Assembly: GCF_009176705.1 (NCBI RefSeq)
Contig: NZ_AP021846.1
Location: forward strand, 1,830,001 to 1,894,000
Source of the DNA: Pseudoalteromonas sp. A25
GTDB lineage: Bacteria > Pseudomonadota > Gammaproteobacteria > Enterobacterales > Alteromonadaceae
Direction: 5' to 3'
Length of the DNA: 64,000 bases
Part shown: positions 1 through 64,000 of the stretch, piece by piece
Position numbering within the stretch: the first letter of the stretch is position 1
Layout of the letters: each line of letters opens with the position of its first letter
Made by a program: the position numbers and the translations under genes
The notes under the pieces: model-generated
The model's input: only the letters and a program-made list of their open reading frames with translations
Told to the model about the DNA's origin: nothing
Databases searched by the model: none

Positions 1-204
1 CTTGCAGAAAAAAATAAAGCTCAAGAAAAGCACAGACGTAATGAGCACTTTCTTACAACCGTCATGGTGCTGGTTTTATTTCCATTTTTCTTTGGTATTG
101 CCATTGATGTCGGCGTGATTGAGTCATCTGTAAATTTCAACCTTTTGCTGTATGGCATAGGTGCGCTTTGTTTTGGTTTACCATTTGCAGCAATGGGCAA
201 TTAA
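1..204 (+). CDS. C-terminal end of a small membrane protein (5' end outside window)
   Basis: The frame is open from base 1 to a TAA at 202-204, giving 67 residues. The segment begins with a charged stretch (AEKNKAQEKHRRNEH) followed by two hydrophobic stretches that look like membrane helices. No family is recognised. The stop codon directly abuts the ATG of the next gene, so the two are probably co-translated and may share one integron cassette. Because the start lies outside the window, the length and N-terminal topology cannot be judged. Confidence 0.6.
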   Translation, partial: LAEKNKAQEKHRRNEHFLTTVMVLVLFPFFFGIAIDVGVIESSVNFNLLLYGIGALCFGLPFAAMGN

Positions 205-390
205 ATGCTTTTTTCACGTTGGTTAAAGTTATTGGGTTTGATTGCTGCTCAAGGTTGGTTTGTATACTTTTGGGCTTTTCAAATGCAATCTTGGTTAGCA
301 TTCGTTCCTTTAGCACTAGTATTTATTTGGTTGCAAATACAAAAGCCAAGGGTCAAACAACAAGCTAAGCGTGAGAAAAATGGCATTTAA
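205..390 (+). CDS. Small hydrophobic protein, 61 residues
   Basis: ATG immediately follows the TAA of the preceding gene. The product has two closely spaced hydrophobic segments (about residues 7-25 and 28-46) and a basic C-terminal tail rich in K, R and Q, so it is probably a small inner-membrane protein with a cytoplasmic tail. No family is recognised. The stop codon TAA (388-390) lies inside the first core box of the attC-like palindrome at 385-453, the usual layout of an integron cassette in which the last codons run into attC. It is likely translated by coupling to the upstream gene, since no separate ribosome binding site is needed or seen. Confidence 0.55.
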   Translation: MLFSRWLKLLGLIAAQGWFVYFWAFQMQSWLAFVPLALVFIWLQIQKPRVKQQAKREKNGI

Positions 391-453
391 CAGGTTAAAT
401 CATCGGAAAACCACTCGTTTCACTCGCGTTTTCCGCTGTTCAAAGCGTTAGGC
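385..453 (+). other. attC recombination site (integron cassette end)
   Basis: The left core box ATTTAAC (385-391) fits RYYYAAC exactly and the right box GTTAGGC (447-453) fits GTTRRRY exactly. Between them is an inverted repeat, CGGAAAAC at 404-411 and GTTTTCCG at 428-435. The outer spacers also pair imperfectly and differ by one base, as expected for the extrahelical base of an attC hairpin. It starts inside the stop codon of the upstream gene and precedes the next gene by about 36 bases. What is seen is the palindrome and the boxes; that it still recombines is not known. Confidence 0.7.
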
Positions 454-489
454 TCTAAAGAATAAATACAAAATACAGGAAAAATAATA

Positions 490-876
490 ATGACAAGAAA
501 AATTGGATTTGTACTGGTTTTGCTAATGGCTTTGCTACAAGGATTTTATGGCCTGTTTGCCTATATTGACCCTGTTGCATTTGCTGATGTTCGTGGTACT
601 GCACTTATATCAAATGAAGATATAGATTGGGTGCAAATATACGGTTCTCGTACTCTATTCGTATCTCTAATAATTGGGGCTTTGCTGTATTTTAGAGAGT
701 TCAAAGTTCTTATGTGGGCAGCTCTGCTTGGTACGGTAATGCCATTAACAGATGGTTATCTAGCATACCAAGCAGAGGCACCATTTGGAGTTGTTGCAAA
801 GCATATTGCCACAATTGCGTATCTGATAATTACTTCAGTAGTATTGTTTAAAGTAATAGCTAATGAAAAAGCCTAA
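490..876 (+). CDS. DUF4267-like small integral membrane protein
   Basis: 128 residues with four predicted transmembrane segments (about 5-24, 55-73, 77-95 and 105-122) joined by short loops. The general pattern, an N-terminal helix, a loop with a conserved-looking VRG motif and an R next to the second helix, resembles DUF4267 proteins, but that assignment is from memory of the family and is tentative. No enzyme motif is seen. An AGGAAAAAT stretch upstream of ATG 490 can act as ribosome binding site. It follows an attC site, so it looks like a cassette gene; no attC is found after it, where short mobile-element repeats begin instead. Confidence 0.6.
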   Translation: MTRKIGFVLVLLMALLQGFYGLFAYIDPVAFADVRGTALISNEDIDWVQIYGSRTLFVSLIIGALLYFREFKVLMWAALLGTVMPLTDGYLAYQAEAPFGVVAKHIATIAYLIITSVVLFKVIANEKA

Positions 877-901
877 TGGCTACTTGGTGTGACTAGTGTG
901 G

Positions 902-955
902 CTGTGTGGCTACTTAGGACAGTTGGCTACTTAGGACAGTCACTCTAATTTCTCC
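902..955 (+). repeat. Short tandem and dispersed repeat (RAYT-element left-end motif)
   Basis: GGCTACTTAGGACAGT occurs twice in tandem here; the second copy runs into CACTCTAATTTCT. The motif (G)GGACAGTCACTCTAATTTC recurs at about 1015-1034 and 1797-1816, and with one change (GATAGTCACTCTAATTTC) at about 2410-2428, where it lies about 80 bases upstream of the RAYT transposase start. I therefore read it as the left terminal sequence of the RAYT element or of elements mobilised by it. The stretch 877-998 holds no gene that I can support. Confidence 0.5.
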
Positions 956-998
956 ATCCCTCACTTTACATTTAGTGATAAAATTGACCTAACAGAGA

Positions 999-1121
999 TC
1001 ATTGGGTAATACTTGGGACAGTCACTCTAATTTCTGCCCCGCGGTTATCTTCGATGTAGGCAACTTCAATGAACTCTTTATGAGTATCTAAGCCAATGAA
1101 AAGTATGTTATGTTTAGTCAT
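999..1121 (-). pseudogene. N-terminal fragment of an IS110-family (DEDD) transposase, copy A
   Basis: From ATG at 1121 the minus strand encodes 40 residues before a TGA. The start contains ILFIGLDTHKEFIEVAY, which matches the first conserved block of IS110/IS1111 transposases, where the D of GLD is the first acidic catalytic residue of the RuvC-like fold. After about residue 29 the reading continues into the RAYT-end-like motif and loses similarity. The protein cannot be active, since the remaining catalytic residues and the C-terminal serine domain are absent. Confidence 0.6.
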
Positions 1122-1226
1122 GCTAGCCTCTGCTATATAGTTATTTGACAAACTAATTATGGCTCTGGCTTTAAGCTAACCCACGAAAATGCGGAGGCTA
1201 GCACCGTGTGGGAGTCATTATGTCTA
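1008..1226 (-). mobile_element. 219-bp chimeric repeat, copy A (RAYT-end motif plus IS110-family 5' fragment)
   Basis: By eye this unit matches 1790-2008 at all but three of 219 positions. Reading on the minus strand it consists of about 57 bases of terminal sequence (1170-1226), further untranslated sequence, then an ATG at 1121 opening the first codons of an IS110-family transposase, and finally the short RAYT-end-like motif. The terminal part contains an inverted repeat CCCAC (1180-1184) / GTGGG (1208-1212). The transposase is cut at the same point in both copies, so the unit spread after truncation and is non-autonomous. Confidence 0.65.
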
Positions 1227-1245
1227 TGCCTTTTGGGAGATATAC

Positions 1246-1743
1246 ATGTCAATTCCAAAACATTCTGAGCTGTTTGATTATGCCAAAGGGGCTTATTTCG
1301 CAGATAGTTTTTCACGCGAAATCCCTAACAATAATGAGACCGCACTCGATGTCTATCTTGAAATCGCGAGACAAACTCCTGCGTGGGTTTCATTCTTGAT
1401 GTCAACGAGAAATCGTATCGTATCAATGCTTGGTTTGAAGCACTTAGGCCGACTTCAGGATGCTATATCAGCGGAGAATATAGCAAACATTAACGTTGGT
1501 GAGAGAATAGGTATTTTCACGTTACAGAGCAATAGTGATACTGAAATTGTCTTAGAGGACAGTGACAAACATCTTGATGTAAGAGTGTCTTTTTTACTGG
1601 ATGTAGTTGGCGATAAAATCAAAGTACACGCAACCACGGTGGTACATGTACATAACATGTTTGGCAAAGTGTATATGTTTTTTGTGGCTCCACTTCACAA
1701 GCTCATCGTGCCTAGTTCTTTGAAAACGTTGGCACAGGCATAA
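1246..1743 (+). CDS. DUF2867 family protein
   Basis: I chose the ATG at 1246 because GGGAGA lies five bases upstream; the frame is open from 1189 but the extra residues come from the repeat element. The 165-residue product has the DUF2867 pattern: an N-terminal segment starting MSIPKHSELFDYAKGAYFAD, a central hydrophobic helix with MSTRNRIVSMLGL, and a C-terminal half of alternating strands (VRVSFLL, KIKVHATTVV) followed by a short hydrophobic segment ending near the C-terminus. The biochemical role of DUF2867 is not known to me. It is followed at once by a VCR-like attC fragment, so it is very probably an integron cassette gene, and the repeat element sits directly before its start and may now supply its expression signals. 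Confidence 0.75.
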   Translation: MSIPKHSELFDYAKGAYFADSFSREIPNNNETALDVYLEIARQTPAWVSFLMSTRNRIVSMLGLKHLGRLQDAISAENIANINVGERIGIFTLQSNSDTEIVLEDSDKHLDVRVSFLLDVVGDKIKVHATTVVHVHNMFGKVYMFFVAPLHKLIVPSSLKTLAQA

Positions 1744-1785
1744 CAAAGCGTTTAAGGCGGTTTCACAACGCTTGGCAGTGTTAGT
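1738..1785 (+). other. Left part of a VCR-like attC site, truncated
   Basis: TAACAAAGCGTT just after the DUF2867 stop codon, followed by CAACGCTTGGC, has the layout of the left half of Vibrio-type attC repeats (TAACAAA, purine-rich spacer, CAACGC-TGGC). AAGCGTT and AACGCTT form a seven-base stem. The right half expected of such a site is missing: the sequence passes into the 219-bp repeat at 1790. Insertion of, or recombination with, that element probably removed it. Confidence 0.6.
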
Positions 1786-1903
1786 TTGGAATACTTGGGA
1801 CAGTCACTCTAATTTCTGCCCCGCGGTTATCTTCGATGTAGGCAACTTCAATGAACTCTTTATGAGTATCTAAGCCAATGAAAAGTATGTTATGTTTAGT
1901 CAT
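1781..1903 (-). pseudogene. N-terminal fragment of an IS110-family transposase, copy B
   Basis: ATG at 1903 opens 40 codons identical to copy A except for the final residues after the repeat border, ending at a TAA at 1783-1781. The IS110 block FIGLDTHKEFIEVAY is intact and the rest of the protein is missing, as in copy A. Confidence 0.6.
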
Positions 1904-2008
1904 GCTAGACTCTGCTATTTAGTTATTTCACAAACTAATTATGGCTCTGGCTTTAAGCTAACCCACGAAAATGCGGAGGCTAGCACCGTGTGGGAGTCAT
2001 TATGTCTA
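1790..2008 (-). mobile_element. 219-bp chimeric repeat, copy B
   Basis: Second copy of the unit at 1008-1226, with three mismatches seen by eye. It lies between the truncated attC at 1738-1785 and the next small gene. Its outer ends are AATACTTGGGACAG on the left and CATTATGTCTA on the right, shared with copy A; the bases beyond those points differ between copies, which fixes the unit borders. The minus strand encodes the same IS110-family fragment. Confidence 0.65.
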
Positions 2009-2054
2009 TACGGTTTTAGGTATTTGCGTAATATTAACTTAAGGTTGCAATAAT

Positions 2055-2237
2055 ATGAGCGAAAATAAAATTAACAATAATATGGGATTGGCTATAGCAA
2101 TGGGAGCCGGGATTGGTCTTGTTTTTGGGCAGTTTATTTTTGATAACGTTGGGATAGGCCTATCCGTGGGAGCTGGACTTGGTGTTGTCTACGGCTCTAT
2201 AAATAAGTTTAAACAAAATAAGAGTGACGATAACTGA
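2055..2237 (+). CDS. Glycine-zipper-like small membrane protein
   Basis: 60 residues. After a polar start (MSENKINNN) there are two hydrophobic segments rich in G and A, with GAGIG and GAGLG spacing typical of glycine-zipper helices that pack in membranes, and a charged tail (KFKQNKSDDN). AAGGTTGCAATAAT before the ATG supplies a weak ribosome binding site. An attC-like 118-bp palindrome begins about 22 bases after the stop, so this is probably another cassette gene. No function can be assigned; small proteins of this type are frequent in cassette arrays. Confidence 0.55.
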   Translation: MSENKINNNMGLAIAMGAGIGLVFGQFIFDNVGIGLSVGAGLGVVYGSINKFKQNKSDDN

Positions 2238-2259
2238 TAATTCATATTTTTAAACTGTA

Positions 2260-2377
2260 TAACACATATGAACCTTCTCCGGTCAAGTAAGCATAACGAT
2301 TCTTTTTAGCTGCTTTTAAGAAGCTAATTTGTATTGGCAATTCTTCAATCTGTTCAACTTCGCTATGTCGGTTAGCC
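2260..2377 (+). repeat. 118-bp attC-like repeat, copy 1
   Basis: Starts TAACACATATGAACC and ends CGGTTAGCC; a second copy with the same length and about 94 percent identity by eye is at 5255-5372. Both begin right after a gene and the ends pair imperfectly (CTAAC-ACATA-GAA against the reverse of TTC-TATG-GTTAG). The terminal boxes differ from RYYYAAC and GTTRRRY at one position each. Length and position match Vibrio-type attC repeats. I call it attC with moderate confidence because the core boxes are not perfect. Confidence 0.5.
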
Positions 2378-2509
2378 TGTAGTGGTCAATACTTTTTTAA
2401 CGATATTTGGGATAGTCACTCTAATTTCTCTAATTTGCATGTTGAGCTGTCTTGTCTAAGCTTTTAGTTCTTCAAAATCATTTCAAATTCTAAGTTCAAG
2501 GAGTGAACG

Positions 2510-3484
2510 ATGGGATTAGCAAGGAAGCGACAAATCAGTTTGTCAGATACCCCTTATTATCATTGTGTTTCACGTTGCGTGCGTAGGGCATTTTTGTGTG
2601 GTGAAGATAAGCTAACGGGTAAATCGTATGAGCATCGCCGAGGCTGGGTAGAAGACAGGTTACTCTTTTTAGCACAGGTATTTTGTATTGATGTATGTGC
2701 TTTTGCGGTGATGAGTAATCATACCCATGTGGTGCTTTATGTAGATGATAAAAAAGCGCAAAGACTGAGTGATAAAGCAATACTACTTCGTTGGCATAAG
2801 TTGTTTAAAGGCTCAAAACTTGCCCTTATGTACTTAAAAGGCGAGCACTTAGACGAAGGCCAACGCTTCTTTTTAAACAAAGAGATAAAAGAGTACCGAA
2901 CTAGGCTATCAAGTATTAGTTGGTTTATGCGTGTGCTGAATGAAAACATAGCGCGTAGAGCCAATAAAGAAGATAAATGCACAGGCCACTTCTGGGAAGG
3001 ACGATTTAAAAGCCAAGCTTTGCTAGATGACGCAGCACTGATGGCTTGTATGGCCTATGTTGATTTAAACCCCATTAGAGCCAAGATGTCAAAAACTCCG
3101 GAAGAGTCAGCTCATACGAGTATAAAACTGCGTTGTGAACATGCTAAAGCAGGCAAACAACCCAAACAACTGGCACGCTTTGTAGGTAGCCCCAGAAAGC
3201 ATATGCCAAAAGGCCTACCATTTGAGCTTAAATCGTACTTAGAACTTGTTGAACTCACAGGCAAATGCATTCGTACAGACAAGCGTGGTTACATAGAGCA
3301 AAATGAAGCCCCCATTCTACAGTGGTTAAACATACAGGCCAAAAACTGGATAAAGCTGACAACGCAATTTGAGAATGTATTTCATGGCGCAGTGGGTAAA
3401 GCGCACAATCTTGATGCGTACTGCGCGCGACAGCAACATAAACGACGACGAAGTATTAAAAGTAGTGAAGCGCTATTTGTATAA
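2510..3484 (+). CDS. REP-associated tyrosine transposase (Y1 family, RAYT-like)
   Basis: 324 residues, ATG preceded by AAGGAG. The single-strand transposase signature is present: the HxH metal motif within MSNHTHVVL (H71 and H73) and the catalytic tyrosine in MAYVDLNPIRA (Y183), with the conserved CTGHFWEGRFKS block before it. Enzymes of this family nick and join single-stranded DNA through a 5' phosphotyrosine. The protein is longer than the typical 150-200 residues of short RAYTs, with a C-terminal extension rich in basic residues (QQHKRRRS) that is usual for the long version found in marine gammaproteobacteria. It stands alone, as expected for this class. Confidence 0.85.
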   Translation: MGLARKRQISLSDTPYYHCVSRCVRRAFLCGEDKLTGKSYEHRRGWVEDRLLFLAQVFCIDVCAFAVMSNHTHVVLYVDDKKAQRLSDKAILLRWHKLFKGSKLALMYLKGEHLDEGQRFFLNKEIKEYRTRLSSISWFMRVLNENIARRANKEDKCTGHFWEGRFKSQALLDDAALMACMAYVDLNPIRAKMSKTPEESAHTSIKLRCEHAKAGKQPKQLARFVGSPRKHMPKGLPFELKSYLELVELTGKCIRTDKRGYIEQNEAPILQWLNIQAKNWIKLTTQFENVFHGAVGKAHNLDAYCARQQHKRRRSIKSSEALFV

Positions 3485-3680
3485 CACCGTAACAACTAAT
3501 TACTGCCAATAACAATGCTTGCAAACGAGTAGGGGGCGTTGTGCTTAAAGTGTGGAGACAGACTCAAAATTATTGGAGTTGAAATAATAACTAGTCAATT
3601 ATAGGTACATTTTGCTAATGTAGGGCTGAAAATAAGTTGTGGGGCTTAGTCAGGCTATTTTATTTTTTTAAAATGACCGT
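3485..3680 (+). repeat. 196-bp RAYT downstream repeat, copy 1
   Basis: Begins at the stop codon of the RAYT gene and matches 6839-7034 with only a few differences. It contains no open frame of note. Its association with both RAYT copies shows that it is part of the element. The stretch that follows (3681-3727) is a low-complexity T-rich tract with repeated ATTTTTT units. Confidence 0.6.
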
Positions 3681-3693
3681 CCATTTTTTATCC

Positions 3694-3780
<87 letters not shown>

Positions 3781-3810
3781 GCTATTTAATTAATATCACA
3801 TGGAAGTATC

Positions 3811-5253
3811 ATGATTAAAGTATTATTACTCTCAATTTCTTTGTTTTCTTTTGCTTCATTAGCGGAAAACAAAATTCTAATAGAAAATATCACTATCGTT
3901 TCATCTCATTTGCAAGCCCCAAAAATTCACATGAATGTATTAATAAGTGATGGACGAATTACCGAAATAACTAGTAAAAAGATTACATCCTACGATCTTA
4001 AAATAAATGGTTTAGGTAAGTTTTTAACGCCAGGTCTTATGGATAGCCATGCACACGTATCGTCAATCCCCGGTATGGGTTTTGGTGTTGAGCCAGTGGC
4101 GATTAAAAATCCTAAACTCACACAAGCTTATTTTGAACAACAACCAAGAAGCTTTTTATTTCATGGGGTAACTCAAATACTTGATCCGAATCCGGGAGTG
4201 AGTTTCAATTATTTTACTTCGGCGCCTCATCACCCTGATTATTTTCGTTGTGAAGTATTAACATCAAAAAACACCTTTCCATATGTAGAGAAAACAGACG
4301 ACCTATCAAGATCAATGTTTACTTATTTAATTGATGAAAGTGCAGAAGCAACTGCAGAAAATTCAGTAGAAAGGTTAATTGGAAAAATTGCCCAATCAGG
4401 TGCTTCGTGTATAAAGCTTTATTTTGAAGACGGTTATGGTAATGCTAACCAATGGGCAACACTTTCAACTAACACACTAAAACGAATTAAATTATCTGCT
4501 AAAAAGTCTAATTTACTTATAATCGCTCATGCTAATGCCTTAGATATGCAGCAATTAGCACTTGCCGCAGGTGTTGATGTTATCGCTCATGGTATGTGGA
4601 ATTGGGGGCAGTATAATCGCGAACAAAATATACCTAAAGAAATATCTAACACTCTGGATAAAATGATTAATGACAGAGTAGGTTATATGCCAACCCAAAG
4701 AGTGATTGCTGGCTTAGGTGAAGTAATGAACCCTACAATTGTTAATTCTCTTGAATTTTCATCCATTACGCCTAAGTCACTTATTGATTGGTATAAAACC
4801 ACTGAAGTGCAATGGTTCAAAGAAGAGCTTCGAATTGGTTTTGATGGAATGCCTGATCAATCAATTTCAGAGGCATTTTTATATGGGCGAATAGGAAAAG
4901 GTAATAAAGTCATGCAATATCTAAGAAGTTCTAACCATCCTATTTTATTGGCTTCGGACTTCCCTGGAAGCCCTAGTTTTGCCAATCAACCTGGACTGAC
5001 AACCTACCAAGAAATGAAAGCTATGGTTACTGCAGGGCTATCGTTGGAAGAAGTACTAGCGGCGGCAACCATTAATAATGCTAAACAATTCAGAATTGAT
5101 AATGATTACGGTACAGTAGAAGTTGGCAAAATTGCTAATCTTCTGATACTTAAAACTAATCCTTTAGACTCTATAGAATCATGGAACCGTATAGAAACGA
5201 TTATCCTGCATGGAGATCCCATAGCTAGAGAAAGTTTGGTGGTCAATAAATAG
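3811..5253 (+). CDS. Secreted metal-dependent amidohydrolase (imidazolonepropionase-like)
   Basis: 480 residues with an N-terminal signal peptide (hydrophobic MIKVLLLSISLFSFASLAE). The amidohydrolase fold is marked by the HAH metal ligands H80 and H82 in MDSHAHV, a lysine in CIKLYFEDG (K202) at the usual place of the bridging carboxylated lysine, further histidines in IIAHANA (H240) and VIAHGMW (H260), and an aspartate in LLASDFPG (D383). The C-terminal segment with VEVGKIANLLIL is the usual small beta-domain. Substrate is unknown; relatives include peptidases (prolidase-like) and hydrolases of cyclic amides. GGAAG precedes the ATG. The stop codon abuts an attC-like repeat and the gene start lies just after copy C, so it appears to be an unusually large cassette gene. 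Confidence 0.8.
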   Translation: MIKVLLLSISLFSFASLAENKILIENITIVSSHLQAPKIHMNVLISDGRITEITSKKITSYDLKINGLGKFLTPGLMDSHAHVSSIPGMGFGVEPVAIKNPKLTQAYFEQQPRSFLFHGVTQILDPNPGVSFNYFTSAPHHPDYFRCEVLTSKNTFPYVEKTDDLSRSMFTYLIDESAEATAENSVERLIGKIAQSGASCIKLYFEDGYGNANQWATLSTNTLKRIKLSAKKSNLLIIAHANALDMQQLALAAGVDVIAHGMWNWGQYNREQNIPKEISNTLDKMINDRVGYMPTQRVIAGLGEVMNPTIVNSLEFSSITPKSLIDWYKTTEVQWFKEELRIGFDGMPDQSISEAFLYGRIGKGNKVMQYLRSSNHPILLASDFPGSPSFANQPGLTTYQEMKAMVTAGLSLEEVLAAATINNAKQFRIDNDYGTVEVGKIANLLILKTNPLDSIESWNRIETIILHGDPIARESLVVNK

Positions 5254-5254
5254 C

Positions 5255-5372
5255 TAACACATATGAACCTTCTCCGGTCAAGTAAGCATAACGATTCATT
5301 TTAGCTGCTTCTAAGCAGCTAATTTGTATTGGCAATTCCTAAATCTGTTCAACTTCGCTATGGCGGTTAGCC
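5255..5372 (+). repeat. 118-bp attC-like repeat, copy 2
   Basis: Same length as the repeat at 2260-2377 with only a few substitutions. It starts two bases after the amidohydrolase stop codon, so its left box overlaps the gene end in the manner of integron cassettes. Ends GCGGTTAGCC. The next 120 bases (5373-5496) show nothing that I can identify before the RAYT remnant. Confidence 0.5.
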
Positions 5373-5496
5373 ATTAAAATCGTTTACGGCAAACACATAT
5401 TGAGGGTCTCTTATTGCGTTCTCATCGCTGCTAAATCAGTCGATACAGCTTATCGTTTAGGGCCACTAGACATTTATCGGTTAACCTTAATCTGGC

Positions 5497-5602
5497 ATTT
5501 CATGGCGCTGTGGGTAAAGCGCACAATCTTGATGCGTACTGCGCGCGACAGCAACATAAACGGCGACGAAGTATTAAAAGTAGTGAAGCGCTATTTGTAT
5601 AA
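5497..5602 (+). pseudogene. 3' remnant of a second RAYT transposase gene
   Basis: The bases match the last 35 or so codons of the RAYT gene (3380-3484) almost perfectly, including the stretch coding FHGAVGKAHNLDAYCARQQH and the TAA stop. Everything upstream of the FHGAVG block is missing. The IS3 element is inserted three bases downstream of the stop, and the RAYT downstream repeat resumes at 6839, so a truncated RAYT copy was present first and was then split by the IS. Confidence 0.75.
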
Positions 5603-5672
5603 CACTGGACTTCCCAGACTTTGCTAGACACCCAATGAGTTACATTGTAACTTCTAATAAAAGGTGTTTTTT

Positions 5673-5951
5673 ATGAGCAAAGGCAAGCGGTATACCCAAG
5701 AATTCAAAATCGAAGCAGTTAAGCAAATCACAGAGCGTGGTTATTCAGTTACAGAAGTATCTGAACGACTAGGTATTTGTACTAAAACCTTATATCACTG
5801 GCGCAGCCAGCTATCAGATAAACCTAAATCGGTTAAGTCATCAGATGAACAACTTAGGATCGCTAAACTTGAGGCTGAATTAAAACGTGTCACGGAGGAG
5901 CGGGATATTCTAAAAAAGGCCGAAAGGTACTTTGCCAGCAACCCCGAGTAA
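5673..5951 (+). CDS. IS3-family OrfA (helix-turn-helix DNA-binding protein)
   Basis: 92 residues from ATG 5673, preceded by AAGG. The N-terminal half is a helix-turn-helix (YTQEFKIEAVKQITERGYSV, then TEVSERLGICTKTLYHW) and the C-terminal half a leucine-rich coiled coil (LRIAKLEAELKRVTEERDIL) for oligomerisation. In the IS3 family OrfA alone acts as a regulator of transposition, and its N-terminal part directs the OrfAB fusion to the IS ends. I prefer 5673 over an in-frame ATG three codons earlier because of the ribosome binding site position and family alignment. Confidence 0.85.
   Translation: MSKGKRYTQEFKIEAVKQITERGYSVTEVSERLGICTKTLYHWRSQLSDKPKSVKSSDEQLRIAKLEAELKRVTEERDILKKAERYFASNPE
5894..5918 (+). 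promoter_or_regulatory. -1 programmed frameshift signal of the IS3 element
   Basis: In OrfA phase the sequence reads A AAA AAG at 5912-5918, a canonical slippery heptamer, eleven bases after a Shine-Dalgarno-like GGAGGAG (5894-5900) that can stimulate slippage. After a one-base backward shift the frame stays open through KGRKVLCQQPRVKYGFIRD into OrfB, giving one OrfAB transposase. Confidence 0.8.
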
Positions 5952-5998
5952 AGTACGGCTTCATCCGAGATCACCAAGATGAGTTTTCCATCACTACA

Positions 5999-6820
5999 AT
6001 GTGCCGCCTTTTTAAGCTGCATCGCAGTGGTTTTTATGCGTGGTTAAAAAAGCCTGTAAGTGATAGAGCGCTTGAAGATAGTCGCTTGTTAAAACTCATT
6101 AAAGAGTTTTATATAGCCAGTGGCGGCACATACGGTAGCCCTTGGATACATGCAGACTTGCTTGAAGCCGGTGAGCAATGCAGCGTAAATCGTGTTGCTA
6201 AGATTATGCGTCAACATAATCTTAAAGCGCAAATTGGGTATAAACGTCGTCATATTAAAAGCGGTAAGACATCGCGGATTGCAGATAACTTATTAGCACG
6301 TCAATTTAACCCGCCAGCGCCTAACCAATCATGGGTCAGCGACATCACCTATGTTAGAACTTATGAAGGCTTTTTATATGTAGCAACGGTTATGGATTTA
6401 TTCTCTAGGCGTATAGTTGGTTGGTCGATGGATAAAAATATGGATAAGCACCTTGTTATAAACGCTCTGTTGATGGCTGTTTATCAACGTCAACCGAAGA
6501 CTGAAATACTGGTGCATAGTGATCAAGGTAGTCAATACGGTAGTGCTGACTATCTCGCATTTATGAAAGAACATAATCTTGTGCCTTCAATGAGCCGCGC
6601 TGGGAACTGTCATGATAATGCGGTTGCTGAAAGCTTTTTTGCGACGATTAAAAAACGAATCATTAAGCGTAAGATATACTCGACACGAGAAGATGCGAAA
6701 GCTGAGATATTTAATTTTATAGAAATGTTTTACAATCCCAAAAAACGCCATTCACACACAGGCGGTGTTTCACCTGCTAAGTTTGAGGAAGCGTACTATT
6801 CTGAGTTAAAAACTGTCTAG
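5999..6820 (+). CDS. IS3-family OrfB (DDE transposase catalytic domain)
   Basis: 273 residues counted from the ATG at 5999; in practice it is made as OrfAB by frameshift from 5673. The HTH_21-like N-terminal part (LHRSGFYAWLKK) precedes an rve integrase core with the catalytic triad D115 (WVSDITYV), D175 (VHSDQGSQY) and E211 (AVAESFFATIKK). The spacings are D-59-D-35-E, the standard DD(35)E pattern, and the following K/R lies at the expected place. No stop codons or deletions are seen, so the enzyme looks functional. The stop codon overlaps the right inverted repeat. Confidence 0.9.
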   Translation: MCRLFKLHRSGFYAWLKKPVSDRALEDSRLLKLIKEFYIASGGTYGSPWIHADLLEAGEQCSVNRVAKIMRQHNLKAQIGYKRRHIKSGKTSRIADNLLARQFNPPAPNQSWVSDITYVRTYEGFLYVATVMDLFSRRIVGWSMDKNMDKHLVINALLMAVYQRQPKTEILVHSDQGSQYGSADYLAFMKEHNLVPSMSRAGNCHDNAVAESFFATIKKRIIKRKIYSTREDAKAEIFNFIEMFYNPKKRHSHTGGVSPAKFEEAYYSELKTV

Positions 6821-6838
6821 TAAAAGCTGGGAAGTCCA

Positions 6839-7034
6839 CACCGTATAAACTAATTACTGCCAATAACAATGCTTGCAAACGAGTAGGGGGCGTTGTGCTT
6901 AAAGTGTGTAGACAGACTCAAAATTATTGGAGTTGAAATAATAACTAGTCAATTATAGGTACATTTTGCTAATGTAGAGCTGAAAATAAGTTGTGGGATT
7001 TAGTCAGGCTATTTTATTTTTTTAAACTGACCGT
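6839..7034 (+). repeat. 196-bp RAYT downstream repeat, copy 2
   Basis: Matches 3485-3680 nearly throughout. It is the right part of the RAYT copy that was split by the IS3 element. The remaining bases to the next gene (7035-7158) hold an AT-rich leader without recognisable signals apart from the ribosome binding site of the following gene. Confidence 0.6.
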
Positions 7035-7158
7035 TCTTTTTTTTAACCGTGTTTTAAACTATCCCTTTATTTTAATTCATAGGTTACGAAACCCATTTTC
7101 TGCCGTATATCTTCAGTGGCATATGCTGGCCACGTTTTAATTTAACTTAGGAGTTTTT

Positions 7159-8286
7159 GTGAGCCGATTTATAAACCAACGCATATCATTTTTATTTATT
7201 ATTTCGTTCATCACAGTTTTGGCTTCTTGTAAAAGTTTTGATGCAACTAAATTTGAGTCAAATACACAATCTCAAATAATTGAATTTATTAATGGTAATG
7301 CAGGCCAGGTAGTCTCAATTTCTATTGTAAATGCAGAAGATATTTATCAATATCATTTTGGAAAATTAAGTAACGGAGATACTCCTAACAACCAAACTAT
7401 TTACGAAATTGGCTCTATTACCAAAACATATACTGGATTAGTTGTTGCCAAAGCCATGCTAGATGGAAAAGTAGAGCTTGATAAAGATATTCGCCATTAT
7501 CTCAAAGATAATGAATACAAAAATTTAGAGTTAGAAGATAAGTACATCACATTACGACACCTTATTACTCACACCAGTGGCCTCCCAGGAGACTTTGCGA
7601 CCAGTCGCGAAGATATTGTGCAAGGCAAGTATTTTGAAAAAATATCAAAATATTCCCGAGAAAATTACTTTGATGACCTTAAAAAAGTGAGGCTTAACTC
7701 TATACCAGGTGAGGAATATCAATATTCAAACTCTGGTACAAATTTAGTCGCGTATATTTTGGAGTCTATTTACGAAAAACCTTTTCAATTGCTTGTATCT
7801 GAAATCATAACAAATAAGACTGCAGAGGCGTCAACCAAGTTTAGGGAAACTAACTATGAACCAGGCGAAATTGTCCAGGGTACAGATGCAGATGGCAAAC
7901 AAATGCCTTTGGCCAGCGCATATTGGTTTGCAGATGGCGGGCTCACTTCAAGCATAGAATCTATCACTCGTTATATTCAATATCAGCTATCCTCAGAACC
8001 TGAGGTGGCTATTTCTCATAAGCTTCTAGATGAGAGTTGGACAGGCCATGGTAAAGCATTTTATTGGAACACATATAAGCATGATTCTAATGAACAAATG
8101 CTGTACCAAGGCGGTGGTTCAATGGGGACGTCTTGTTGGCTCACCATTTATCCAAAGAAGAACATAGGCGTCTTTATCGTTACAAACGTTGTACGCGGAA
8201 ACACTCAAGAAGAGTTAGAAGCCATTTCAGACAAAGTTATTGACTATTTAATGGCATATAATGCGGCAATAAAGTCGGATTCGTAA
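7159..8286 (+). CDS. Serine beta-lactamase-like hydrolase, lipoprotein (class C / esterase fold)
   Basis: 375 residues from a GTG start with AGGAG six bases upstream. The N-terminus is a lipoprotein signal with lipobox LASC, so the protein should be anchored in a membrane facing the periplasm. The penicillin-binding fold is shown by S86-I-T-K89 (SxxK nucleophile and base) and Y189-S-N191 (YxN). The third motif, usually KTG or HTG, appears as GGGSMGTS and is unusual. Such proteins include carboxylesterases, D-aminopeptidases and beta-lactamases; substrate cannot be told from sequence, and resistance should not be assumed. The gene lies between mobile-element debris and an attC-like palindrome, so it is probably a cassette gene. 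Confidence 0.8.
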   Translation: MSRFINQRISFLFIISFITVLASCKSFDATKFESNTQSQIIEFINGNAGQVVSISIVNAEDIYQYHFGKLSNGDTPNNQTIYEIGSITKTYTGLVVAKAMLDGKVELDKDIRHYLKDNEYKNLELEDKYITLRHLITHTSGLPGDFATSREDIVQGKYFEKISKYSRENYFDDLKKVRLNSIPGEEYQYSNSGTNLVAYILESIYEKPFQLLVSEIITNKTAEASTKFRETNYEPGEIVQGTDADGKQMPLASAYWFADGGLTSSIESITRYIQYQLSSEPEVAISHKLLDESWTGHGKAFYWNTYKHDSNEQMLYQGGGSMGTSCWLTIYPKKNIGVFIVTNVVRGNTQEELEAISDKVIDYLMAYNAAIKSDS

Positions 8287-8409
8287 CAGCTTGTTGGATG
8301 TGTATAAAAATCGATGTCATGTCGGCAATATTGTAATAATAGAATGACTGTCCTGCTTGGATTCTTCGTCCTGCTTGGATTCAGCTGTATAAATCAATTA
8401 AGGCGTTAA
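8282..8409 (+). other. Probable degenerate attC site
   Basis: GTAACAGC overlaps the stop of the upstream gene and GCGTTAAAT (right box GTTAAAT, an exact GTTRRRY) lies seven bases before the next ATG. That spacing is typical of a cassette junction. The left box has two mismatches to RYYYAAC and the internal palindrome is weak. A 15-base direct repeat GTCCTGCTTGGATTC occurs twice within it, which is unusual. Confidence 0.4.
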
Positions 8410-8415
8410 ATTCAA

Positions 8416-8895
8416 ATGAAATATAAAATAATACCGGTGAGAGCTGATTTTTTAGATAAGGTTCGGGTTTTAGGTATTGACGATCAAAATCAGCAGGTAG
8501 AAATATCTTACGCTGTCGGTGGGGAGCCTTGTCGAGACGTTCTTCGAGGAGCAATGCCTGGTGAGAAGATAATCCTAGCCAGCTATTGTCCGTTTACTAA
8601 ATCTGGCCCGTACAAAGAATATGGACCAATTTTTGTGCTAGAAAATCAAGGTGATGAGAGTTTTGATGATACAAAATTACCATTGCCAACAGGCGTAGAC
8701 ACTGATTATTTAGGTAATATCTTCGTCTTAAAAGCTTACTGTGAAAATGAGCGCATTTTAGATTCGCAATTGGCAAGTCCAGAGAATGCTAAAGCGATAC
8801 TAAATGAGTATTTTTCTAATGATAAAGTTTCTTTTGTTTTAGCAAGATATGCTGCCTATGGTTGTTATAGCTTCAGAGTTCAGCGAGATGTATAG
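8416..8895 (+). CDS. DUF1203 family protein
   Basis: 159 residues. The DUF1203 pattern is clear: PCRDVLRGAMPGEKIILASY near residues 38-57, GPYKEYGPIFVLE near 64-76, and the C-terminal block VSFVLARYAAYGCYSFRVQRD. Two conserved cysteines (in PCRD and in GCYSF) are present. The biochemical function of the family is unknown to me; it occurs as a single-domain cytosolic protein. Here it sits between an attC-like junction upstream and a left-half attC remnant downstream, so it is probably the last recognisable cassette of the array. Confidence 0.8.
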   Translation: MKYKIIPVRADFLDKVRVLGIDDQNQQVEISYAVGGEPCRDVLRGAMPGEKIILASYCPFTKSGPYKEYGPIFVLENQGDESFDDTKLPLPTGVDTDYLGNIFVLKAYCENERILDSQLASPENAKAILNEYFSNDKVSFVLARYAAYGCYSFRVQRDV

Positions 8896-8915
8896 CTAAT
8901 ACATGCGAACCTTCA
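8893..8915 (+). other. Left-end remnant of an attC-like repeat
   Basis: TAGCTAATACATGCGAACCTTC starting at the DUF1203 stop codon matches the start of the 118-bp repeats (TAGCTAACACATATGAACCTTC) with three changes; the rest of the repeat has decayed. The same placement at a stop codon supports the view that these repeats are attC sites. The interval to the next gene (8916-9038) holds an inverted repeat AGAGTAC / GTACTCT at about 8982-9008 of unknown meaning. Confidence 0.45.
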
Positions 8916-9038
8916 GTGATCAGAGGAGCTTTCAGGTCAGGGAGCGTCTCTAGGCCTATATATATGCTTCTCGGATTTACGAGAGTACTTTTTGCATGAT
9001 GGTACTCTTTGAGGGAGTAAGTTTCAAAAGGGAGTTTG

Positions 9039-9647
9039 ATGGTGTTTAAAGATATTGCTGTATATTCGGGGTTAATTGCCACAGTTTGGATGTTCGTTGG
9101 TGTGTATATCGCGGGTCGATTTTATACAGGTTACAGCCACTTTAAACAATTTTGTAGTGAGTTAGGTGCAAGCGGTAGTCCAACTGAAAAACTGTCTCCA
9201 TTAATTAATAACTATCCACTAGGCTTTCTATTTTGCGTTTTTGGTTGGTATCTGGTACAACTTCCAAACGTTTCAATCTTAGTTAACATTTCCGGTTGGC
9301 TAGTCGTTGTGCATGGTATAAGTACATGGGTGGCAGGTTACTTCCCAATGGATGAAGACCCATTTACAAATAACCCAACACTTAGTTGTAAAATACACTC
9401 GCTTGCTGGGGTTATCATGCTACTTTCTTTAATTGCTGCGCCTATTTTGATTGCAGTAAGTCCAACAACTGAGACTATCCCGTTATATTTTCGCGCTTTT
9501 TCTGTTTTTTCAGTTGTAGGTGCTGTTTATTACTTATTTCATTTGGCGAAAGCGATTAAAGCTCAAAGCAATGCAGGATTGTATCAACGCATATCCTATG
9601 GTTTTCAGTTGGTTTGGCTCAGTGTGTTTTCGCTGGTGTTGGTGTAA
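9039..9647 (+). CDS. DUF998 family integral membrane protein
   Basis: 202 residues from ATG 9039, chosen over a TTG three bases earlier because GGGAG lies at the right distance. About six hydrophobic segments cover most of the length. The first helix is followed by a tyrosine-rich loop (FYTGYSHFKQFCSELGASGS) and a central loop with GYFPMDEDP, both typical of DUF998, a family of multi-pass membrane proteins of unknown function. It follows the decayed end of the cassette array and is followed by a terminator, so it may be either the last cassette or the first core gene. Confidence 0.75.
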   Translation: MVFKDIAVYSGLIATVWMFVGVYIAGRFYTGYSHFKQFCSELGASGSPTEKLSPLINNYPLGFLFCVFGWYLVQLPNVSILVNISGWLVVVHGISTWVAGYFPMDEDPFTNNPTLSCKIHSLAGVIMLLSLIAAPILIAVSPTTETIPLYFRAFSVFSVVGAVYYLFHLAKAIKAQSNAGLYQRISYGFQLVWLSVFSLVLV

Positions 9648-9685
9648 TTTATTGGGTTATAAATGTTTTACATTAGTATAAGGTA

Positions 9686-9706
9686 AAGGCCCAGTAGCTG
9701 GGCCTT
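9686..9706 (+). terminator. Hairpin between convergent genes
   Basis: AAGGCCCAG (9686-9694) and CTGGGCCTT (9698-9706) form a perfect nine-base stem with a three-base loop. There is no strong T run on either side. It lies between two converging genes and may end transcription of both. Confidence 0.5.
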
Positions 9707-9732
9707 ACTAAGTTAAAGCTGAATTTCGGTTT

Positions 9733-12705
9733 TCATTTATAAGTATGCGAGCTTCTTCGCCTTAATGAAATAATGATAGCGAGTAAGGAGATTATTGCAA
9801 AGCTTCCTGATGAGTTCTTATTTTTTTCTACATTGCTAATGGGTGCTTGGCTTTTATCATTGTCAGGATTTTTAGCTGTACTATCATCACCGTTATCACC
9901 GTTATCACCGTTATCAACACTTTCAATGTTAATATCTACGCGTTGTGGTGTTGATTGTGATCTAGTATCCGTTACGTAGTACTCAAAATAAAGTTGCTCA
10001 GTTTTTTCGGCTGGTGCAGTAAACTTAACCTTTCCTGTATTTTGATCTAGTTCTAGGCTACCCGCTACGACATCTGTAGTTAGTACGTAGGTTAGCGGAT
10101 CTCCGTCTTTATCATTAGCATCAAGTACAAACTCAATCGCTTCTGAGGGTTTCACAGCTACACTTTTTGAATGTGCAACCGGGGTTGTATTCGTAATATT
10201 GAGAGTAACCACAGCAGGTTCAGAGCTAGTTAACGAGTCTAATACACGATAATCAAATACAATAGCTGCATCATCGGTATCACTAGGGGAGACCATCACC
10301 AGGCCTGTTTGTGGGTCTAATCTAACTATTTTTCCTACATTAGGTTGGCTTACAATCTCATAGGTAATGGTTTCTGAGTCTTTGTCCTGACCCGCTAAAC
10401 TCACCATCGACTCACCACGCCAATGAATTTGCTTTTCGACGTTACTAGCCTCTGGGGCATTGTTATAAGACTCTAAAATAAAGCTTCCCGTCGCTACGAT
10501 TAAATCATCTTTAACTACTTGATAGCTAATGTATTCCTTGCCAATCTTTTCGGGTTTATATTGATATAAGCCCGACTCTAAATCAACTGAGCGTAATTCA
10601 CCACGGTATGGGTGATGTTCTATAACATAGTGTTGTCCTGGAAACTGATCGCTTAACCTAATATCCAGTGTTGAACCTATGTGCACATCTAACGTTTGTT
10701 GTTCTATGACTTCTGGTTCAATAGTAGGGCTGTTATACATATATACGGCGGGCAAGTTGCTGAGCGTGTAAAAGTACCCTTGTTCTTCTAATTTTTTATA
10801 TATAACAATATGGTCGTGATATGGATCGCTGTATTGCCACTCTATCGTGTTGCTTATCATGTTGTATAAACCAAAGTATCCCCGACAGCTGAATACCAAG
10901 GTCGTTGGCGATACCTCATTCAGCGAAACAGCCTCACCAGCCTTACAAACAGAATGTAATTGAGTGTGCTCACCAACTGTATTAATTGCATATAGAGCGC
11001 CATCATTTGCCAAGCCAACAACAAACTCTTTACCTTTAAATGCCGCCCGAGATGTGCCAACAAATTGTTTTTCTTTATCGAGTACGTTTACTTCGTTTTC
11101 AAGTCTGAAACTTACAGCATTTGATGGAAACTGGAAGTACCATGCTCGGTCTTTTGCACTATAAATGGCTTTGTTTGGGAAAGTGTCGAACTTATCTTCT
11201 AGATCCGCACGACCAAGACCTGACGTGTAGCTCTCACTACTTAATACAGAAATGCCTAATGATAAAGTGCGCTTATTGTCTGCACCGTTGACATAGTACC
11301 CACTAAATCTAAACTCATCATCTTTGAAATCACCACTTACATCGTCAAAAGCTTCAAAAAACTTACTAGGGGAATAAGTACTTAAATACGCGTCACTCGT
11401 AAGTAATTCGCCTGTTTTTATGTCCGTGTTTTGCCAAAATTGCGCCGTGCCATAACGCGTTCCTTGAGGCCACTCTTTGTATCCTATGCAATAGAGAGCA
11501 TGCTTATCTGACGAGCGTCGCAAATCTATTTCTTCAGCCCCTTTACAACGTAGATCTGGAGTGGGAAAACCGTTCACATCCCAGTACGTCTCATCATAAG
11601 GCAAATTCTCAAACCCCATCTTAATTCGGTTTCCCGATGATGAAAAAGCTGAAAACAGATCTAATTTGCCATCGCCATTAAAGTCATTAACATTGACAAC
11701 TTTTTGGGCGTTTCGAAAGAAGAGAAATCGTTGATTATAGCAATTTACCGTTGCGTCACTTAGAGTTAGGGATGGGGTTAACAAACAAAGGTCATGGGCG
11801 TATCTAGCATTTTCATAAATTGTATACTCAAACTTCGAAAAAATGGCGGTTGGCTTTGTTCTATTCGGTAGAAGTGTAAAACCCCTAAAGTGATATAATG
11901 CAGATTCGCTAACGTTAGCAACATCCCAAAGATACTTGTTTTCCTTGGCACTGAATAATCCTAGCTTGGGGTAGCCCTTTGTTCCTCGCTTAGTATATAT
12001 TTCATCAATTTCATCACTATCTTCATCGAACGCATATATTGGTGTTCCATCAAAAAGTGCGGTATCCAATTGTGTTACTTTGCGCACTCCATCAACTGGA
12101 TGTGTGTAAATTGTTCCATCAGCAAAAAGAACCTCTTTAACCTGCGCCTGACTGAAACTACCTTGTAATATTGAGCCACTACCTGCATTGAATAACGTTA
12201 TCTCAAAGTTGTTGAGGTAATCAAGTATGCCAAGCTTGCCCCCAGAAGAAATTAGTAACTGCCCAGCTCCATCAGAAACATACTTACTAACTTTTATTGA
12301 ATCAATTTTATGACTAGATATTTGTAGGTCTGCAATTGGCTCATGCTTGTTCACATTAAACAACTTCAATTTTCCAGAACTCATACCCAAAGCAATGACT
12401 AATTCACCAGTTTTCACATCTTTATAGTGGTTAAATGTGGTCACAGTATCGGCTAGGTAATAACGCTTGCTTATTTCATAGTTATTTTGTTTATTAACTA
12501 ACGTTGTAAAAAAATACTTACCATCCCATACATCAATTACAAAAATGTGCTGATCATCAAAATGAATAAAGTGCTCAACATCTCCTATTTGAACTGAGGG
12601 GATTAGTAGCTCTAATGGCGGGGCGGCCGACTGCGCTCTACTAAGGCTAGTAAAATTAAGTATTAATGCAGTGAAGAGTGTGGCTAAATAACGAAAACGA
12701 ATCAT
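9733..12705 (-). CDS. Large secreted protein with FG-GAP-like and cadherin-like repeats and a C-terminal sorting tail
   Basis: 990 residues. I place the start at ATG 12705, preceded by AAGGA, rather than the longer open frame from 12789, because this gives a clean signal peptide ending at RAQSA. The N-terminal 650 residues contain blade-like repeats with D-x-NGDGKLD-type motifs (DFNGDGKLDLFSAF) as in FG-GAP or VCBS beta-propellers. Residues about 700-930 carry two or three Ig/cadherin-like repeats (DKDGDPLTYVL, YYVTDTRS). Then comes an acidic linker built of NGD triplets from a nine-base tandem repeat, and a tail of SSGSF, a hydrophobic segment and RRR. The tail resembles GlyGly-CTERM signals cut by rhombosortase. 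It is probably a surface or secreted protein; the ligand is unknown. Confidence 0.65.
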   Translation of the reverse strand: MIRFRYLATLFTALILNFTSLSRAQSAAPPLELLIPSVQIGDVEHFIHFDDQHIFVIDVWDGKYFFTTLVNKQNNYEISKRYYLADTVTTFNHYKDVKTGELVIALGMSSGKLKLFNVNKHEPIADLQISSHKIDSIKVSKYVSDGAGQLLISSGGKLGILDYLNNFEITLFNAGSGSILQGSFSQAQVKEVLFADGTIYTHPVDGVRKVTQLDTALFDGTPIYAFDEDSDEIDEIYTKRGTKGYPKLGLFSAKENKYLWDVANVSESALYHFRGFTLLPNRTKPTAIFSKFEYTIYENARYAHDLCLLTPSLTLSDATVNCYNQRFLFFRNAQKVVNVNDFNGDGKLDLFSAFSSSGNRIKMGFENLPYDETYWDVNGFPTPDLRCKGAEEIDLRRSSDKHALYCIGYKEWPQGTRYGTAQFWQNTDIKTGELLTSDAYLSTYSPSKFFEAFDDVSGDFKDDEFRFSGYYVNGADNKRTLSLGISVLSSESYTSGLGRADLEDKFDTFPNKAIYSAKDRAWYFQFPSNAVSFRLENEVNVLDKEKQFVGTSRAAFKGKEFVVGLANDGALYAINTVGEHTQLHSVCKAGEAVSLNEVSPTTLVFSCRGYFGLYNMISNTIEWQYSDPYHDHIVIYKKLEEQGYFYTLSNLPAVYMYNSPTIEPEVIEQQTLDVHIGSTLDIRLSDQFPGQHYVIEHHPYRGELRSVDLESGLYQYKPEKIGKEYISYQVVKDDLIVATGSFILESYNNAPEASNVEKQIHWRGESMVSLAGQDKDSETITYEIVSQPNVGKIVRLDPQTGLVMVSPSDTDDAAIVFDYRVLDSLTSSEPAVVTLNITNTTPVAHSKSVAVKPSEAIEFVLDANDKDGDPLTYVLTTDVVAGSLELDQNTGKVKFTAPAEKTEQLYFEYYVTDTRSQSTPQRVDINIESVDNGDNGDNGDDSTAKNPDNDKSQAPISNVEKNKNSSGSFAIISLLAIIISLRRRSSHTYK

Positions 12706-12909
12706 TAGAATCCTTATAAGTTGAAAACAACGAATTGTAAGTATGCACTTAAGCTCGTCAGGTCCTTTGCAGGCCTTTAGATTAACCAATTCTAAATTTT
12801 TTGTAAATTAATCAAAAGGAGGATGGTTACTAATTATTTGCAAAAAATGAAAGGATTTATTTGCTATGTAGACACTAGCCTGTTACTGGGGCTGGTAACC
12901 CGCTGATAG

Positions 12910-13281
12910 TTAAAAAATGAAGCTAACGATAAAGCAAAGGACTGTAAAAACAATGCCAAAGCTGAGTGAAAATTTGGCATACCAAGGCGGAATAGAAAGT
13001 ATTCGATTTTGTTGTTGTGCCAATTTACCTGCAAGCCACAACCCATAAATCCACCCAATCGCATTATGAATGATATACAAAGAGGGTACCAAAATTTGCC
13101 ACTTGGTAAATGAGCCATATATCAAAGCAAAAATCGTTGTAATAGCCCAGACGAACTCAATGATTGAAGTTATGGCTGTCACAGGCGTAATTTGATTTTC
13201 AGGAAAGCGCAAAAGCCAATTGGCTTCGAAGATTATGATAAGTCCAACTAATAGGCTTAAACCTAGATAAAGCTCAACCAT
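12910..13281 (-). CDS. Four-helix integral membrane protein, unknown
   Basis: 123 residues, start ATG 13281 preceded by GGAG. Four hydrophobic segments (about 5-20, 36-56, 65-82 and 101-120) fill the protein, with short polar loops. No family is recognised with confidence. It lies downstream of the radical SAM gene on the same strand but a strong hairpin separates them, so it probably has its own promoter or depends on read-through. Confidence 0.6.
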   Translation of the reverse strand: MVELYLGLSLLVGLIIIFEANWLLRFPENQITPVTAITSIIEFVWAITTIFALIYGSFTKWQILVPSLYIIHNAIGWIYGLWLAGKLAQQQNRILSIPPWYAKFSLSFGIVFTVLCFIVSFIF

Positions 13282-13294
13282 AAATTACTCCAAC

Positions 13295-13324
13295 AACGGG
13301 GTAGTTACTAGCAACTACCCCGTT
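13295..13324 (-). terminator. Strong hairpin after the radical SAM gene
   Basis: AACGGGGTAGTT (13295-13306) and AACTACCCCGTT (13313-13324) make a perfect 12-base stem with a six-base loop, eight bases after the radical SAM stop codon. No U run follows in the direction of transcription, so termination may be only partial. Confidence 0.6.
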
Positions 13325-13331
13325 AATAACA

Positions 13332-14669
13332 CTACATCGCGTTGTATTCATCTTCCCAGAAGAACTTTTCTTCACCAAATGCGGGTTTTAAATCATTCAA
13401 CCACGTTGCAGTTTCATCATATTTGGCAAAAAACGGACGTTGCACCCAATCTGGGTTACGTGCTTGAATAAAGCGCAGTACAAAGACTTTTTCACCATGA
13501 ATTTGTGCTACACCAGAAATTTCAACTTTGCCGGGGCCTGCGCTCATAGAAGGGCCGCGAACAGTTCTACTTACACCAGATACGTTCTTATACGCGTCGC
13601 GAAAGATCTCCCATGTCCTATATAAAGGTAGTTCAAAGTAACGCTTTGCTCCGGTATCACGCTCTATAAACATGTAATAGGGGATCATGCCAAGTTGTGT
13701 TTGCTCTTTCCACATGTCGCTCCACATTTGTGAGTCTACATTAATGTTATTAAGCAATGGTGCTTGTGTTCTAATTTGTGCGCCCGTTTGGCGAATAAGG
13801 CGAATAGCCTCTTTGGTTATATCTGTACGCAGTTCTTGTTTGTGATTAACATGAGCCATGATAGACACGTGCTTGCCCGCATTTACGAGTTCTTTTAATA
13901 GTGCTAATAGTTCTTTGGCATCAGGGTCGGTAACGTATCTAAATGGCCAGAAAGTAAGCGACTTGGTGCCAATACGTATGGTTTTGATATGATCAAAGCG
14001 CGGCTCTTTAAGCGCTTCTAAGTATTTACGCAACTTAACGGTGCGCATCACCATAGGATCGCCGCCAGTCATTAATAGGTCGGTTACTTCTTTATGTTCT
14101 GCTAAGTAGTTGTGTAACAGATCTTCGTCGTTATTGTTAAAACGTGTTGCTTTACCTACGAACTGAGCCCATCTAAAACAAAAGGTACAGTATGAGTGGC
14201 AGTATTGGCCTTGTGATGGAAAAAATAACACTGTTTCTTTGTATTTGTGCTGAATACCTTCTACACGCTCTCCGCCATACTCTGGAACGTTCTTTTCCAT
14301 TTGCCCAGCAGGGTGGGGGTTAAGCTTATGACGAATTTGTGTTGCTAGGTCAAATACTTCATCAGGGGTATGAGGGCGCTTTAACAGCGATGCCATTTGT
14401 TCGTATGATTCATCATCTAGCATGCCGCGTTGCGGAAAGGTTAGCTGAAATACAGGATCGTTAGGTACTTTGTCCCAGTCGATCAGTTCCTCAATTACAA
14501 AGTTGTTTACGCGAAAAGGAAATACATTTGCTACCACTTTCATTTCAAAGCGCAAATGCTCAGGGAGTTTATCTAGCTGATCAATTTTATCAATTTGACG
14601 ATGTTGGTAAACGGTAAACCTTGGCGCTTGATACGCTTGTGCAGGCTGTAATTTGACGGTTTGCTGCAT
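13332..14669 (-). CDS. KamA-family radical SAM protein (lysine 2,3-aminomutase-like)
   Basis: 445 residues. The [4Fe-4S]/SAM motif CxxxCxxC is C157, C161 and C164 in YCHSYCTFCFRW, with the KamA-type aromatic residues around it. GGDPMVM follows as the SAM-binding glycine-rich strand, and the C-terminal region has PSMSAGPGKVEISG, where the lysine is a candidate for the PLP-binding site. The length and the long N-terminal extension separate it from EpmB (about 340 residues), which modifies elongation factor P, so a true amino-acid mutase or a related unknown activity is more likely. It is transcribed alone from the region upstream of bioA's end. Confidence 0.8.
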   Translation of the reverse strand: MQQTVKLQPAQAYQAPRFTVYQHRQIDKIDQLDKLPEHLRFEMKVVANVFPFRVNNFVIEELIDWDKVPNDPVFQLTFPQRGMLDDESYEQMASLLKRPHTPDEVFDLATQIRHKLNPHPAGQMEKNVPEYGGERVEGIQHKYKETVLFFPSQGQYCHSYCTFCFRWAQFVGKATRFNNNDEDLLHNYLAEHKEVTDLLMTGGDPMVMRTVKLRKYLEALKEPRFDHIKTIRIGTKSLTFWPFRYVTDPDAKELLALLKELVNAGKHVSIMAHVNHKQELRTDITKEAIRLIRQTGAQIRTQAPLLNNINVDSQMWSDMWKEQTQLGMIPYYMFIERDTGAKRYFELPLYRTWEIFRDAYKNVSGVSRTVRGPSMSAGPGKVEISGVAQIHGEKVFVLRFIQARNPDWVQRPFFAKYDETATWLNDLKPAFGEEKFFWEDEYNAM

Positions 14670-14828
14670 AAATCCTCGTACTTTTACTCGTTGCTGTAAA
14701 AGCGATATATTGTAACAGATTTTATTGTGTAATTTCGAACTTTGTCGTTATATTGGCAACAATTGTTGCCTTATCGCTACATTGTGCTTAAAAAATGTCA
14801 TGCCACCTGTGCTGAGGCACGTGTAAAG

Positions 14829-16118
14829 TTAATATTGCTGCTCATTAATTGCGTCATAGATGGCATTTGCCAGTTCACGAATATCGGCGGATGAAGACAC
14901 ATAAGGCGGCATAATGTATATCAACTTGCCAAATGGGCGGATCCATACACCTTTTTTAATAAAGAACTTTTGGATCTTAGCGACATTAACAACTTTATCA
15001 ATTTCTACTACACCAATAGCCCCTAAAGTTCTTACGTTCACGACAGAGCTTAAACTTTCGCAGCGTTTGAGCGCCGACATGGCTAAATTAACGCGTTCAA
15101 CTTGGGCCTGCCAGTTATTTTCAAATAATAAATTGATACTCGCGTTCGCAACTGCACAGGCGAGAGGGTTGCCCATAAATGTTGGGCCGTGCATTAATAC
15201 TCCCGCTTCTCCCTCGCTAAGGCCTACGGCTACTTTTTGGTTGGTGAGAGTAGCAGATAGGGTCATCGTGCCGCCTGTCAGCGCTTTACCAATACACATA
15301 ATATCTGGTTCGATATTAGCGTGTTCGCAGGCAAACATTTTACCTGTTCGGCCAAATCCAGTGGCTATTTCATCGAGTATAAGTAACACATCATACTTAT
15401 TACATAATTGCCGCAACTTGGCCAAATATGAAGGGCTATAAAAGTTCATGCCGCCCGCGTTTTGTACAATCGGCTCGATAATGAATGCGGCAACATCATG
15501 GTGATGTTTAACAAAAGCTTGCTCTAATAATTGTAACTCGGTGTCAGTGCATTGTTCATCAAACTTTGCTTTAGGTGCACTTACAAAAATGTGCTCAGGC
15601 AAAAAACCTTGATACATGCTGTGCATTGAGTTGATAGGGTCGCACACACTCATAGCTGCAAAGGTGTCACCATGGTAGCCCTTTTGAGCAGTCATTAATT
15701 TAGTTTTACTTGTTTGCCCTTTGCTAATCCAATATTGCAAGGCCATTTTAATTGCAACTTCTACACTGACTGAACCGCTGTCTGCTAGAAATACCCTATC
15801 TAATGATTTTGGCGTGATGTTTATCAGCTTTTTACATAACTCAACAGCGGGGGCATGTGTTATCCCACCAAACATAATGTGGCTCATTGTGCTTGCTTGA
15901 CTTTGGATAGCTGATACGAGCCGTGGGTGATTGTAGCCATGGATAGCACTCCACCAAGATGCCATGCCATCAATTAGTTCTTCACCTGTATCGAGATAAA
16001 TTTTATTCTCGTTTGTGTGCGTCACTCCATAAGAAGGCAGTGGATTGAGCATAGACGTATAAGGGTGCCAAATATGCTTTTTATCAAATTCTTTATCAAT
16101 CGAATGAAAATTAATCAC
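14829..16118 (-). CDS. bioA: Adenosylmethionine-8-amino-7-oxononanoate aminotransferase
   Basis: 429 residues from a GTG start with AAGG seven bases upstream; no ATG lies near the expected N-terminus (the frame reads INFHSIDKEFDKKHIWHPY). It converts 7-keto-8-aminopelargonate to 7,8-diaminopelargonate using SAM as amino donor. WHPYTSM, the GMASWWSAIHGYNHP block, the nucleotide-fold IFDEIATGFGRTG-like strand (here LILDEIATGFGRTG) and the PLP lysine K278 in CIGKALTGG are all present. It is transcribed away from bioB across a short shared regulatory region. Confidence 0.95.
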   Translation of the reverse strand: MINFHSIDKEFDKKHIWHPYTSMLNPLPSYGVTHTNENKIYLDTGEELIDGMASWWSAIHGYNHPRLVSAIQSQASTMSHIMFGGITHAPAVELCKKLINITPKSLDRVFLADSGSVSVEVAIKMALQYWISKGQTSKTKLMTAQKGYHGDTFAAMSVCDPINSMHSMYQGFLPEHIFVSAPKAKFDEQCTDTELQLLEQAFVKHHHDVAAFIIEPIVQNAGGMNFYSPSYLAKLRQLCNKYDVLLILDEIATGFGRTGKMFACEHANIEPDIMCIGKALTGGTMTLSATLTNQKVAVGLSEGEAGVLMHGPTFMGNPLACAVANASINLLFENNWQAQVERVNLAMSALKRCESLSSVVNVRTLGAIGVVEIDKVVNVAKIQKFFIKKGVWIRPFGKLIYIMPPYVSSSADIRELANAIYDAINEQQY

Positions 16119-16152
16119 TGGTAAACCTTGGTTGACTGGTTGGCGTTGACAA
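16119..16152. promoter_or_regulatory. Probable BirA operator between bioA and bioB
   Basis: TGGTAAACC (16119-16127) and CGTTGACAA (16144-16152) match the two halves of the proteobacterial BirA box (TTGTAAACC and GGTTTACAA) at eight and seven of nine positions, with a 16-base spacer. It lies immediately upstream of the bioA start codon and 89 bases before bioB, the place of the operator in other gammaproteobacteria. Binding by biotinyl-AMP-loaded BirA would repress both directions. Confidence 0.5.
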
Positions 16153-16240
16153 TACTACGACACAAAGTAGACTAAGCCAATAATCGTCAAGTTAACTGCA
16201 TTATTTTTGAGCAGAATTTAATAAAAAAGAGAATATAAAC

Positions 16241-17278
16241 ATGGCTACAGTTCGTCACGATTGGACATACGAAGAAGTAAAAGCATTATTTGAAATGCCG
16301 TTCAACGATTTATTATTTAAAGCTGCTAGTATTCACCGTGAGAACTTTAATCCTAACGAGGTACAGATCTCTACTTTACTTTCAATCAAAACCGGTGCCT
16401 GTCCAGAAGATTGTAAGTATTGCCCTCAATCAGGTCATTACAAAACAGACCTTGAACGTGAACGCCTTATGGAAGTCGAAAAGGTTGTTGAGCAAGCGCG
16501 TTTAGCTAAACAAAAGGGCGCAACACGTTTTTGTATGGGGGCAGCATGGTCAGATCCAAAAGACAGAGACATGCCTTATATTTCAAAAATGGTAAGAGAA
16601 GTCAAAGAGCTTGGCCTTGAAACATGTATGACGTTAGGTATGTTAGATAATGAAAAAGCACATGCCTTAAAAGATGCGGGTTTAGATTATTATAACCACA
16701 ACTTAGATACTTCCCCTGAATACTATCAGCAGATCATTACTACCCGTACATATCAAGATCGTTTAGATACTATTGGTAATGTTCGCGATGCAGGTATGAA
16801 AGTTTGTTCAGGTGGCATTGTAGGCATGGGCGAGCAAGCCGCAGACCGTTTTGGTCTATTAATGCAGTTGGCTAATCTCCCTCAGCAGCCCGAAAGTGTG
16901 CCGATCAATATGTTAGTAAAAGTAAAGGGAACGCCGCTTGAAGATGTTGAAGACCTAGATCATTTTGAGTTTGTTCGTACTATTGCAGTGGCAAGAATTA
17001 TGATGCCTAAAAGCTATGTACGCTTATCAGCGGGTCGTACGGCAATGAATGAACAAATGCAATCGATGTGTTTCTTTGCCGGTGCAAATTCAATTTTCTA
17101 TGGTGATAAATTGCTAACCACAGAAAACCCAGAAGCAGACGCCGATATGAACCTACTTAAAAAATTAGGTATGAAGCCTGAAGAGCATCATGACTACTCA
17201 GACGAAGCGTATGAAGCATCACTATCGTCAGCTATTGCTGATAAGGCAACTTCTGAGCTGTTTTACGAAGCAAATTAA
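16241..17278 (+). CDS. bioB: Biotin synthase
   Basis: 345 residues. A radical SAM enzyme that inserts sulfur into dethiobiotin. The SAM cluster cysteines are C54, C58 and C61 in [15 protein letters not shown], and the residues around [13 protein letters not shown] and [13 protein letters not shown] are those that bind substrate and the [2Fe-2S] cluster in the family. The C-terminal [13 protein letters not shown] block is also typical. It is the first gene of bioBFCD; its TAA overlaps the bioF ATG by one base. Confidence 0.97.
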
Positions 17279-18417
17279 TGGCATTTGAGTTCATACAGCA
17301 AAGCTTGGCACAGCGAAAACATCAAGCGCTATTGAGGCAACGCGTGCATGTGCAACAAAGTAGTGCGCGTGAGATCACGATAGCGGGCAAAACCTATCTT
17401 AATTTTGCCAGTAATGACTATCTTGGACTTGCTGACTCGCAATTTGATGCTCAAACCAGTGAGACGGGCAGTAGAAGCTCGTCTTTGGTAACGGGTTATC
17501 AAAGTTGTCATAAGCAACTAGAAGAGCAACTGTGTGCGCTACTTGGTTTTGAATCGTCAATGCTGTTTAGCACAGGGTTTAGTGCAAATTCCAGTGTGTT
17601 AAAAACGTTGTTTAGTGAAGCCAACTCAACGCAAAGTTGTGCAATATTTCAAGATAAGCTCAATCACGCTAGTTTAATAGATGGCGCTTTGCAAAGCTCG
17701 GCAAAACATGTGCGCTTTAACCACAACGATATGTCTCATTTAAGGTCAAGGCTCGAAAAGTCACCCGCTCAGCACAAATTGATTGTAAGTGAGGGGGTGT
17801 TCTCAATGGATGGAGATACTGCACCACTCAATGAGTTATATCCTTTGCGAGACCAGCACAAGGCCTGGTTAATGTTAGATGACGCACATGCGTTTGGCGT
17901 TTTGGGCAAAGACGGGTTAGGTTCATGCCAATTACACCAAAACAAGCCTGACATTTTAGTGATCACATTTGGCAAGGCAATGGCAAGCCAAGGGGCTGCT
18001 GTGTTAAGCAGTAAAGCGTTTATTGACTACATGCTGCAGTTTAATAGGGATTATATATACTCAACAGCGATGTCTCCTGTAATGGTTAATGCCGCGTTAT
18101 TCCAGTTAAATAGACTGCTTGGCGCGCACCAGCAAAGAGATAAATTGCAAGCCAATATTAGTTTGTTCAAGCACTTATGTGACGAAGCAAAAATTTCGGT
18201 AATGCCATCAAATACACCGATCCAGCCGGTGGTATTAGGAAGTGCAGAAAATGTGTTACAAGTGCAAACGTCACTACAAAATAAGGGCGTATGGCTAAGT
18301 GCAATTCGCCCGCCAACGGTGCCTGCCAATACGGCTAGATTACGCATAACCATAACAGCGGCGCATCAAGAGCAAGATATTCATGAGCTGGTGCGACTGT
18401 TAGAGGCACACTTATGA
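17278..18417 (+). CDS. bioF: 8-amino-7-oxononanoate synthase
   Basis: 379 residues. A PLP-dependent alpha-oxoamine synthase that joins pimeloyl-ACP (or CoA) with alanine. The early FASNDYLGLA block, GSRSSSLVTGYQ, the aspartate in LMLDDAHAFGVLG and the PLP lysine K233 in TFGKAMASQGAA are present. It overlaps bioB by one base and ends in ATGA shared with bioC, so the operon is translationally coupled. Confidence 0.95.
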   Translation: MAFEFIQQSLAQRKHQALLRQRVHVQQSSAREITIAGKTYLNFASNDYLGLADSQFDAQTSETGSRSSSLVTGYQSCHKQLEEQLCALLGFESSMLFSTGFSANSSVLKTLFSEANSTQSCAIFQDKLNHASLIDGALQSSAKHVRFNHNDMSHLRSRLEKSPAQHKLIVSEGVFSMDGDTAPLNELYPLRDQHKAWLMLDDAHAFGVLGKDGLGSCQLHQNKPDILVITFGKAMASQGAAVLSSKAFIDYMLQFNRDYIYSTAMSPVMVNAALFQLNRLLGAHQQRDKLQANISLFKHLCDEAKISVMPSNTPIQPVVLGSAENVLQVQTSLQNKGVWLSAIRPPTVPANTARLRITITAAHQEQDIHELVRLLEAHL

Positions 18418-19202
18418 ATGCAATTGTACAACATATGAGTTTGTCGCACTCGCAGGTTAAGCAACATACAGCCGAGCGCTTCTCAAAAGCAGCCAAACAA
18501 TACCAGCAACATGCAAAAGTGCAGCAGCAAGCAGCGAGCAGGCTTTTTTCATTACTAAAAAGTGACTATAACTGTTTACTAGATTTAGGCGCAGGACCAT
18601 TATTGCACCACGAACATCTGCAAAAGTGTGCATCAAGCGTATTACATATCGATCTGAGTCATGGCATGTTGCGTCAAGGCCCTAGCAATACATGGCGTGT
18701 CTGTGCTGATATGGATAAGTTGCCATTACAAAGTGACAGCATTAGTGGCATTTTTTCCAATTTTGCAATTCAGTGGAGCGATGCGCCTGCACAGCTATTT
18801 AAAGAACTTGCGCGAGTGAGTAGACCTCGGGCACACGTGGTACTTTCTTCAGTATTGGATGGTTCTTTAAAAGAAATAGCTCAAGCGTGGAAAGCGCTAG
18901 ATGGGCAATGCCACATCAATCAATTTTTGACATTAGAACAATTGGAGTGGTTTGCACGTGATGCTGGATTTACCATCAAACAGTCGCAACAGGTATGTCT
19001 TAAAGACAGTTTTGCAAGTGCAAAGGATGCTCTAAAATCAGTTAAGAATATCGGCGCAAACCAGTTGCAAAATCAAAATACTAAGCAATCAGGCTTAATG
19101 GGAAAAAGACGGTACGAATCTTTACTTGCAAGCTACCCGCTTGAACATCAGCAAGCGGTTGTAAGCTATGAAGTTGCTATTATGGAACTAATTAAATTAT
19201 GA
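18414..19202 (+). CDS. bioC: Malonyl-ACP O-methyltransferase
   Basis: 262 residues. It methylates malonyl-ACP to start pimelate synthesis. The SAM-binding motif I is LLDLGAGPLLHHE, followed by the acidic HIDLSHGML strand and MDKLPLQSDSISGIFSNFAIQW, a class I methyltransferase pattern close to BioC of other gammaproteobacteria. ATG overlaps the bioF stop codon. A separate esterase such as BioH would be needed to release pimeloyl-ACP; none is seen in the window. Confidence 0.9.
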   Translation: MNAIVQHMSLSHSQVKQHTAERFSKAAKQYQQHAKVQQQAASRLFSLLKSDYNCLLDLGAGPLLHHEHLQKCASSVLHIDLSHGMLRQGPSNTWRVCADMDKLPLQSDSISGIFSNFAIQWSDAPAQLFKELARVSRPRAHVVLSSVLDGSLKEIAQAWKALDGQCHINQFLTLEQLEWFARDAGFTIKQSQQVCLKDSFASAKDALKSVKNIGANQLQNQNTKQSGLMGKRRYESLLASYPLEHQQAVVSYEVAIMELIKL

Positions 19203-19888
19203 GCGCATTTTTTATTACTGGCACAGACACCGAAGTTGGCAAAACGCATATTACGGCGCTACTACTGAAGTTCTTGGCTCAGCATAAACGCAAGGCTATA
19301 GGGTTCAAGCCGATTGCTGCCGGCGCAGAGGAAGCTTTTGGACAGCTAGTTAATGATGATGCGCTTACCTTGATGGAGTCTTCATCTGTTCATGGCAAGT
19401 ATGAACAAATAAATCCAATTTGCTTTGAACCCCCGATAGCCCCGCATATTGCTGCACAACAAGTCGGGGTTGAAATCACTTTGGATAAACTTAGCCATCA
19501 CTATCATGAGCTTGCGCAACTTGGTGCAGAATTTACCCTTGTTGAAGGAGCCGGTGGATGGGCACTGCCAATCAATGATACGCAGTACCTTTGTGATTGG
19601 GTGCAACAAGAGCAGTTGCCCGTTATTTTAGTGGTGGGCATGAAACTTGGTTGTTTAAATCATGCAATTTTGACCAATCATGCACTAAAAGCGCAGGGTG
19701 TTAAATGTGTTGGGTGGATCGCCAATCAAGTTGACCCTGATATGGCGAATTTTGATGAGAACCTGGAGAGTTTACGCAAACGTTTAGATGCACCTTTGTT
19801 AGCAGTAGCCCCTTATTGCGAAGACAAAGCTAAGCTGCAAATATACGCAGCTTTAACCGACTTATTTGGCATAAAACTACAGGGCTAA
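19199..19888 (+). CDS. bioD: Dethiobiotin synthetase
   Basis: 229 residues. It closes the ureido ring of dethiobiotin with CO2 and ATP. The P-loop is FITGTDTEVGKTHIT at the N-terminus; KPIAAGAE and LVEGAGGWALPIN are the other family blocks. It overlaps bioC through ATGA and ends the operon, with a hairpin at the stop codon. Confidence 0.95.
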   Translation: MSAFFITGTDTEVGKTHITALLLKFLAQHKRKAIGFKPIAAGAEEAFGQLVNDDALTLMESSSVHGKYEQINPICFEPPIAPHIAAQQVGVEITLDKLSHHYHELAQLGAEFTLVEGAGGWALPINDTQYLCDWVQQEQLPVILVVGMKLGCLNHAILTNHALKAQGVKCVGWIANQVDPDMANFDENLESLRKRLDAPLLAVAPYCEDKAKLQIYAALTDLFGIKLQG

Positions 19889-19904
19889 TGACAAGCATTA
19901 GCCC
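19882..19904 (+). terminator. Hairpin at the bioD stop codon
   Basis: GGGCTAATG (19882-19890) and CATTAGCCC (19896-19904) pair perfectly around a five-base loop; the bioD TAA lies within the left arm. No long T run follows. It separates bioD from a convergent small gene. Confidence 0.5.
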
Positions 19905-19915
19905 CAAATTATTTA

Positions 19916-20119
19916 CTAACCGTTAGTTGAGTTTTGTTTTAGGTAATTGGGTAAGAGCTCTTCAACTATCTTTTTTGCGGGGATAGTGTAGCGCACGCCG
20001 CTAAACATCACCGATGTATGTTCATCAATTCCCGTTATCCCAGTTAACGTCCAGCCTTCTCCTCGTTCGGGGCAAAGAACCTTAGTGGTTGGTGGGATCA
20101 CTTTAAATTCGTCTGACAT
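19916..20119 (-). CDS. Hypothetical small protein, 67 residues
   Basis: The ATG at 20119 is preferred over a GTG two codons upstream because GGAG lies five bases before it. The sequence (MSDEFKVIPPTTKVLCPERG and on) looks like a small compact beta-rich cytosolic protein with a basic-acidic mix and no membrane segment. No family is recognised. It converges on bioD. Confidence 0.5.
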   Translation of the reverse strand: MSDEFKVIPPTTKVLCPERGEGWTLTGITGIDEHTSVMFSGVRYTIPAKKIVEELLPNYLKQNSTNG

Positions 20120-20196
20120 AATCACTCCACGTTAGACTTATTTTTGCTGCCTAGTTTATACTAATTTAGCAAATTGCCAATTGAGAACTCACACAA

Positions 20197-20688
20197 ATGC
20201 AGTTACTAACCTCAAGGCTGCTCCTTAAGCCGATCACTTATCGTGATAGCGCAAAGCTGCATGCACTTTTAAATGACCCTCTGATCTCTCGGTATAACGA
20301 TTATGGCTGCAGTGTTTCACAACTGGATGTAAGAGCACTGATCCAATGGGATTTAGAGCAAAGTTATTTGGGTTTAGGCAACCGGTTAACCATAAATTGC
20401 AAAATAAATGGCATGATAGGCTGCGTAGGGCTTTATGAGTATAACCGCGCGTTGCGTGAAGTATATATCGGCTTTGAACTATCGCCGTCTCAATGGGGAA
20501 TGGGATTGATGGCTGAGGCTATAGAATGTGTTATCTCGAATATAAGCCAACTAATTGATGTTAAAGGTAACATTAATTTGTTGGCTCGGGTGCAAGCTGA
20601 TAACTTACGCTCTGTTAAGTTACTAGAGCGTCAAGGATTTATTAAATTAGAGTCTAATGATTATAGTAAGTTGGTTATGATTACATAA
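20197..20688 (+). CDS. GNAT-family N-acetyltransferase (RimJ/RimL type)
   Basis: 163 residues. Begins TSRLLLKPITYRDSAKLHALL, the usual RimJ/RimL start, followed by GCVGLYEYN and the acetyl-CoA binding region GFELSPSQWGMGLMAEAI, where the expected R/Q-x-x-G-x-G/A loop is somewhat changed (QWGMGLM). The end NLRSVKLLERQGFIK is typical. It would transfer acetyl from acetyl-CoA to an amine, substrate unknown. Confidence 0.8.
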   Translation: MQLLTSRLLLKPITYRDSAKLHALLNDPLISRYNDYGCSVSQLDVRALIQWDLEQSYLGLGNRLTINCKINGMIGCVGLYEYNRALREVYIGFELSPSQWGMGLMAEAIECVISNISQLIDVKGNINLLARVQADNLRSVKLLERQGFIKLESNDYSKLVMIT

Positions 20689-20703
20689 GTTAATGTAGCG
20701 AGC

Positions 20704-21225
20704 TTATTGAATGGATTGCAGCTTATTGCTCAATAAGCGCACTAGCGAATCAACCGTCGAATTATCATCGTTCAGTCCTACCAACAGCGTCATAAAGTAA
20801 CAGTCCATCATAATGTCAGCCTTGTGCACGTCATAAGGCTGACCTGCAAATAGCATTTGCTTAAATGCGTCTAGTTGAGCTGAAAAATAATCTTGTTGCC
20901 AAATAATGCCAGATAAAAGCTCTTTACTGAATTCTCGATTACTTAAGTAAAATTGGTAAAGGTATTTCGCATAGTGCCTAAGTCTTAGCCTTGGCGTATG
21001 AAGCTTCTCAGTTTCAGAAGCTTGCGCTAAAACCAGCTCAATTTGGTGGTGCATAGCAGTTTTCAAAATATCTAACTTAGTTGGAAAGTGAGAGAAAACG
21101 GTGCCTGTAGCAACCCCTGCTAATTGGGAAATCTGCCGAGTTGTTGTTTGAACATAACCATGTTCAATGAATAACTGCCAGCTAGCATCAAGAATACTCT
21201 GCTTTGTTGATGTTTTTTTATTCAT
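20704..21225 (-). CDS. TetR/AcrR family transcriptional regulator
   Basis: 173 residues. The N-terminal helix-turn-helix (SILDASWQLFIEHGYVQTTT then ISQLAGVATGTVFSHFPTK) is a clear TetR_N domain; the C-terminal ligand domain is not recognised. It is divergent from a small membrane gene, with two identical palindromes between them that probably are its operators. Autoregulation and control of the neighbour are inferred. Confidence 0.85.
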   Translation of the reverse strand: MNKKTSTKQSILDASWQLFIEHGYVQTTTRQISQLAGVATGTVFSHFPTKLDILKTAMHHQIELVLAQASETEKLHTPRLRLRHYAKYLYQFYLSNREFSKELLSGIIWQQDYFSAQLDAFKQMLFAGQPYDVHKADIMMDCYFMTLLVGLNDDNSTVDSLVRLLSNKLQSIQ

Positions 21226-21294
21226 ATGAAATCCAGTGTGTTAGATGCTATTAGTTTAACACAGAGAGAAAAAAACAAACAAATCACTTGAAAT

Positions 21295-21328
21295 TGAGCG
21301 CGCTCATAAACAATAATGAGCGCGCTCA
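21295..21328. promoter_or_regulatory. Double TetR-type operator
   Basis: The perfect 12-base palindrome TGAGCGCGCTCA occurs twice, at 21295-21306 and 21317-21328, with centres 22 bases apart, about two helical turns. The whole block is itself an inverted repeat (AATTGAGCG at one end, CGCTCAATT at the other). It lies between the TetR gene start and the divergent gene. Confidence 0.75.
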
Positions 21329-21361
21329 ATTTGATTAACGTATTATTAAGGATGGCGTAGT

Positions 21362-21559
21362 GTGATAATTTTAGGATATATGTTGTTTTTACCTTTTATT
21401 TGTTTTTATAGTTTTGTTTTAGGTCCTGTTTTGAAATGCGTGTTGATCCCAGGCGGGTTGGCCATTTTGATGTTGATTATGGGCCCCAAAGAGTTCATGT
21501 ACAGTATGAACAGAGCGCAACAATCGCGTTCACCTAACAAACGTGTAGAACTAACATAG
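21362..21559 (+). CDS. Small membrane protein under probable TetR control
   Basis: 65 residues from GTG 21362 with AAGGA nine bases upstream. Two hydrophobic segments (about 3-20 and 25-42) are followed by a polar basic tail. No family recognised. Its start is about 33 bases beyond the double palindrome, so it is the obvious target of the divergent regulator. Confidence 0.5.
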   Translation: MIILGYMLFLPFICFYSFVLGPVLKCVLIPGGLAILMLIMGPKEFMYSMNRAQQSRSPNKRVELT

Positions 21560-21652
21560 TTTTACGCTCCAGATTAGTTTAAAATTGGGTTTTTAGGTTT
21601 CGGGTTGTCTGTTTGTAACAGTCGCCCAAGATAACTTTCCTAGGAGCCCACT

Positions 21653-23245
21653 ATTTTAAGCGCAGCTAATGTCACCATGCAGTTTGGTGCAAAACCTCTT
21701 TTCGAGAACATTTCAGTAAAGTTTGGCGATGGTAATCGTTATGGTCTAATTGGAGCAAATGGGTGTGGTAAATCTACATTTATGAAAATCTTAGGCTCTG
21801 AACTTGAGCCAAGCACGGGTAATGTGAGCGTCTCGCCAAATACACGTTTAGCCAAGTTAAGCCAGGACCAGTTTGCCTATGAAGAATACAGCGTTATTGA
21901 CACTGTAATTATGGGTCACAAAGAGCTATGGGCGGTTAAATCAGAGCGCGATCGCATTTATTCTTTGCCAGAGATGAGTGAAGAAGATGGAATGAAGGTG
22001 GCTGATTTAGAAACCGAATTTGCCGAAATGGATGGTTACTCAGCGGATTCTAAAGCTGGTGAATTGCTCTTAGGGGTGGGCATTCCAACAGAGCAACATT
22101 ATGGTCCTATGTCAGAAATAGCACCCGGTTTTAAACTGCGCGTTTTACTAGCGCAAGTTTTGTTTGCCGATCCTGATATCATGCTGCTCGATGAGCCGAC
22201 CAACAACTTGGACATTTATACCATAAAGTGGCTTGAGGATGTGCTTAATCAACGCGACTGCACCATGATTATTATCTCTCACGATCGTCACTTTTTAAAC
22301 TCTGTTTGCACCCACATGGCAGATATTGATTACGGTGAACTGAGAGTTTATCCAGGTAATTACGATGAGTATATGTTTGCCGCAACGCAAGCTCGAGAGA
22401 AGTTACTTAGTGAAAACGCGAAAAAGAAAGCGCAAATTGCAGAGCTTCAACAGTTCGTTTCGCGATTCTCTGCAAACGCTTCTAAAGCAAAGCAGGCCAC
22501 GTCTCGTGCTAAGCAAATTGATAAAATTCAATTAGATGAAGTTAAAGCATCATCTCGTCAGACGCCATTTATTCGTTTTGAACAATCAAAACAGTTATTT
22601 AGAAATGCACTTGAAATATCGAGCTTGTCACAAGGCTATGAAAGCACATTATTTAGTGGTTTAGAAGCCCTTGTTGAAGTGGGTGAGCGTATCGCTATCA
22701 TCGGTGAAAACGGTGTGGGTAAATCTACTTTGTTACATACACTTGCTGGGCGATTAGCGCCAAAGGCGGGTGAGTTTAAATGGTCTGAAAATGCTAATAT
22801 TGGTTACTATGCTCAAGACCATGCGGACGAATTTGAAAAAGATAGAACTGTATTTGAGTGGATGGAACAATGGCAGCAAGAAGGTGATGATGAACAAGTT
22901 GTTCGTAGTTACTTAGGGCGTATGTTGTTCTCTCAAAATGATATTAAGAAGCCGGTAAAAGTACTTTCTGGTGGTGAGCAAGGCCGCATGTTATTTGGTA
23001 AGTTAATGATGCACAAGCACAATATCTTACTAATGGATGAGCCAACAAACCACATGGATATGGAATCAATTGAAGCATTAAATTTGGCACTAGAACAATA
23101 TGAAGGCACGCTGTTCTTTGTATCTCATGATAGACAATTCGTGTCCTCATTGGCGACTCGAATATGGGAAATTAAAGATGGTAAGATTATTGACTTTAGA
23201 GGCAACTACGAAGAGTACTTAGCAACACAAGAGCAAGCTAAGTAA
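21653..23245 (+). CDS. ybiT: ABC-F family ATPase, YbiT-like, with probable ATT start
   Basis: About 530 residues. Two ABC ATPase domains: Walker [10 protein letters not shown] and GENGVGKST, Walker [10 protein letters not shown] and LLMDEPTNH, and ABC signatures [12 protein letters not shown] and [11 protein letters not shown] charged linker joins them. ABC-F proteins act on the ribosome, not in transport. The first ATG is at 21677, but codons upstream in frame (ATT TTA AGC GCA GCT AAT GTC ACC ATG) encode [11 protein letters not shown], which matches the conserved N-terminus of YbiT, and AGGAG sits six bases before the ATT at 21653. No ATG, GTG or TTG is available there. I therefore place the start at ATT. 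Confidence 0.85.
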
Positions 23246-23256
23246 CAGAATAAAAG

Positions 23257-23277
23257 CCGCGCTTATGCGCGGTTTTT
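23257..23277 (+). terminator. Intrinsic terminator after the ABC-F gene
   Basis: CCGCGC (23257-23262), loop TTAT, GCGCGG (23267-23272), then five T. The region from here to purE (23278-23489) shows an inverted repeat TTTTGAG / CTCAAAA around 23415-23445 and otherwise no recognised signal. Confidence 0.85.
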
Positions 23278-23489
23278 AATTGCGATAAGATTATTCAATT
23301 ACAGTATACCCGCGCTTTTAAAGTGCTTATCTTATCCAAAGGGCCCAGTTTGCAGGCCTCAAAACAATGGTATTACCTCGCTATTTAGGTATAATACCGC
23401 GCAAAAATTAATGTTGTTTTGAGTACCCCAATTATTGCTCAAAACAGTTTTTTATAACGTATCGTTACATTCAATACCGAGGATTTATT

Positions 23490-23972
23490 ATGACGGTTGG
23501 CATTATCATGGGTTCAAAGTCCGATTGGCCTACAATGCAGCATGCAGCAGACATGCTAGACAAATTTGGCATCGAATATGAGACAAAAGTTGTTTCAGCT
23601 CACCGTACTCCTCAATTACTTGCAGATTATGCATCGAGTGCTGCAGAGCGTGGCATTAAAGTGATCATTGCAGGTGCAGGCGGCGCTGCACATTTACCTG
23701 GTATGGCTGCAGCATTTACAAGTTTGCCAGTATTAGGCGTACCAGTTAAATCTAAAACTTTAAACGGTGTTGATTCTTTGCTGTCTATCTGTCAAATGCC
23801 AAAAGGGGTTGCAGTGGGTACCTTGGCGATAGGTGACGCTGGGGCTGCAAATGCAGGATTGCTAGCGGCGCAGATATTAGGTTGTCAACAGCCAGAGATT
23901 TTTGCCAAGGTCGAAGCGTTCAGAAAAGAACAAACCGAGACCGTGTTAGCTAATCCAAATCCAGCCGAGTAA
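23490..23972 (+). CDS. purE: N5-carboxyaminoimidazole ribonucleotide mutase
   Basis: 160 residues. It moves the carboxylate of N5-CAIR to give CAIR in purine synthesis. The family signature is complete: [10 protein letters not shown] with substrate-binding S and D, VVSAHRTP with the catalytic histidine, and [12 protein letters not shown]. AAlmost the whole protein is the single PurE domain. Two bases separate it from purK, so they form one operon. GAGGA precedes the ATG. Confidence 0.95.
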
Positions 23973-23973
23973 T

Positions 23974-25122
23974 ATGAATATTTTAGTTTTAGGAGCAGGG
24001 CAACTTGCTCGTATGATGAGCTTATCGTCGACTCATCTTGACCTACATGTTCTTGCGTATGATGTTGCTTCAAAGCAAGTAATGAATCCTGTTACCTTTG
24101 ACGTGACGTCGTACACGTTAGCGCAAGCAATTGAAAGAAGTGACGCTATTACTGCTGAGTTTGAACATATACCTCACGACGTGCTGACTTTATGCGCGCA
24201 AAGCGGCAAGTTCTATCCAGGCGAACAGGCAATAAAAACCGGTGGCGACAGAGCCTTGGAAAAAGCATTGTTGGATAAGGCAAAAGTTGCGTGTGCACCA
24301 TATCAGTTAATTACTGAAAAAAGCCATTTTTTAACTGCGATTGACAGCCTAGATCTGCCGCTTGTTGTAAAAACCTGTCAAGCAGGATACGACGGTAAAG
24401 GACAATGGCGTGTTAAGAGTAAAGATGATGTCGAATCTATTTGGTCAGAAATGGCGCAATTCCTCGCATCAGGCACAGACACGTTACCACATACCATTAT
24501 TGCTGAAAAAATGATCCCCTTTGATAGAGAAGTATCAATTATTGGGGTTCGTGATAAGCATGGTGAATGCAAAATATATCCGTTAACGGAAAACCAGCAT
24601 ACTAATGGCGTTTTAACGTTATCGATAGCAGGTAAAGAAAAGCCCACAATAGAGCAACAAGCTAAAGATGCATTTAATGCGTTGGCGCAAGAGCTGGATT
24701 ACGTTGGTGTGCTAGCCATTGAGTTTTTTGATGTGCAAGGGCAACTATTGGTTAATGAAATAGCGCCACGCGTGCACAACTCAGGGCATTGGACTCAGCA
24801 AGGGTGTCATGTAAGCCAATTTGAAAACCATATGCGTGCAGTGGCTGGCCTGCCGTTAGGGTCAACAGAACTATTACGACCAACTGCGATGATTAATGTG
24901 CTTGGGCAGGCTGCAATTCCTACACAAGTGTTAGCAGTAAGCGATACGACGAGTCATTGGTATGGCAAGTCGGCGAAGCCGGGTCGAAAAATGGGGCATA
25001 TCAATGTATCGGGCAGTGATTTGTTGCAACTAAGTGAGCGCTTGGAGCAACTTGCCAAAGTGCTACCTGAACAGGATTACCCTGGAGTGTCACAAACTGC
25101 GCATAACCTCAAAGGTATTTGA
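23974..25122 (+). CDS. purK: N5-carboxyaminoimidazole ribonucleotide synthase
   Basis: 382 residues. An ATP-grasp enzyme making N5-CAIR from AIR, bicarbonate and ATP. VLGAGQLARMM starts the N-terminal Rossmann-like domain; KTCQAGYDGKGQWRV is the glycine-rich ATP-binding loop; NEIAPRVHNSGHWT carries the metal and substrate residues. It directly follows purE. Confidence 0.95.
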   Translation: MNILVLGAGQLARMMSLSSTHLDLHVLAYDVASKQVMNPVTFDVTSYTLAQAIERSDAITAEFEHIPHDVLTLCAQSGKFYPGEQAIKTGGDRALEKALLDKAKVACAPYQLITEKSHFLTAIDSLDLPLVVKTCQAGYDGKGQWRVKSKDDVESIWSEMAQFLASGTDTLPHTIIAEKMIPFDREVSIIGVRDKHGECKIYPLTENQHTNGVLTLSIAGKEKPTIEQQAKDAFNALAQELDYVGVLAIEFFDVQGQLLVNEIAPRVHNSGHWTQQGCHVSQFENHMRAVAGLPLGSTELLRPTAMINVLGQAAIPTQVLAVSDTTSHWYGKSAKPGRKMGHINVSGSDLLQLSERLEQLAKVLPEQDYPGVSQTAHNLKGI

Positions 25123-25128
25123 GTTTTT

Positions 25129-25155
25129 AAAAAGCCGAGTTTAGCTCGGCTTTTT
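25129..25155 (+). terminator. Intrinsic terminator after purK
   Basis: AAAAAGCCGAG (25129-25139) pairs with CTCGGCTTTTT (25145-25155) around a five-base loop; the right arm ends in the T run. Confidence 0.9.
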
Positions 25156-25181
25156 AATGCATATAAGAAAGATAATTACCC

Positions 25182-26111
25182 ATGGTCAATCAACACCACA
25201 CTAAACTGCTTTTTCTCGCGCTTTTTGTATTGAGCTTTACCCCTATCATAAGTGCTGCGCTCGCGCTTGCTCTGGGTATCGTGTTCGCTTGGGTTTTGGG
25301 TAACCCATTCGAAGTACAAAGTAACAGCCTGAGTAAGTGGCTATTAAAAGTTGCCGTAATTGGGCTGGGCTTCAATGTTGATATTATGGATGTATTGGAA
25401 GTTGGTCGCAGTTCTATTGTGCTAACGATAGTCAGTATTACGGCGATTATTGGTCTTGGCGAGTTACTAACTCAGGCATTTAGATTGAACCGAAATATTG
25501 GTGTACTGATTTCTTTTGGCACTGCGATTTGTGGTGGTAGTGCTATTGCCGCAATGGCTCCGGTTATAAAAGCAAAACAGCATGAAATAGCCGTTTCGTT
25601 AGCGGTGGTTTTTTCACTTAATGCAATTGGTCTATTATTGTTCCCTTGGATTGGTAACTTGTTATCTCTAAGTGATGAGCAGTTTGCGACTTGGGCTGCT
25701 TTAGCGATTCATGATACTAGCAGTGTGGTTGCAGCTGCAGCCACATTTAGCCCATTTGCGGTTGGCATAGCAACAACTATTAAATTAACACGGGCAATGT
25801 GGATCATACCTTACACTGCTGCCGCCGGAGTGTTTTGGAAAAGTGAAGAACGTACCAGCATTCCATTGTTTATATTCGGTTTTTTGTTGGCGGCTGTGTG
25901 TAATAGTTTCTTAGTTGCTTATGAGCCAATTTGGCAAGCTCTGTACATTGGCGCTAAACATATGCTCGTGGCTACTTTATTTTTAATAGGTACCTGTGTA
26001 TCTAAATCGGTTATCTATCAAACGGGCTGGCGACCCTTTGCTATGGCAACGGTACTTTGGGTGATTGTCAGTAGCGTGCTGTTAATTTTAATTTTGGATA
26101 AATTAATTTAA
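25182..26111 (+). CDS. YeiH/UPF0324-family membrane protein (putative sulfate exporter)
   Basis: 309 residues with eight to ten hydrophobic segments. The family blocks KVAVIGLGFNVD, GTAICGGSAIAAMAPVI and AIHDTSSVVAAAATF are all clear (Pfam Cons_hypoth698). The family is annotated as putative sulfate exporter, but the substrate is not established for most members. It stands as a single gene between two terminators. Confidence 0.85.
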   Translation: MVNQHHTKLLFLALFVLSFTPIISAALALALGIVFAWVLGNPFEVQSNSLSKWLLKVAVIGLGFNVDIMDVLEVGRSSIVLTIVSITAIIGLGELLTQAFRLNRNIGVLISFGTAICGGSAIAAMAPVIKAKQHEIAVSLAVVFSLNAIGLLLFPWIGNLLSLSDEQFATWAALAIHDTSSVVAAAATFSPFAVGIATTIKLTRAMWIIPYTAAAGVFWKSEERTSIPLFIFGFLLAAVCNSFLVAYEPIWQALYIGAKHMLVATLFLIGTCVSKSVIYQTGWRPFAMATVLWVIVSSVLLILILDKLI

Positions 26112-26219
26112 ATTATTTTGAACTGTTCACTTTTTTACGGGTCTTATATTTTGAGGCGTGGATAGGCCTCACTTCATAATCGTTGTCCATCAGCGACTAT
26201 GTGAGCGCAGAGAGTATTT

Positions 26220-26247
26220 GGCCAGTAACATTTACTGGCCTTTTTTT
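26220..26247 (+). terminator. Intrinsic terminator after the YeiH-like gene
   Basis: GGCCAGTA (26220-26227) and TACTGGCC (26233-26240) with a five-base loop and seven T. Confidence 0.9.
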
Positions 26248-26340
26248 GTCTTAAAACTTGGTTGTTTATCTTAAATATATCGAATTTACTAGGTACATTT
26301 GATTTAATGGTAAAAACATAACAACCTAAAAAGAAGCGCT

Positions 26341-28818
26341 ATGATTAAACAATCTCTTCTCTCTTTTGCTGTTGCATCCAGCTTGATGCTTACAGGCTGT
26401 CAAACCACAAAACAAAAAAACCAAAGCGAAATCGAAGTAGCAGAAAAGCCGATTCAGTCAGTAGTTGCTACACCTGTCGATTTTGGCGGTGAAAACATAA
26501 CACTAGAACAAGCAATGGCGCATCCGGATTGGATCAGCCGAAAGCCAGAGGGAGCGTTTTGGGCTGCTGATAGCAACACTGCTATTTTTAATCAAAAGCA
26601 AGTTGGCAATGAGCTGCGTGATACTTTCATGGTTACAACGTCATCCGCACCACAAAAAGTGATGCTTGATAAGTTACACTCAGTTGGCGCTAATAACGCA
26701 ATTTACTCGCGCGATGGTCGCTATCAGGCCTATACCTTTGAAGGTAACGTGTTTGTCAAAGACATCTCTTCTGGTGATCTTAAACAAATAACACATAGTT
26801 CGCAGACCGAATATGACCTGCAATTTTTAATTTCTGGTGAGCTTGCCTATCGAATAGATAATACATTTTATCGCGTTGATTTGGCCTCTGGGCGCACCCA
26901 CGAAATTGTAAAACTACACCTGAGCGAAGAGCCAAAGGGTTTACAAGATCCAAGTACCTACATTGCCAAAGAGCAACATAAACTGATCGACTTTGTAGCT
27001 TTGCAACATAAAAATAAAGCGGATAAGCAAGCTCGAGAGCAAGCATTAAAGAAAACGAATGCTACCATAGCAGATAACCATTTCTATTTAGGCAAAGACA
27101 AACAGTTAATTGAAGCCAGTTTATCTCCGGCGGGTGATAAACTGATCGCGGTAATTAGCGAGCCTCGTTCATGGCGCGATGATGGCGATATTATGCCAAA
27201 CTATGTGAGCCAGGATGGTCACATCGAGTCTGTGCCTGCTCGACGTAAGGTTGCAGATGCGAAGAGCTATTCATCGACGGTTATTTTTATCGATATCGCT
27301 TCTAAGCAACAAACAGAGCTGGCATATGATACTCTGCCAGGTTTTGATGAAGACGTACTTGCTACGGTAAAAAAAGAGAATGCGGCTAGAGAGGGTAAAA
27401 CGTATCAGTCTAAAAAGGCACCACGTGATATAAACTTAATGCCGCCTTGGGGACTTGAGCCTGTGCAATGGAATAGCACTGGTGATGAAGTAGCGCTAAT
27501 GTTGGAAGCATGGGATAACAAAGACAGATGGATCGCGACTGTTAATTTTGATAAGCAACAACTTGTCTCTCAGCACCGTTTGCATGATGAGGCATGGGTA
27601 AACTATGCACACAACGATTTTGGCTGGTTTAATAACTCTAACACGCTTTATTATTTATCAGAACAAAGTGGCTACAGCCATGTTTATAGTAAGCCTCTCA
27701 ATGGTAAAGCAACGCAGTTGACTAAAGGGAAATACGTCGTATCAGACTTAACGTTAGCTAAGAACGATGGACATATTTATTTTAAAGCGAATGTAAAGCA
27801 CCCTGGGATCTATGAAATATATCGTGTTGATACACAAACAGGTGAACGAGAGCAACTAACAGACTTAAATGGCATGACTGATTACAGTCTGAGCCCTGAT
27901 GAAAGCAAGCTACTGTTAACACATTCTAAAGTGATGATGCCTGAAGAATTGTACATATCACAGACGAAACCTAATGCAGTAGCAAAGCGCGTTACGCATA
28001 CAGTTTCAGACGCATTTTTGAATAAAAAACTTGTTGCACCAAAGATTGTTGCTGTACCTTCAAGTCACAGTGAAGAACCTATCTATTCAAGAGTATATTA
28101 CCCAACTGACTACGTTGAAGGAGAAACAGGCAAAAAGCGTAAGGCCGTTATTTTTAACCATGGTGCAGGATATACGCAAGACGCGCATATGGGATGGTCA
28201 TACTACTTTAGGGAGTTTATGTTCCATTCATTGCTTGCAAATGAAGGCTATGTGGTAATGGATATGGATTACCGCGCGTCAAAAGGCTACGGCAGAGATT
28301 GGCGAACTGCAATATATCGCCATATGGGTAAACCAGAGATTGAAGATTTAGTCGATGGTGTGAACTGGATGGTTGAAAACACCAATGTAGACAGAGAAGC
28401 CGTTGGTACTTATGGTGGCTCTTATGGTGGGTTTATGACCTTTATGGCTCTGTTTACTCAACCTGATGTATTTAAAGCGGGTGCGGCTATTAGACCTGTG
28501 ACAGACTGGGCTTATTACAACCATGGCTATACCTCTAATATATTGAACCACCCAGATGTTGACCCGATTGCGTATGAGCGCAGCTCTCCAATGTACTTTG
28601 CAGAAGGGTTAAAAAACGAATTGTTGATCAATGCCCCAATGCTTGATGACAATGTGTTCTTCCAAGACGTTGTGCGTTTAGTGCAGCGTTTAATTGAACT
28701 AGAAAAAACAGGCTTTGAAACGGCCATTTACCCTATTGAACCGCATGGCTTTAGACAGCCATCAAGTTGGTTAGATGAATATCGCCGTATTTATAAGCTA
28801 TTTAAAGAAAACCTTTAA
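26341..28818 (+). CDS. S9-family prolyl oligopeptidase, lipoprotein
   Basis: 825 residues. The signal sequence ends in lipobox LTGC, so the enzyme is lipid-anchored and acts in the periplasm or at the surface. Residues about 40-580 carry WD40-like TolB/DPP-IV repeats forming a beta-propeller (YSRDGRYQAYTF, SLSPDESKLLLTHS). The C-terminal alpha/beta hydrolase domain has the triad S694 (GGSYGG), D769 (PMLDDNV, with V at the usual place) and H802 (EPHGFRQ). Such enzymes cut short peptides, often after proline or at dipeptide units. It is monocistronic, bordered by two terminators. Confidence 0.9.
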   Translation: MIKQSLLSFAVASSLMLTGCQTTKQKNQSEIEVAEKPIQSVVATPVDFGGENITLEQAMAHPDWISRKPEGAFWAADSNTAIFNQKQVGNELRDTFMVTTSSAPQKVMLDKLHSVGANNAIYSRDGRYQAYTFEGNVFVKDISSGDLKQITHSSQTEYDLQFLISGELAYRIDNTFYRVDLASGRTHEIVKLHLSEEPKGLQDPSTYIAKEQHKLIDFVALQHKNKADKQAREQALKKTNATIADNHFYLGKDKQLIEASLSPAGDKLIAVISEPRSWRDDGDIMPNYVSQDGHIESVPARRKVADAKSYSSTVIFIDIASKQQTELAYDTLPGFDEDVLATVKKENAAREGKTYQSKKAPRDINLMPPWGLEPVQWNSTGDEVALMLEAWDNKDRWIATVNFDKQQLVSQHRLHDEAWVNYAHNDFGWFNNSNTLYYLSEQSGYSHVYSKPLNGKATQLTKGKYVVSDLTLAKNDGHIYFKANVKHPGIYEIYRVDTQTGEREQLTDLNGMTDYSLSPDESKLLLTHSKVMMPEELYISQTKPNAVAKRVTHTVSDAFLNKKLVAPKIVAVPSSHSEEPIYSRVYYPTDYVEGETGKKRKAVIFNHGAGYTQDAHMGWSYYFREFMFHSLLANEGYVVMDMDYRASKGYGRDWRTAIYRHMGKPEIEDLVDGVNWMVENTNVDREAVGTYGGSYGGFMTFMALFTQPDVFKAGAAIRPVTDWAYYNHGYTSNILNHPDVDPIAYERSSPMYFAEGLKNELLINAPMLDDNVFFQDVVRLVQRLIELEKTGFETAIYPIEPHGFRQPSSWLDEYRRIYKLFKENL

Positions 28819-28828
28819 GTAACTTTGC

Positions 28829-28856
28829 AAAACGCCAGCTTGATAGCTGGCGTTTT
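28829..28856 (+). terminator. Intrinsic terminator after the S9 peptidase gene
   Basis: AAAACGCCAGCT (28829-28840), loop TGAT, AGCTGGCGTTTT (28845-28856) with a further T. Confidence 0.9.
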
Positions 28857-28926
28857 TGTTATATGCCTGTGAAAGGTGCGCTTTGTATGAATATCTGTAC
28901 TTAACTAAGGTAAAAGAATTCCTTTC

Positions 28927-29085
28927 ATGCACATAAATCATCTATTATTTCTCGGTTTTATCTATGGTTGGGTGTTCTTTATGTGGAGGCTAACAGGTTC
29001 TCGTGTTTTTTTGCTATGCAAGCCTGATTTTGTAGTTAACAATGACGATATAAATAAAATTATGCTGTCATTTGTTAATCTTTAA
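28927..29085 (+). CDS. Possible small membrane protein, 52 residues
   Basis: An ATG-started frame of 53 codons with a hydrophobic first third (LLFLGFIYGWVFFMW) and a polar end. It lacks a good ribosome binding site and I know no relative. It is recorded because it fills an otherwise empty interval between two transcription units; it could equally be chance. Confidence 0.2.
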   Translation: MHINHLLFLGFIYGWVFFMWRLTGSRVFLLCKPDFVVNNDDINKIMLSFVNL

Positions 29086-29154
29086 ATTGTGGTTAATTTG
29101 CTCATCACACAAGTAGCTTATGAGCAGAGTATTGAGTCAAACATAAGGATAAGC

Positions 29155-29937
29155 ATGTCGTTTTTCAAAAAAGTGCTGGGCAGTGTTGGTATTGGCGCTG
29201 CTAAAGTGGATGCGCTATTGGATCATAATGAACTGTCACCGGGCGAGACGCTGAGTGGTGTAATTAAAGTCATTGGAGGCAAGGTTGCACAAGAGATCAA
29301 CAAAATTGATTTGGATGTTATGTGTAACTATACGTTTGAGTATGAAAACAACGAGGGTGAAGAAGTCATAGAGGTCAGAGAATACAGGCTTTCCCAGTTT
29401 CAATTGAATGAAAAATTTACGATTGAGCCAGAAGAAGAAAAGTACCTTCCATTTGCTTTTCAATTAGAGCTAGAAGCCCCTATTTCTGTTGGACACTCAA
29501 GAACGTGGCTTGAGACGAACCTAGATATCGATATGGCGATTGACAAAACAGATAAAGATTATATCTATGTTGTACCTAGCGAGCTGCAGCAGGCGGTTAT
29601 CAACGCGCTGTGCAATCTGGGTTTTGAACTTTACCATGCCGATTGCGAAGGTGTGGAGTCAGCGAAGTTTTCAAGGCTTCCTTTTGTTCAAGAATTGGAG
29701 TTTAAAACAACTTCTGGTGATTTTCACGGCAAGTTTGACGAAGTTGAACTGGTTTTTTTCAATAAAGGAGCGCAACTAGAGGTGGTTTTTGAGATAGATC
29801 GAAAAGCGCGTGGTTTTGCTGGTTTTTTCAAAGAATCACTTGATTTAGATGAGTCAAAGGTGAGGTTAGTCGTAACGCAAGATAATATTGAAGCCCTAGA
29901 GAGCATTATCTATGACATGCTAGAGGCCAACACATAA
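29155..29937 (+). CDS. Spo0M-family sporulation-control-like protein
   Basis: 260 residues from ATG 29155, with AAGGA upstream; the frame is open 22 codons further but without start signals. The N-terminal half has an arrestin-like beta-sandwich as in Spo0M: MSFFKKVLGSVGIGAAKVD, LSPGETLSGVIKVIGG and a second module with LPFAFQLELEAPISVG. The C-terminal part is charged. The family is widespread in non-spore-forming bacteria, where its role is not known to me. It lies alone before the long leader of the biosynthetic cluster. Confidence 0.8.
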   Translation: MSFFKKVLGSVGIGAAKVDALLDHNELSPGETLSGVIKVIGGKVAQEINKIDLDVMCNYTFEYENNEGEEVIEVREYRLSQFQLNEKFTIEPEEEKYLPFAFQLELEAPISVGHSRTWLETNLDIDMAIDKTDKDYIYVVPSELQQAVINALCNLGFELYHADCEGVESAKFSRLPFVQELEFKTTSGDFHGKFDEVELVFFNKGAQLEVVFEIDRKARGFAGFFKESLDLDESKVRLVVTQDNIEALESIIYDMLEANT

Positions 29938-30696
29938 TTTAAATTTTTAAGATAAGGTGGTCAGGCCTTTTCAATAACAGCGCCTAGCGTCGATTGCTGG
30001 TCTGACACTTGCGTCAAAGTGTGCCCACTTAGTTATCCTTAAATAAACCCTTCTACTGTGCCTTATATGGGCTCACATCAATGCATTAGCGAAACAAAAA
30101 ACCATTTAACCTGTAAGTTCTGTATAAATAATGTACAGCAAAAAATAAATTAGCAAAATAAATTAGTTAGGCTAAGCTTTTTTAGGAAACAGCCTTTTTA
30201 CGCTAATTTTTTGCTGAACGCATATTTATTGTCACTTTAGTTCTCTTATCAAACATAGAGAAAACGCGTAAATACTCAGCATGGCGCGCACTGTAGTCGT
30301 CTACTTATGCAGTTAGAGTATGAAGAACTTTTTTGTTAATATGTTGTTTTATTTTTGTTTTTATGATTACAATTAAAACCACTTAGTTGAGTCTATCTGT
30401 AGGTCTAAGACTGTTAAGTTGTAAGGAATTATTTGTAGTTCTGCTGTCGTTTAAACGAGATATGTGATTTCTGCTTGACTCTTAAATAAATGTAACTAAT
30501 TGACATAATGCGAATTAGTTAAGGCGGGAGTAGTTGACTGGTATTTTACTTTACTAGTTACCCAAGGAAGTACAGCGATTGAGTTTTGCACAAACTCATT
30601 TGTTGTACTAAACACATTAATTGGTTTTTATCAGTTATAACTCGTAAACGTAAGGTGCACTTTTTGAGCGCTTTGCTAAACGTTGATGGGCACGGA
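29938..30696 (+). promoter_or_regulatory. Long AT-rich leader upstream of the PKS/NRPS operon
   Basis: About 760 bases without a credible gene. A small hairpin ACACTT / AAGTGT at about 30006-30023 may end the Spo0M gene. Further on the sequence is strongly AT-rich, with a TTGACA at 30500-30505 but no convincing -10 hexamer at the right distance. A Shine-Dalgarno-like AAGGAAG at 30564-30570 is not placed correctly for the main frame. The size and composition suit a controlled promoter region for the giant genes, but no regulator site is recognised. Confidence 0.4.
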
Positions 30697-33600
30697 ATGA
30701 ATACAAATATCGTAGCGTCTTTGGTCAAACTGGCTAAGACTCGTGGCAATGATGTCGCATATCAATATTTCTTCGAAGATGGTCAGCCTTGTAAAACACT
30801 CACATACGCTCAACTCGATCATAAAGCCAGGTTGATTGCAGCTGGCCTTAAACCTCACTTTAGCAAAGGCGATAGGGCATTGCTGCTTTACCACTCAGGA
30901 TTTGAGTTTGTTGAAGCATTTTTTGCGTGCCTTTATGCCGGTGTCATTGCTGTGCCTGCATATCCTCCCAAGAAAAATCAAAATATCGATAGGTTACGCA
31001 ATATTATTGAAGACGCGGGCGCTTTAGGTGCGCTGACGACTGCAAAAATATACGAAATTGCAGGGCCATTGTTTGAATCTGAGCAGGGGTTGCAATCATT
31101 GCCCTTGTTTACCACAGATGAACAGCTGTGTAATTGTGCTGCCCCACTTGATTGGCAAGATATAGCTGTACTGTCCGATGACATTGCCTTTTTACAATAT
31201 ACATCTGGGTCGACGGGTAATCCTAAGGGCGTAATTGTTGACCATGGAAACATCATTGATAACGAACAAATGATGAAAGAAGCGTTTGGTCACGATGAAC
31301 ATACGCCGATTGTCAGCTGGTTACCTCATTTTCATGATATGGGACTCATTTTTGGCATTTTGCACCCGATTTACATTGGTTCAAGCGCCGTACTTATGAA
31401 CCCAACCTATTTTTTACAAAAGCCGTTTCGTTGGCTCAAATTGCTTAGTGAGAGCAAAGGAGTAACCTCCAGTGCCCCGAACTTCGCTTACGATTTATGT
31501 GTTGAGACAGTCAAAGAGAGTGAGCTTGCATTGCTCGATCTTTCTCATTGGCGCAGAGCATTGAATGGCGCCGAGCCTGTACGAGCGAGCACTCTTGAGC
31601 GATTTTATCAAAAATTTAAAGCTTGTGGCCTAAAGCGCGAGGCGTTATCTCCGTGCTATGGAATGGCGGAAACAACCCTGTTTGTCACAGGTAATAAACT
31701 AGGAGACAGTGCAAAAATATTGCGTTTGGACGCGAAGAAGCTGCAACAAGGTCAAGCTATACCTATACCAATCACAGAGGATCAGCCTAGCGTCGCGTTT
31801 TGCGATTTAAAACACGATAAGCCAGCAACTGAATACCATGCGGTGTCGTGTGGAATAACATGGCATGACCATGAAATAGCCATTGTTGATCCTAAAAGCA
31901 AACGACGGTTAGACGATGGGTGTGTTGGTGAGATATGGATTAATGGACCGAGTGTTGCAAAAGGGTATTGGCAGCGAGCAGAACAAACAGTAGATGTATT
32001 TGAAGGTTATATAGACTCAGAAGAACATCGGCCTTATTTACGTACCGGTGACCTTGGCTTTTTACATGATGGGGAGCTTTACGTAACTGGCCGTGATAAA
32101 GATGTTTTGATATTTAGAGGAAAGAATCACTATCCACAAGATATCGAGCTTAGCGTTAGCCTTGCTGATAATGCTTTAGACGGCAATGGTAGCGCCGCGT
32201 TTTCAATAACTACCGAGCAGGGTGAAGAAGGTTTAGTGGTTATTCAGCAGGTTAAGCGAACTGCTATCAGAAAGTTAGATACCGATAAGGTATTGTCAGC
32301 CATAACCCAAGCTATCATTGACAATCACGGTATAACGCCTCATGCGCTGTTACTAGTAAAGCCTGGCCGTATTTTGAAAACGTCGAGTGGAAAAATTCAA
32401 CGCCAAGAAAATAAGCGCAATTACTTACAAAATAAATTCGACCCAATTGCGAGTCGCAAAGCACTGAGTAATTCTAACGAACAAAATACAGATAATAACA
32501 ATGTTACTAATGTACCCGGTGATGATGATAAACGGCTTTTAGAGGTGAGCGTGCAACGCGCATTGTGCGAAGTTATTGCTACAGAAATTGAAAGCCAGAG
32601 TGAACAGCTAGACGTTGATGCTTCATTTCAGTCACTGGGTATTGATTCGATGAAAGCCGTGCGTGTGTCTGGTGAGTTGATGGAATTACATGACGTTGAG
32701 CTTGAACCTACCGTTTTGTTTGAATACCCAACGATTGCACTGCTGGCAAAGCATTTATGCGAGTTTGAACAAGTTCAACATGCTTTTATGGGTTCAAAGG
32801 TTGATGCAACGTTTAGACAAAAATCCAATCTTAATAATTCATACAACTTATCTGTTGGTCAGACAGGGCAAGAAGACATTGCAGTAATAGGTATGGCTTG
32901 TCGATATCCCAAAGCAAATAACCTGCAACAATATTGGCAGCTTTTAGCACAGGTGGGCTGTTCAATATCTGCAGCAGACTCATCACGTGAACATCTTTGC
33001 CCTAATTTTGATATGAATAGGTTAGGAGGCTACCTAGACGATATTGATTGCTTTGATCCAACAATGTTTGCCTTGTCGCCCTCTGAGGCTAAGCATATTG
33101 ACCCTCAGCATAGAATACTACTTGAGACGTCATACCATGCCATTGAGTCTGCGGGTTTATTGCCAGCAGAGCTATATGGTCAGGAAGTGGGGGTGTATGT
33201 TGGTATCTCTCAAAATGACTATTTTGGGATCTCTCACAAAGCGCAATCCGAAAACCCATATTTAGGAACTGGAACGGCGTTAAGTATCGCAGCTAATCGA
33301 CTCTCATATACATTCAATTTTACGGGCCCAAGTTTGGCAATTGACACGGCCTGCTCATCGTCACTTGTTGCACTGCACCATGCAATGCAAGCAATGCGTA
33401 ACTCGGATCTGCCCTTAGCTATGGTTGCTGGCGTTAACCTTATTCTTAGCGATGAAGTATCTAATGCTTGTAAAAATGCACAGATGTTGGCACCAGATGG
33501 GTTATGTAAAACATTTTCAGATAGTGCCGATGGTTACGTTCGTAGCGAGGGAGTAGGGTGCATATTATTAAAACCGTTAGCTCATGCACTTGCTGATAAC

Positions 33601-36600
33601 GATCCTATTTACGGTGTATTGAAAGGAAGTGCGATTAATCAAGATGGGCGAAGTAATGGCTTAACCGCCCCCAATGGCATTGCACAGCAGCAAGTGATTA
33701 AGGCTGCATTAGCTGACGCTCAAATAGAACCTGAAAACATCGACTATGTAGAAGCACATGGCACGGGCACTAAGCTTGGTGATCCCATTGAAGTGTCTGC
33801 CTTAAATAAAGTTTACGCGCAAAATCGTAATGCCACTCGCCCTTTGATAGTCGGATCTGCAAAAGCAAATATCGGGCACTTAGAGTCAGGCGCCGGTATT
33901 GCAGGGGTTATTAAAACGCTGTTGTGTTTTGAGCATAACCAGCTTCCTGGTCAACCTCATTGTGACAAGCTAAACACGCACATCCCGTGGCATAAAATTG
34001 CGGTTAGGGTACAAAATCAAACAACGCCTTGGCCCACAAATGATCAAGCGCAGCACTGTGCTGGCGTTAGCTCTTTTGGATTTGGTGGGACTAATGCACA
34101 TGTTATTTGTCAAAGTGCGACACAAAACTTGGCTGCCAATCTTGACTTACAGTCACATAGTTTACCTTACATTTTGCCGTTATGTGCCAAAACCCCCGAG
34201 TCACTGATAGCGTTGGCAAAAAGTTATGGCAATACCTTACAAGGCTTAGATGCTGATAAATTTGATGCGCTTGTGTTGACTGCCGCTCATCGTCCACCAT
34301 TTAAAAAAGGCGTGAGAACCGCGATATTTGCGCTTACTCAAACAGAGCTAGTGGATAACCTGACAAATTTCAATGATCAAGTAGAAGCATGGCAGGCAGT
34401 CCCGCCCAAACAGATATTTTTATTTACAGGACAAGGGACTCAATATGCGCAAATGGGTAAGGCATTGTATGAAACACAGCGTGTTTTCAAAAATGCCATA
34501 GATGAATGTGATGCATTATTAAAAAGTACATTAGGCAAAAGATTAACTGAGGCGCTATATCAGGTCGGTTATGAGCATTTAATCGAGCAACCTAAATGGA
34601 CACAAGTTGCTATATTTGCAGTTGAATATGCACTGGCTAAGTTATTGATAAGCCTTGGCTTAAAACCTGACGTGGTGATTGGTCATAGCGTAGGCGAATA
34701 TGCCGCAGCCTGTATCGCAGGGGTGTTTTCGTTGTCTGATGCAATTACGCTCATATCTACTCGTGCCAAGCTTATGGATGGACTTGAACCGACGGGAGCT
34801 ATGATATCTGCACGATGTGATGCTTCTATCGCCAAACGTTTTGTCTCTGGAAATGAAGAAAACGTTGCTATATCGGCTTTCCATGGCGTAAGTGGTGTAG
34901 TGTTTTCAGGAAGTAACGCAGCGATTGATCAGATTTGTGAGCAATTAAGCGCTAATGAGATTAAATTTAAAGCGCTCAATACGGCAAGAGCTTTTCATTC
35001 GCCATTGATGCATCCGATGCTTGCTGAGTTTGAGCAGGTTGCAAAATGTATTTCATACTCTTCACCTGTTTGTGATTTTATTTCGACTGTAACAGGAAAG
35101 CTTGAGCAACAGGCTTTGAGTACACCAAACTACTGGGTAGAGCAAATAGTTAAGCCCGTAAAATTTGCTGATGCGTTAAATGAGTTACAAAAATTTGCTC
35201 ACTTAACAGTAGTTGAAGTTGGTCCAAAGCCTGTGCTGAGTACGCTGGTACAAGAGAACTTGCCCAAAGCGAAAAGCGAATTTATATCCGTTCTAAGCCC
35301 AAAAGGTGACGATAGGTTGAGGTTATTGGCAGCAATATCTAGCTTCTTTGAGCTAGGGGCGTCAGTTGATTGGCTATCTATCTATCCACAAACCGATTAT
35401 CGGCGTCAACCATTACCTATCTACCCTTTTGCTAAAGAAAGGTATTGGATTGGCAGGGACGAGTTAGTTGCGAGTAGCGAAGCTTCTATTAGTGAGTATC
35501 CACAGACGCAAGACCGCACTGATGCGATTCGCCAGTTTGTACTGAAAACATTGTCAAAACAGTTATCGATTGCTGTTGAAAGCATTGATATTGACCAACC
35601 ACTGCTAGAAATGGGTGTTGACTCATTGATGATCATGCAGGCTGTTAGAGTCTATGAGAAAGAGTTTAAATTAGACTTTAGTGTTCGTCAGTTTTACGAA
35701 GAGTTAAGCTCTGTAGCGCGACTAGTTGAGTATATTGAGCTTAATAGTGACTATTTAACACAGCCTAAGGTTGCTAGCAAAAGTCATCAAGAGTTAGATA
35801 AAAATGTTCAAGATACTAGGAAAGAGTCAGTAGCAGTCAGTGACTCATCTTTAAGCGAACAAGCGATCACCGCTATTTGCCGCGAACAGCTACAGGCAGC
35901 CTCAAACGTAACCTCTGAACAAGCACGAATTAGTGTCGAAGCGATTGCAACAAAGCAACTTCAGATGATGCAAATTGCTTTGACGGGTAATACGCAGTTT
36001 TCAAATAAAGTTACTCAACCTTCTCCTGCGCCCAAATCGGCTCTAGTTCAAAAAAATACCGTGTTACCAGGTTTTCAAGCGAGGCAGATGAGTGCATCAA
36101 ACGACAGTGAGCACATTAAACTTCATCAGTTGAGTTTAGCGAGCCAGTATTGTGCAAAAACAACTAGCTCAAAAGTGAAAGTAAGTGAACACCGAATGCA
36201 TTTAGCCGATTGCAGGGCGTCAGCAGGCTTTAGGCTATCTAGCAAAGAAATGCTTTACCCTGTGTTTTCAAAGCGCTGTGCTGGCTCTCGGATCTGGGAC
36301 ATTGATGACAACGAATACATCGATATAACGATGGATTTTGGGGTTAACTTATTTGGCCATAAGAGTGAATTTATCACCCAAGCATTGTATGAGCAAATTG
36401 ATGCTGGCCTGCAGTTAGGCCTCGCCAGCCCATTGGCGTGTGATGTGGCTGAGCTTATTTGTGAATTAACCTCTTTACAGCGGGCAACGTTTTGTAACTC
36501 AGGCACTGAAGCGGTAATGACAGCAATACGTTTAGCCCGATGCGTTACGAAGCGTTCAAAAATAGTGCAGTTTAATGGCGCTTATCATGGTCATTACGAT

Positions 36601-39600
36601 GGTACGCTCGCGCATCCTGCACCGCAAGAAAATGGTGTAGAGCCAATGTGTGCCGGGGTTCGTCAAGGTGCTATTGCAGATAATCTAGTACTGGATTATG
36701 GCTCAGACGATGCGCTTGAGATCATTAGGCAAAATGCAGATTCAATTGCGGCAGTATTGGTTGAGCCAGTGCAAAGTCGTCATCCACAGTTACAGCCTTG
36801 GGGGTTTTTACATGCCCTAAGAGCCCTGACCCAAGAATTAGATATCGCATTAATATTTGATGAGATGATCACCGGGTTTAGGGCGCACCCTGGAGGAGTG
36901 CAAGCGATGCTTGGGATGCAGGCTGATATGGCGACATATGGCAAGATAGTAGGTGGTGGGTTGCCGATTGGTGTGGTTGCTGGAAGTGCCAAATATTTAG
37001 ATGCGATAGATGGCGGCGATTGGCAATATGGCGATAATTCATATCCAAAAGTTGATACTACCTTTTTTGCGGGGACATTTTGTAAGCATCCTTTGGCAAT
37101 GGCGAGTGCAAAAGCGGTACTCAGTGAGATCAAAAAACGCGGCGCTCAATGCCAAGCTAAAATTGCTGACAAAACAACTTATCTAAAAACGACCTTAAAT
37201 GAATTTTTTAATCGCAATAGCATCCCTATCAGTGTGGAGTCATTTACCTCTTTATTTCGTTTTCGATTTAACCAAAACTTAGACGTTTTCTTTTATGAAA
37301 TGCTCAACCGAGGCGTATTTATTTGGGAAGGACGTAATTGCTTTTTAAGTGATGCACACACCGATGAAGACGTAGAAGCAGTTATTTCTGCTGTAAAAGA
37401 CAGCGTGCTTGCTTTAAAAGCAGCAGGCTACTTTGGACAAAACGATAACAGCAAGCACTTTGCTAGCAATAATGAAACATTACGTTTGACTCAAGCTCAG
37501 CAGCAATTGTTGGCTTTAGCGTTGCGTAGCACTCAAGGTGCTTGGGCATATCAGCTTCAGGGGACGGTAAAGCTGCAAGGTGTGCTTAATATCGACAGTT
37601 TAATTGAGGTAGTAGATAGACTATATCAAGTACTTCCTATTTTGAGTTACGGTGTTGACGTTGAAAGATTAAGTCTTAAAAAACAAGCTGCAGATCCGCA
37701 AAGACTTCGCTTTGAAAAGTGCGCAGTTAATGAAGACATCAGTGCAAAACTTGCTGATTTGCGATACGAAACATTTGACTTTGGTTCGCAGCAGTTATGT
37801 CGGTTTATTCTCATAGAGTCGCAGCAAAATTGCCATTATCTGACTATCGTTGCCCACCATTTGTTATACGATGGCATGGCAATCACTCAACTTATTAATG
37901 CTATTGCCCACTTTTACAATGGTGCGCTTGCGTCGGATGAGGCGCAGTTTGTTGACTTTACAGAGTATTTAGCAGCATTAAATGCGTATTGCAGTTCAAC
38001 GCGTTATGACGTTGATGAGCAGTATTGGTTAAGTCAACTTAGAGATGCAGAACCAGTCGCCTTACCAACGAAAACGCATGCACCGAGTACACCGAGTTAC
38101 GAGGTTGAGTCTGTAAAATACACAATTACACATCATGCAATTGATAACCTGAAAAGTCTTGCGAAGGAGTCTGGCGCTGGGGTTTTTGCAACGCAGCTCG
38201 CAATTTATATTTTATGGTTAAACAAGTTAACACGTCAGCCCATTGTCTCTGTGCTTATTCCTGTATCTTGTAGGCAATTGTTATCGGCCAATTATGATAG
38301 CGAAAACTTAGATAGCGGGTTAGTGGGTTATTGTACAAACACACTGGCCATTGTTATTGATGTTGATGCTCAACAGTGCGTAGAAGAGTTAGTAAAAGCG
38401 GTACAAAATCAACTGTTGGATGCCTTTGACCACCAATTTTATCCATACTCTGAACTTACAAACAAACCCTTAGCACTGCCTACTACCATGTTTAACATGG
38501 ATAAAGTCCAAACCTTACCCCAGTTTAACAACTTGGTATGCAAACAGGTTGAGAGTCTGACTAGATATAATCAGTTTGAATTAACGTGCAACGTAACGTG
38601 TGTTGGTGAGCATTGGTCATTACAACTTGAATTTAATCGCGCTAGATTTGATAGAAGTTGGATAGACAATAGTGCCCACCAGCTAATAACTCTATTTGAT
38701 AGTTTAAAAGGCTCAGATGCTTTAAATCAAAGGGTTTGCTCACTGCTGGATCAGCAAGCCTATCAAGATGTTTTGTTAACGCCACTGCAAAATGCACAGG
38801 CTGTTGATACAAGTTCACAATCGCCACGAGGCGTTTTTTTGGATGATCTGAAGCATATTGTCAGACATTCATCGCAAAAGGTGGCCGTACGCTGTGGCGA
38901 CACTCAGCTCACTTACGCGCAGTTAGACGCCCGTATTAATCAAATGGCGAATTACTTTAAAGAAAAAGGCATAAGTCGCGGCGACCTCGTGGCGCTTGCT
39001 TTACCAAGGCAGACCGAGTTATTGGTGAGCGCTCTGGCGTTGCTTAAAGTTGGAGCAAGTTACTTACCACTCGATTTAGCGTATCCAAAAGACCGTATTA
39101 TCGATATTTTGGAGGATGCACGTGTATCGCTGCTTGTTTGCGACGGTACAACCGAAGATGATTCTTTGATTAAAAAACTCTGCTGCGCTGCTATCAATTT
39201 AGACAATGATGCAGCAAAGATTGGGGCACAATCAGTCACCGCGATGCAGTACATGATATCGCCAGAAGATACAGCCTATGTGATTTACACCTCTGGCTCT
39301 ACTGGGCGGCCCAAAGGGGTTGAGATATCACACGGGGCGTTGTCTAACTTTCTTCATGCAATGCGTCAAAAACCAGGAATGAATAGTCAGGATAGATTAC
39401 TGGCTGTAACAACCTTTGCTTTTGATATCGCCATGCTAGAGCTATTTTTACCCCTCACCGTGGGCGCAGAAACAATCATAGCGAATGAGCAGATATGTAG
39501 CGACCCTGAAGCGATTGTTGATCACTTGTCTGAATATTCAATCACTATCATGCAAGCCACACCGACACTATGGCGCCTGCTATTAAACACAAGTAAGCAC

Positions 39601-40710
39601 TGTGTCTCAGGGCTGAAAGTGTTATGTGGTGGAGAACCCCTAGAGCAAGGGCTAGCGCAGCAGATGCTTGCCGCTGGTGCAGAGCTTTGGAATATGTACG
39701 GACCAACAGAAACCACGATTTGGTCAGCCGTGAGTAAAATTGATGACGCGAATGAAATAACCATAGGCAAGGGTATAGATAACACCAGCTTGTATGTAAT
39801 GGACGAGCATGCTGCCCCTTTCTCATTGCCATTACCGATAGGCGTATGGGGAGAGCTTTGGATTGGCGGGCTTGGATTAGCAAAAGGCTACCTAAATAGA
39901 CTTGAGTTAACTCAGCAGCGTTTTATTGCGCATAAGTTTGACGAAAGGTTGTCACAGCGTGTGTATAAAACGGGCGACAGGGCGCGTCGCCTTGCCAATG
40001 GCACAATCGAATTGAAAGGCCGATTGGATCAGCAGGTCAAGCTCAATGGACATCGTATTGAGTTATCAGAGGTGGAGCATCATGTTTCACGGTTAATGGG
40101 CTGCACAGACATCAAAGTTGTGATCCAAAGTGAACCTAACACCCCCAGTATGTTATGTGCATTTGTCATTGACACAGGCGCGTTGTCATCATTGTGGACG
40201 TTGCCTAAGTTGCGTCAGATGCTTAGTCAATATTTGCCAAATTACATGCTACCAGAGCACCTTTGCTGGCTGAGTGAATGGCCGACAACGGCAAATGGTA
40301 AATTAGATGTCAAAGCTTTATCCGTAAATCATACAAAAACCACTAGCGTAGAAGCGCCATTACATTCACCTAAAACGTCAAGCGAGGAAAAGTTATTGCA
40401 ATATTTTCAGCGCACTTTGAAAGTTGCGTCATTTTGCACTAACCAAAGCTTTTTTGACGGTGGGGGGAACTCTGTATTAGCCATGCATTTGGTCTCTCTT
40501 ATCAACAAGGGTTTTGATATACGAGTGACGGTTGCTGATGTATTTGACTACCCAAGTGTAAGTTTGCTTGCACAGCGAATTGATGATCTTACGCACGCGC
40601 GAGCTGCTGCGGGCTCTGTGCCTGCGGTAAAACAGGTGAGTGACATTTTAAGCGGTAGAGACATAGGTGATGTATTAGCCGACCAATCCATGACAGAGAT
40701 GGACTTATAA
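30697..40710 (+). CDS. Hybrid PKS/NRPS, loading and module 1: FAAL-ACP-KS-AT-ACP-AMT-C-A(Gly)-PCP
   Basis: 3337 residues from ATG 30697; the frame is open from a TTG at 30586, and the start is uncertain, but MNTNIVASLVKLAK is the natural beginning of an FAAL. Domains: FAAL about 1-585 (YTSGSTGNPKG); ACP1 with S651; KS 726-1150 with C886, H1021 and H1061; AT about 1235-1550 with GHS1331VGE and a malonyl-type AFHS; ACP2 with S1643; a class III aminotransferase about 1840-2245 with PLP lysine K2083; condensation domain with H2387-H-LLYDG; adenylation domain about 2705-3200; PCP with S3259 in GGNS. This order is that of iturin/mycosubtilin starter proteins, where a fatty acid is activated, extended by malonate, aminated at the beta carbon and coupled to residue 1. 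There is no KR, as amination needs the ketone. The pocket reads D-I-L-Q-L-G-M-I-W, close to the glycine code. The C-terminus ends acidic (SMTEMDL), a probable docking tail. Confidence 0.9.
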   Translation: MNTNIVASLVKLAKTRGNDVAYQYFFEDGQPCKTLTYAQLDHKARLIAAGLKPHFSKGDRALLLYHSGFEFVEAFFACLYAGVIAVPAYPPKKNQNIDRLRNIIEDAGALGALTTAKIYEIAGPLFESEQGLQSLPLFTTDEQLCNCAAPLDWQDIAVLSDDIAFLQYTSGSTGNPKGVIVDHGNIIDNEQMMKEAFGHDEHTPIVSWLPHFHDMGLIFGILHPIYIGSSAVLMNPTYFLQKPFRWLKLLSESKGVTSSAPNFAYDLCVETVKESELALLDLSHWRRALNGAEPVRASTLERFYQKFKACGLKREALSPCYGMAETTLFVTGNKLGDSAKILRLDAKKLQQGQAIPIPITEDQPSVAFCDLKHDKPATEYHAVSCGITWHDHEIAIVDPKSKRRLDDGCVGEIWINGPSVAKGYWQRAEQTVDVFEGYIDSEEHRPYLRTGDLGFLHDGELYVTGRDKDVLIFRGKNHYPQDIELSVSLADNALDGNGSAAFSITTEQGEEGLVVIQQVKRTAIRKLDTDKVLSAITQAIIDNHGITPHALLLVKPGRILKTSSGKIQRQENKRNYLQNKFDPIASRKALSNSNEQNTDNNNVTNVPGDDDKRLLEVSVQRALCEVIATEIESQSEQLDVDASFQSLGIDSMKAVRVSGELMELHDVELEPTVLFEYPTIALLAKHLCEFEQVQHAFMGSKVDATFRQKSNLNNSYNLSVGQTGQEDIAVIGMACRYPKANNLQQYWQLLAQVGCSISAADSSREHLCPNFDMNRLGGYLDDIDCFDPTMFALSPSEAKHIDPQHRILLETSYHAIESAGLLPAELYGQEVGVYVGISQNDYFGISHKAQSENPYLGTGTALSIAANRLSYTFNFTGPSLAIDTACSSSLVALHHAMQAMRNSDLPLAMVAGVNLILSDEVSNACKNAQMLAPDGLCKTFSDSADGYVRSEGVGCILLKPLAHALADNDPIYGVLKGSAINQDGRSNGLTAPNGIAQQQVIKAALADAQIEPENIDYVEAHGTGTKLGDPIEVSALNKVYAQNRNATRPLIVGSAKANIGHLESGAGIAGVIKTLLCFEHNQLPGQPHCDKLNTHIPWHKIAVRVQNQTTPWPTNDQAQHCAGVSSFGFGGTNAHVICQSATQNLAANLDLQSHSLPYILPLCAKTPESLIALAKSYGNTLQGLDADKFDALVLTAAHRPPFKKGVRTAIFALTQTELVDNLTNFNDQVEAWQAVPPKQIFLFTGQGTQYAQMGKALYETQRVFKNAIDECDALLKSTLGKRLTEALYQVGYEHLIEQPKWTQVAIFAVEYALAKLLISLGLKPDVVIGHSVGEYAAACIAGVFSLSDAITLISTRAKLMDGLEPTGAMISARCDASIAKRFVSGNEENVAISAFHGVSGVVFSGSNAAIDQICEQLSANEIKFKALNTARAFHSPLMHPMLAEFEQVAKCISYSSPVCDFISTVTGKLEQQALSTPNYWVEQIVKPVKFADALNELQKFAHLTVVEVGPKPVLSTLVQENLPKAKSEFISVLSPKGDDRLRLLAAISSFFELGASVDWLSIYPQTDYRRQPLPIYPFAKERYWIGRDELVASSEASISEYPQTQDRTDAIRQFVLKTLSKQLSIAVESIDIDQPLLEMGVDSLMIMQAVRVYEKEFKLDFSVRQFYEELSSVARLVEYIELNSDYLTQPKVASKSHQELDKNVQDTRKESVAVSDSSLSEQAITAICREQLQAASNVTSEQARISVEAIATKQLQMMQIALTGNTQFSNKVTQPSPAPKSALVQKNTVLPGFQARQMSASNDSEHIKLHQLSLASQYCAKTTSSKVKVSEHRMHLADCRASAGFRLSSKEMLYPVFSKRCAGSRIWDIDDNEYIDITMDFGVNLFGHKSEFITQALYEQIDAGLQLGLASPLACDVAELICELTSLQRATFCNSGTEAVMTAIRLARCVTKRSKIVQFNGAYHGHYDGTLAHPAPQENGVEPMCAGVRQGAIADNLVLDYGSDDALEIIRQNADSIAAVLVEPVQSRHPQLQPWGFLHALRALTQELDIALIFDEMITGFRAHPGGVQAMLGMQADMATYGKIVGGGLPIGVVAGSAKYLDAIDGGDWQYGDNSYPKVDTTFFAGTFCKHPLAMASAKAVLSEIKKRGAQCQAKIADKTTYLKTTLNEFFNRNSIPISVESFTSLFRFRFNQNLDVFFYEMLNRGVFIWEGRNCFLSDAHTDEDVEAVISAVKDSVLALKAAGYFGQNDNSKHFASNNETLRLTQAQQQLLALALRSTQGAWAYQLQGTVKLQGVLNIDSLIEVVDRLYQVLPILSYGVDVERLSLKKQAADPQRLRFEKCAVNEDISAKLADLRYETFDFGSQQLCRFILIESQQNCHYLTIVAHHLLYDGMAITQLINAIAHFYNGALASDEAQFVDFTEYLAALNAYCSSTRYDVDEQYWLSQLRDAEPVALPTKTHAPSTPSYEVESVKYTITHHAIDNLKSLAKESGAGVFATQLAIYILWLNKLTRQPIVSVLIPVSCRQLLSANYDSENLDSGLVGYCTNTLAIVIDVDAQQCVEELVKAVQNQLLDAFDHQFYPYSELTNKPLALPTTMFNMDKVQTLPQFNNLVCKQVESLTRYNQFELTCNVTCVGEHWSLQLEFNRARFDRSWIDNSAHQLITLFDSLKGSDALNQRVCSLLDQQAYQDVLLTPLQNAQAVDTSSQSPRGVFLDDLKHIVRHSSQKVAVRCGDTQLTYAQLDARINQMANYFKEKGISRGDLVALALPRQTELLVSALALLKVGASYLPLDLAYPKDRIIDILEDARVSLLVCDGTTEDDSLIKKLCCAAINLDNDAAKIGAQSVTAMQYMISPEDTAYVIYTSGSTGRPKGVEISHGALSNFLHAMRQKPGMNSQDRLLAVTTFAFDIAMLELFLPLTVGAETIIANEQICSDPEAIVDHLSEYSITIMQATPTLWRLLLNTSKHCVSGLKVLCGGEPLEQGLAQQMLAAGAELWNMYGPTETTIWSAVSKIDDANEITIGKGIDNTSLYVMDEHAAPFSLPLPIGVWGELWIGGLGLAKGYLNRLELTQQRFIAHKFDERLSQRVYKTGDRARRLANGTIELKGRLDQQVKLNGHRIELSEVEHHVSRLMGCTDIKVVIQSEPNTPSMLCAFVIDTGALSSLWTLPKLRQMLSQYLPNYMLPEHLCWLSEWPTTANGKLDVKALSVNHTKTTSVEAPLHSPKTSSEEKLLQYFQRTLKVASFCTNQSFFDGGGNSVLAMHLVSLINKGFDIRVTVADVFDYPSVSLLAQRIDDLTHARAAAGSVPAVKQVSDILSGRDIGDVLADQSMTEMDL

Positions 40711-40712
40711 CG

Positions 40713-43700
40713 ATGGATAATTTAGCGATAGAGCGTTTTTTAGCGGATTTAGATAGCCGTGGTATTTATGTGTATTTGCAAAACGGGAAGCTGAAGCTGA
40801 GGACAAAGTTAGAACGAGTCCCTCAAGAGCCTTTAGCACAAATAAAGCAATTCAAAGAGCAGCTGATTAGTTATTTGAATAGCCAAAGCCAAAAGCAAGG
40901 GCGTTTGTCGAGTGCGCAGCAGAGAATTTGGTTTATTTCTCAATATGAACAGCAATCTTATGCATATAACATGGCGGGTTTGATTAAGTTCTCTCGTACT
41001 ATCTGCGCTAGCAAATTGAACCTTGCTATTAATAACGTGTTGTCTTGCAATGACATATTAAAAACTAATTTCTTTGAATGTGATGAAGGCACCGTTCAAA
41101 GGGTTAATGAAAACTACACCTTTTCTTTAGACTTATCACGTATCACTGGGACGCCGTGTAAAGAACAGCTAGTTGAAAAGCTGCACAATGAGCTTAGGTA
41201 TTGCTTTGACTTATCAAATGAGCTGCTAATTAGGGGCACCTTGTTTGTGGATGGATCAGAGAACCAAGGGCAGTGGTTATATTTAGCGATGCACCATATT
41301 ATTGCCGATGGCTGGTCAGTTGAGCTTCTGGTTAAAGCTGTGTTGGAAGAGTTAAATGACTGCACTGAACAACGTGCCAACACCTTGCAATATCAAGATT
41401 ATGTTTATTGGGAAATGCAGTTTCGCAAAACCGATGAGTACCATAATCAACTGGCTTATTGGCAAAATCAACTGACTGACTTGGCGCTTTTTGAATTACC
41501 CACTTGCCATGCGCGCGGTGCAAATAAAAGCTATCAGGGTGATACAGCGCGCTTTACTATTCAAAGCGTTGTGTTAAAGAGGTTTGAACAGACATGTAAA
41601 AAAATCGGTGTAACGCCATTCGTTGGCTTTTTGAGTGCCTACTATGTTTTGCTACATCGGTATAGTGATAAGCACGATATTACGGTGGGCGTGCCAGTTT
41701 TAAATCGTACTCAAGCTGAATTCGAAAGTATGATTGGTTGTTTTATTAACACGCTGCCGATGCGGGTAAAACTTGAATCATCACCTAACTTTGCGCAACT
41801 AGCGTTACTAGTTAAGGGTATAGTTAAAGATGGTTTAGCAAATCAAAACGTAGCTGTTGAAGACATCATTGCAACGCTAGAGCTGCCCAAATCTAGTGCG
41901 CACTCAGCTTTGTATCAGATATTGTTTAACTACAATGGTGTGACGAGTGAGTGTTTATCATCAGCAGGGTTGTCAGCTGAGCTGATTCCCCTTGAAAATC
42001 AAAGTGCTAAATACGATTTAACGCTTACTTTGTCATCTTCTGAACGTGGTGTAAGCGCAGAAATAGATTACAGCGCGCATTTATTTGATAGCCAATTTAT
42101 TAACATGTTTGCGTCAGATTTTGTCGCGTTGATTGAAGAGCTTAGTGATGAAGGCGAGCAGCAAAACATTGCCACAATAAGCTTACCAAGTGTGGCGCGC
42201 TCTGTTGAGTTATTAGCACGGCAATCTAATAGTAGAGCTTTTGTAAGTATAGTTGAACGTGTTATTGAGCACGCACAAAAGGACCCGCAAAAAATTGCGT
42301 TAATCGAAGGGGCTGAAAAGCAAGTCAGTTATGCGCAGCTTGATAGAGTAAGTGCGACATTAGCTAGAGCGTTAATTACAGACTCGCGTTTTTCTCAGGA
42401 TAAGCCTGTTGCTTTATTGGTTAATCGCTCAGCCAATTGCATTATCGCCATGTTGGGTATTATGCGCGCTGGTTTGGCATATTTACCGATTGAACAAAGC
42501 ACACCGATAAACCGCATTCTAGAAGTTTTAGAACAAGCAAGTTGCGATCAATTAATCACTATGAATCGCAATACTTTATCAGATAATGGATCAATGGCGT
42601 TGGCCCAAGCGAGTGTCGATGTCAATTTTTTTGATGCGCTGCTAAGCGAAGCCAAACAAAAAAGTGAAGTAAATGTCAGTATCAGTGCTCAAGACTGTGC
42701 CTATGTGATGTTTACATCAGGCTCTACTGGTACACCTAAAGGTGTTTTAGTGCCTCACCGTGCATTAACAAGTTATGTTAATGGGGTAAGTGAGGTTATA
42801 GAGTTTACTGCAAATACCAGATCAGCAGTATTAACCGGACTTGCAACAGACTTATGCCTAACTGGGGTTTACCCAGTGTTGGCGGCAGGAGGAAGTATCG
42901 TCCTAATTGGTGCTGATACAGCGCAGTTAGAGCCACAACTGATTGCCGATGAACTTGCCAAACAACACGTCAATTTTGTAAAAATAACCCCATCTTTTGC
43001 CAATGAGATATTGCCAGAAGTGGTCAACTTACAAAGAACTGTAGCAGTCGATCAATGGGTCTTTGGTGGCGAACCATTACCTCAGTTACTAGTTAACTCA
43101 ATCTGTCGTAACTTCCCTAATGCCAGTATTTTTAATCATTATGGTCCGACCGAAACTTGTATCGGCGTGACCGCGTGTAAAGTGACTGATAGCAGTGATT
43201 TTAACTGGGGGAGCTTCAGTATCGGAAAGCCATTTTCGCACGTACAGCTAAAGATATTGAACAGCAAGTTACAAAATGTACCTGCAGGATCGCCAGGTGA
43301 ACTGTTCATAGGAGGAGAATGCATTGCGCTTGGATATATCAATGTGCCGGATCACAGTACAAGTGCCTTTGTAACGATAGGAGGGCAGCGTTTTTATCGT
43401 TCAGGAGACAAGGTTAGGCTAAACCCACAAGGAGCGTTGGAATACTTAGGCAGGTTAGATAATCAATTCAAAGTAAGAGGGTTTAGAGTCGATGTTCAAG
43501 ATATAGAATCTAAGTTAAATAGCCTAAACCAAGTTAGAACTGGGGTTGTGACCTGTGTAAAACGTGAGGGAGATGCAACCCTAGTCGCATTTGTTGTCCC
43601 TGAGCCAGCAGAACTAAGTAAAGCTGCACTTAAACAAACCATTAAAACTGATTTAAAGCTACATTTACCAGAGCCAATGGTACCAAGTGTTATTGTGTTG

Positions 43701-46700
43701 CAAGACGAACTGCCATTGTTAGCTAACGGTAAAGTGGACCGAAAGTATTTACAAAGTCAACCGCTAACATTAGATACAAATAACTACGAAAAACCATGTG
43801 GTAACACACAGCAAAAGCTGGCTGAGATGTTCGAGCAGTTAACTGCACACGCGCACGTGGGTATACATGACGATTTCTTCGTCATAGGCGGTCACTCTTT
43901 ATTAGCAATGAAACTGTTGAATAGGGTAAAAGATCACTTTGGCATATCAGTGACGCTTAAAACTATCTTTGCCAATCCTACCGTAGCTGAGTTGGCTGCA
44001 TTTATTGAGGATCATGAAGGTGGGTCTTTTGCAAGTGAGCAGATCCAGTTGAAAAATGGGCGCAGTGAATTTCACAGTGGCCCGTTTCCTCTTTCTTATT
44101 CGCAGCAACGATTATGGTTTGTTGATCAGCTGCAAGGACACAGTAGCCAATATAATTTGCAGGGGGTATTTAGGTTAAATGGCCAACTGAATAGCAGGTG
44201 CCTTGAACAAGCGTTTAACAGTGTTGTTAAGCGCCATCGAATTCTTATGTTCAACTACGAGTCGGCTGAAGATGGCACAGCACAGCAATTTGAAAATCCC
44301 ATTGCAAAATTTTCGCTTGTATTTCATGAACTCATGTCACTGGATACTGAGCAGCAAGCTAAACGAATTGAACAAATAATAGCGTCAGATCACCAGCATA
44401 GTTTTGATTTAGAACGCGACTTAATGATAAGGGGGCAGTTAATAACATTGCGCAATACTGAGCATCTGCTGGTGGTTACTATGCATCATATTGTGTCAGA
44501 TGGTTGGTCAATTGATGTTTTGTGTAAAGAATTATCTCATTTTTATCGACAAAGCTTGAAACAGCAAGATGTGCCTTTGCCGCCTCTGACAAATTGTTAT
44601 ATTGATTATGTATATTGGCAACACGAACACTTTGCACTATCTGATAACTCAGCAGAGCTTGGATATTGGCGAGATAAGCTTGCCAATTTACCTAAAGTGC
44701 ATGAATTACCAACCGATGTACCAAGGTGCAATGAGCCATTGCGCGGTGGAGCATTATTTTGTAAAGCAATACCAGCCAGTTTGGAATCGCAATTACGCAA
44801 CTATATTAAAACGTCAGGCCACACACTATTCTTGGTATTGCAAACTGTTTTTAGCGTTTGGCTGAGCCGTTTATCACAGACGAACGCTGTGGCAATTGGC
44901 ACGCCCGTATCAGGACGTGATTTGAAGCAGTTTGAAGGATTGATTGGTAACTTTATTAATACATTAGTGCTTTTTAACGAGTTTAACTTTGAGGAAAATT
45001 TTGAGCAGGCACTAACATCGTCCAAACAAACACTGAGCGAAGCTATTCAAAACCAAAGCGTACCATTTGATTTACTTGTTGAAGCACTCAATGTTGAAAG
45101 AAACATCTCTATTCATCCGATGGTACAAATTGTATTTCGGGTAAATAACCAAGTAAATGAAGCATTACAGTTAGATGGCCTAGAAGTAGAAATAGTCGAA
45201 CCAAAAATACGCCAAGCCAAGCTTGATTTAGAAGTCAGTGCGATTGATACCCATGAGCAAATCATTGTTGAATGGTTGTATGACACATCACTTTGGCAAC
45301 GCAACAGTATCGAGCGATTTTTCGAGCAATACTGCTATGTGCTTGAGCAATGTTTAATTCGCACTGATGCTAAATTATCTGAGCTTGAAATATGCGCTAA
45401 AGCAGAACAAGAGGCTGTATTAACGTATGCTCGCTTTGTAGAGATAGACACTTTGCAAACTTCTGGTTGGCATCAAAAATTTAGTTTAAACGCGAAGCAC
45501 TACCCAGAACTAGTGGCATTAAGAGATGGCACTCAAGTACTCACTTATGGCCAATTAGAACTACTTTCAAATCAGCTCGCGCATAGCATACTCGAAATGG
45601 AGTTTTCACCCCAAAGCCGAATTGGGATTTTATTGCCCAGTGGCATAGCGATGGTTGTTAGTGTGTTAGCGATATTAAAGTTACAGCATGTTTACGTGCC
45701 TTTGCATTTAGATACGCCCAAAGCTGGGATTGCTGACATTGTTAATGATGCGAACATGGTACTGATCTTGTCGCTCACTGAAAATGCTGAGAAGTTAATT
45801 GAAAGCGGTACTGACTTTCTTATGTTGGATGATCTTTTAGAGCAGCAAAATAATTTCAGCATATATCCTACAACGTTGCCTAAGGTGAACTTATTAAACC
45901 ATTCATGTGATTTGCTCAGCTACATCATTTATACGTCTGGCTCCACAGGTAAACCAAAGGGAGTGGCAATTAGCCATAATAACCTCAATATCTATTTGCA
46001 GCATGCCTGTGAGGCGTATTTAACAGAAGACTCAACGATAAAAGACTCTGTTGTATGTACACCACTTGCTTTTGATGCAACGGTGACATCGTTGCTCACG
46101 CCATTGGTAACAGGGGGAGCAGTCAACATCGTCGCAGACGACGCCAATCAATTGCCCAAGCTTACTGATTGGCTGTGTAATTCATCAACAGACTTGTTAT
46201 TTAAAGTAACACCAGCCCACTTAAGAGCGGTACAGATATTAACCGACAACATGCCCACTTGTGATAGTCAGCACACGGTAGTTGTCGGTGGAGAAGCGCT
46301 GGCTGTCGAGTTAATTAGTGTATTAAAGCGCAAGTTTCCTAAAGTTAAATGGATAAATGAGTATGGCCCAACAGAAACAACGGTAGGGTCAAGTATTTAT
46401 ACGATTGATGCGGGTGTTTCAGTTGAGCAATTAAATTCATTTTCTGATATGCCGATAGGTTTGCCAATCGAACAAGTTGGAATGTTGGTTGTAGATAGGT
46501 TTGATCAAATTGCACCAATCAACGTGCCTGGAGAATTATTGATCTGTGGACCTTCAGTCAGTAGTGGCTACGTCAACCACATAGCGCTGAATGAAAGTAA
46601 GTTTGTTGATGTTGCCGTGCCTTTTAATAAAGGTTTTGTAAAACAACGCTTTTATCGCACCGGTGACGTGGTTAAGTGGCATTGTAATGAGGGGGGGACG

Positions 46701-49700
46701 CCTAGTTATTTACGCTATTGTGGTCGAACTGACGATGCCATTAAGCTGCGGGGATATCGTATAGAACCAGGTTCAATTTGCCATCATATCTTGCAGCTTG
46801 ACGATATCATTGATTGTGCAGTGACCGTTGACAAAGCTCAGTCATTTTTGTGCGTACACTATGTGGCTAAGTCGGACACTGAGCTTGATGTTACGCAGTT
46901 GAAAAAGTATTTGACTGATAAGTTGCCCAGTTACATGGTGCCAAGTCAGTTCAACCAAGTTGAGAGCTTACCCCTCACAGCAAATTCAAAAGTTGATCTA
47001 CAAGCGCTACATAATAGCTATATGAAAAGCGCGACTCGCCCAGCGACAAAAGCAAAGCTCACCGCATTAACGTCACTTCAAGCATATTTGTTGCAGCTTT
47101 ATAGCGATGTTTTGCAAAATCCAAACGTTATGCTCGAAAGAAGTTTCTTTGATCAAGGGGGCCACTCATTATTAGCAATAAAGCTCATTAGTAGAATACG
47201 GGCAGATAAGCATTTTGATATCACGCTCGCACAATTATTTAAAACGCCCTGTATTTTGTCACTTTCAGAAGCATTGCAGCAGTGCCCATTAATAGAAGAC
47301 GACGGAAAAATCATGGTGGTGTCTCGCTCAGAGCGCTTGCCGTTGTCTTATGCGCAACATCGATTGTGGTTGATTGAGCAAGTTCAACAGGGGGCTGCAC
47401 AATATCACATGCCTGCAAGCTATACCGTTACAGGTAACTTAAACCTAACTGCGTTCAAACAAGCCATTGGGGCCATTATTGAACGTCATGAAGTGCTCAG
47501 AACGCATATTCTTCCTGGTAGTAGTGGCGAAGCGCCCGAACAACTTATAAATGAATGCTTTGATGTGCCCTGCGCGGTGCATGACTTATCGGCAATCGGC
47601 GCAGATGACGCAGAAAAAGAATTAAACAAGTTAATAAATGAAGCACAGCAGGGGCGATTTGATTTAACGCGCGATGTATTGCTGCGCGTTTTGATAGTTA
47701 AAATGTCTACCGAGCATTATTACTTGCATTTTAATATGCATCATATCGCCAGCGATGGTTGGTCTATGACGATTTTGCTTAAGGAATTTATTGCATTTTA
47801 TCGTCACTTCAACGAACAGCCCGCTCATCAATTGGAAGAAAGGCCGATGCAGCCATTACCCGTTCAGTATGCTGATTTTGCGTATTGGCAAAGACAAGCT
47901 ACGCATCAAAAAGCTATTGAGCAGTCGTTAAGTTATTGGCAAACGCAATTGCGCAACTACCCAAGTTTACATCAGCTACCGTTGGATAAGCCAAGGCCTT
48001 CTGTGCAACAGTTAGAAGGGCAAACAGTTAGCCAGCTTTTACCATTAAGTCTCACTAATGCGATAAACCAGCAGTGTGCTGAACAAGGCGTTACGCTGTT
48101 TATGTGGTTGCATAGTGTTTTTTCGCTATTAGTTATGCGCTTTAGCCACACCAAGGATGTTTTAATAGGATCGCCAGTGGCGGGCAGAGAGCAGCCAGAA
48201 ATATCAGACTTAATAGGCTTCTTTGTTAATACTATTGTGATTAGAGCACAGTCTGCAGAAACGCAAAGCTTCGAGGCGTTTTTACAGCAGCAAAAAAAGG
48301 TAATTGTTGATGCATTTAAACATCAGGCAGTGCCGTTTGAACAGTTGGTTGAAATTTTGCAGCCCGAACGAAATCTGGCGCATCAACCTCTGTTTCAAAT
48401 TTTGTTTGCTTTACAAAGCAACGAGGAGACAGAGTTTAAACTACCTGATCTGCAGATAACACAGTTACCAACACCTTCTCACAATATGAAATTTGACTTA
48501 GAGGTGAATGCAATAGAGCAAGAAAGTGGCATTGAATTACAATGGAACTTTGCCACCTCATTGTTTAAACGAAGTAGCATAAAAGCGATGGCTGACTCAT
48601 TTGGCGTTATGATCCAAGCGTTAGTAGATAAGCCATCATTAAATACCTCTGTTGTTCCATTACTCACACTAGAGCAGCAAAAGTATCTAGTTAGCGCTCA
48701 TACGTATCATCAAAACAATTCCGCTCGAAGTGCTGTGTTAGCGTTGTTTGAGCAAATGAAAAACGAGCAAGCAGAGCGCTTGGCGGTTATATCACCCGAT
48801 GGTTGCCAATGGCGTTTTTATGATTTACAGCAACGCGCAATGCAACTGGCAAGTGTTTTGCGGCACAACAATGTTATGCCCGCAGATAGAGTCGCGCTTT
48901 GCTTACCCCCTTCAGCTGACATGATTGCAGCAATGCTTGGTGTATGGTTTGTGGGGGCGACGTATGTTCCGGTCGATCCCAAATTACCAACAGAGCGGTG
49001 CCAATATATTTTGCACGATGCCCAGGTTAATTGTGTGATTTTGAATGAGGTTACATCATCTAATGAAGTTTTTGGGAAATCGCTCGCGCTTGATATAGCA
49101 ATGGTCAACATGGATGAGCTTGGTCAAAGCCATAAAGTGGAGCAAGTCAGCCCAATAGTTCACGATGGACTTGCTTATATTATTTATACGTCTGGTAGCA
49201 CCGGAAAGCCTAAAGGGGTAGCAATTAGCCATAAAAGCCTTGAGGTATATTTAAATCATGCTGTGACTAGTTATTTAGATAGCACCATTAACATGGCTGT
49301 TTTAAGTACACCTATGGCATTTGATGCTTCTGTTACAACGATTTGGGCGCCATTGTGCAGTGGTGTGCCAGTGAACGTGTTGGCCGATGACAAAAACATC
49401 ATCGCTTCATTGGCTGATAGGGTGTTTTCATCAGCACCTGCGCTTTTTAAACTTACACCCGCGCACTTACAAGGGCTCTTACATGAGCTGCCGGCAAAAC
49501 CAGTAATGACTCGCCATATGATGGTTATTGGAGGCGAAGCGCTAAGTGTAAAAATGGTAGAGCAACTGAGTCACTATTTACCCAATTGTATGTGGTTCAA
49601 TGAATATGGCCCGACTGAGGCAACAGTCGGCACCAGTATTTATTGTGCCAACAAAGATAACATTCAAGCGCTTACGCAGCTGGCTGAGCATACGGTTCCT

Positions 49701-50618
49701 ATAGGCCGGCCAATAGCTAATACCCAACTGCTTGTGTTAGATGAACACAAACAGTTGGTGCCTCCTGGGGTGATGGGTGAGCTTTATATTGCAGGCGCAA
49801 ATTTGGCGCAAGGTTACTTTAATAATATTAAGCTAACTGAACAAAAGTTTACGGAAATACAGCTACTTGAACATGATCAACCTATCCGCTGTTATCAAAC
49901 CGGTGATCAGGTTCGTTGGTTAACCGATGAAAATGCGCAGCCGACTCAGTTACAGTTTTATGGACGATATGATCGCCAGATAAAACTCAGAGGCTATCGC
50001 ATTGAGCTGGGTGAAATAGAAAGTCACTTAGAGAAACTCCCTGAAATTAGTCAAGCGGTTGTGCTACTTAATAAACAGCAACAAACGTTAGAAGCATTGG
50101 TTACATTTAAAAAAGGCATACCAGAGCTAATTGACCATGACTGTTATGTGTTAGAGCGGGCGTCGCTAGACCCTATGTTACAACGCTTAGCAACCACTTT
50201 GCCTCACTATATGCAGCCTAACAAGGTTATTGCATTAAAAGCTATGCCCCTTACTGTAAATGGCAAAGTAGATACCAACAAGCTAAAGGCAATAAGTAGT
50301 CAAAGCGTGGTCAGTACACAGCAAGTGGCACCACGCAACGAGTTTGAAACTGCTTTGGTCGAAATTTTTTCATCGCTACTTAATGTTGATGGAATAGGCA
50401 TTAGTGATAGCTTTTTCGCACTTGGTGGGCATTCTTTAATTGCCACGCAATGTGTGTCTATTATCAAAGAGCAGTTACAGGTAGACATTCCGGTGAAAGT
50501 GTTGTTTGAGCGACCGACGGTGGCGGCGATATCACAGTGGTATGCAATTAATCACGCTGCTGGAGATGCTTCTTCTAATAGCGACACAAGCGATACCTCT
50601 GAAGAGATGTTTTTATGA
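40713..50618 (+). CDS. NRPS, modules 2-4: docking-C-A(Asp)-PCP-C-A(Asx)-PCP-C-A(Asx)-PCP
   Basis: 3301 residues starting two bases after the previous stop. Residues 1-55 look like a TubC-type docking domain. C domains have H194-H-IIADG, H1258-H-IVSDG and H2343-H-IASDG. Adenylation domains start their TSGSTG loops near residues 664, 1737 and 2822. PCP serines are S1062, S2152 and S3241. Pockets read by hand: module 2 D-L-T-K-V-G-H-I-G, the known aspartate code; modules 3 and 4 both D-A-T-K-V-G-E-V-G, close to asparagine codes (DLTK-L/I-GEVG) but with A for L at the second place, so Asx-like is only probable. In module 3 the A10 motif reads NSKVD instead of NGKVD, with the lysine kept. No epimerisation domain. 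The C-terminus (SEEMFL) is a second acidic docking tail. The stop overlaps the next start. Confidence 0.9.
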   Translation: MDNLAIERFLADLDSRGIYVYLQNGKLKLRTKLERVPQEPLAQIKQFKEQLISYLNSQSQKQGRLSSAQQRIWFISQYEQQSYAYNMAGLIKFSRTICASKLNLAINNVLSCNDILKTNFFECDEGTVQRVNENYTFSLDLSRITGTPCKEQLVEKLHNELRYCFDLSNELLIRGTLFVDGSENQGQWLYLAMHHIIADGWSVELLVKAVLEELNDCTEQRANTLQYQDYVYWEMQFRKTDEYHNQLAYWQNQLTDLALFELPTCHARGANKSYQGDTARFTIQSVVLKRFEQTCKKIGVTPFVGFLSAYYVLLHRYSDKHDITVGVPVLNRTQAEFESMIGCFINTLPMRVKLESSPNFAQLALLVKGIVKDGLANQNVAVEDIIATLELPKSSAHSALYQILFNYNGVTSECLSSAGLSAELIPLENQSAKYDLTLTLSSSERGVSAEIDYSAHLFDSQFINMFASDFVALIEELSDEGEQQNIATISLPSVARSVELLARQSNSRAFVSIVERVIEHAQKDPQKIALIEGAEKQVSYAQLDRVSATLARALITDSRFSQDKPVALLVNRSANCIIAMLGIMRAGLAYLPIEQSTPINRILEVLEQASCDQLITMNRNTLSDNGSMALAQASVDVNFFDALLSEAKQKSEVNVSISAQDCAYVMFTSGSTGTPKGVLVPHRALTSYVNGVSEVIEFTANTRSAVLTGLATDLCLTGVYPVLAAGGSIVLIGADTAQLEPQLIADELAKQHVNFVKITPSFANEILPEVVNLQRTVAVDQWVFGGEPLPQLLVNSICRNFPNASIFNHYGPTETCIGVTACKVTDSSDFNWGSFSIGKPFSHVQLKILNSKLQNVPAGSPGELFIGGECIALGYINVPDHSTSAFVTIGGQRFYRSGDKVRLNPQGALEYLGRLDNQFKVRGFRVDVQDIESKLNSLNQVRTGVVTCVKREGDATLVAFVVPEPAELSKAALKQTIKTDLKLHLPEPMVPSVIVLQDELPLLANGKVDRKYLQSQPLTLDTNNYEKPCGNTQQKLAEMFEQLTAHAHVGIHDDFFVIGGHSLLAMKLLNRVKDHFGISVTLKTIFANPTVAELAAFIEDHEGGSFASEQIQLKNGRSEFHSGPFPLSYSQQRLWFVDQLQGHSSQYNLQGVFRLNGQLNSRCLEQAFNSVVKRHRILMFNYESAEDGTAQQFENPIAKFSLVFHELMSLDTEQQAKRIEQIIASDHQHSFDLERDLMIRGQLITLRNTEHLLVVTMHHIVSDGWSIDVLCKELSHFYRQSLKQQDVPLPPLTNCYIDYVYWQHEHFALSDNSAELGYWRDKLANLPKVHELPTDVPRCNEPLRGGALFCKAIPASLESQLRNYIKTSGHTLFLVLQTVFSVWLSRLSQTNAVAIGTPVSGRDLKQFEGLIGNFINTLVLFNEFNFEENFEQALTSSKQTLSEAIQNQSVPFDLLVEALNVERNISIHPMVQIVFRVNNQVNEALQLDGLEVEIVEPKIRQAKLDLEVSAIDTHEQIIVEWLYDTSLWQRNSIERFFEQYCYVLEQCLIRTDAKLSELEICAKAEQEAVLTYARFVEIDTLQTSGWHQKFSLNAKHYPELVALRDGTQVLTYGQLELLSNQLAHSILEMEFSPQSRIGILLPSGIAMVVSVLAILKLQHVYVPLHLDTPKAGIADIVNDANMVLILSLTENAEKLIESGTDFLMLDDLLEQQNNFSIYPTTLPKVNLLNHSCDLLSYIIYTSGSTGKPKGVAISHNNLNIYLQHACEAYLTEDSTIKDSVVCTPLAFDATVTSLLTPLVTGGAVNIVADDANQLPKLTDWLCNSSTDLLFKVTPAHLRAVQILTDNMPTCDSQHTVVVGGEALAVELISVLKRKFPKVKWINEYGPTETTVGSSIYTIDAGVSVEQLNSFSDMPIGLPIEQVGMLVVDRFDQIAPINVPGELLICGPSVSSGYVNHIALNESKFVDVAVPFNKGFVKQRFYRTGDVVKWHCNEGGTPSYLRYCGRTDDAIKLRGYRIEPGSICHHILQLDDIIDCAVTVDKAQSFLCVHYVAKSDTELDVTQLKKYLTDKLPSYMVPSQFNQVESLPLTANSKVDLQALHNSYMKSATRPATKAKLTALTSLQAYLLQLYSDVLQNPNVMLERSFFDQGGHSLLAIKLISRIRADKHFDITLAQLFKTPCILSLSEALQQCPLIEDDGKIMVVSRSERLPLSYAQHRLWLIEQVQQGAAQYHMPASYTVTGNLNLTAFKQAIGAIIERHEVLRTHILPGSSGEAPEQLINECFDVPCAVHDLSAIGADDAEKELNKLINEAQQGRFDLTRDVLLRVLIVKMSTEHYYLHFNMHHIASDGWSMTILLKEFIAFYRHFNEQPAHQLEERPMQPLPVQYADFAYWQRQATHQKAIEQSLSYWQTQLRNYPSLHQLPLDKPRPSVQQLEGQTVSQLLPLSLTNAINQQCAEQGVTLFMWLHSVFSLLVMRFSHTKDVLIGSPVAGREQPEISDLIGFFVNTIVIRAQSAETQSFEAFLQQQKKVIVDAFKHQAVPFEQLVEILQPERNLAHQPLFQILFALQSNEETEFKLPDLQITQLPTPSHNMKFDLEVNAIEQESGIELQWNFATSLFKRSSIKAMADSFGVMIQALVDKPSLNTSVVPLLTLEQQKYLVSAHTYHQNNSARSAVLALFEQMKNEQAERLAVISPDGCQWRFYDLQQRAMQLASVLRHNNVMPADRVALCLPPSADMIAAMLGVWFVGATYVPVDPKLPTERCQYILHDAQVNCVILNEVTSSNEVFGKSLALDIAMVNMDELGQSHKVEQVSPIVHDGLAYIIYTSGSTGKPKGVAISHKSLEVYLNHAVTSYLDSTINMAVLSTPMAFDASVTTIWAPLCSGVPVNVLADDKNIIASLADRVFSSAPALFKLTPAHLQGLLHELPAKPVMTRHMMVIGGEALSVKMVEQLSHYLPNCMWFNEYGPTEATVGTSIYCANKDNIQALTQLAEHTVPIGRPIANTQLLVLDEHKQLVPPGVMGELYIAGANLAQGYFNNIKLTEQKFTEIQLLEHDQPIRCYQTGDQVRWLTDENAQPTQLQFYGRYDRQIKLRGYRIELGEIESHLEKLPEISQAVVLLNKQQQTLEALVTFKKGIPELIDHDCYVLERASLDPMLQRLATTLPHYMQPNKVIALKAMPLTVNGKVDTNKLKAISSQSVVSTQQVAPRNEFETALVEIFSSLLNVDGIGISDSFFALGGHSLIATQCVSIIKEQLQVDIPVKVLFERPTVAAISQWYAINHAAGDASSNSDTSDTSEEMFL

Positions 50619-53600
50619 TGAATGAGCAAACATTACATATTGAAAACTTGATCGGTGAAGCGCTCGCAGCGGGGATCACTTTATATGAAAAAAACGGTGG
50701 CCTCGCGTTTAAACAAAAAGCTGATTTTCCACCTGAGCTCAAATCACGCATTGTTGCGAATAAAGATCAGATAATCGCGTACTTTGTTCAGCAAAAATCA
50801 GTTAAATGCGCTGAGACAGGTTTGTCTCAAGAGATAGTACCTGCAGTTAGGCCAGCAAAGTTGCCACTGAGTTTTGCTCAAGAAGGACTTTGGTTTGTAG
50901 AGCAACTACAAGGTGGTGAGCAATATTATATGTCGGCTACCTTTAAACTGATTGGCGATTTGGACGAAGCGGTGTTTAAGCAAACAATTGCACAAATTGT
51001 AGCTCGGCATGAAACGCTCAGGACACAGTTTGTGGCAGATGAACATGGTGTACCACAGCAGGTTATCTTGCCGGCAATCACAGTGCCATTGCGTGTTGTT
51101 GATGCATACCAATTAGAAAAATCCAATAAAAATAATCAACAAGCCTTGTTAGAAAAAGTAAGCCAGTTAATTGAAGAGTTTAAAAACGAGTCGCTCAATC
51201 TTGAGGTTGGTCCGCTTTTTCGCGTTTTGTTGGTAAAGCTAGAGACTGAATACAGGTTGACGTTTAACATGCATCATATCATCTCTGATGGTGCATCTTT
51301 AGATTGTTTGATGGGTGAAGTCGAAACTATATATAGCGGCTTACTTAAAGATAAGTTGTACAAAACGCAACCGCTGCCTATTCAATATGTTGATTATGCA
51401 CTGTGGCAAAGACAAACATTAAGCGAAGCGTATTTGCGTAATGCACTGACAGCACTAAACGATAAGTTGTCGGATTTAGAACCTATCTTGTCATTACCAA
51501 CCGATAGGCCGAGACCCTCAGTGCAGACAAACTGTGGCCGAATTTACCGCCAACAGCTTGATAGCGCAATCATCAACAAGTTAAAACAGCAGGTAGCACA
51601 GCATCAGGTTACGCCATTTATGTGGGTGTTGAGCTGTTTTATGCTGTTCATTGGTCGCATCAGTCAAACTAATCATGTGGCAGTGGGTACGCCCGTTTTA
51701 GGGCGCAACCACCCAAGTTTAAACAATCAAATTGGGTTATATGCAAATACAATAGTGATACCCGCTGAACTTGAAGATGACAGTGAGTTTTGCCAGTGGT
51801 TGCAAAAGCAAAAAGAGTCGATACTAGAGGCGTTTGAATACGATGTCGTACCATTTGATAAACTTGTTGAGGCGCTCAATTGTAAACGAGACTTAAGTCA
51901 TCACCCGCTAGTCCAAATTTTATTTACGTTAGAACAAACCAGTCGCAGTAGCTTTGAGCTACCCAATTTAACAATTGAAGAGATCACGCCGCTCAGTAGC
52001 CAGCAGTGCGCTATTAAATGCGACTTAGAGCTTAATGTTCAGTTGTCTAATCAAAGCATGGTATTAAATTGGAAATTTGATGATGCGCTATATGACATAG
52101 AAACGATTACGCACTGGGCAGATAGCTTTGTTTTAATGCTAAATACGGTATGTACAAATGCAAGTACGCCATGTGCACGCATACCGCTTTTAAAGCAAAA
52201 TGAAATCCAGAAAGTGTTACAGCAAGGGCAACAATACAATGATGTACAGTGGCCGAACACTGAAAATTTAGTGACGCTGTTTGAGCATCAAGTTCGGCAG
52301 CATCCTAAACGATTGGCCATCACAGATGAGCATGGCTCTATGAGTTACCATGAACTTAATGCTCGAGCTAATCAAATTGCACATATCCTAATTAGTAAAG
52401 GTGTGCGCAAAGAGCAGCTTATACCAATAAGTGTAAGTCGTAATGCCGATATGATAGCTACCTTGCTGGCCATTTTAAAAGCAGGCTGCGCATACGTGCC
52501 TATTGACCCAGACTATCCGGCAGATCGAATCGAGTATATTGTCAAAGATGTGGGTGGCGAACTTTTAGTGTGCGATAACACAAGTGTTGGTGTGTTTAAC
52601 TCTTTTGGCATGACAGTTGTTAACATCCATGATTTTGCGAAGCACGACACCCCAGTAGATGTTGATAATCCAAGTGTTGGGCTGTTACCACAAGACCTTG
52701 CTTACATGATCTATACATCAGGCACGACAGGGCGACCAAAAGGGGTGCAGATTGAACACCGCAACGTGGTGAGGTTGTTATTCACAGAACCACGTCTGTT
52801 TGATTTTGATGAGCAAGACGTGTGGACATTATTTCATTCCTTTTGCTTTGATTTTTCTGTTTGGGAAATGTACGGCGCGTTATTGTTTGGCGGTCGTTTA
52901 GTGATTGTTAGTAAAGAGCTCAGTAAAGACAGCGTGGCATTTGCAAAGTTACTGTTAGAACAAAAAGTGACTGTACTTAATCAAACTCCAAGTGCATTTT
53001 ATGTATTGCAAGATAGCATGCTCAAACTAAATGATGTGATGCGTGCACAAAGTTGTATTCGTTACGTTATTTTTGGTGGTGAAGCCTTGCACTGTGCAAA
53101 GCTTTTACCTTGGGCTGAACAATTCAATGATTGTAAGTTAATCAATATGTACGGGATCACTGAAACGACCGTACATGTTACTTACAAGCAAATTACCCTT
53201 AACGAAATTGCGCAAGGTGCTAGTAACATAGGCACACCTATACCTACAACAACCTGCTATGTATTAGATAAATACCTACAACCATTGCCCTATGGCGCTA
53301 TTGGCGAGTTATATGTTGGCGGTGAAGGTGTCTGTCGTGGCTATTGGCAAAAAGAGTCACTAAACCAACAACGGTTTATTACTAACCCTTTTTGTAATGA
53401 TAACAGCAAGCTTTATAAAACAGGGGATTTGGTGCGCTTGCTCTGTAATGGAGAGTTACTCTATGTAGGGCGGATTGATGATCAGGTAAAGGTTAGAGGC
53501 TACCGTATTGAGTTAGGTGAAATAGAAAACCAGCTACGCACGCACCCAAGGCTTGGTGAGGCAGTAGCGCTGCTCAAGCAAGATAAGACGCTAGGTGCCA

Positions 53601-56600
53601 GCATTTGCGCATTTGTTGTGCTAGCCGCAAAAGCAACATTTGATGACTTAACATCTGAAGTTCAGGAGTATTTAAGAAAAACACTGCCTGAATTTATGAT
53701 ACCGACCAAAGTTATCGCTGTGTCAAAACTCCACCTAACAGGTAACGGTAAAGTCGATAAAAAAGCGTTGTTATCATTAGACTCGCAAGAACTTGAAATG
53801 GCGCCTTTTAGTGCTCCAAGTTCTGAATCTGAGAGGCTAATCGCAGCGTGTTTTGCAAAAGTACTTAATTTGGAAGAAGTGGGTCGAGATGACCACTTTT
53901 TTAGGTTGGGTGGGCATTCATTATTAGCGGCGCAAGCGGTTGCTCAACTGCGCGAAAATGCAAAACTAAACATTACGCTTAAAGACTTATTTCAACGCCC
54001 ACAAGTTAAGTCATTAGCGATGCTTGCCAAGCATAATCAACATATTGAAAACCAACCAATTGACGAAATAGCTCTTAAATGTCGAGAGCATAACAAAGCA
54101 ACTCCGTTATCGTTTGCACAGCAGCGACTATGGAGTATCGATAAGCTTCAACAAGGCAGTTTTGAATATCATATGAGCTCGGCCTTCGAGCTCTCAGGTG
54201 AATTAAATATTGATGCATTTACACAAGCTTGGTATGCGCTGATGAAGCGCCACGAGGTGCTAAGAACGTGCATTATAACGTCGCAGCGTGGTGAACCATA
54301 TCAACAAGTACAGCAAGACTATGAGGATATTGTTCATTATGTTGATGCCACAACACTGACAAAAACACAGCAACAAACTCTTTGGCTTAAAATACTCAGA
54401 GATGACAGACAAACTCCATTTAGGCTTGATCAAGATGTGATGTTGCGTGTGACGCTATTAAAGCTGGGCACTAACAAATATCGACTACTCGTTAACATGC
54501 ACCATATTGCCAGTGATGCACAATCGTTAACTATCTTGGTTAAAGAATTTACCCAGTTTTATCACAGTTATGCATTTACGCATGCCTTACCCGATACACT
54601 AAGAACGCCGTTGCCCATTCAATACCGAGACTATGCCATTTGGCAAAGGGGTGCCTTGACTCAACAAACTCTAGAGGAGCATGGCCGGTTTTGGTTGAAC
54701 ATGCTTGATGGCGCGCCACCTGTTCACCAACTGCCTTTAGATAAGCCAAGAAGTAAGCTTTTGGTAACTCAAGGTGCGCTATATAAACAGCAGTTTGAAA
54801 AGCAGCTCAGTGCTGCCATTCGTGCACATTGTCAACGTTTAGACGTAACATTATTCACTTGGCTACATACGGCATTTTCGCTGGCGGTTGCACGCTTTAG
54901 CCAGACAGACGATGTGGTAATTGGTAGTCCGTTTTCTGGGCGCAACCATACTCAGCTAGAACATTTAATTGGTTTCTTTGTAAATACATTGCCTATACGC
55001 ACAGTGATCCCTGAGGATGTTAGTTTTGAGGCATTACTCGTTCAACAAAAGCACCTTTTGCACGATATTCATATGCATAAGGAAATGCCATTTGAACAGA
55101 TCATTGAAAGGCTACAGTTAAATAGAGACTTGAGCCATCAAAGCGTGTTTCAGCTTACGTTTTCTGTTAATTCAAATCAGCAAACTGCGCTTAAGTTACC
55201 TGCATTAGAAGCGAAACCTATAGATGAACATGCGCTGAGCGTTAAGTTTGATATTGAACTGAGCTGCCATGAAAACGATGACCACATGCAATTCAATTGG
55301 GTTTACAACAAGGCGGTATTTGATAAGCAAACAACTATGTCTTTGGCTAATACATTTTCAGTGTTAGTTGAGCAAATAGTAACGCATCCTAATACACCGG
55401 TGAGACAGCTTTGCTTACTCACCCAATCACAGGCGATACAACAAGTTATTAGCGGGAGGTATACAGAGCAAACCGACACCCGTACGGTAATTGATGAATT
55501 TATTGATAGAGCGACATCATTACAAGACAAGCCTGTACTGATTGAACCTAATAATAACGAAAGCATATGCTACAACCAACTACACGTGCGCAGTAGTGAG
55601 TTGGCGCAGTATTTGATTAATAATGGCTTAAAACCTGAGCAACGTGTGGTAGTAAGTATGGCGTTTAGTGATAACTTACTTGTCGCTATGCTTGGTATTT
55701 TAAAAGCAGGAGGGTGCTATGTGCCGGTTGACCCAAACTACCCGCAACAAAGGATTGGCTTTATAAGTGAAGACTGTAAGGCGGCATTTGTTATTACCTA
55801 CCACGAGCACGCTGATAAATTTAGTCACGTTAAAAACTCCAGTGCGCCTATTATTTGTGTTGACGATTGTCGAACAGCCAAGAAGATAAGCGAGCAAGCT
55901 CAGCAAAAATGCACCTTGCCAAAAGTTAATGCGCAACAGTTGGCATATGTAATTTACACCTCAGGTACAACGGGAAAGCCCAAGGGTGTGATGATCCCAC
56001 ATCGTGGTTTAATGAACCTGTGTTCATGGCATAACCATACATTTCAAGTCAGTGAAAATAGTGTTGCAAGCCAAACGGCCAATATTGCCTTTGATGCAGC
56101 AGCATGGGAAGTGTGGCCGTATCTATGCGCAGGAGCAAAGATACTTGCAGTGCCTAGACCTACATTAAATGCGCCGATCCAATTCGCAGAACTATTGTCT
56201 CAGTACAAAGTAACGCATTGCTTTTTAGCCACACCAATTGCCGAAGCTATATTAGCGGATGAGGGTTTTACCCCGCAGTATTTGAATTACTTGCTGGTCG
56301 GTGGGGATAGGTTAAATAGAGTTGATGTGTCAGCTTTACAATTTAAGGTCGTCAATAACTACGGGCCTACAGAAGCATCGGTGGTGACAACGTCTGGATT
56401 GGTAACAGAGTCAAAAACGCAGCCAGATATTGGTAAACCAGTAGACAATACCAGCCTATTTATACTTGATAAGCAAAGGAAACCTGTACCGACAGGCATG
56501 ATAGGTGAGCTATATATTGCAGGTTCAGGTTTGGCTCGGGGTTACTTGAATCAAGATGATTTGACCGCATCACGGTTTATTACGCTAACCACGCCAGCCA

Positions 56601-59600
56601 ATGAGTCTGTAAGAGCTTATCAAAGTGGTGATCTGGTCAGGCAACTCGAAAATGGCAAAATTGCCTATGTGGGAAGAGTTGACAATCAAATCAAATTACG
56701 GGGCTATCGCATTGAACTTAGTGAGATTGAACAAGTGCTTGGTTCATGTCCTGAGGTTAATGAATGTGTTGTACAGGTGTGTTCGTTAAACGGCGGAGCT
56801 AAACAGCTAGTTGCATTTTTGTGTTTTGATGCAAAGTATCATTGTGAAACGCATATCATCAATATCGCGAAAAAGAGGGTATCAAAAGCGTTACCAAGCT
56901 ATATGCATCCTCGCCATTATGTTGCACTCAATACTGTGCCACTTACCCCTCATGGAAAAATTGACCATCAAGCATTGATCCGAGAGTTTAAGTCGCTTGA
57001 CGAGCAAAGTGCACGTCAAAGCGTTGTCCATGAGCAAAGTGATAGTAGTCAAACCCTAGAAGGTAAATTACTCAACCTCTATCACGGTGTATTGAACGCT
57101 AAGGCGCTGCGAATTGATGACGACTTTTTTGCTTTTGGTGGTGATTCGATACTGAGTATCCAAATTGCTAGCCGAGCACGTGCTCTAGGAATGCAAATAT
57201 CAGTGGCTGATGTATTCAACTACAATACGGTTGCGCGTCTTGCTGAGCATTTAAATGAGCAAAACAGCACCGAAGATATCGATCAGCCAGTGCCAGAACA
57301 TAACGGGATTATCGAGCCTTTACCAATACAAAAATGGTTTTTTGAACAAAATTTTGAACAACCAACACACTGGAACCAAGGGATTTTACTCTCGATAGAC
57401 AAGTCTGTGAGCCTCAGCCACATCGAAGCCGCTTTAGAAAACCTAATTCAGCTGCACGACAGCTTGCGTCAGGTTGTAACTCATCAAGGTGAGTTGTTCG
57501 TCAAAGCAGTTATTGCAGTGCATGAAGTAATGAAGGTTGTTGATGTTAGCAGCAAGCAAAACTGGCAATCATCGCTATTACATGAAGCAAATAACGCCCA
57601 ATCAAGCTTTGAGTTTAATGCTGGGCCACTGCTTAGGGTTTGCTTTATTAAGACGCCACAAGCTGAATCTGATAATCGCTTATTAATCATTGCACATCAC
57701 CTGATCATAGATGGAGTCTCTTGGCGTATCTTATTAGAAGATCTTCAGCAAGCGTGTGAGAGCATCAGTAATGGGCATCAAATTGCTCTACCAAAAAGGA
57801 CTGTATCGCTTAAGCAGGTGAGTCAATTTTATTCAGAGTTAGGGCAAAAAAATAACGAGTTAAAACGCTGGCAGTCTCATGTAAAGTGTGCAGAAGCAGG
57901 CACCATGTTGAAGCTAAAGGCCTTAGAAGCGGGGCAACAGGCAAATCACATAACGTACAAGTACACATGTTTACCAGAGTTAACAGGTCCATTGTTAAAA
58001 GAAGCCAATGTTACTTACAACACTTCAGTACAGGTGTTGTTGCTAAGTGCGTTGCAATGGTGTGCTATGCAGTACTACCAAACTCATTCTCAAATTATCA
58101 TGCTAGAAGGGCATGGCCGAGAGATTCTGAACCAGTCGAAAAAAGCGCAGCGCAGTGTGGGTTGGTTTACTGCGATGTATCCGTTTCATTTATTCAGTAA
58201 TGCGGTTTCTTTGCACGAAGTTATTTGTACGATTAAAGAACAGCTCGCAGATACGTCTAAGGTAGCCAGTAGCTATGGAGCCTTGCGTTATTCAAACCAA
58301 TCAAGAGACATTCGTCAGTCACTGCACATTGATACAAAGGATAAAATATTTTTTAATTATTTAGGGCAGCTAGACAATGCAATTAAAAGCGATGGACAGT
58401 TCAAAGATGCATTCGAGGACATAGGGGGGCTTCAAAGCGCTTGTAACCATCTTTATTACGGCCTGCAAATAACCGCAGCTATAAGCGATGGCGCGTTAAA
58501 GCTGAGTTTTGATTATGACAGCCAGAGGATTGATCATAATGAGGTAGAGCTGCTCGCTCTTAATTTTGAGCAAAGTTTAAAAGCAGTATTAACCCATTGT
58601 GCACATACAGCGTTTAGACAATACACACCGAGTGATTTTGCATTATTAAGTGATATATCGCGGTTGCAGTTAGAAAAGCTGGTAGCACCATACTCGAAAA
58701 AAGTGATATCTGATATTTACCCTCTTAGTATGCTGCAAAAAGGCATGTGGCTTGTGAGCCAGCGAAACTCATTGTGCAACGATATTCCGTACTTAGAGCA
58801 AGTTTCAATGGTACTGAGTGGGGAAGTAGATGTTGAAGCATTTAGTTATGCTTGGCAACGGGTTATACAAACTCACAGTATATTGAGAACCGCATTTGTA
58901 AAAGGTGTTGATGAGCCATTACAGTTGGTAATTGAAGATATTGAGTTACCTTTGCAAATTGATGAGCAAGAGTCGTTTTTATTGAGCGATACAAGTGAGA
59001 GTGACTATCTAAAAGGTATCGCTGAGCGTGAATACCGTCAGGGAATTGATTTGACTAAAGCGCCTTGTATGCGCTTAAGGTTGCTACCATTTGGCGAAGA
59101 TCGATATGGCTTTATTTGGACTTATCACCATCTGATTTTAGACGGCTGGTCATTACCCACACTTTTTGCCAACTTACTGGCTTTTTACTCAGCTCGAATA
59201 AATGCTCAGTATATTCAGATTAGAGAAGATCATTTTAAAGATTACATCGCATATTTAGCTGAGCAAAATGCTGCTACCGAGCAGTCGTTTTGGCATCGCT
59301 ATTTATCGAACGTATACGAACCGACATTAGTGAGTGAGCATATTCAGTGTGATAACAGCGATGCACCAAAGCCGCTGATGGCGCAATTAGATGTTGCTTT
59401 AGATATCCAGCAGCAGTCGAAGTTAGTCAGTTTTGCAAAAACACACGGATTTACCATAAATCACATTTTACAGGGTGTGTGGGGTTATTGGTTGAGTATT
59501 TGTTGTGATAAAGACTACGCGTTATTTGGTCAAACCATCTCCGGTCGGCCGAGTGATTTAACGCACGTTGAGGAGCGAGTCGGGTTATATATCAATACGC

Positions 59601-62600
59601 AAGCGGTAAAACTGGAAACCCATAAAAACGACGATGTTTTGACCTTTTTAAATCGTGTAAGGCAAACCCATTTACAGTTGTCAAACTTTACCCATAGCGC
59701 TTTAACAAATGTGCACGATTGGTCTGGCATTGATAATAGCACCGCGCTATTCGACGCTTTATATGTATTTGAAAACTATCCAACAGACCCCTTAGATAAT
59801 GTTACAGACGTACCTTTTACCGTGCAGAGCCAAAATTATATTGATAACACTCACTATCCACTGACTTTGGTTGCTGGCGATTCGGATGGGTTAACACTGA
59901 CTCTTTGTTATGATTTAAGCGTCTTTAGCCAAAAAGTTGCACAGCATTGCTTAGATACCTTATGCCATTTACTTAAGCTTTTTGTGACTCAGCCCTACGA
60001 GCAGTTATATAAGCTCCCGTTAATTGCAGATCCTGAGGTAACGGCACCCATAGATACTTGTAGCTTAGGCATAGGTCAAAAGGGTTTTGTTGATTTTGAT
60101 ATGTCGCAAAGCATACTTGAGCGCTTTGAGCAAATGGTCGCTGTATATCCAGATAAGATTGCCCTTAAGTTTTATAAACAGGGTGAATATGCTGCTATGA
60201 GTTACACACAACTCAACCAACGAGCGGATCAATTGGCTGGTCACCTATCTAAAGCCCTTTACAAGTCGCTTGCACACATGCCGAAGCAGCCTATCTTCGC
60301 GATTTGTTTAGATAAAGGTTTTGAACTGATAATTTCGGTGCTAGCGTGTTTGAAGCTTGGCGCTGCCTATTTAGTCATATCTCCACAATTACCTCATGAG
60401 CGGCGTTTATTTATCACAGACAACGCCGGTGTTATTGGGCTTGTTAGTGCAAATAACGAATGGCAAGGCGAATTACCGAAAACTGATTATTTTGATATCA
60501 ATGCAATTACACATAGTTCAACGGCTGATCTAAAACCATATAGGCAGTTAATAACTGAGCAATCGCTGTGTTATGTCATTTACACATCCGGCACCACCGG
60601 CACACCCAAAGGAGTGATGATAGAGCAAAAAAGTGTGCTCAATTATGTTGCATTTCTAAGTCGGTGCTATGGCATAACGCATACAGACAACTATTTACAA
60701 TTTGCCAGTAGCAGCTTTGATGTGTTCGCAGAAGAAATATTTTGTTCATTGCTCAACGGAGCGACATTGGTGATGACTGATGCCAATCAGTTATTGACAG
60801 CAAGGGGATTGGCCAAAGTATCTAACGACTGTTCGCTTACTTTGATGAGTTTACCAACGGCGTATTGGCATATGTTGGCGATGGAGAAGGTAAATTTAAG
60901 CACTCAATTAAGGGTTATCACCATTGGTGGTGAGCAAATGCAAAGAGCGGCGCTGTCTGCTTGGCAACAACATTACGGTACATCTATTCGTTTAATAAAT
61001 GCTTATGGACCGACTGAAGCCACCATATCAACCACATTAAAAGACGTAACTAATGCACGTGATGAAAGAGTGTCAATAGGGTTACCAGTCGCTGGGACGC
61101 ATTTGGCAATTTGCGACAAATACCACAGAGCTTTACCTAATTACTTGTCTGGCGAGCTTTATATTAGCGGTGTTTGTCTTGCTAAAGGTTACATAGCAGA
61201 TACACAAAAAACCGATAGTGTTTTTATTTATGATAGGACCAGTAAAACCAGATGGTATAAAACTGGTGATAAAGTACGAGTAAACAAAGACCAAGAAATA
61301 GAATACTTGGGTCGTTTAGACGAGCAGGTAAAGGTAAGAGGTTACCGGATAGAGCTTGGAGAAATAGAACGTAGTTTATTATTAAATGAGCTAGTGACTC
61401 AATGTGCTGTCGTGGTTAGACAGGACGGCAATGGCTTAAATCAATTAGTGGCCTTCTTGGTCAGTAACGCCGATGATCTTGAGTTGTCAACTATTCGCGC
61501 TACTTTAGCTCAGCGCTTACCAGATTATATGGTCCCTCAGTATTTTGAAATACTTGATACTTTGCCATTTACCAATAACGGCAAAATCGACAGAAAATCG
61601 CTCGTTGAAAAAGCACAAACTATACAAACAAAACTAAACTACTGTGAGGGTGAGTACCTTACACCACTTCAGCAAGCATTATCAGACAGATTAAAAGCGT
61701 TACTTAAGTTAAAGGATATAAGTGTACGCGATGATATCTTCATGTTAGGAGCACATTCGTTACTTGCTATGCGCTTAGTTGGTGAGTTAAGTGATGAGTT
61801 AGATATTGACTTACCTATTGATATCGTCTTTGAAAATAAAACAATTGCAACGTTGAGCCAGGCAGTAGAAAAGTTAACTAAAGAGAGCTCTACAGAGCCT
61901 GAAGAAAAAACGCTGCTATGTTTACAAAAAGGTCAAAAAGATTACAAGCCTATCGTGTTGATTGCGGGCGCTGGTGGCTTATTAATCTCATATCAAAGTC
62001 TGGTCCAAGGACTAGATAAGCGCATTCCCGTGTTTGGTTTGCAGCCTAACGAGATAGCAGATAAAGATGAAGTATTAAGCTCGGTAAGTTTAACGGCGAG
62101 CCATTACTTATCAGAGCTAGATAAATTGAACACGAGTGGTGATATTCACATCGTTGCGCATTCATTTGGTAGTTTTATTGCTCACGAAATGGTGCAACAG
62201 GCAAAGCATAAAACGCATATTAAACTATCTTTAACCGTATTAGACACACCAGTGCCAACACAGGTAGATAAACCAACTAGCGATGAACAATGCAATCAAA
62301 TAATGTTAGAAAACATAATGGCATTCTTCTCAGTGCCTTTGTCTGAAGAGCAAAAATGCGAGTATGCAGGCCTAAATCAAGCACAAAAGATGGGGTGGGC
62401 CTCTCGTATTCTAAATGCCTCAGGGTATCGCTTTTCGATTTCTCAACTCAGCTGTTTCTCCAAAGTGTTTTCTGCACAGCTAAATGCACCCGTTGCGCTA
62501 ATGCCACTTTTCCCTCTTGACACAATGGAGATTATTAAAGCCAATGAGACCAACGAGTTCGAAGGCCAGTTGATAAAGCCAAGCATGGGGTGGGATAGCT

Positions 62601-62713
62601 TATGCAACGAAACAACTTGCTATGAAGTTGAAGGTAATCATTTGAGCATATTGAAAAAACCACACGTGGACGCTGTCGTGAGAATTTTAGAAAAGAATTA
62701 TGTTTTGCATTAA
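50615..62713 (+). CDS. NRPS, modules 5-7 and release: docking-C-A(Thr)-PCP-C-A(Leu)-PCP-E-C-A(?)-PCP-TE
   Basis: 4032 residues; ATG overlaps the previous stop (ATGATGA), giving translational coupling. Residues 1-60 again look like a TubC-type docking domain. C domains: H220-H-IISDG, H1296-H-IASDA (last G changed to A) and H2838-H-LILDG. The last follows an epimerisation domain (about 2230-2660; H2361-H-LIIDG, EGHGRE, VGWFTAMYP) and is of the D-accepting type. PCP serines S1102, S2178 (GGDS, as usual before E) and S3715 (LGAHS). Pockets: module 5 D-F-W-N-I-G-M-V-H, the threonine code; module 6 D-A-W-L-L-G-N-V-V, one step from a leucine code; module 7 D-V-E-M-T-G-A-I-S, not recognised. All three A domains carry TSGTTG. 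The thioesterase (about 3770-4032) has S3850 in AHSFGS, D3877 and H4009, a complete triad for hydrolysis or ring closure. Confidence 0.9.
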   Translation: MMNEQTLHIENLIGEALAAGITLYEKNGGLAFKQKADFPPELKSRIVANKDQIIAYFVQQKSVKCAETGLSQEIVPAVRPAKLPLSFAQEGLWFVEQLQGGEQYYMSATFKLIGDLDEAVFKQTIAQIVARHETLRTQFVADEHGVPQQVILPAITVPLRVVDAYQLEKSNKNNQQALLEKVSQLIEEFKNESLNLEVGPLFRVLLVKLETEYRLTFNMHHIISDGASLDCLMGEVETIYSGLLKDKLYKTQPLPIQYVDYALWQRQTLSEAYLRNALTALNDKLSDLEPILSLPTDRPRPSVQTNCGRIYRQQLDSAIINKLKQQVAQHQVTPFMWVLSCFMLFIGRISQTNHVAVGTPVLGRNHPSLNNQIGLYANTIVIPAELEDDSEFCQWLQKQKESILEAFEYDVVPFDKLVEALNCKRDLSHHPLVQILFTLEQTSRSSFELPNLTIEEITPLSSQQCAIKCDLELNVQLSNQSMVLNWKFDDALYDIETITHWADSFVLMLNTVCTNASTPCARIPLLKQNEIQKVLQQGQQYNDVQWPNTENLVTLFEHQVRQHPKRLAITDEHGSMSYHELNARANQIAHILISKGVRKEQLIPISVSRNADMIATLLAILKAGCAYVPIDPDYPADRIEYIVKDVGGELLVCDNTSVGVFNSFGMTVVNIHDFAKHDTPVDVDNPSVGLLPQDLAYMIYTSGTTGRPKGVQIEHRNVVRLLFTEPRLFDFDEQDVWTLFHSFCFDFSVWEMYGALLFGGRLVIVSKELSKDSVAFAKLLLEQKVTVLNQTPSAFYVLQDSMLKLNDVMRAQSCIRYVIFGGEALHCAKLLPWAEQFNDCKLINMYGITETTVHVTYKQITLNEIAQGASNIGTPIPTTTCYVLDKYLQPLPYGAIGELYVGGEGVCRGYWQKESLNQQRFITNPFCNDNSKLYKTGDLVRLLCNGELLYVGRIDDQVKVRGYRIELGEIENQLRTHPRLGEAVALLKQDKTLGASICAFVVLAAKATFDDLTSEVQEYLRKTLPEFMIPTKVIAVSKLHLTGNGKVDKKALLSLDSQELEMAPFSAPSSESERLIAACFAKVLNLEEVGRDDHFFRLGGHSLLAAQAVAQLRENAKLNITLKDLFQRPQVKSLAMLAKHNQHIENQPIDEIALKCREHNKATPLSFAQQRLWSIDKLQQGSFEYHMSSAFELSGELNIDAFTQAWYALMKRHEVLRTCIITSQRGEPYQQVQQDYEDIVHYVDATTLTKTQQQTLWLKILRDDRQTPFRLDQDVMLRVTLLKLGTNKYRLLVNMHHIASDAQSLTILVKEFTQFYHSYAFTHALPDTLRTPLPIQYRDYAIWQRGALTQQTLEEHGRFWLNMLDGAPPVHQLPLDKPRSKLLVTQGALYKQQFEKQLSAAIRAHCQRLDVTLFTWLHTAFSLAVARFSQTDDVVIGSPFSGRNHTQLEHLIGFFVNTLPIRTVIPEDVSFEALLVQQKHLLHDIHMHKEMPFEQIIERLQLNRDLSHQSVFQLTFSVNSNQQTALKLPALEAKPIDEHALSVKFDIELSCHENDDHMQFNWVYNKAVFDKQTTMSLANTFSVLVEQIVTHPNTPVRQLCLLTQSQAIQQVISGRYTEQTDTRTVIDEFIDRATSLQDKPVLIEPNNNESICYNQLHVRSSELAQYLINNGLKPEQRVVVSMAFSDNLLVAMLGILKAGGCYVPVDPNYPQQRIGFISEDCKAAFVITYHEHADKFSHVKNSSAPIICVDDCRTAKKISEQAQQKCTLPKVNAQQLAYVIYTSGTTGKPKGVMIPHRGLMNLCSWHNHTFQVSENSVASQTANIAFDAAAWEVWPYLCAGAKILAVPRPTLNAPIQFAELLSQYKVTHCFLATPIAEAILADEGFTPQYLNYLLVGGDRLNRVDVSALQFKVVNNYGPTEASVVTTSGLVTESKTQPDIGKPVDNTSLFILDKQRKPVPTGMIGELYIAGSGLARGYLNQDDLTASRFITLTTPANESVRAYQSGDLVRQLENGKIAYVGRVDNQIKLRGYRIELSEIEQVLGSCPEVNECVVQVCSLNGGAKQLVAFLCFDAKYHCETHIINIAKKRVSKALPSYMHPRHYVALNTVPLTPHGKIDHQALIREFKSLDEQSARQSVVHEQSDSSQTLEGKLLNLYHGVLNAKALRIDDDFFAFGGDSILSIQIASRARALGMQISVADVFNYNTVARLAEHLNEQNSTEDIDQPVPEHNGIIEPLPIQKWFFEQNFEQPTHWNQGILLSIDKSVSLSHIEAALENLIQLHDSLRQVVTHQGELFVKAVIAVHEVMKVVDVSSKQNWQSSLLHEANNAQSSFEFNAGPLLRVCFIKTPQAESDNRLLIIAHHLIIDGVSWRILLEDLQQACESISNGHQIALPKRTVSLKQVSQFYSELGQKNNELKRWQSHVKCAEAGTMLKLKALEAGQQANHITYKYTCLPELTGPLLKEANVTYNTSVQVLLLSALQWCAMQYYQTHSQIIMLEGHGREILNQSKKAQRSVGWFTAMYPFHLFSNAVSLHEVICTIKEQLADTSKVASSYGALRYSNQSRDIRQSLHIDTKDKIFFNYLGQLDNAIKSDGQFKDAFEDIGGLQSACNHLYYGLQITAAISDGALKLSFDYDSQRIDHNEVELLALNFEQSLKAVLTHCAHTAFRQYTPSDFALLSDISRLQLEKLVAPYSKKVISDIYPLSMLQKGMWLVSQRNSLCNDIPYLEQVSMVLSGEVDVEAFSYAWQRVIQTHSILRTAFVKGVDEPLQLVIEDIELPLQIDEQESFLLSDTSESDYLKGIAEREYRQGIDLTKAPCMRLRLLPFGEDRYGFIWTYHHLILDGWSLPTLFANLLAFYSARINAQYIQIREDHFKDYIAYLAEQNAATEQSFWHRYLSNVYEPTLVSEHIQCDNSDAPKPLMAQLDVALDIQQQSKLVSFAKTHGFTINHILQGVWGYWLSICCDKDYALFGQTISGRPSDLTHVEERVGLYINTQAVKLETHKNDDVLTFLNRVRQTHLQLSNFTHSALTNVHDWSGIDNSTALFDALYVFENYPTDPLDNVTDVPFTVQSQNYIDNTHYPLTLVAGDSDGLTLTLCYDLSVFSQKVAQHCLDTLCHLLKLFVTQPYEQLYKLPLIADPEVTAPIDTCSLGIGQKGFVDFDMSQSILERFEQMVAVYPDKIALKFYKQGEYAAMSYTQLNQRADQLAGHLSKALYKSLAHMPKQPIFAICLDKGFELIISVLACLKLGAAYLVISPQLPHERRLFITDNAGVIGLVSANNEWQGELPKTDYFDINAITHSSTADLKPYRQLITEQSLCYVIYTSGTTGTPKGVMIEQKSVLNYVAFLSRCYGITHTDNYLQFASSSFDVFAEEIFCSLLNGATLVMTDANQLLTARGLAKVSNDCSLTLMSLPTAYWHMLAMEKVNLSTQLRVITIGGEQMQRAALSAWQQHYGTSIRLINAYGPTEATISTTLKDVTNARDERVSIGLPVAGTHLAICDKYHRALPNYLSGELYISGVCLAKGYIADTQKTDSVFIYDRTSKTRWYKTGDKVRVNKDQEIEYLGRLDEQVKVRGYRIELGEIERSLLLNELVTQCAVVVRQDGNGLNQLVAFLVSNADDLELSTIRATLAQRLPDYMVPQYFEILDTLPFTNNGKIDRKSLVEKAQTIQTKLNYCEGEYLTPLQQALSDRLKALLKLKDISVRDDIFMLGAHSLLAMRLVGELSDELDIDLPIDIVFENKTIATLSQAVEKLTKESSTEPEEKTLLCLQKGQKDYKPIVLIAGAGGLLISYQSLVQGLDKRIPVFGLQPNEIADKDEVLSSVSLTASHYLSELDKLNTSGDIHIVAHSFGSFIAHEMVQQAKHKTHIKLSLTVLDTPVPTQVDKPTSDEQCNQIMLENIMAFFSVPLSEEQKCEYAGLNQAQKMGWASRILNASGYRFSISQLSCFSKVFSAQLNAPVALMPLFPLDTMEIIKANETNEFEGQLIKPSMGWDSLCNETTCYEVEGNHLSILKKPHVDAVVRILEKNYVLH

Positions 62714-62772
62714 CATTTGTAAAATATTTGTTCTACATTGTACACCTTACCTAGTTAAAGGATGGGAATAAA

Positions 62773-63735
62773 ATGGACCAACTACTATCAGTAAAGATGG
62801 ATACAAACCAAGCGGATATCGATCATCGGATCCACGACCTTTCATCTGAAAAGCAAAGCGGTTTAGCGTGGGTAAAAAACCACGTTGATAAGGTTAACCA
62901 GTGGGTAAATGATGATGGATTTGCGGTGTTGCGTGGCCTGAACATAGTCAGTAGCAACCAATTTAGCACGATATTAGAGACTATTTTTGGTGAGCCTTTA
63001 AGCCAATATGTGTATCGTTCTTCTCCTCGCACAGCGATGAGAAACAATATATACACCACAACTGAATATCACTGCGATCAAGTCATACTTCAACACAATG
63101 AAAATGCTTATTCAAACAAATGGCCAATGCGAATGGGTTTTTTCTGTGTGGTCCCCGCTAAAAGTGGTGGCGCAACGCCACTGGCAGATAGCCGTGAAGT
63201 GTATCAAAACTTACCAATCGCATTACGCGATAAGTTTGAGCAACAGGGGGTTATGTACGTTAGAAACTACGGTGATATTGACCTGCCTTGGCAAGAAGTG
63301 TTTCAAACACACAGCAAGCATGAGGTAGAAACCTACTGTAACGCGAATGGCATTGAATATGAGTGGCACGATGACCGGCTACAAACACGGCAAAAAAGAC
63401 CCGCTGTGGCTAAACATCCGCAGACGGGCGAGAAAGTTTGGTTTAACCAAGCACACCTATTCCATGCCTCTAGTATTGATGGCCAATCTTCTGAGCTAAT
63501 GCGAACAAGTATTGGTGAAGAGAGATTACCTCGTAATGCTTTTTACGGCGACGGCAGTGCAATCGAGGATGACGATATACAAACAATAAACCAAGTGTAC
63601 AAAGATGCGACGTTTTCTTTTCCTTGGCACAGAAACGATATTCTATTGCTTGATAACATGCTGTTTACCCATGGTCGACAAGCTTATACAGGAACGAGGA
63701 AGGTACTCGTTGGCATGGCGAAGATAGTGGGTTAA
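62773..63735 (+). CDS. SyrP/TauD-like Fe(II)/2-oxoglutarate oxygenase (probable amino-acid beta-hydroxylase)
   Basis: 320 residues, AGGATGGGA before the ATG, 59 bases after the NRPS stop. The facial triad is H100 and D102 (EYHCDQ) and H300 (FTHGRQ), with R302 well placed to hold 2-oxoglutarate. The region around PAKSGGATPLADSREVY is typical of the SyrP/AmbC branch of the TauD superfamily. SyrP hydroxylates carrier-bound aspartate in syringomycin synthesis; with an Asp module in the cluster, beta-hydroxylation of that residue is the natural guess. It could instead act on an Asx or another residue, or on the acyl chain. Confidence 0.8.
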   Translation: MDQLLSVKMDTNQADIDHRIHDLSSEKQSGLAWVKNHVDKVNQWVNDDGFAVLRGLNIVSSNQFSTILETIFGEPLSQYVYRSSPRTAMRNNIYTTTEYHCDQVILQHNENAYSNKWPMRMGFFCVVPAKSGGATPLADSREVYQNLPIALRDKFEQQGVMYVRNYGDIDLPWQEVFQTHSKHEVETYCNANGIEYEWHDDRLQTRQKRPAVAKHPQTGEKVWFNQAHLFHASSIDGQSSELMRTSIGEERLPRNAFYGDGSAIEDDDIQTINQVYKDATFSFPWHRNDILLLDNMLFTHGRQAYTGTRKVLVGMAKIVG

Positions 63736-63821
63736 CTACGAATTTTTTAAAAGATTAAACAAAATTTTGTTAGTGGTCGTGTGATTAGCAAAAAATAGAC
63801 ATTCATCGAAGGACATTGACA

Positions 63822-64000
63822 ATGAATTGGCTTTTACATTCACGTTTTAAAATTACTGTATTGTGTTTACTTAGCTTAATCTTAGCCTCTTGTTTACAAA
63901 AAAAGAGTGTGGCTAAAAACACGACAATTACTGCCAGCCAGGTAGAAATGATTGCAACAACGGTCAATGATTATTGTGATAAACGTGTTTTTTTCGGCAC
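63822..64000 (+). CDS. Lipoprotein, N-terminal part (runs out of the window)
   Basis: ATG 63822 with AAGGA nine bases upstream. The first 24 residues are a lipoprotein signal with lipobox LASC. The following 35 residues (starting LQKKSVAKNTTITASQ) are polar and give no family. It is 86 bases from the oxygenase gene on the same strand, so it may belong to the cluster, for instance as an export or resistance function, but nothing proves this. Confidence 0.6.
   Translation, partial: MNWLLHSRFKITVLCLLSLILASCLQKKSVAKNTTITASQVEMIATTVNDYCDKRVFFG

Follow-up and report, generated by a model that had tools for sequence, protein, structure and literature searches.

Iturins and mycosubtilin are lipopeptides with a β-amino fatty acid as starter, seven residues and a ring closed through the β-amine. 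In the iturin systems, the malonyl transferase is encoded separately, and the peptide starts with Asn-Tyr-Asn and contains several D residues. Closest to the locus analyzed here is the Pfl cluster of Pseudoalteromonas flavipulchra DSM 14401, described in January 2026 in Synth Syst Biotechnol (PMC12819058; papers cited by PMC number were available to us in part, and statements on them refer to these parts). Its products, flavipulchrins A and B, are given as cyclo[3-aminododecanoic or 3-aminoundecanoic acid-Gly-Asp-(β-OH-Asn)-Asn-Thr-D-Leu-Arg]; the antiSMASH prediction reported for the cluster was Gly, Asp, two Asn, Thr, D-Leu, and Phe. The flavipulchrin peaks told a promoter-swap strain apart from an inactivation mutant; in the wild type, they were of lower intensity. 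For the single enzyme steps, the authors give a proposal, in which PflD, a free-standing TauD enzyme, hydroxylates Asn-3, and they leave unexplained how D-β-OH-Asn arises without an epimerization (E) domain. No activity up to 1 mM was seen against seven bacterial strains (PMC12819058). The available main text of that paper contained no match for transporter, hydrolase or lactamase.

In the open-licence literature, searched by titles and the first part of abstracts, no product of the cluster was found to be described outside PMC12819058, and the compound name flavipulchrin occurred in that paper alone. A hybrid NRPS-PKS pathway has been reported as conserved among 13 strains of P. luteoviolacea (PMC5069768), and this is perhaps a Pfl-type cluster. 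Related starters are known from cyanobacterial laxaphycins, where an FAAL is combined with KS-AT-ACP and an aminotransferase (AMT) (PMC8471579). Furthermore, D-stereospecific resistance peptidases near NRPS clusters were found by Li et al. 2018, as described in PMC9231227.

We analyzed a stretch of 64,000 nucleotides from Pseudoalteromonas sp. A25, referred to as the window. A first-pass annotation had proposed a cluster for a β-amino-acyl heptapeptide therein for which no described compound was known to its author; this is wrong in view of the published flavipulchrins A and B (PMC12819058). Both the cluster type and the kind of product are already known from a sister species. New, as far as the published text available to us goes, are the near-constant adenylation pockets across the genus and four further genes linked to the cluster.

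Genomes, alignments and searches

Genomes with a TauD match of at least 71% identity to protein D were counted as cluster-positive, which applied to 42 of 108 genomes of the genus including that of A25. Clusters were fetched from all 41 relatives except G084 and G049, and the pocket survey thus comprised 40 clusters (A25 and 39 relatives). Nine-residue codes were taken at the positions homologous to those which we take to form the pocket of PheA. In the search with the aminotransferase region of protein A, 7995 candidates were scored, giving 6533 matches, of which the best 120 were listed.

Gene and domain organization of the cluster

The cluster comprises three giant open reading frames, A, B, and C, and the small gene D, all in the same direction. 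Gene A (30586..40710, + strand) encodes a PflA-like starter synthetase, for which domains, motifs and pocket indicate the order FAAL-ACP-KS-AT-ACP-AMT-C-A(Gly)-PCP. Its probable start codon is the ATG at 30697, as in the first-pass annotation, in agreement with a 3337-aa form of the protein in the protein collection. Pfam assigned two AMP-binding, three PP-binding, and one C domain as well as KS (aa 763–1217), AT (aa 1277–1561), and class-III aminotransferase (aa 1891–2247) domains. The KS signatures DTACSSS, HGTGT, and NIGH are present, and so is the AT signature GHSVGE with AFH, which we take to mark the malonyl type. The YGK motif of the AMT, the carrier serines, and the HSFGS motif of the thioesterase (TE) were likewise all found.

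Gene B (40713..50618, + strand) encodes a PflB-like NRPS with a TubC docking domain and three C, three A, and three PCP domains by Pfam, arranged as C-A(Asp)-PCP, C-A(Asn)-PCP, and C-A(Asn)-PCP. For the PflC-like NRPS encoded by gene C (50615..62713, + strand), Pfam gave a TubC docking domain, four Condensation-fold domains, three A and three PCP domains, and a TE, from which the order docking, C-A(Thr)-PCP, C-A(Leu)-PCP-E, C-A(Arg by orthology)-PCP-TE is predicted. The third Condensation-fold domain (approximately aa 2195–2650; approximate limits 57197..58564, + strand) is most likely an E domain, judged by the motif HHLIIDGVSW and by its matches to solved sequences. Ten of these were matched, with four PvdL entries best and tyrocidine synthases 1 and 2, tyrocidine synthetase A (2xhg), bacitracin synthase 3, and gramicidin S synthase 1 among the others; 2xhg and 5isw are presumably E-domain structures. 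Gene D (62773..63735, + strand) encodes a protein assigned to TauD by Pfam, a TauD/TfdA dioxygenase which its orthology with PflD suggests to be an Asn-3 β-hydroxylase. A scan for promoters and terminators upstream of gene A returned nothing above shuffled sequences. The starter followed by C-A-PCP, the six further modules ending in a TE, and the D-Leu, as put forward in the first-pass annotation, are borne out by these domains and motifs.

Equivalence with the Pfl cluster

P. flavipulchra NCIMB 2033 = ATCC BAA-314 has these four genes in an identical order (locus L012, the same place as in G034), and ATCC BAA-314 and DSM 14401 are, as we assume, one type strain. The synthetases of A25 are 45–53% identical to these orthologues, protein D is 75% identical, and the P. 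flavipulchra orthologue of protein A aligns over aa 35–3374. Five of the seven pockets are identical, the Gly pocket differs at two positions (DILQWGLIW in P. flavipulchra vs. DILQLGMIW), and the Asp pocket at one (DLTKVGHVG vs. DLTKVGHIG). A25 thus shares with Pfl the gene set and order, a FAAL-ACP-KS-AT-ACP-AMT starter fused to the first NRPS module, and all seven pocket predictions (Gly-Asp-Asn-Asn-Thr-Leu-Arg, with residue names from the published product). Also shared are the lone E domain after Leu, the terminal TE, and the stand-alone TauD dioxygenase downstream (PMC12819058); the two differ in their synthetases, with identities of only 45–53%. We consider it very likely that the locus is the flavipulchrin cluster of another Pseudoalteromonas species, so that no new compound class is needed. 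Given the divergence of the synthetases, fatty-acid length and stereochemistry could differ in A25.

This divergence, together with a chemistry read from genes, would also allow for a β-amino lipopeptide outside the described ones, with another final residue or hydroxylation pattern. Such a product is improbable, because five pockets match the solved system exactly, the prediction for the Gly and Asp pockets is unchanged, and pocket seven does not vary among the 39 readable clusters, P. flavipulchra included. An antifungal cluster of the iturin/mycosubtilin family or of the occidiofungin type, as suggested by the common FAAL/KS/AMT starter logic, the seven-residue peptide, and two listed aminotransferase homologues named "iturin family lipopeptide synthetase A", is hardly credible, since the AT lies in cis within protein A, there is a single E domain and no Tyr pocket, and the line-up Gly-Asp-Asn-Asn-Thr-Leu-Arg contradicts it from its Gly-Asp-Asn start onwards. 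As for antifungal action, the activity section of PMC12819058, as available, names seven bacterial strains, all unaffected, and no fungi.

The comparison with iturins in the first-pass annotation is loose. The β-amino fatty acid starter, the number of residues and the ring through the β-amine are common to iturin, mycosubtilin and the A25 prediction, but residues and epimerization pattern differ. Moreover, the built-in AT, noted there as a difference from iturin systems, is nothing special and is carried by many homologues. Among the best 120 of 6533 homologues of the aminotransferase region, the first 22 were the A25 protein and close relatives with at least 72% identity, from Pseudoalteromonas where named. 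The other 98 were mostly 56–62% identical, many of them with an AT domain, and two bore the iturin family name in the source. By our own count of the matches listed, an organism was named for 29 of these 98; 15 of the 29 were cyanobacterial, and the rest included Pyrinomonadaceae, Chloroflexota, Ktedonobacteria, an Alteromonadaceae, and Aliikangiella. Judged by these sequences, the FAAL/KS/AT/AMT starter logic is widespread and not a peculiarity of iturins. The FAAL starters of the laxaphycin/puwainaphycin type resemble that of A25 in combining FAAL, KS-AT-ACP, and AMT for a β-amino fatty acid (PMC8471579), and among the matches listed cyanobacterial aminotransferase regions were about 57–61% identical to that of protein A. 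In contrast, their peptide differs from the predicted one, and the Lxa starter functions are spread over several proteins, whereas here they are united in one (PMC8471579). The alterins and ogipeptins, heptapeptide lipopeptides of Pseudoalteromonas, were rejected as candidates due to their residues Leu, Arg, Dab, Dhb, and OH-Dab, which do not correspond to these pockets (PMC7764243).

Adenylation pockets and proposed assembly

The nine-residue codes of the A25 modules are DILQLGMIW, DLTKVGHIG, DATKVGEVG, DATKVGEVG, DFWNIGMVH, DAWFLGNVV, and DVESTGAIS. Those of modules one to six agree, to our understanding of such codes, with Gly, Asp, Asn, Asn, Thr, and Leu, in keeping with the initial reading Gly, Asp, Asx, Asx, Thr, Leu. 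The seventh residue, given there as unknown although its module had been recognized, has the pocket DVESTGAIS; in the published orthologue, Arg stands at this position (PMC12819058).

Across the 40 clusters, these pockets hardly changed. The Thr pocket DFWNIGMVH and the seventh pocket DVESTGAIS were each found in 39 of 40 clusters, with one unreadable, and the Leu pocket reads DAWFLGNVV in 39 and DAWFMGNVV in one. Three forms each occur for Gly (22, 9, and 9 clusters; L/W and M/L variation) and Asp (18, 11, and 11; I/V variation). V/I variation gives two forms for Asn-3 (31 and 8) and for Asn-4 (33 and 6), again with one unreadable cluster each. The predicted core was therefore kept while the synthetases drifted. 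Among the 39 relatives, its constancy at 43–71% synthetase identity suggests that selection favors precisely this molecule, and nonetheless the published compound had no effect on the bacteria tested.

By analogy with the published proposal, assembly in A25 would start with the loading of a medium-chain fatty acid onto the first ACP by the FAAL, followed by addition of a single malonyl unit by KS-AT and conversion of the β-keto group to a β-amine by the embedded PLP-dependent aminotransferase. The seven NRPS modules would then add Gly, Asp, Asn, Asn, Thr, Leu, and Arg, with Leu converted to D-Leu by the E domain and Asn-3 presumably β-hydroxylated by protein D. Finally, the TE would close the ring between the Arg carboxyl group and the β-amine. 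Such a macrolactam had been suggested at first pass, and the product of the orthologous cluster was solved as a ring of this kind; the hydroxylation, which had been tentatively placed on Asp, is found on Asn-3 in the published compound (PMC12819058). A search for a C domain epimerizing Asn-3 in the cluster was negative: the C domain behind the Asn-3 carrier is 39–40% identical to the next two C domains and 20% to C7, the C domain behind the E domain of protein C. This is in line with the published LCL assignment (PMC12819058).

Distribution in the genus Pseudoalteromonas

When named genomes were scanned with protein D, 69 loci were obtained, 24 of them with at least 71% identity and all of these from Pseudoalteromonas; some TauD match was present in 59 of the 108 genomes of the genus. 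The order A, B, C, D was found in all 39 fetched relatives, a recurrence far beyond chance, with best-segment identities to A25 of 52–71% for A, 44–66% for B, 43–67% for C, and 71–85% for D. Some frames are damaged, either by decay or by assembly error: G045 and G062 have broken frames for both B and C, G077 has a shortened B and G046 a slightly shortened one, and the ABC and SPFH genes of G046, described below, contain in-frame stops.

Four further genes linked to the cluster

Gene D is followed in the same direction by genes for an S12-fold hydrolase, a DUF697 protein, an ABC exporter, and an SPFH protein (contig positions 1893816–1899096, mostly beyond the window). The exporter scored 354 bits against TIGR01194 "cyclic peptide export ABC transporter", with a curated cut-off of 286. 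In all 39 fetched relatives the hydrolase and DUF697 genes stand behind D, and the exporter was visible in 31 of them, being cut by or beyond the fetched edge in the other eight. All four genes were detected in 42 of 42 cluster-positive genomes; among the 66 other genomes of the genus, S12 was detected in none (E cut-off 1e-60), DUF697 in one (1e-30), ABC in one (1e-150), and SPFH in two (1e-40), in counts that ignore kinship. The order D-S12-DUF697-ABC-SPFH on one contig and within 7.2 kb was likewise found in 42 of 42.

Two neighboring genes served as controls. An upstream Spo0M-like gene is present in 30 of the 42 cluster-positive genomes and adjoins the cluster only in A25 and five relatives, and a LysE-like gene further downstream adjoins it in none of the 25 other genomes with a match. 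The block stays together while its surroundings change, and the functional unit is probably an eight-gene cassette reaching about 5.4 kb past the TauD gene. It is located on contigs of about 1.3 Mb in G007, G052, G062, and G106 and on a 3.9 Mb contig in A25. Instead of a new compound, the locus thereby poses a sharper question, why four further genes travel with the cluster, and these are direct handles on what the molecule is for.

In P. denitrificans (G014), three of the four downstream genes had weak matches. This species carries a different synthetase cluster (L153–L154) with its own DUF697, ABC, SPFH, and TauD relatives, which was rejected as Pfl type because its A-like protein is only 31% identical and the motifs at the end of the A domains differ. 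The case of G014 suggests that the accessory set is common to more than one lipopeptide.

The S12-fold hydrolase lipoprotein

The 5′ part of the hydrolase gene lies at 63816..64000 (+ strand) and continues to contig position 1895189 (from 1893816). A lipobox (LASC, LTSC or LTAC) was found at the start of 40 of 40 copies (A25 and 39 relatives), and the SxxK and YxN motifs are intact. Among the best 120 of 422 matches, those with at least 50% identity were from Pseudoalteromonas where named, and the next were about 30% identical. The third motif reads YSG in all 15 genus members of a 67-row alignment, and a His stands at its place in 51 of 52 rows from outside the genus. Seven of the 15 genus rows were taken from the protein collection, and some of these represent second copies; YSG is therefore a mark of the genus family and not of the cluster copies alone. 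A second relative with 57–64% identity lies elsewhere in seven cluster-positive genomes, which weakens a strict linkage of the hydrolase to the cluster.

A structure model from 16 close relatives reached a pLDDT of 36, and one from the 67-row alignment a pLDDT of 91. The latter has an S12/PBP-like fold, with nearly tied matches to a Pyrococcus PBP homologue, D-amino acid amidase, LACTB, ClbP, DD-peptidase, and alkaline D-peptidase. As fold searches with this model could not tell apart relatives of the D-peptidase, DD-peptidase, ClbP, and esterase types, no substrate is claimed; an action on a D residue would fit the model. With the D-stereospecific resistance peptidases, the hydrolase has in common the S12/PBP-like fold with SxxK and YxN and a gene tied to the cluster for a D-residue peptide (PMC9231227). 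It differs from them, set beside them by description, in being a lipoprotein and in having YSG at the place of the HxG found in most homologues. A simple role in self-resistance is disfavored by the lack of antibacterial activity of the published compound (PMC12819058). Also, the strain that yielded the intact ring has a sequenced relative with this gene, so that the hydrolase does not fully destroy the ring.

As a speculative reading of the eight genes as one unit, for which we see only a small chance, the genus-specific YSG lipoprotein might open or recycle the exported ring at D-Leu or D-β-OH-Asn outside the inner membrane, and the DUF697 and SPFH proteins might assist the exporter. If so, ring opening would yield the real active form, or the hydrolase would recycle the ring, and inactivity of the intact ring would be expected.

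Further observations in the genome and the window

Two more TauD relatives are located in the A25 genome at G000:C1:1537752-1563100, one of them within a 3075-residue open frame, a possible sign of a second synthetase cluster. Within the window, biotin-synthesis-like genes were found at 14829–19199, where a class-III aminotransferase gene on the − strand lies opposite genes for BATS/radical SAM, class I/II aminotransferase, and methyltransferase proteins. Another hydrolase gene of PF00144 (7159–8286) is located far upstream of the cluster, and an integrase-core (rve) transposase-type gene at 5999–6820.
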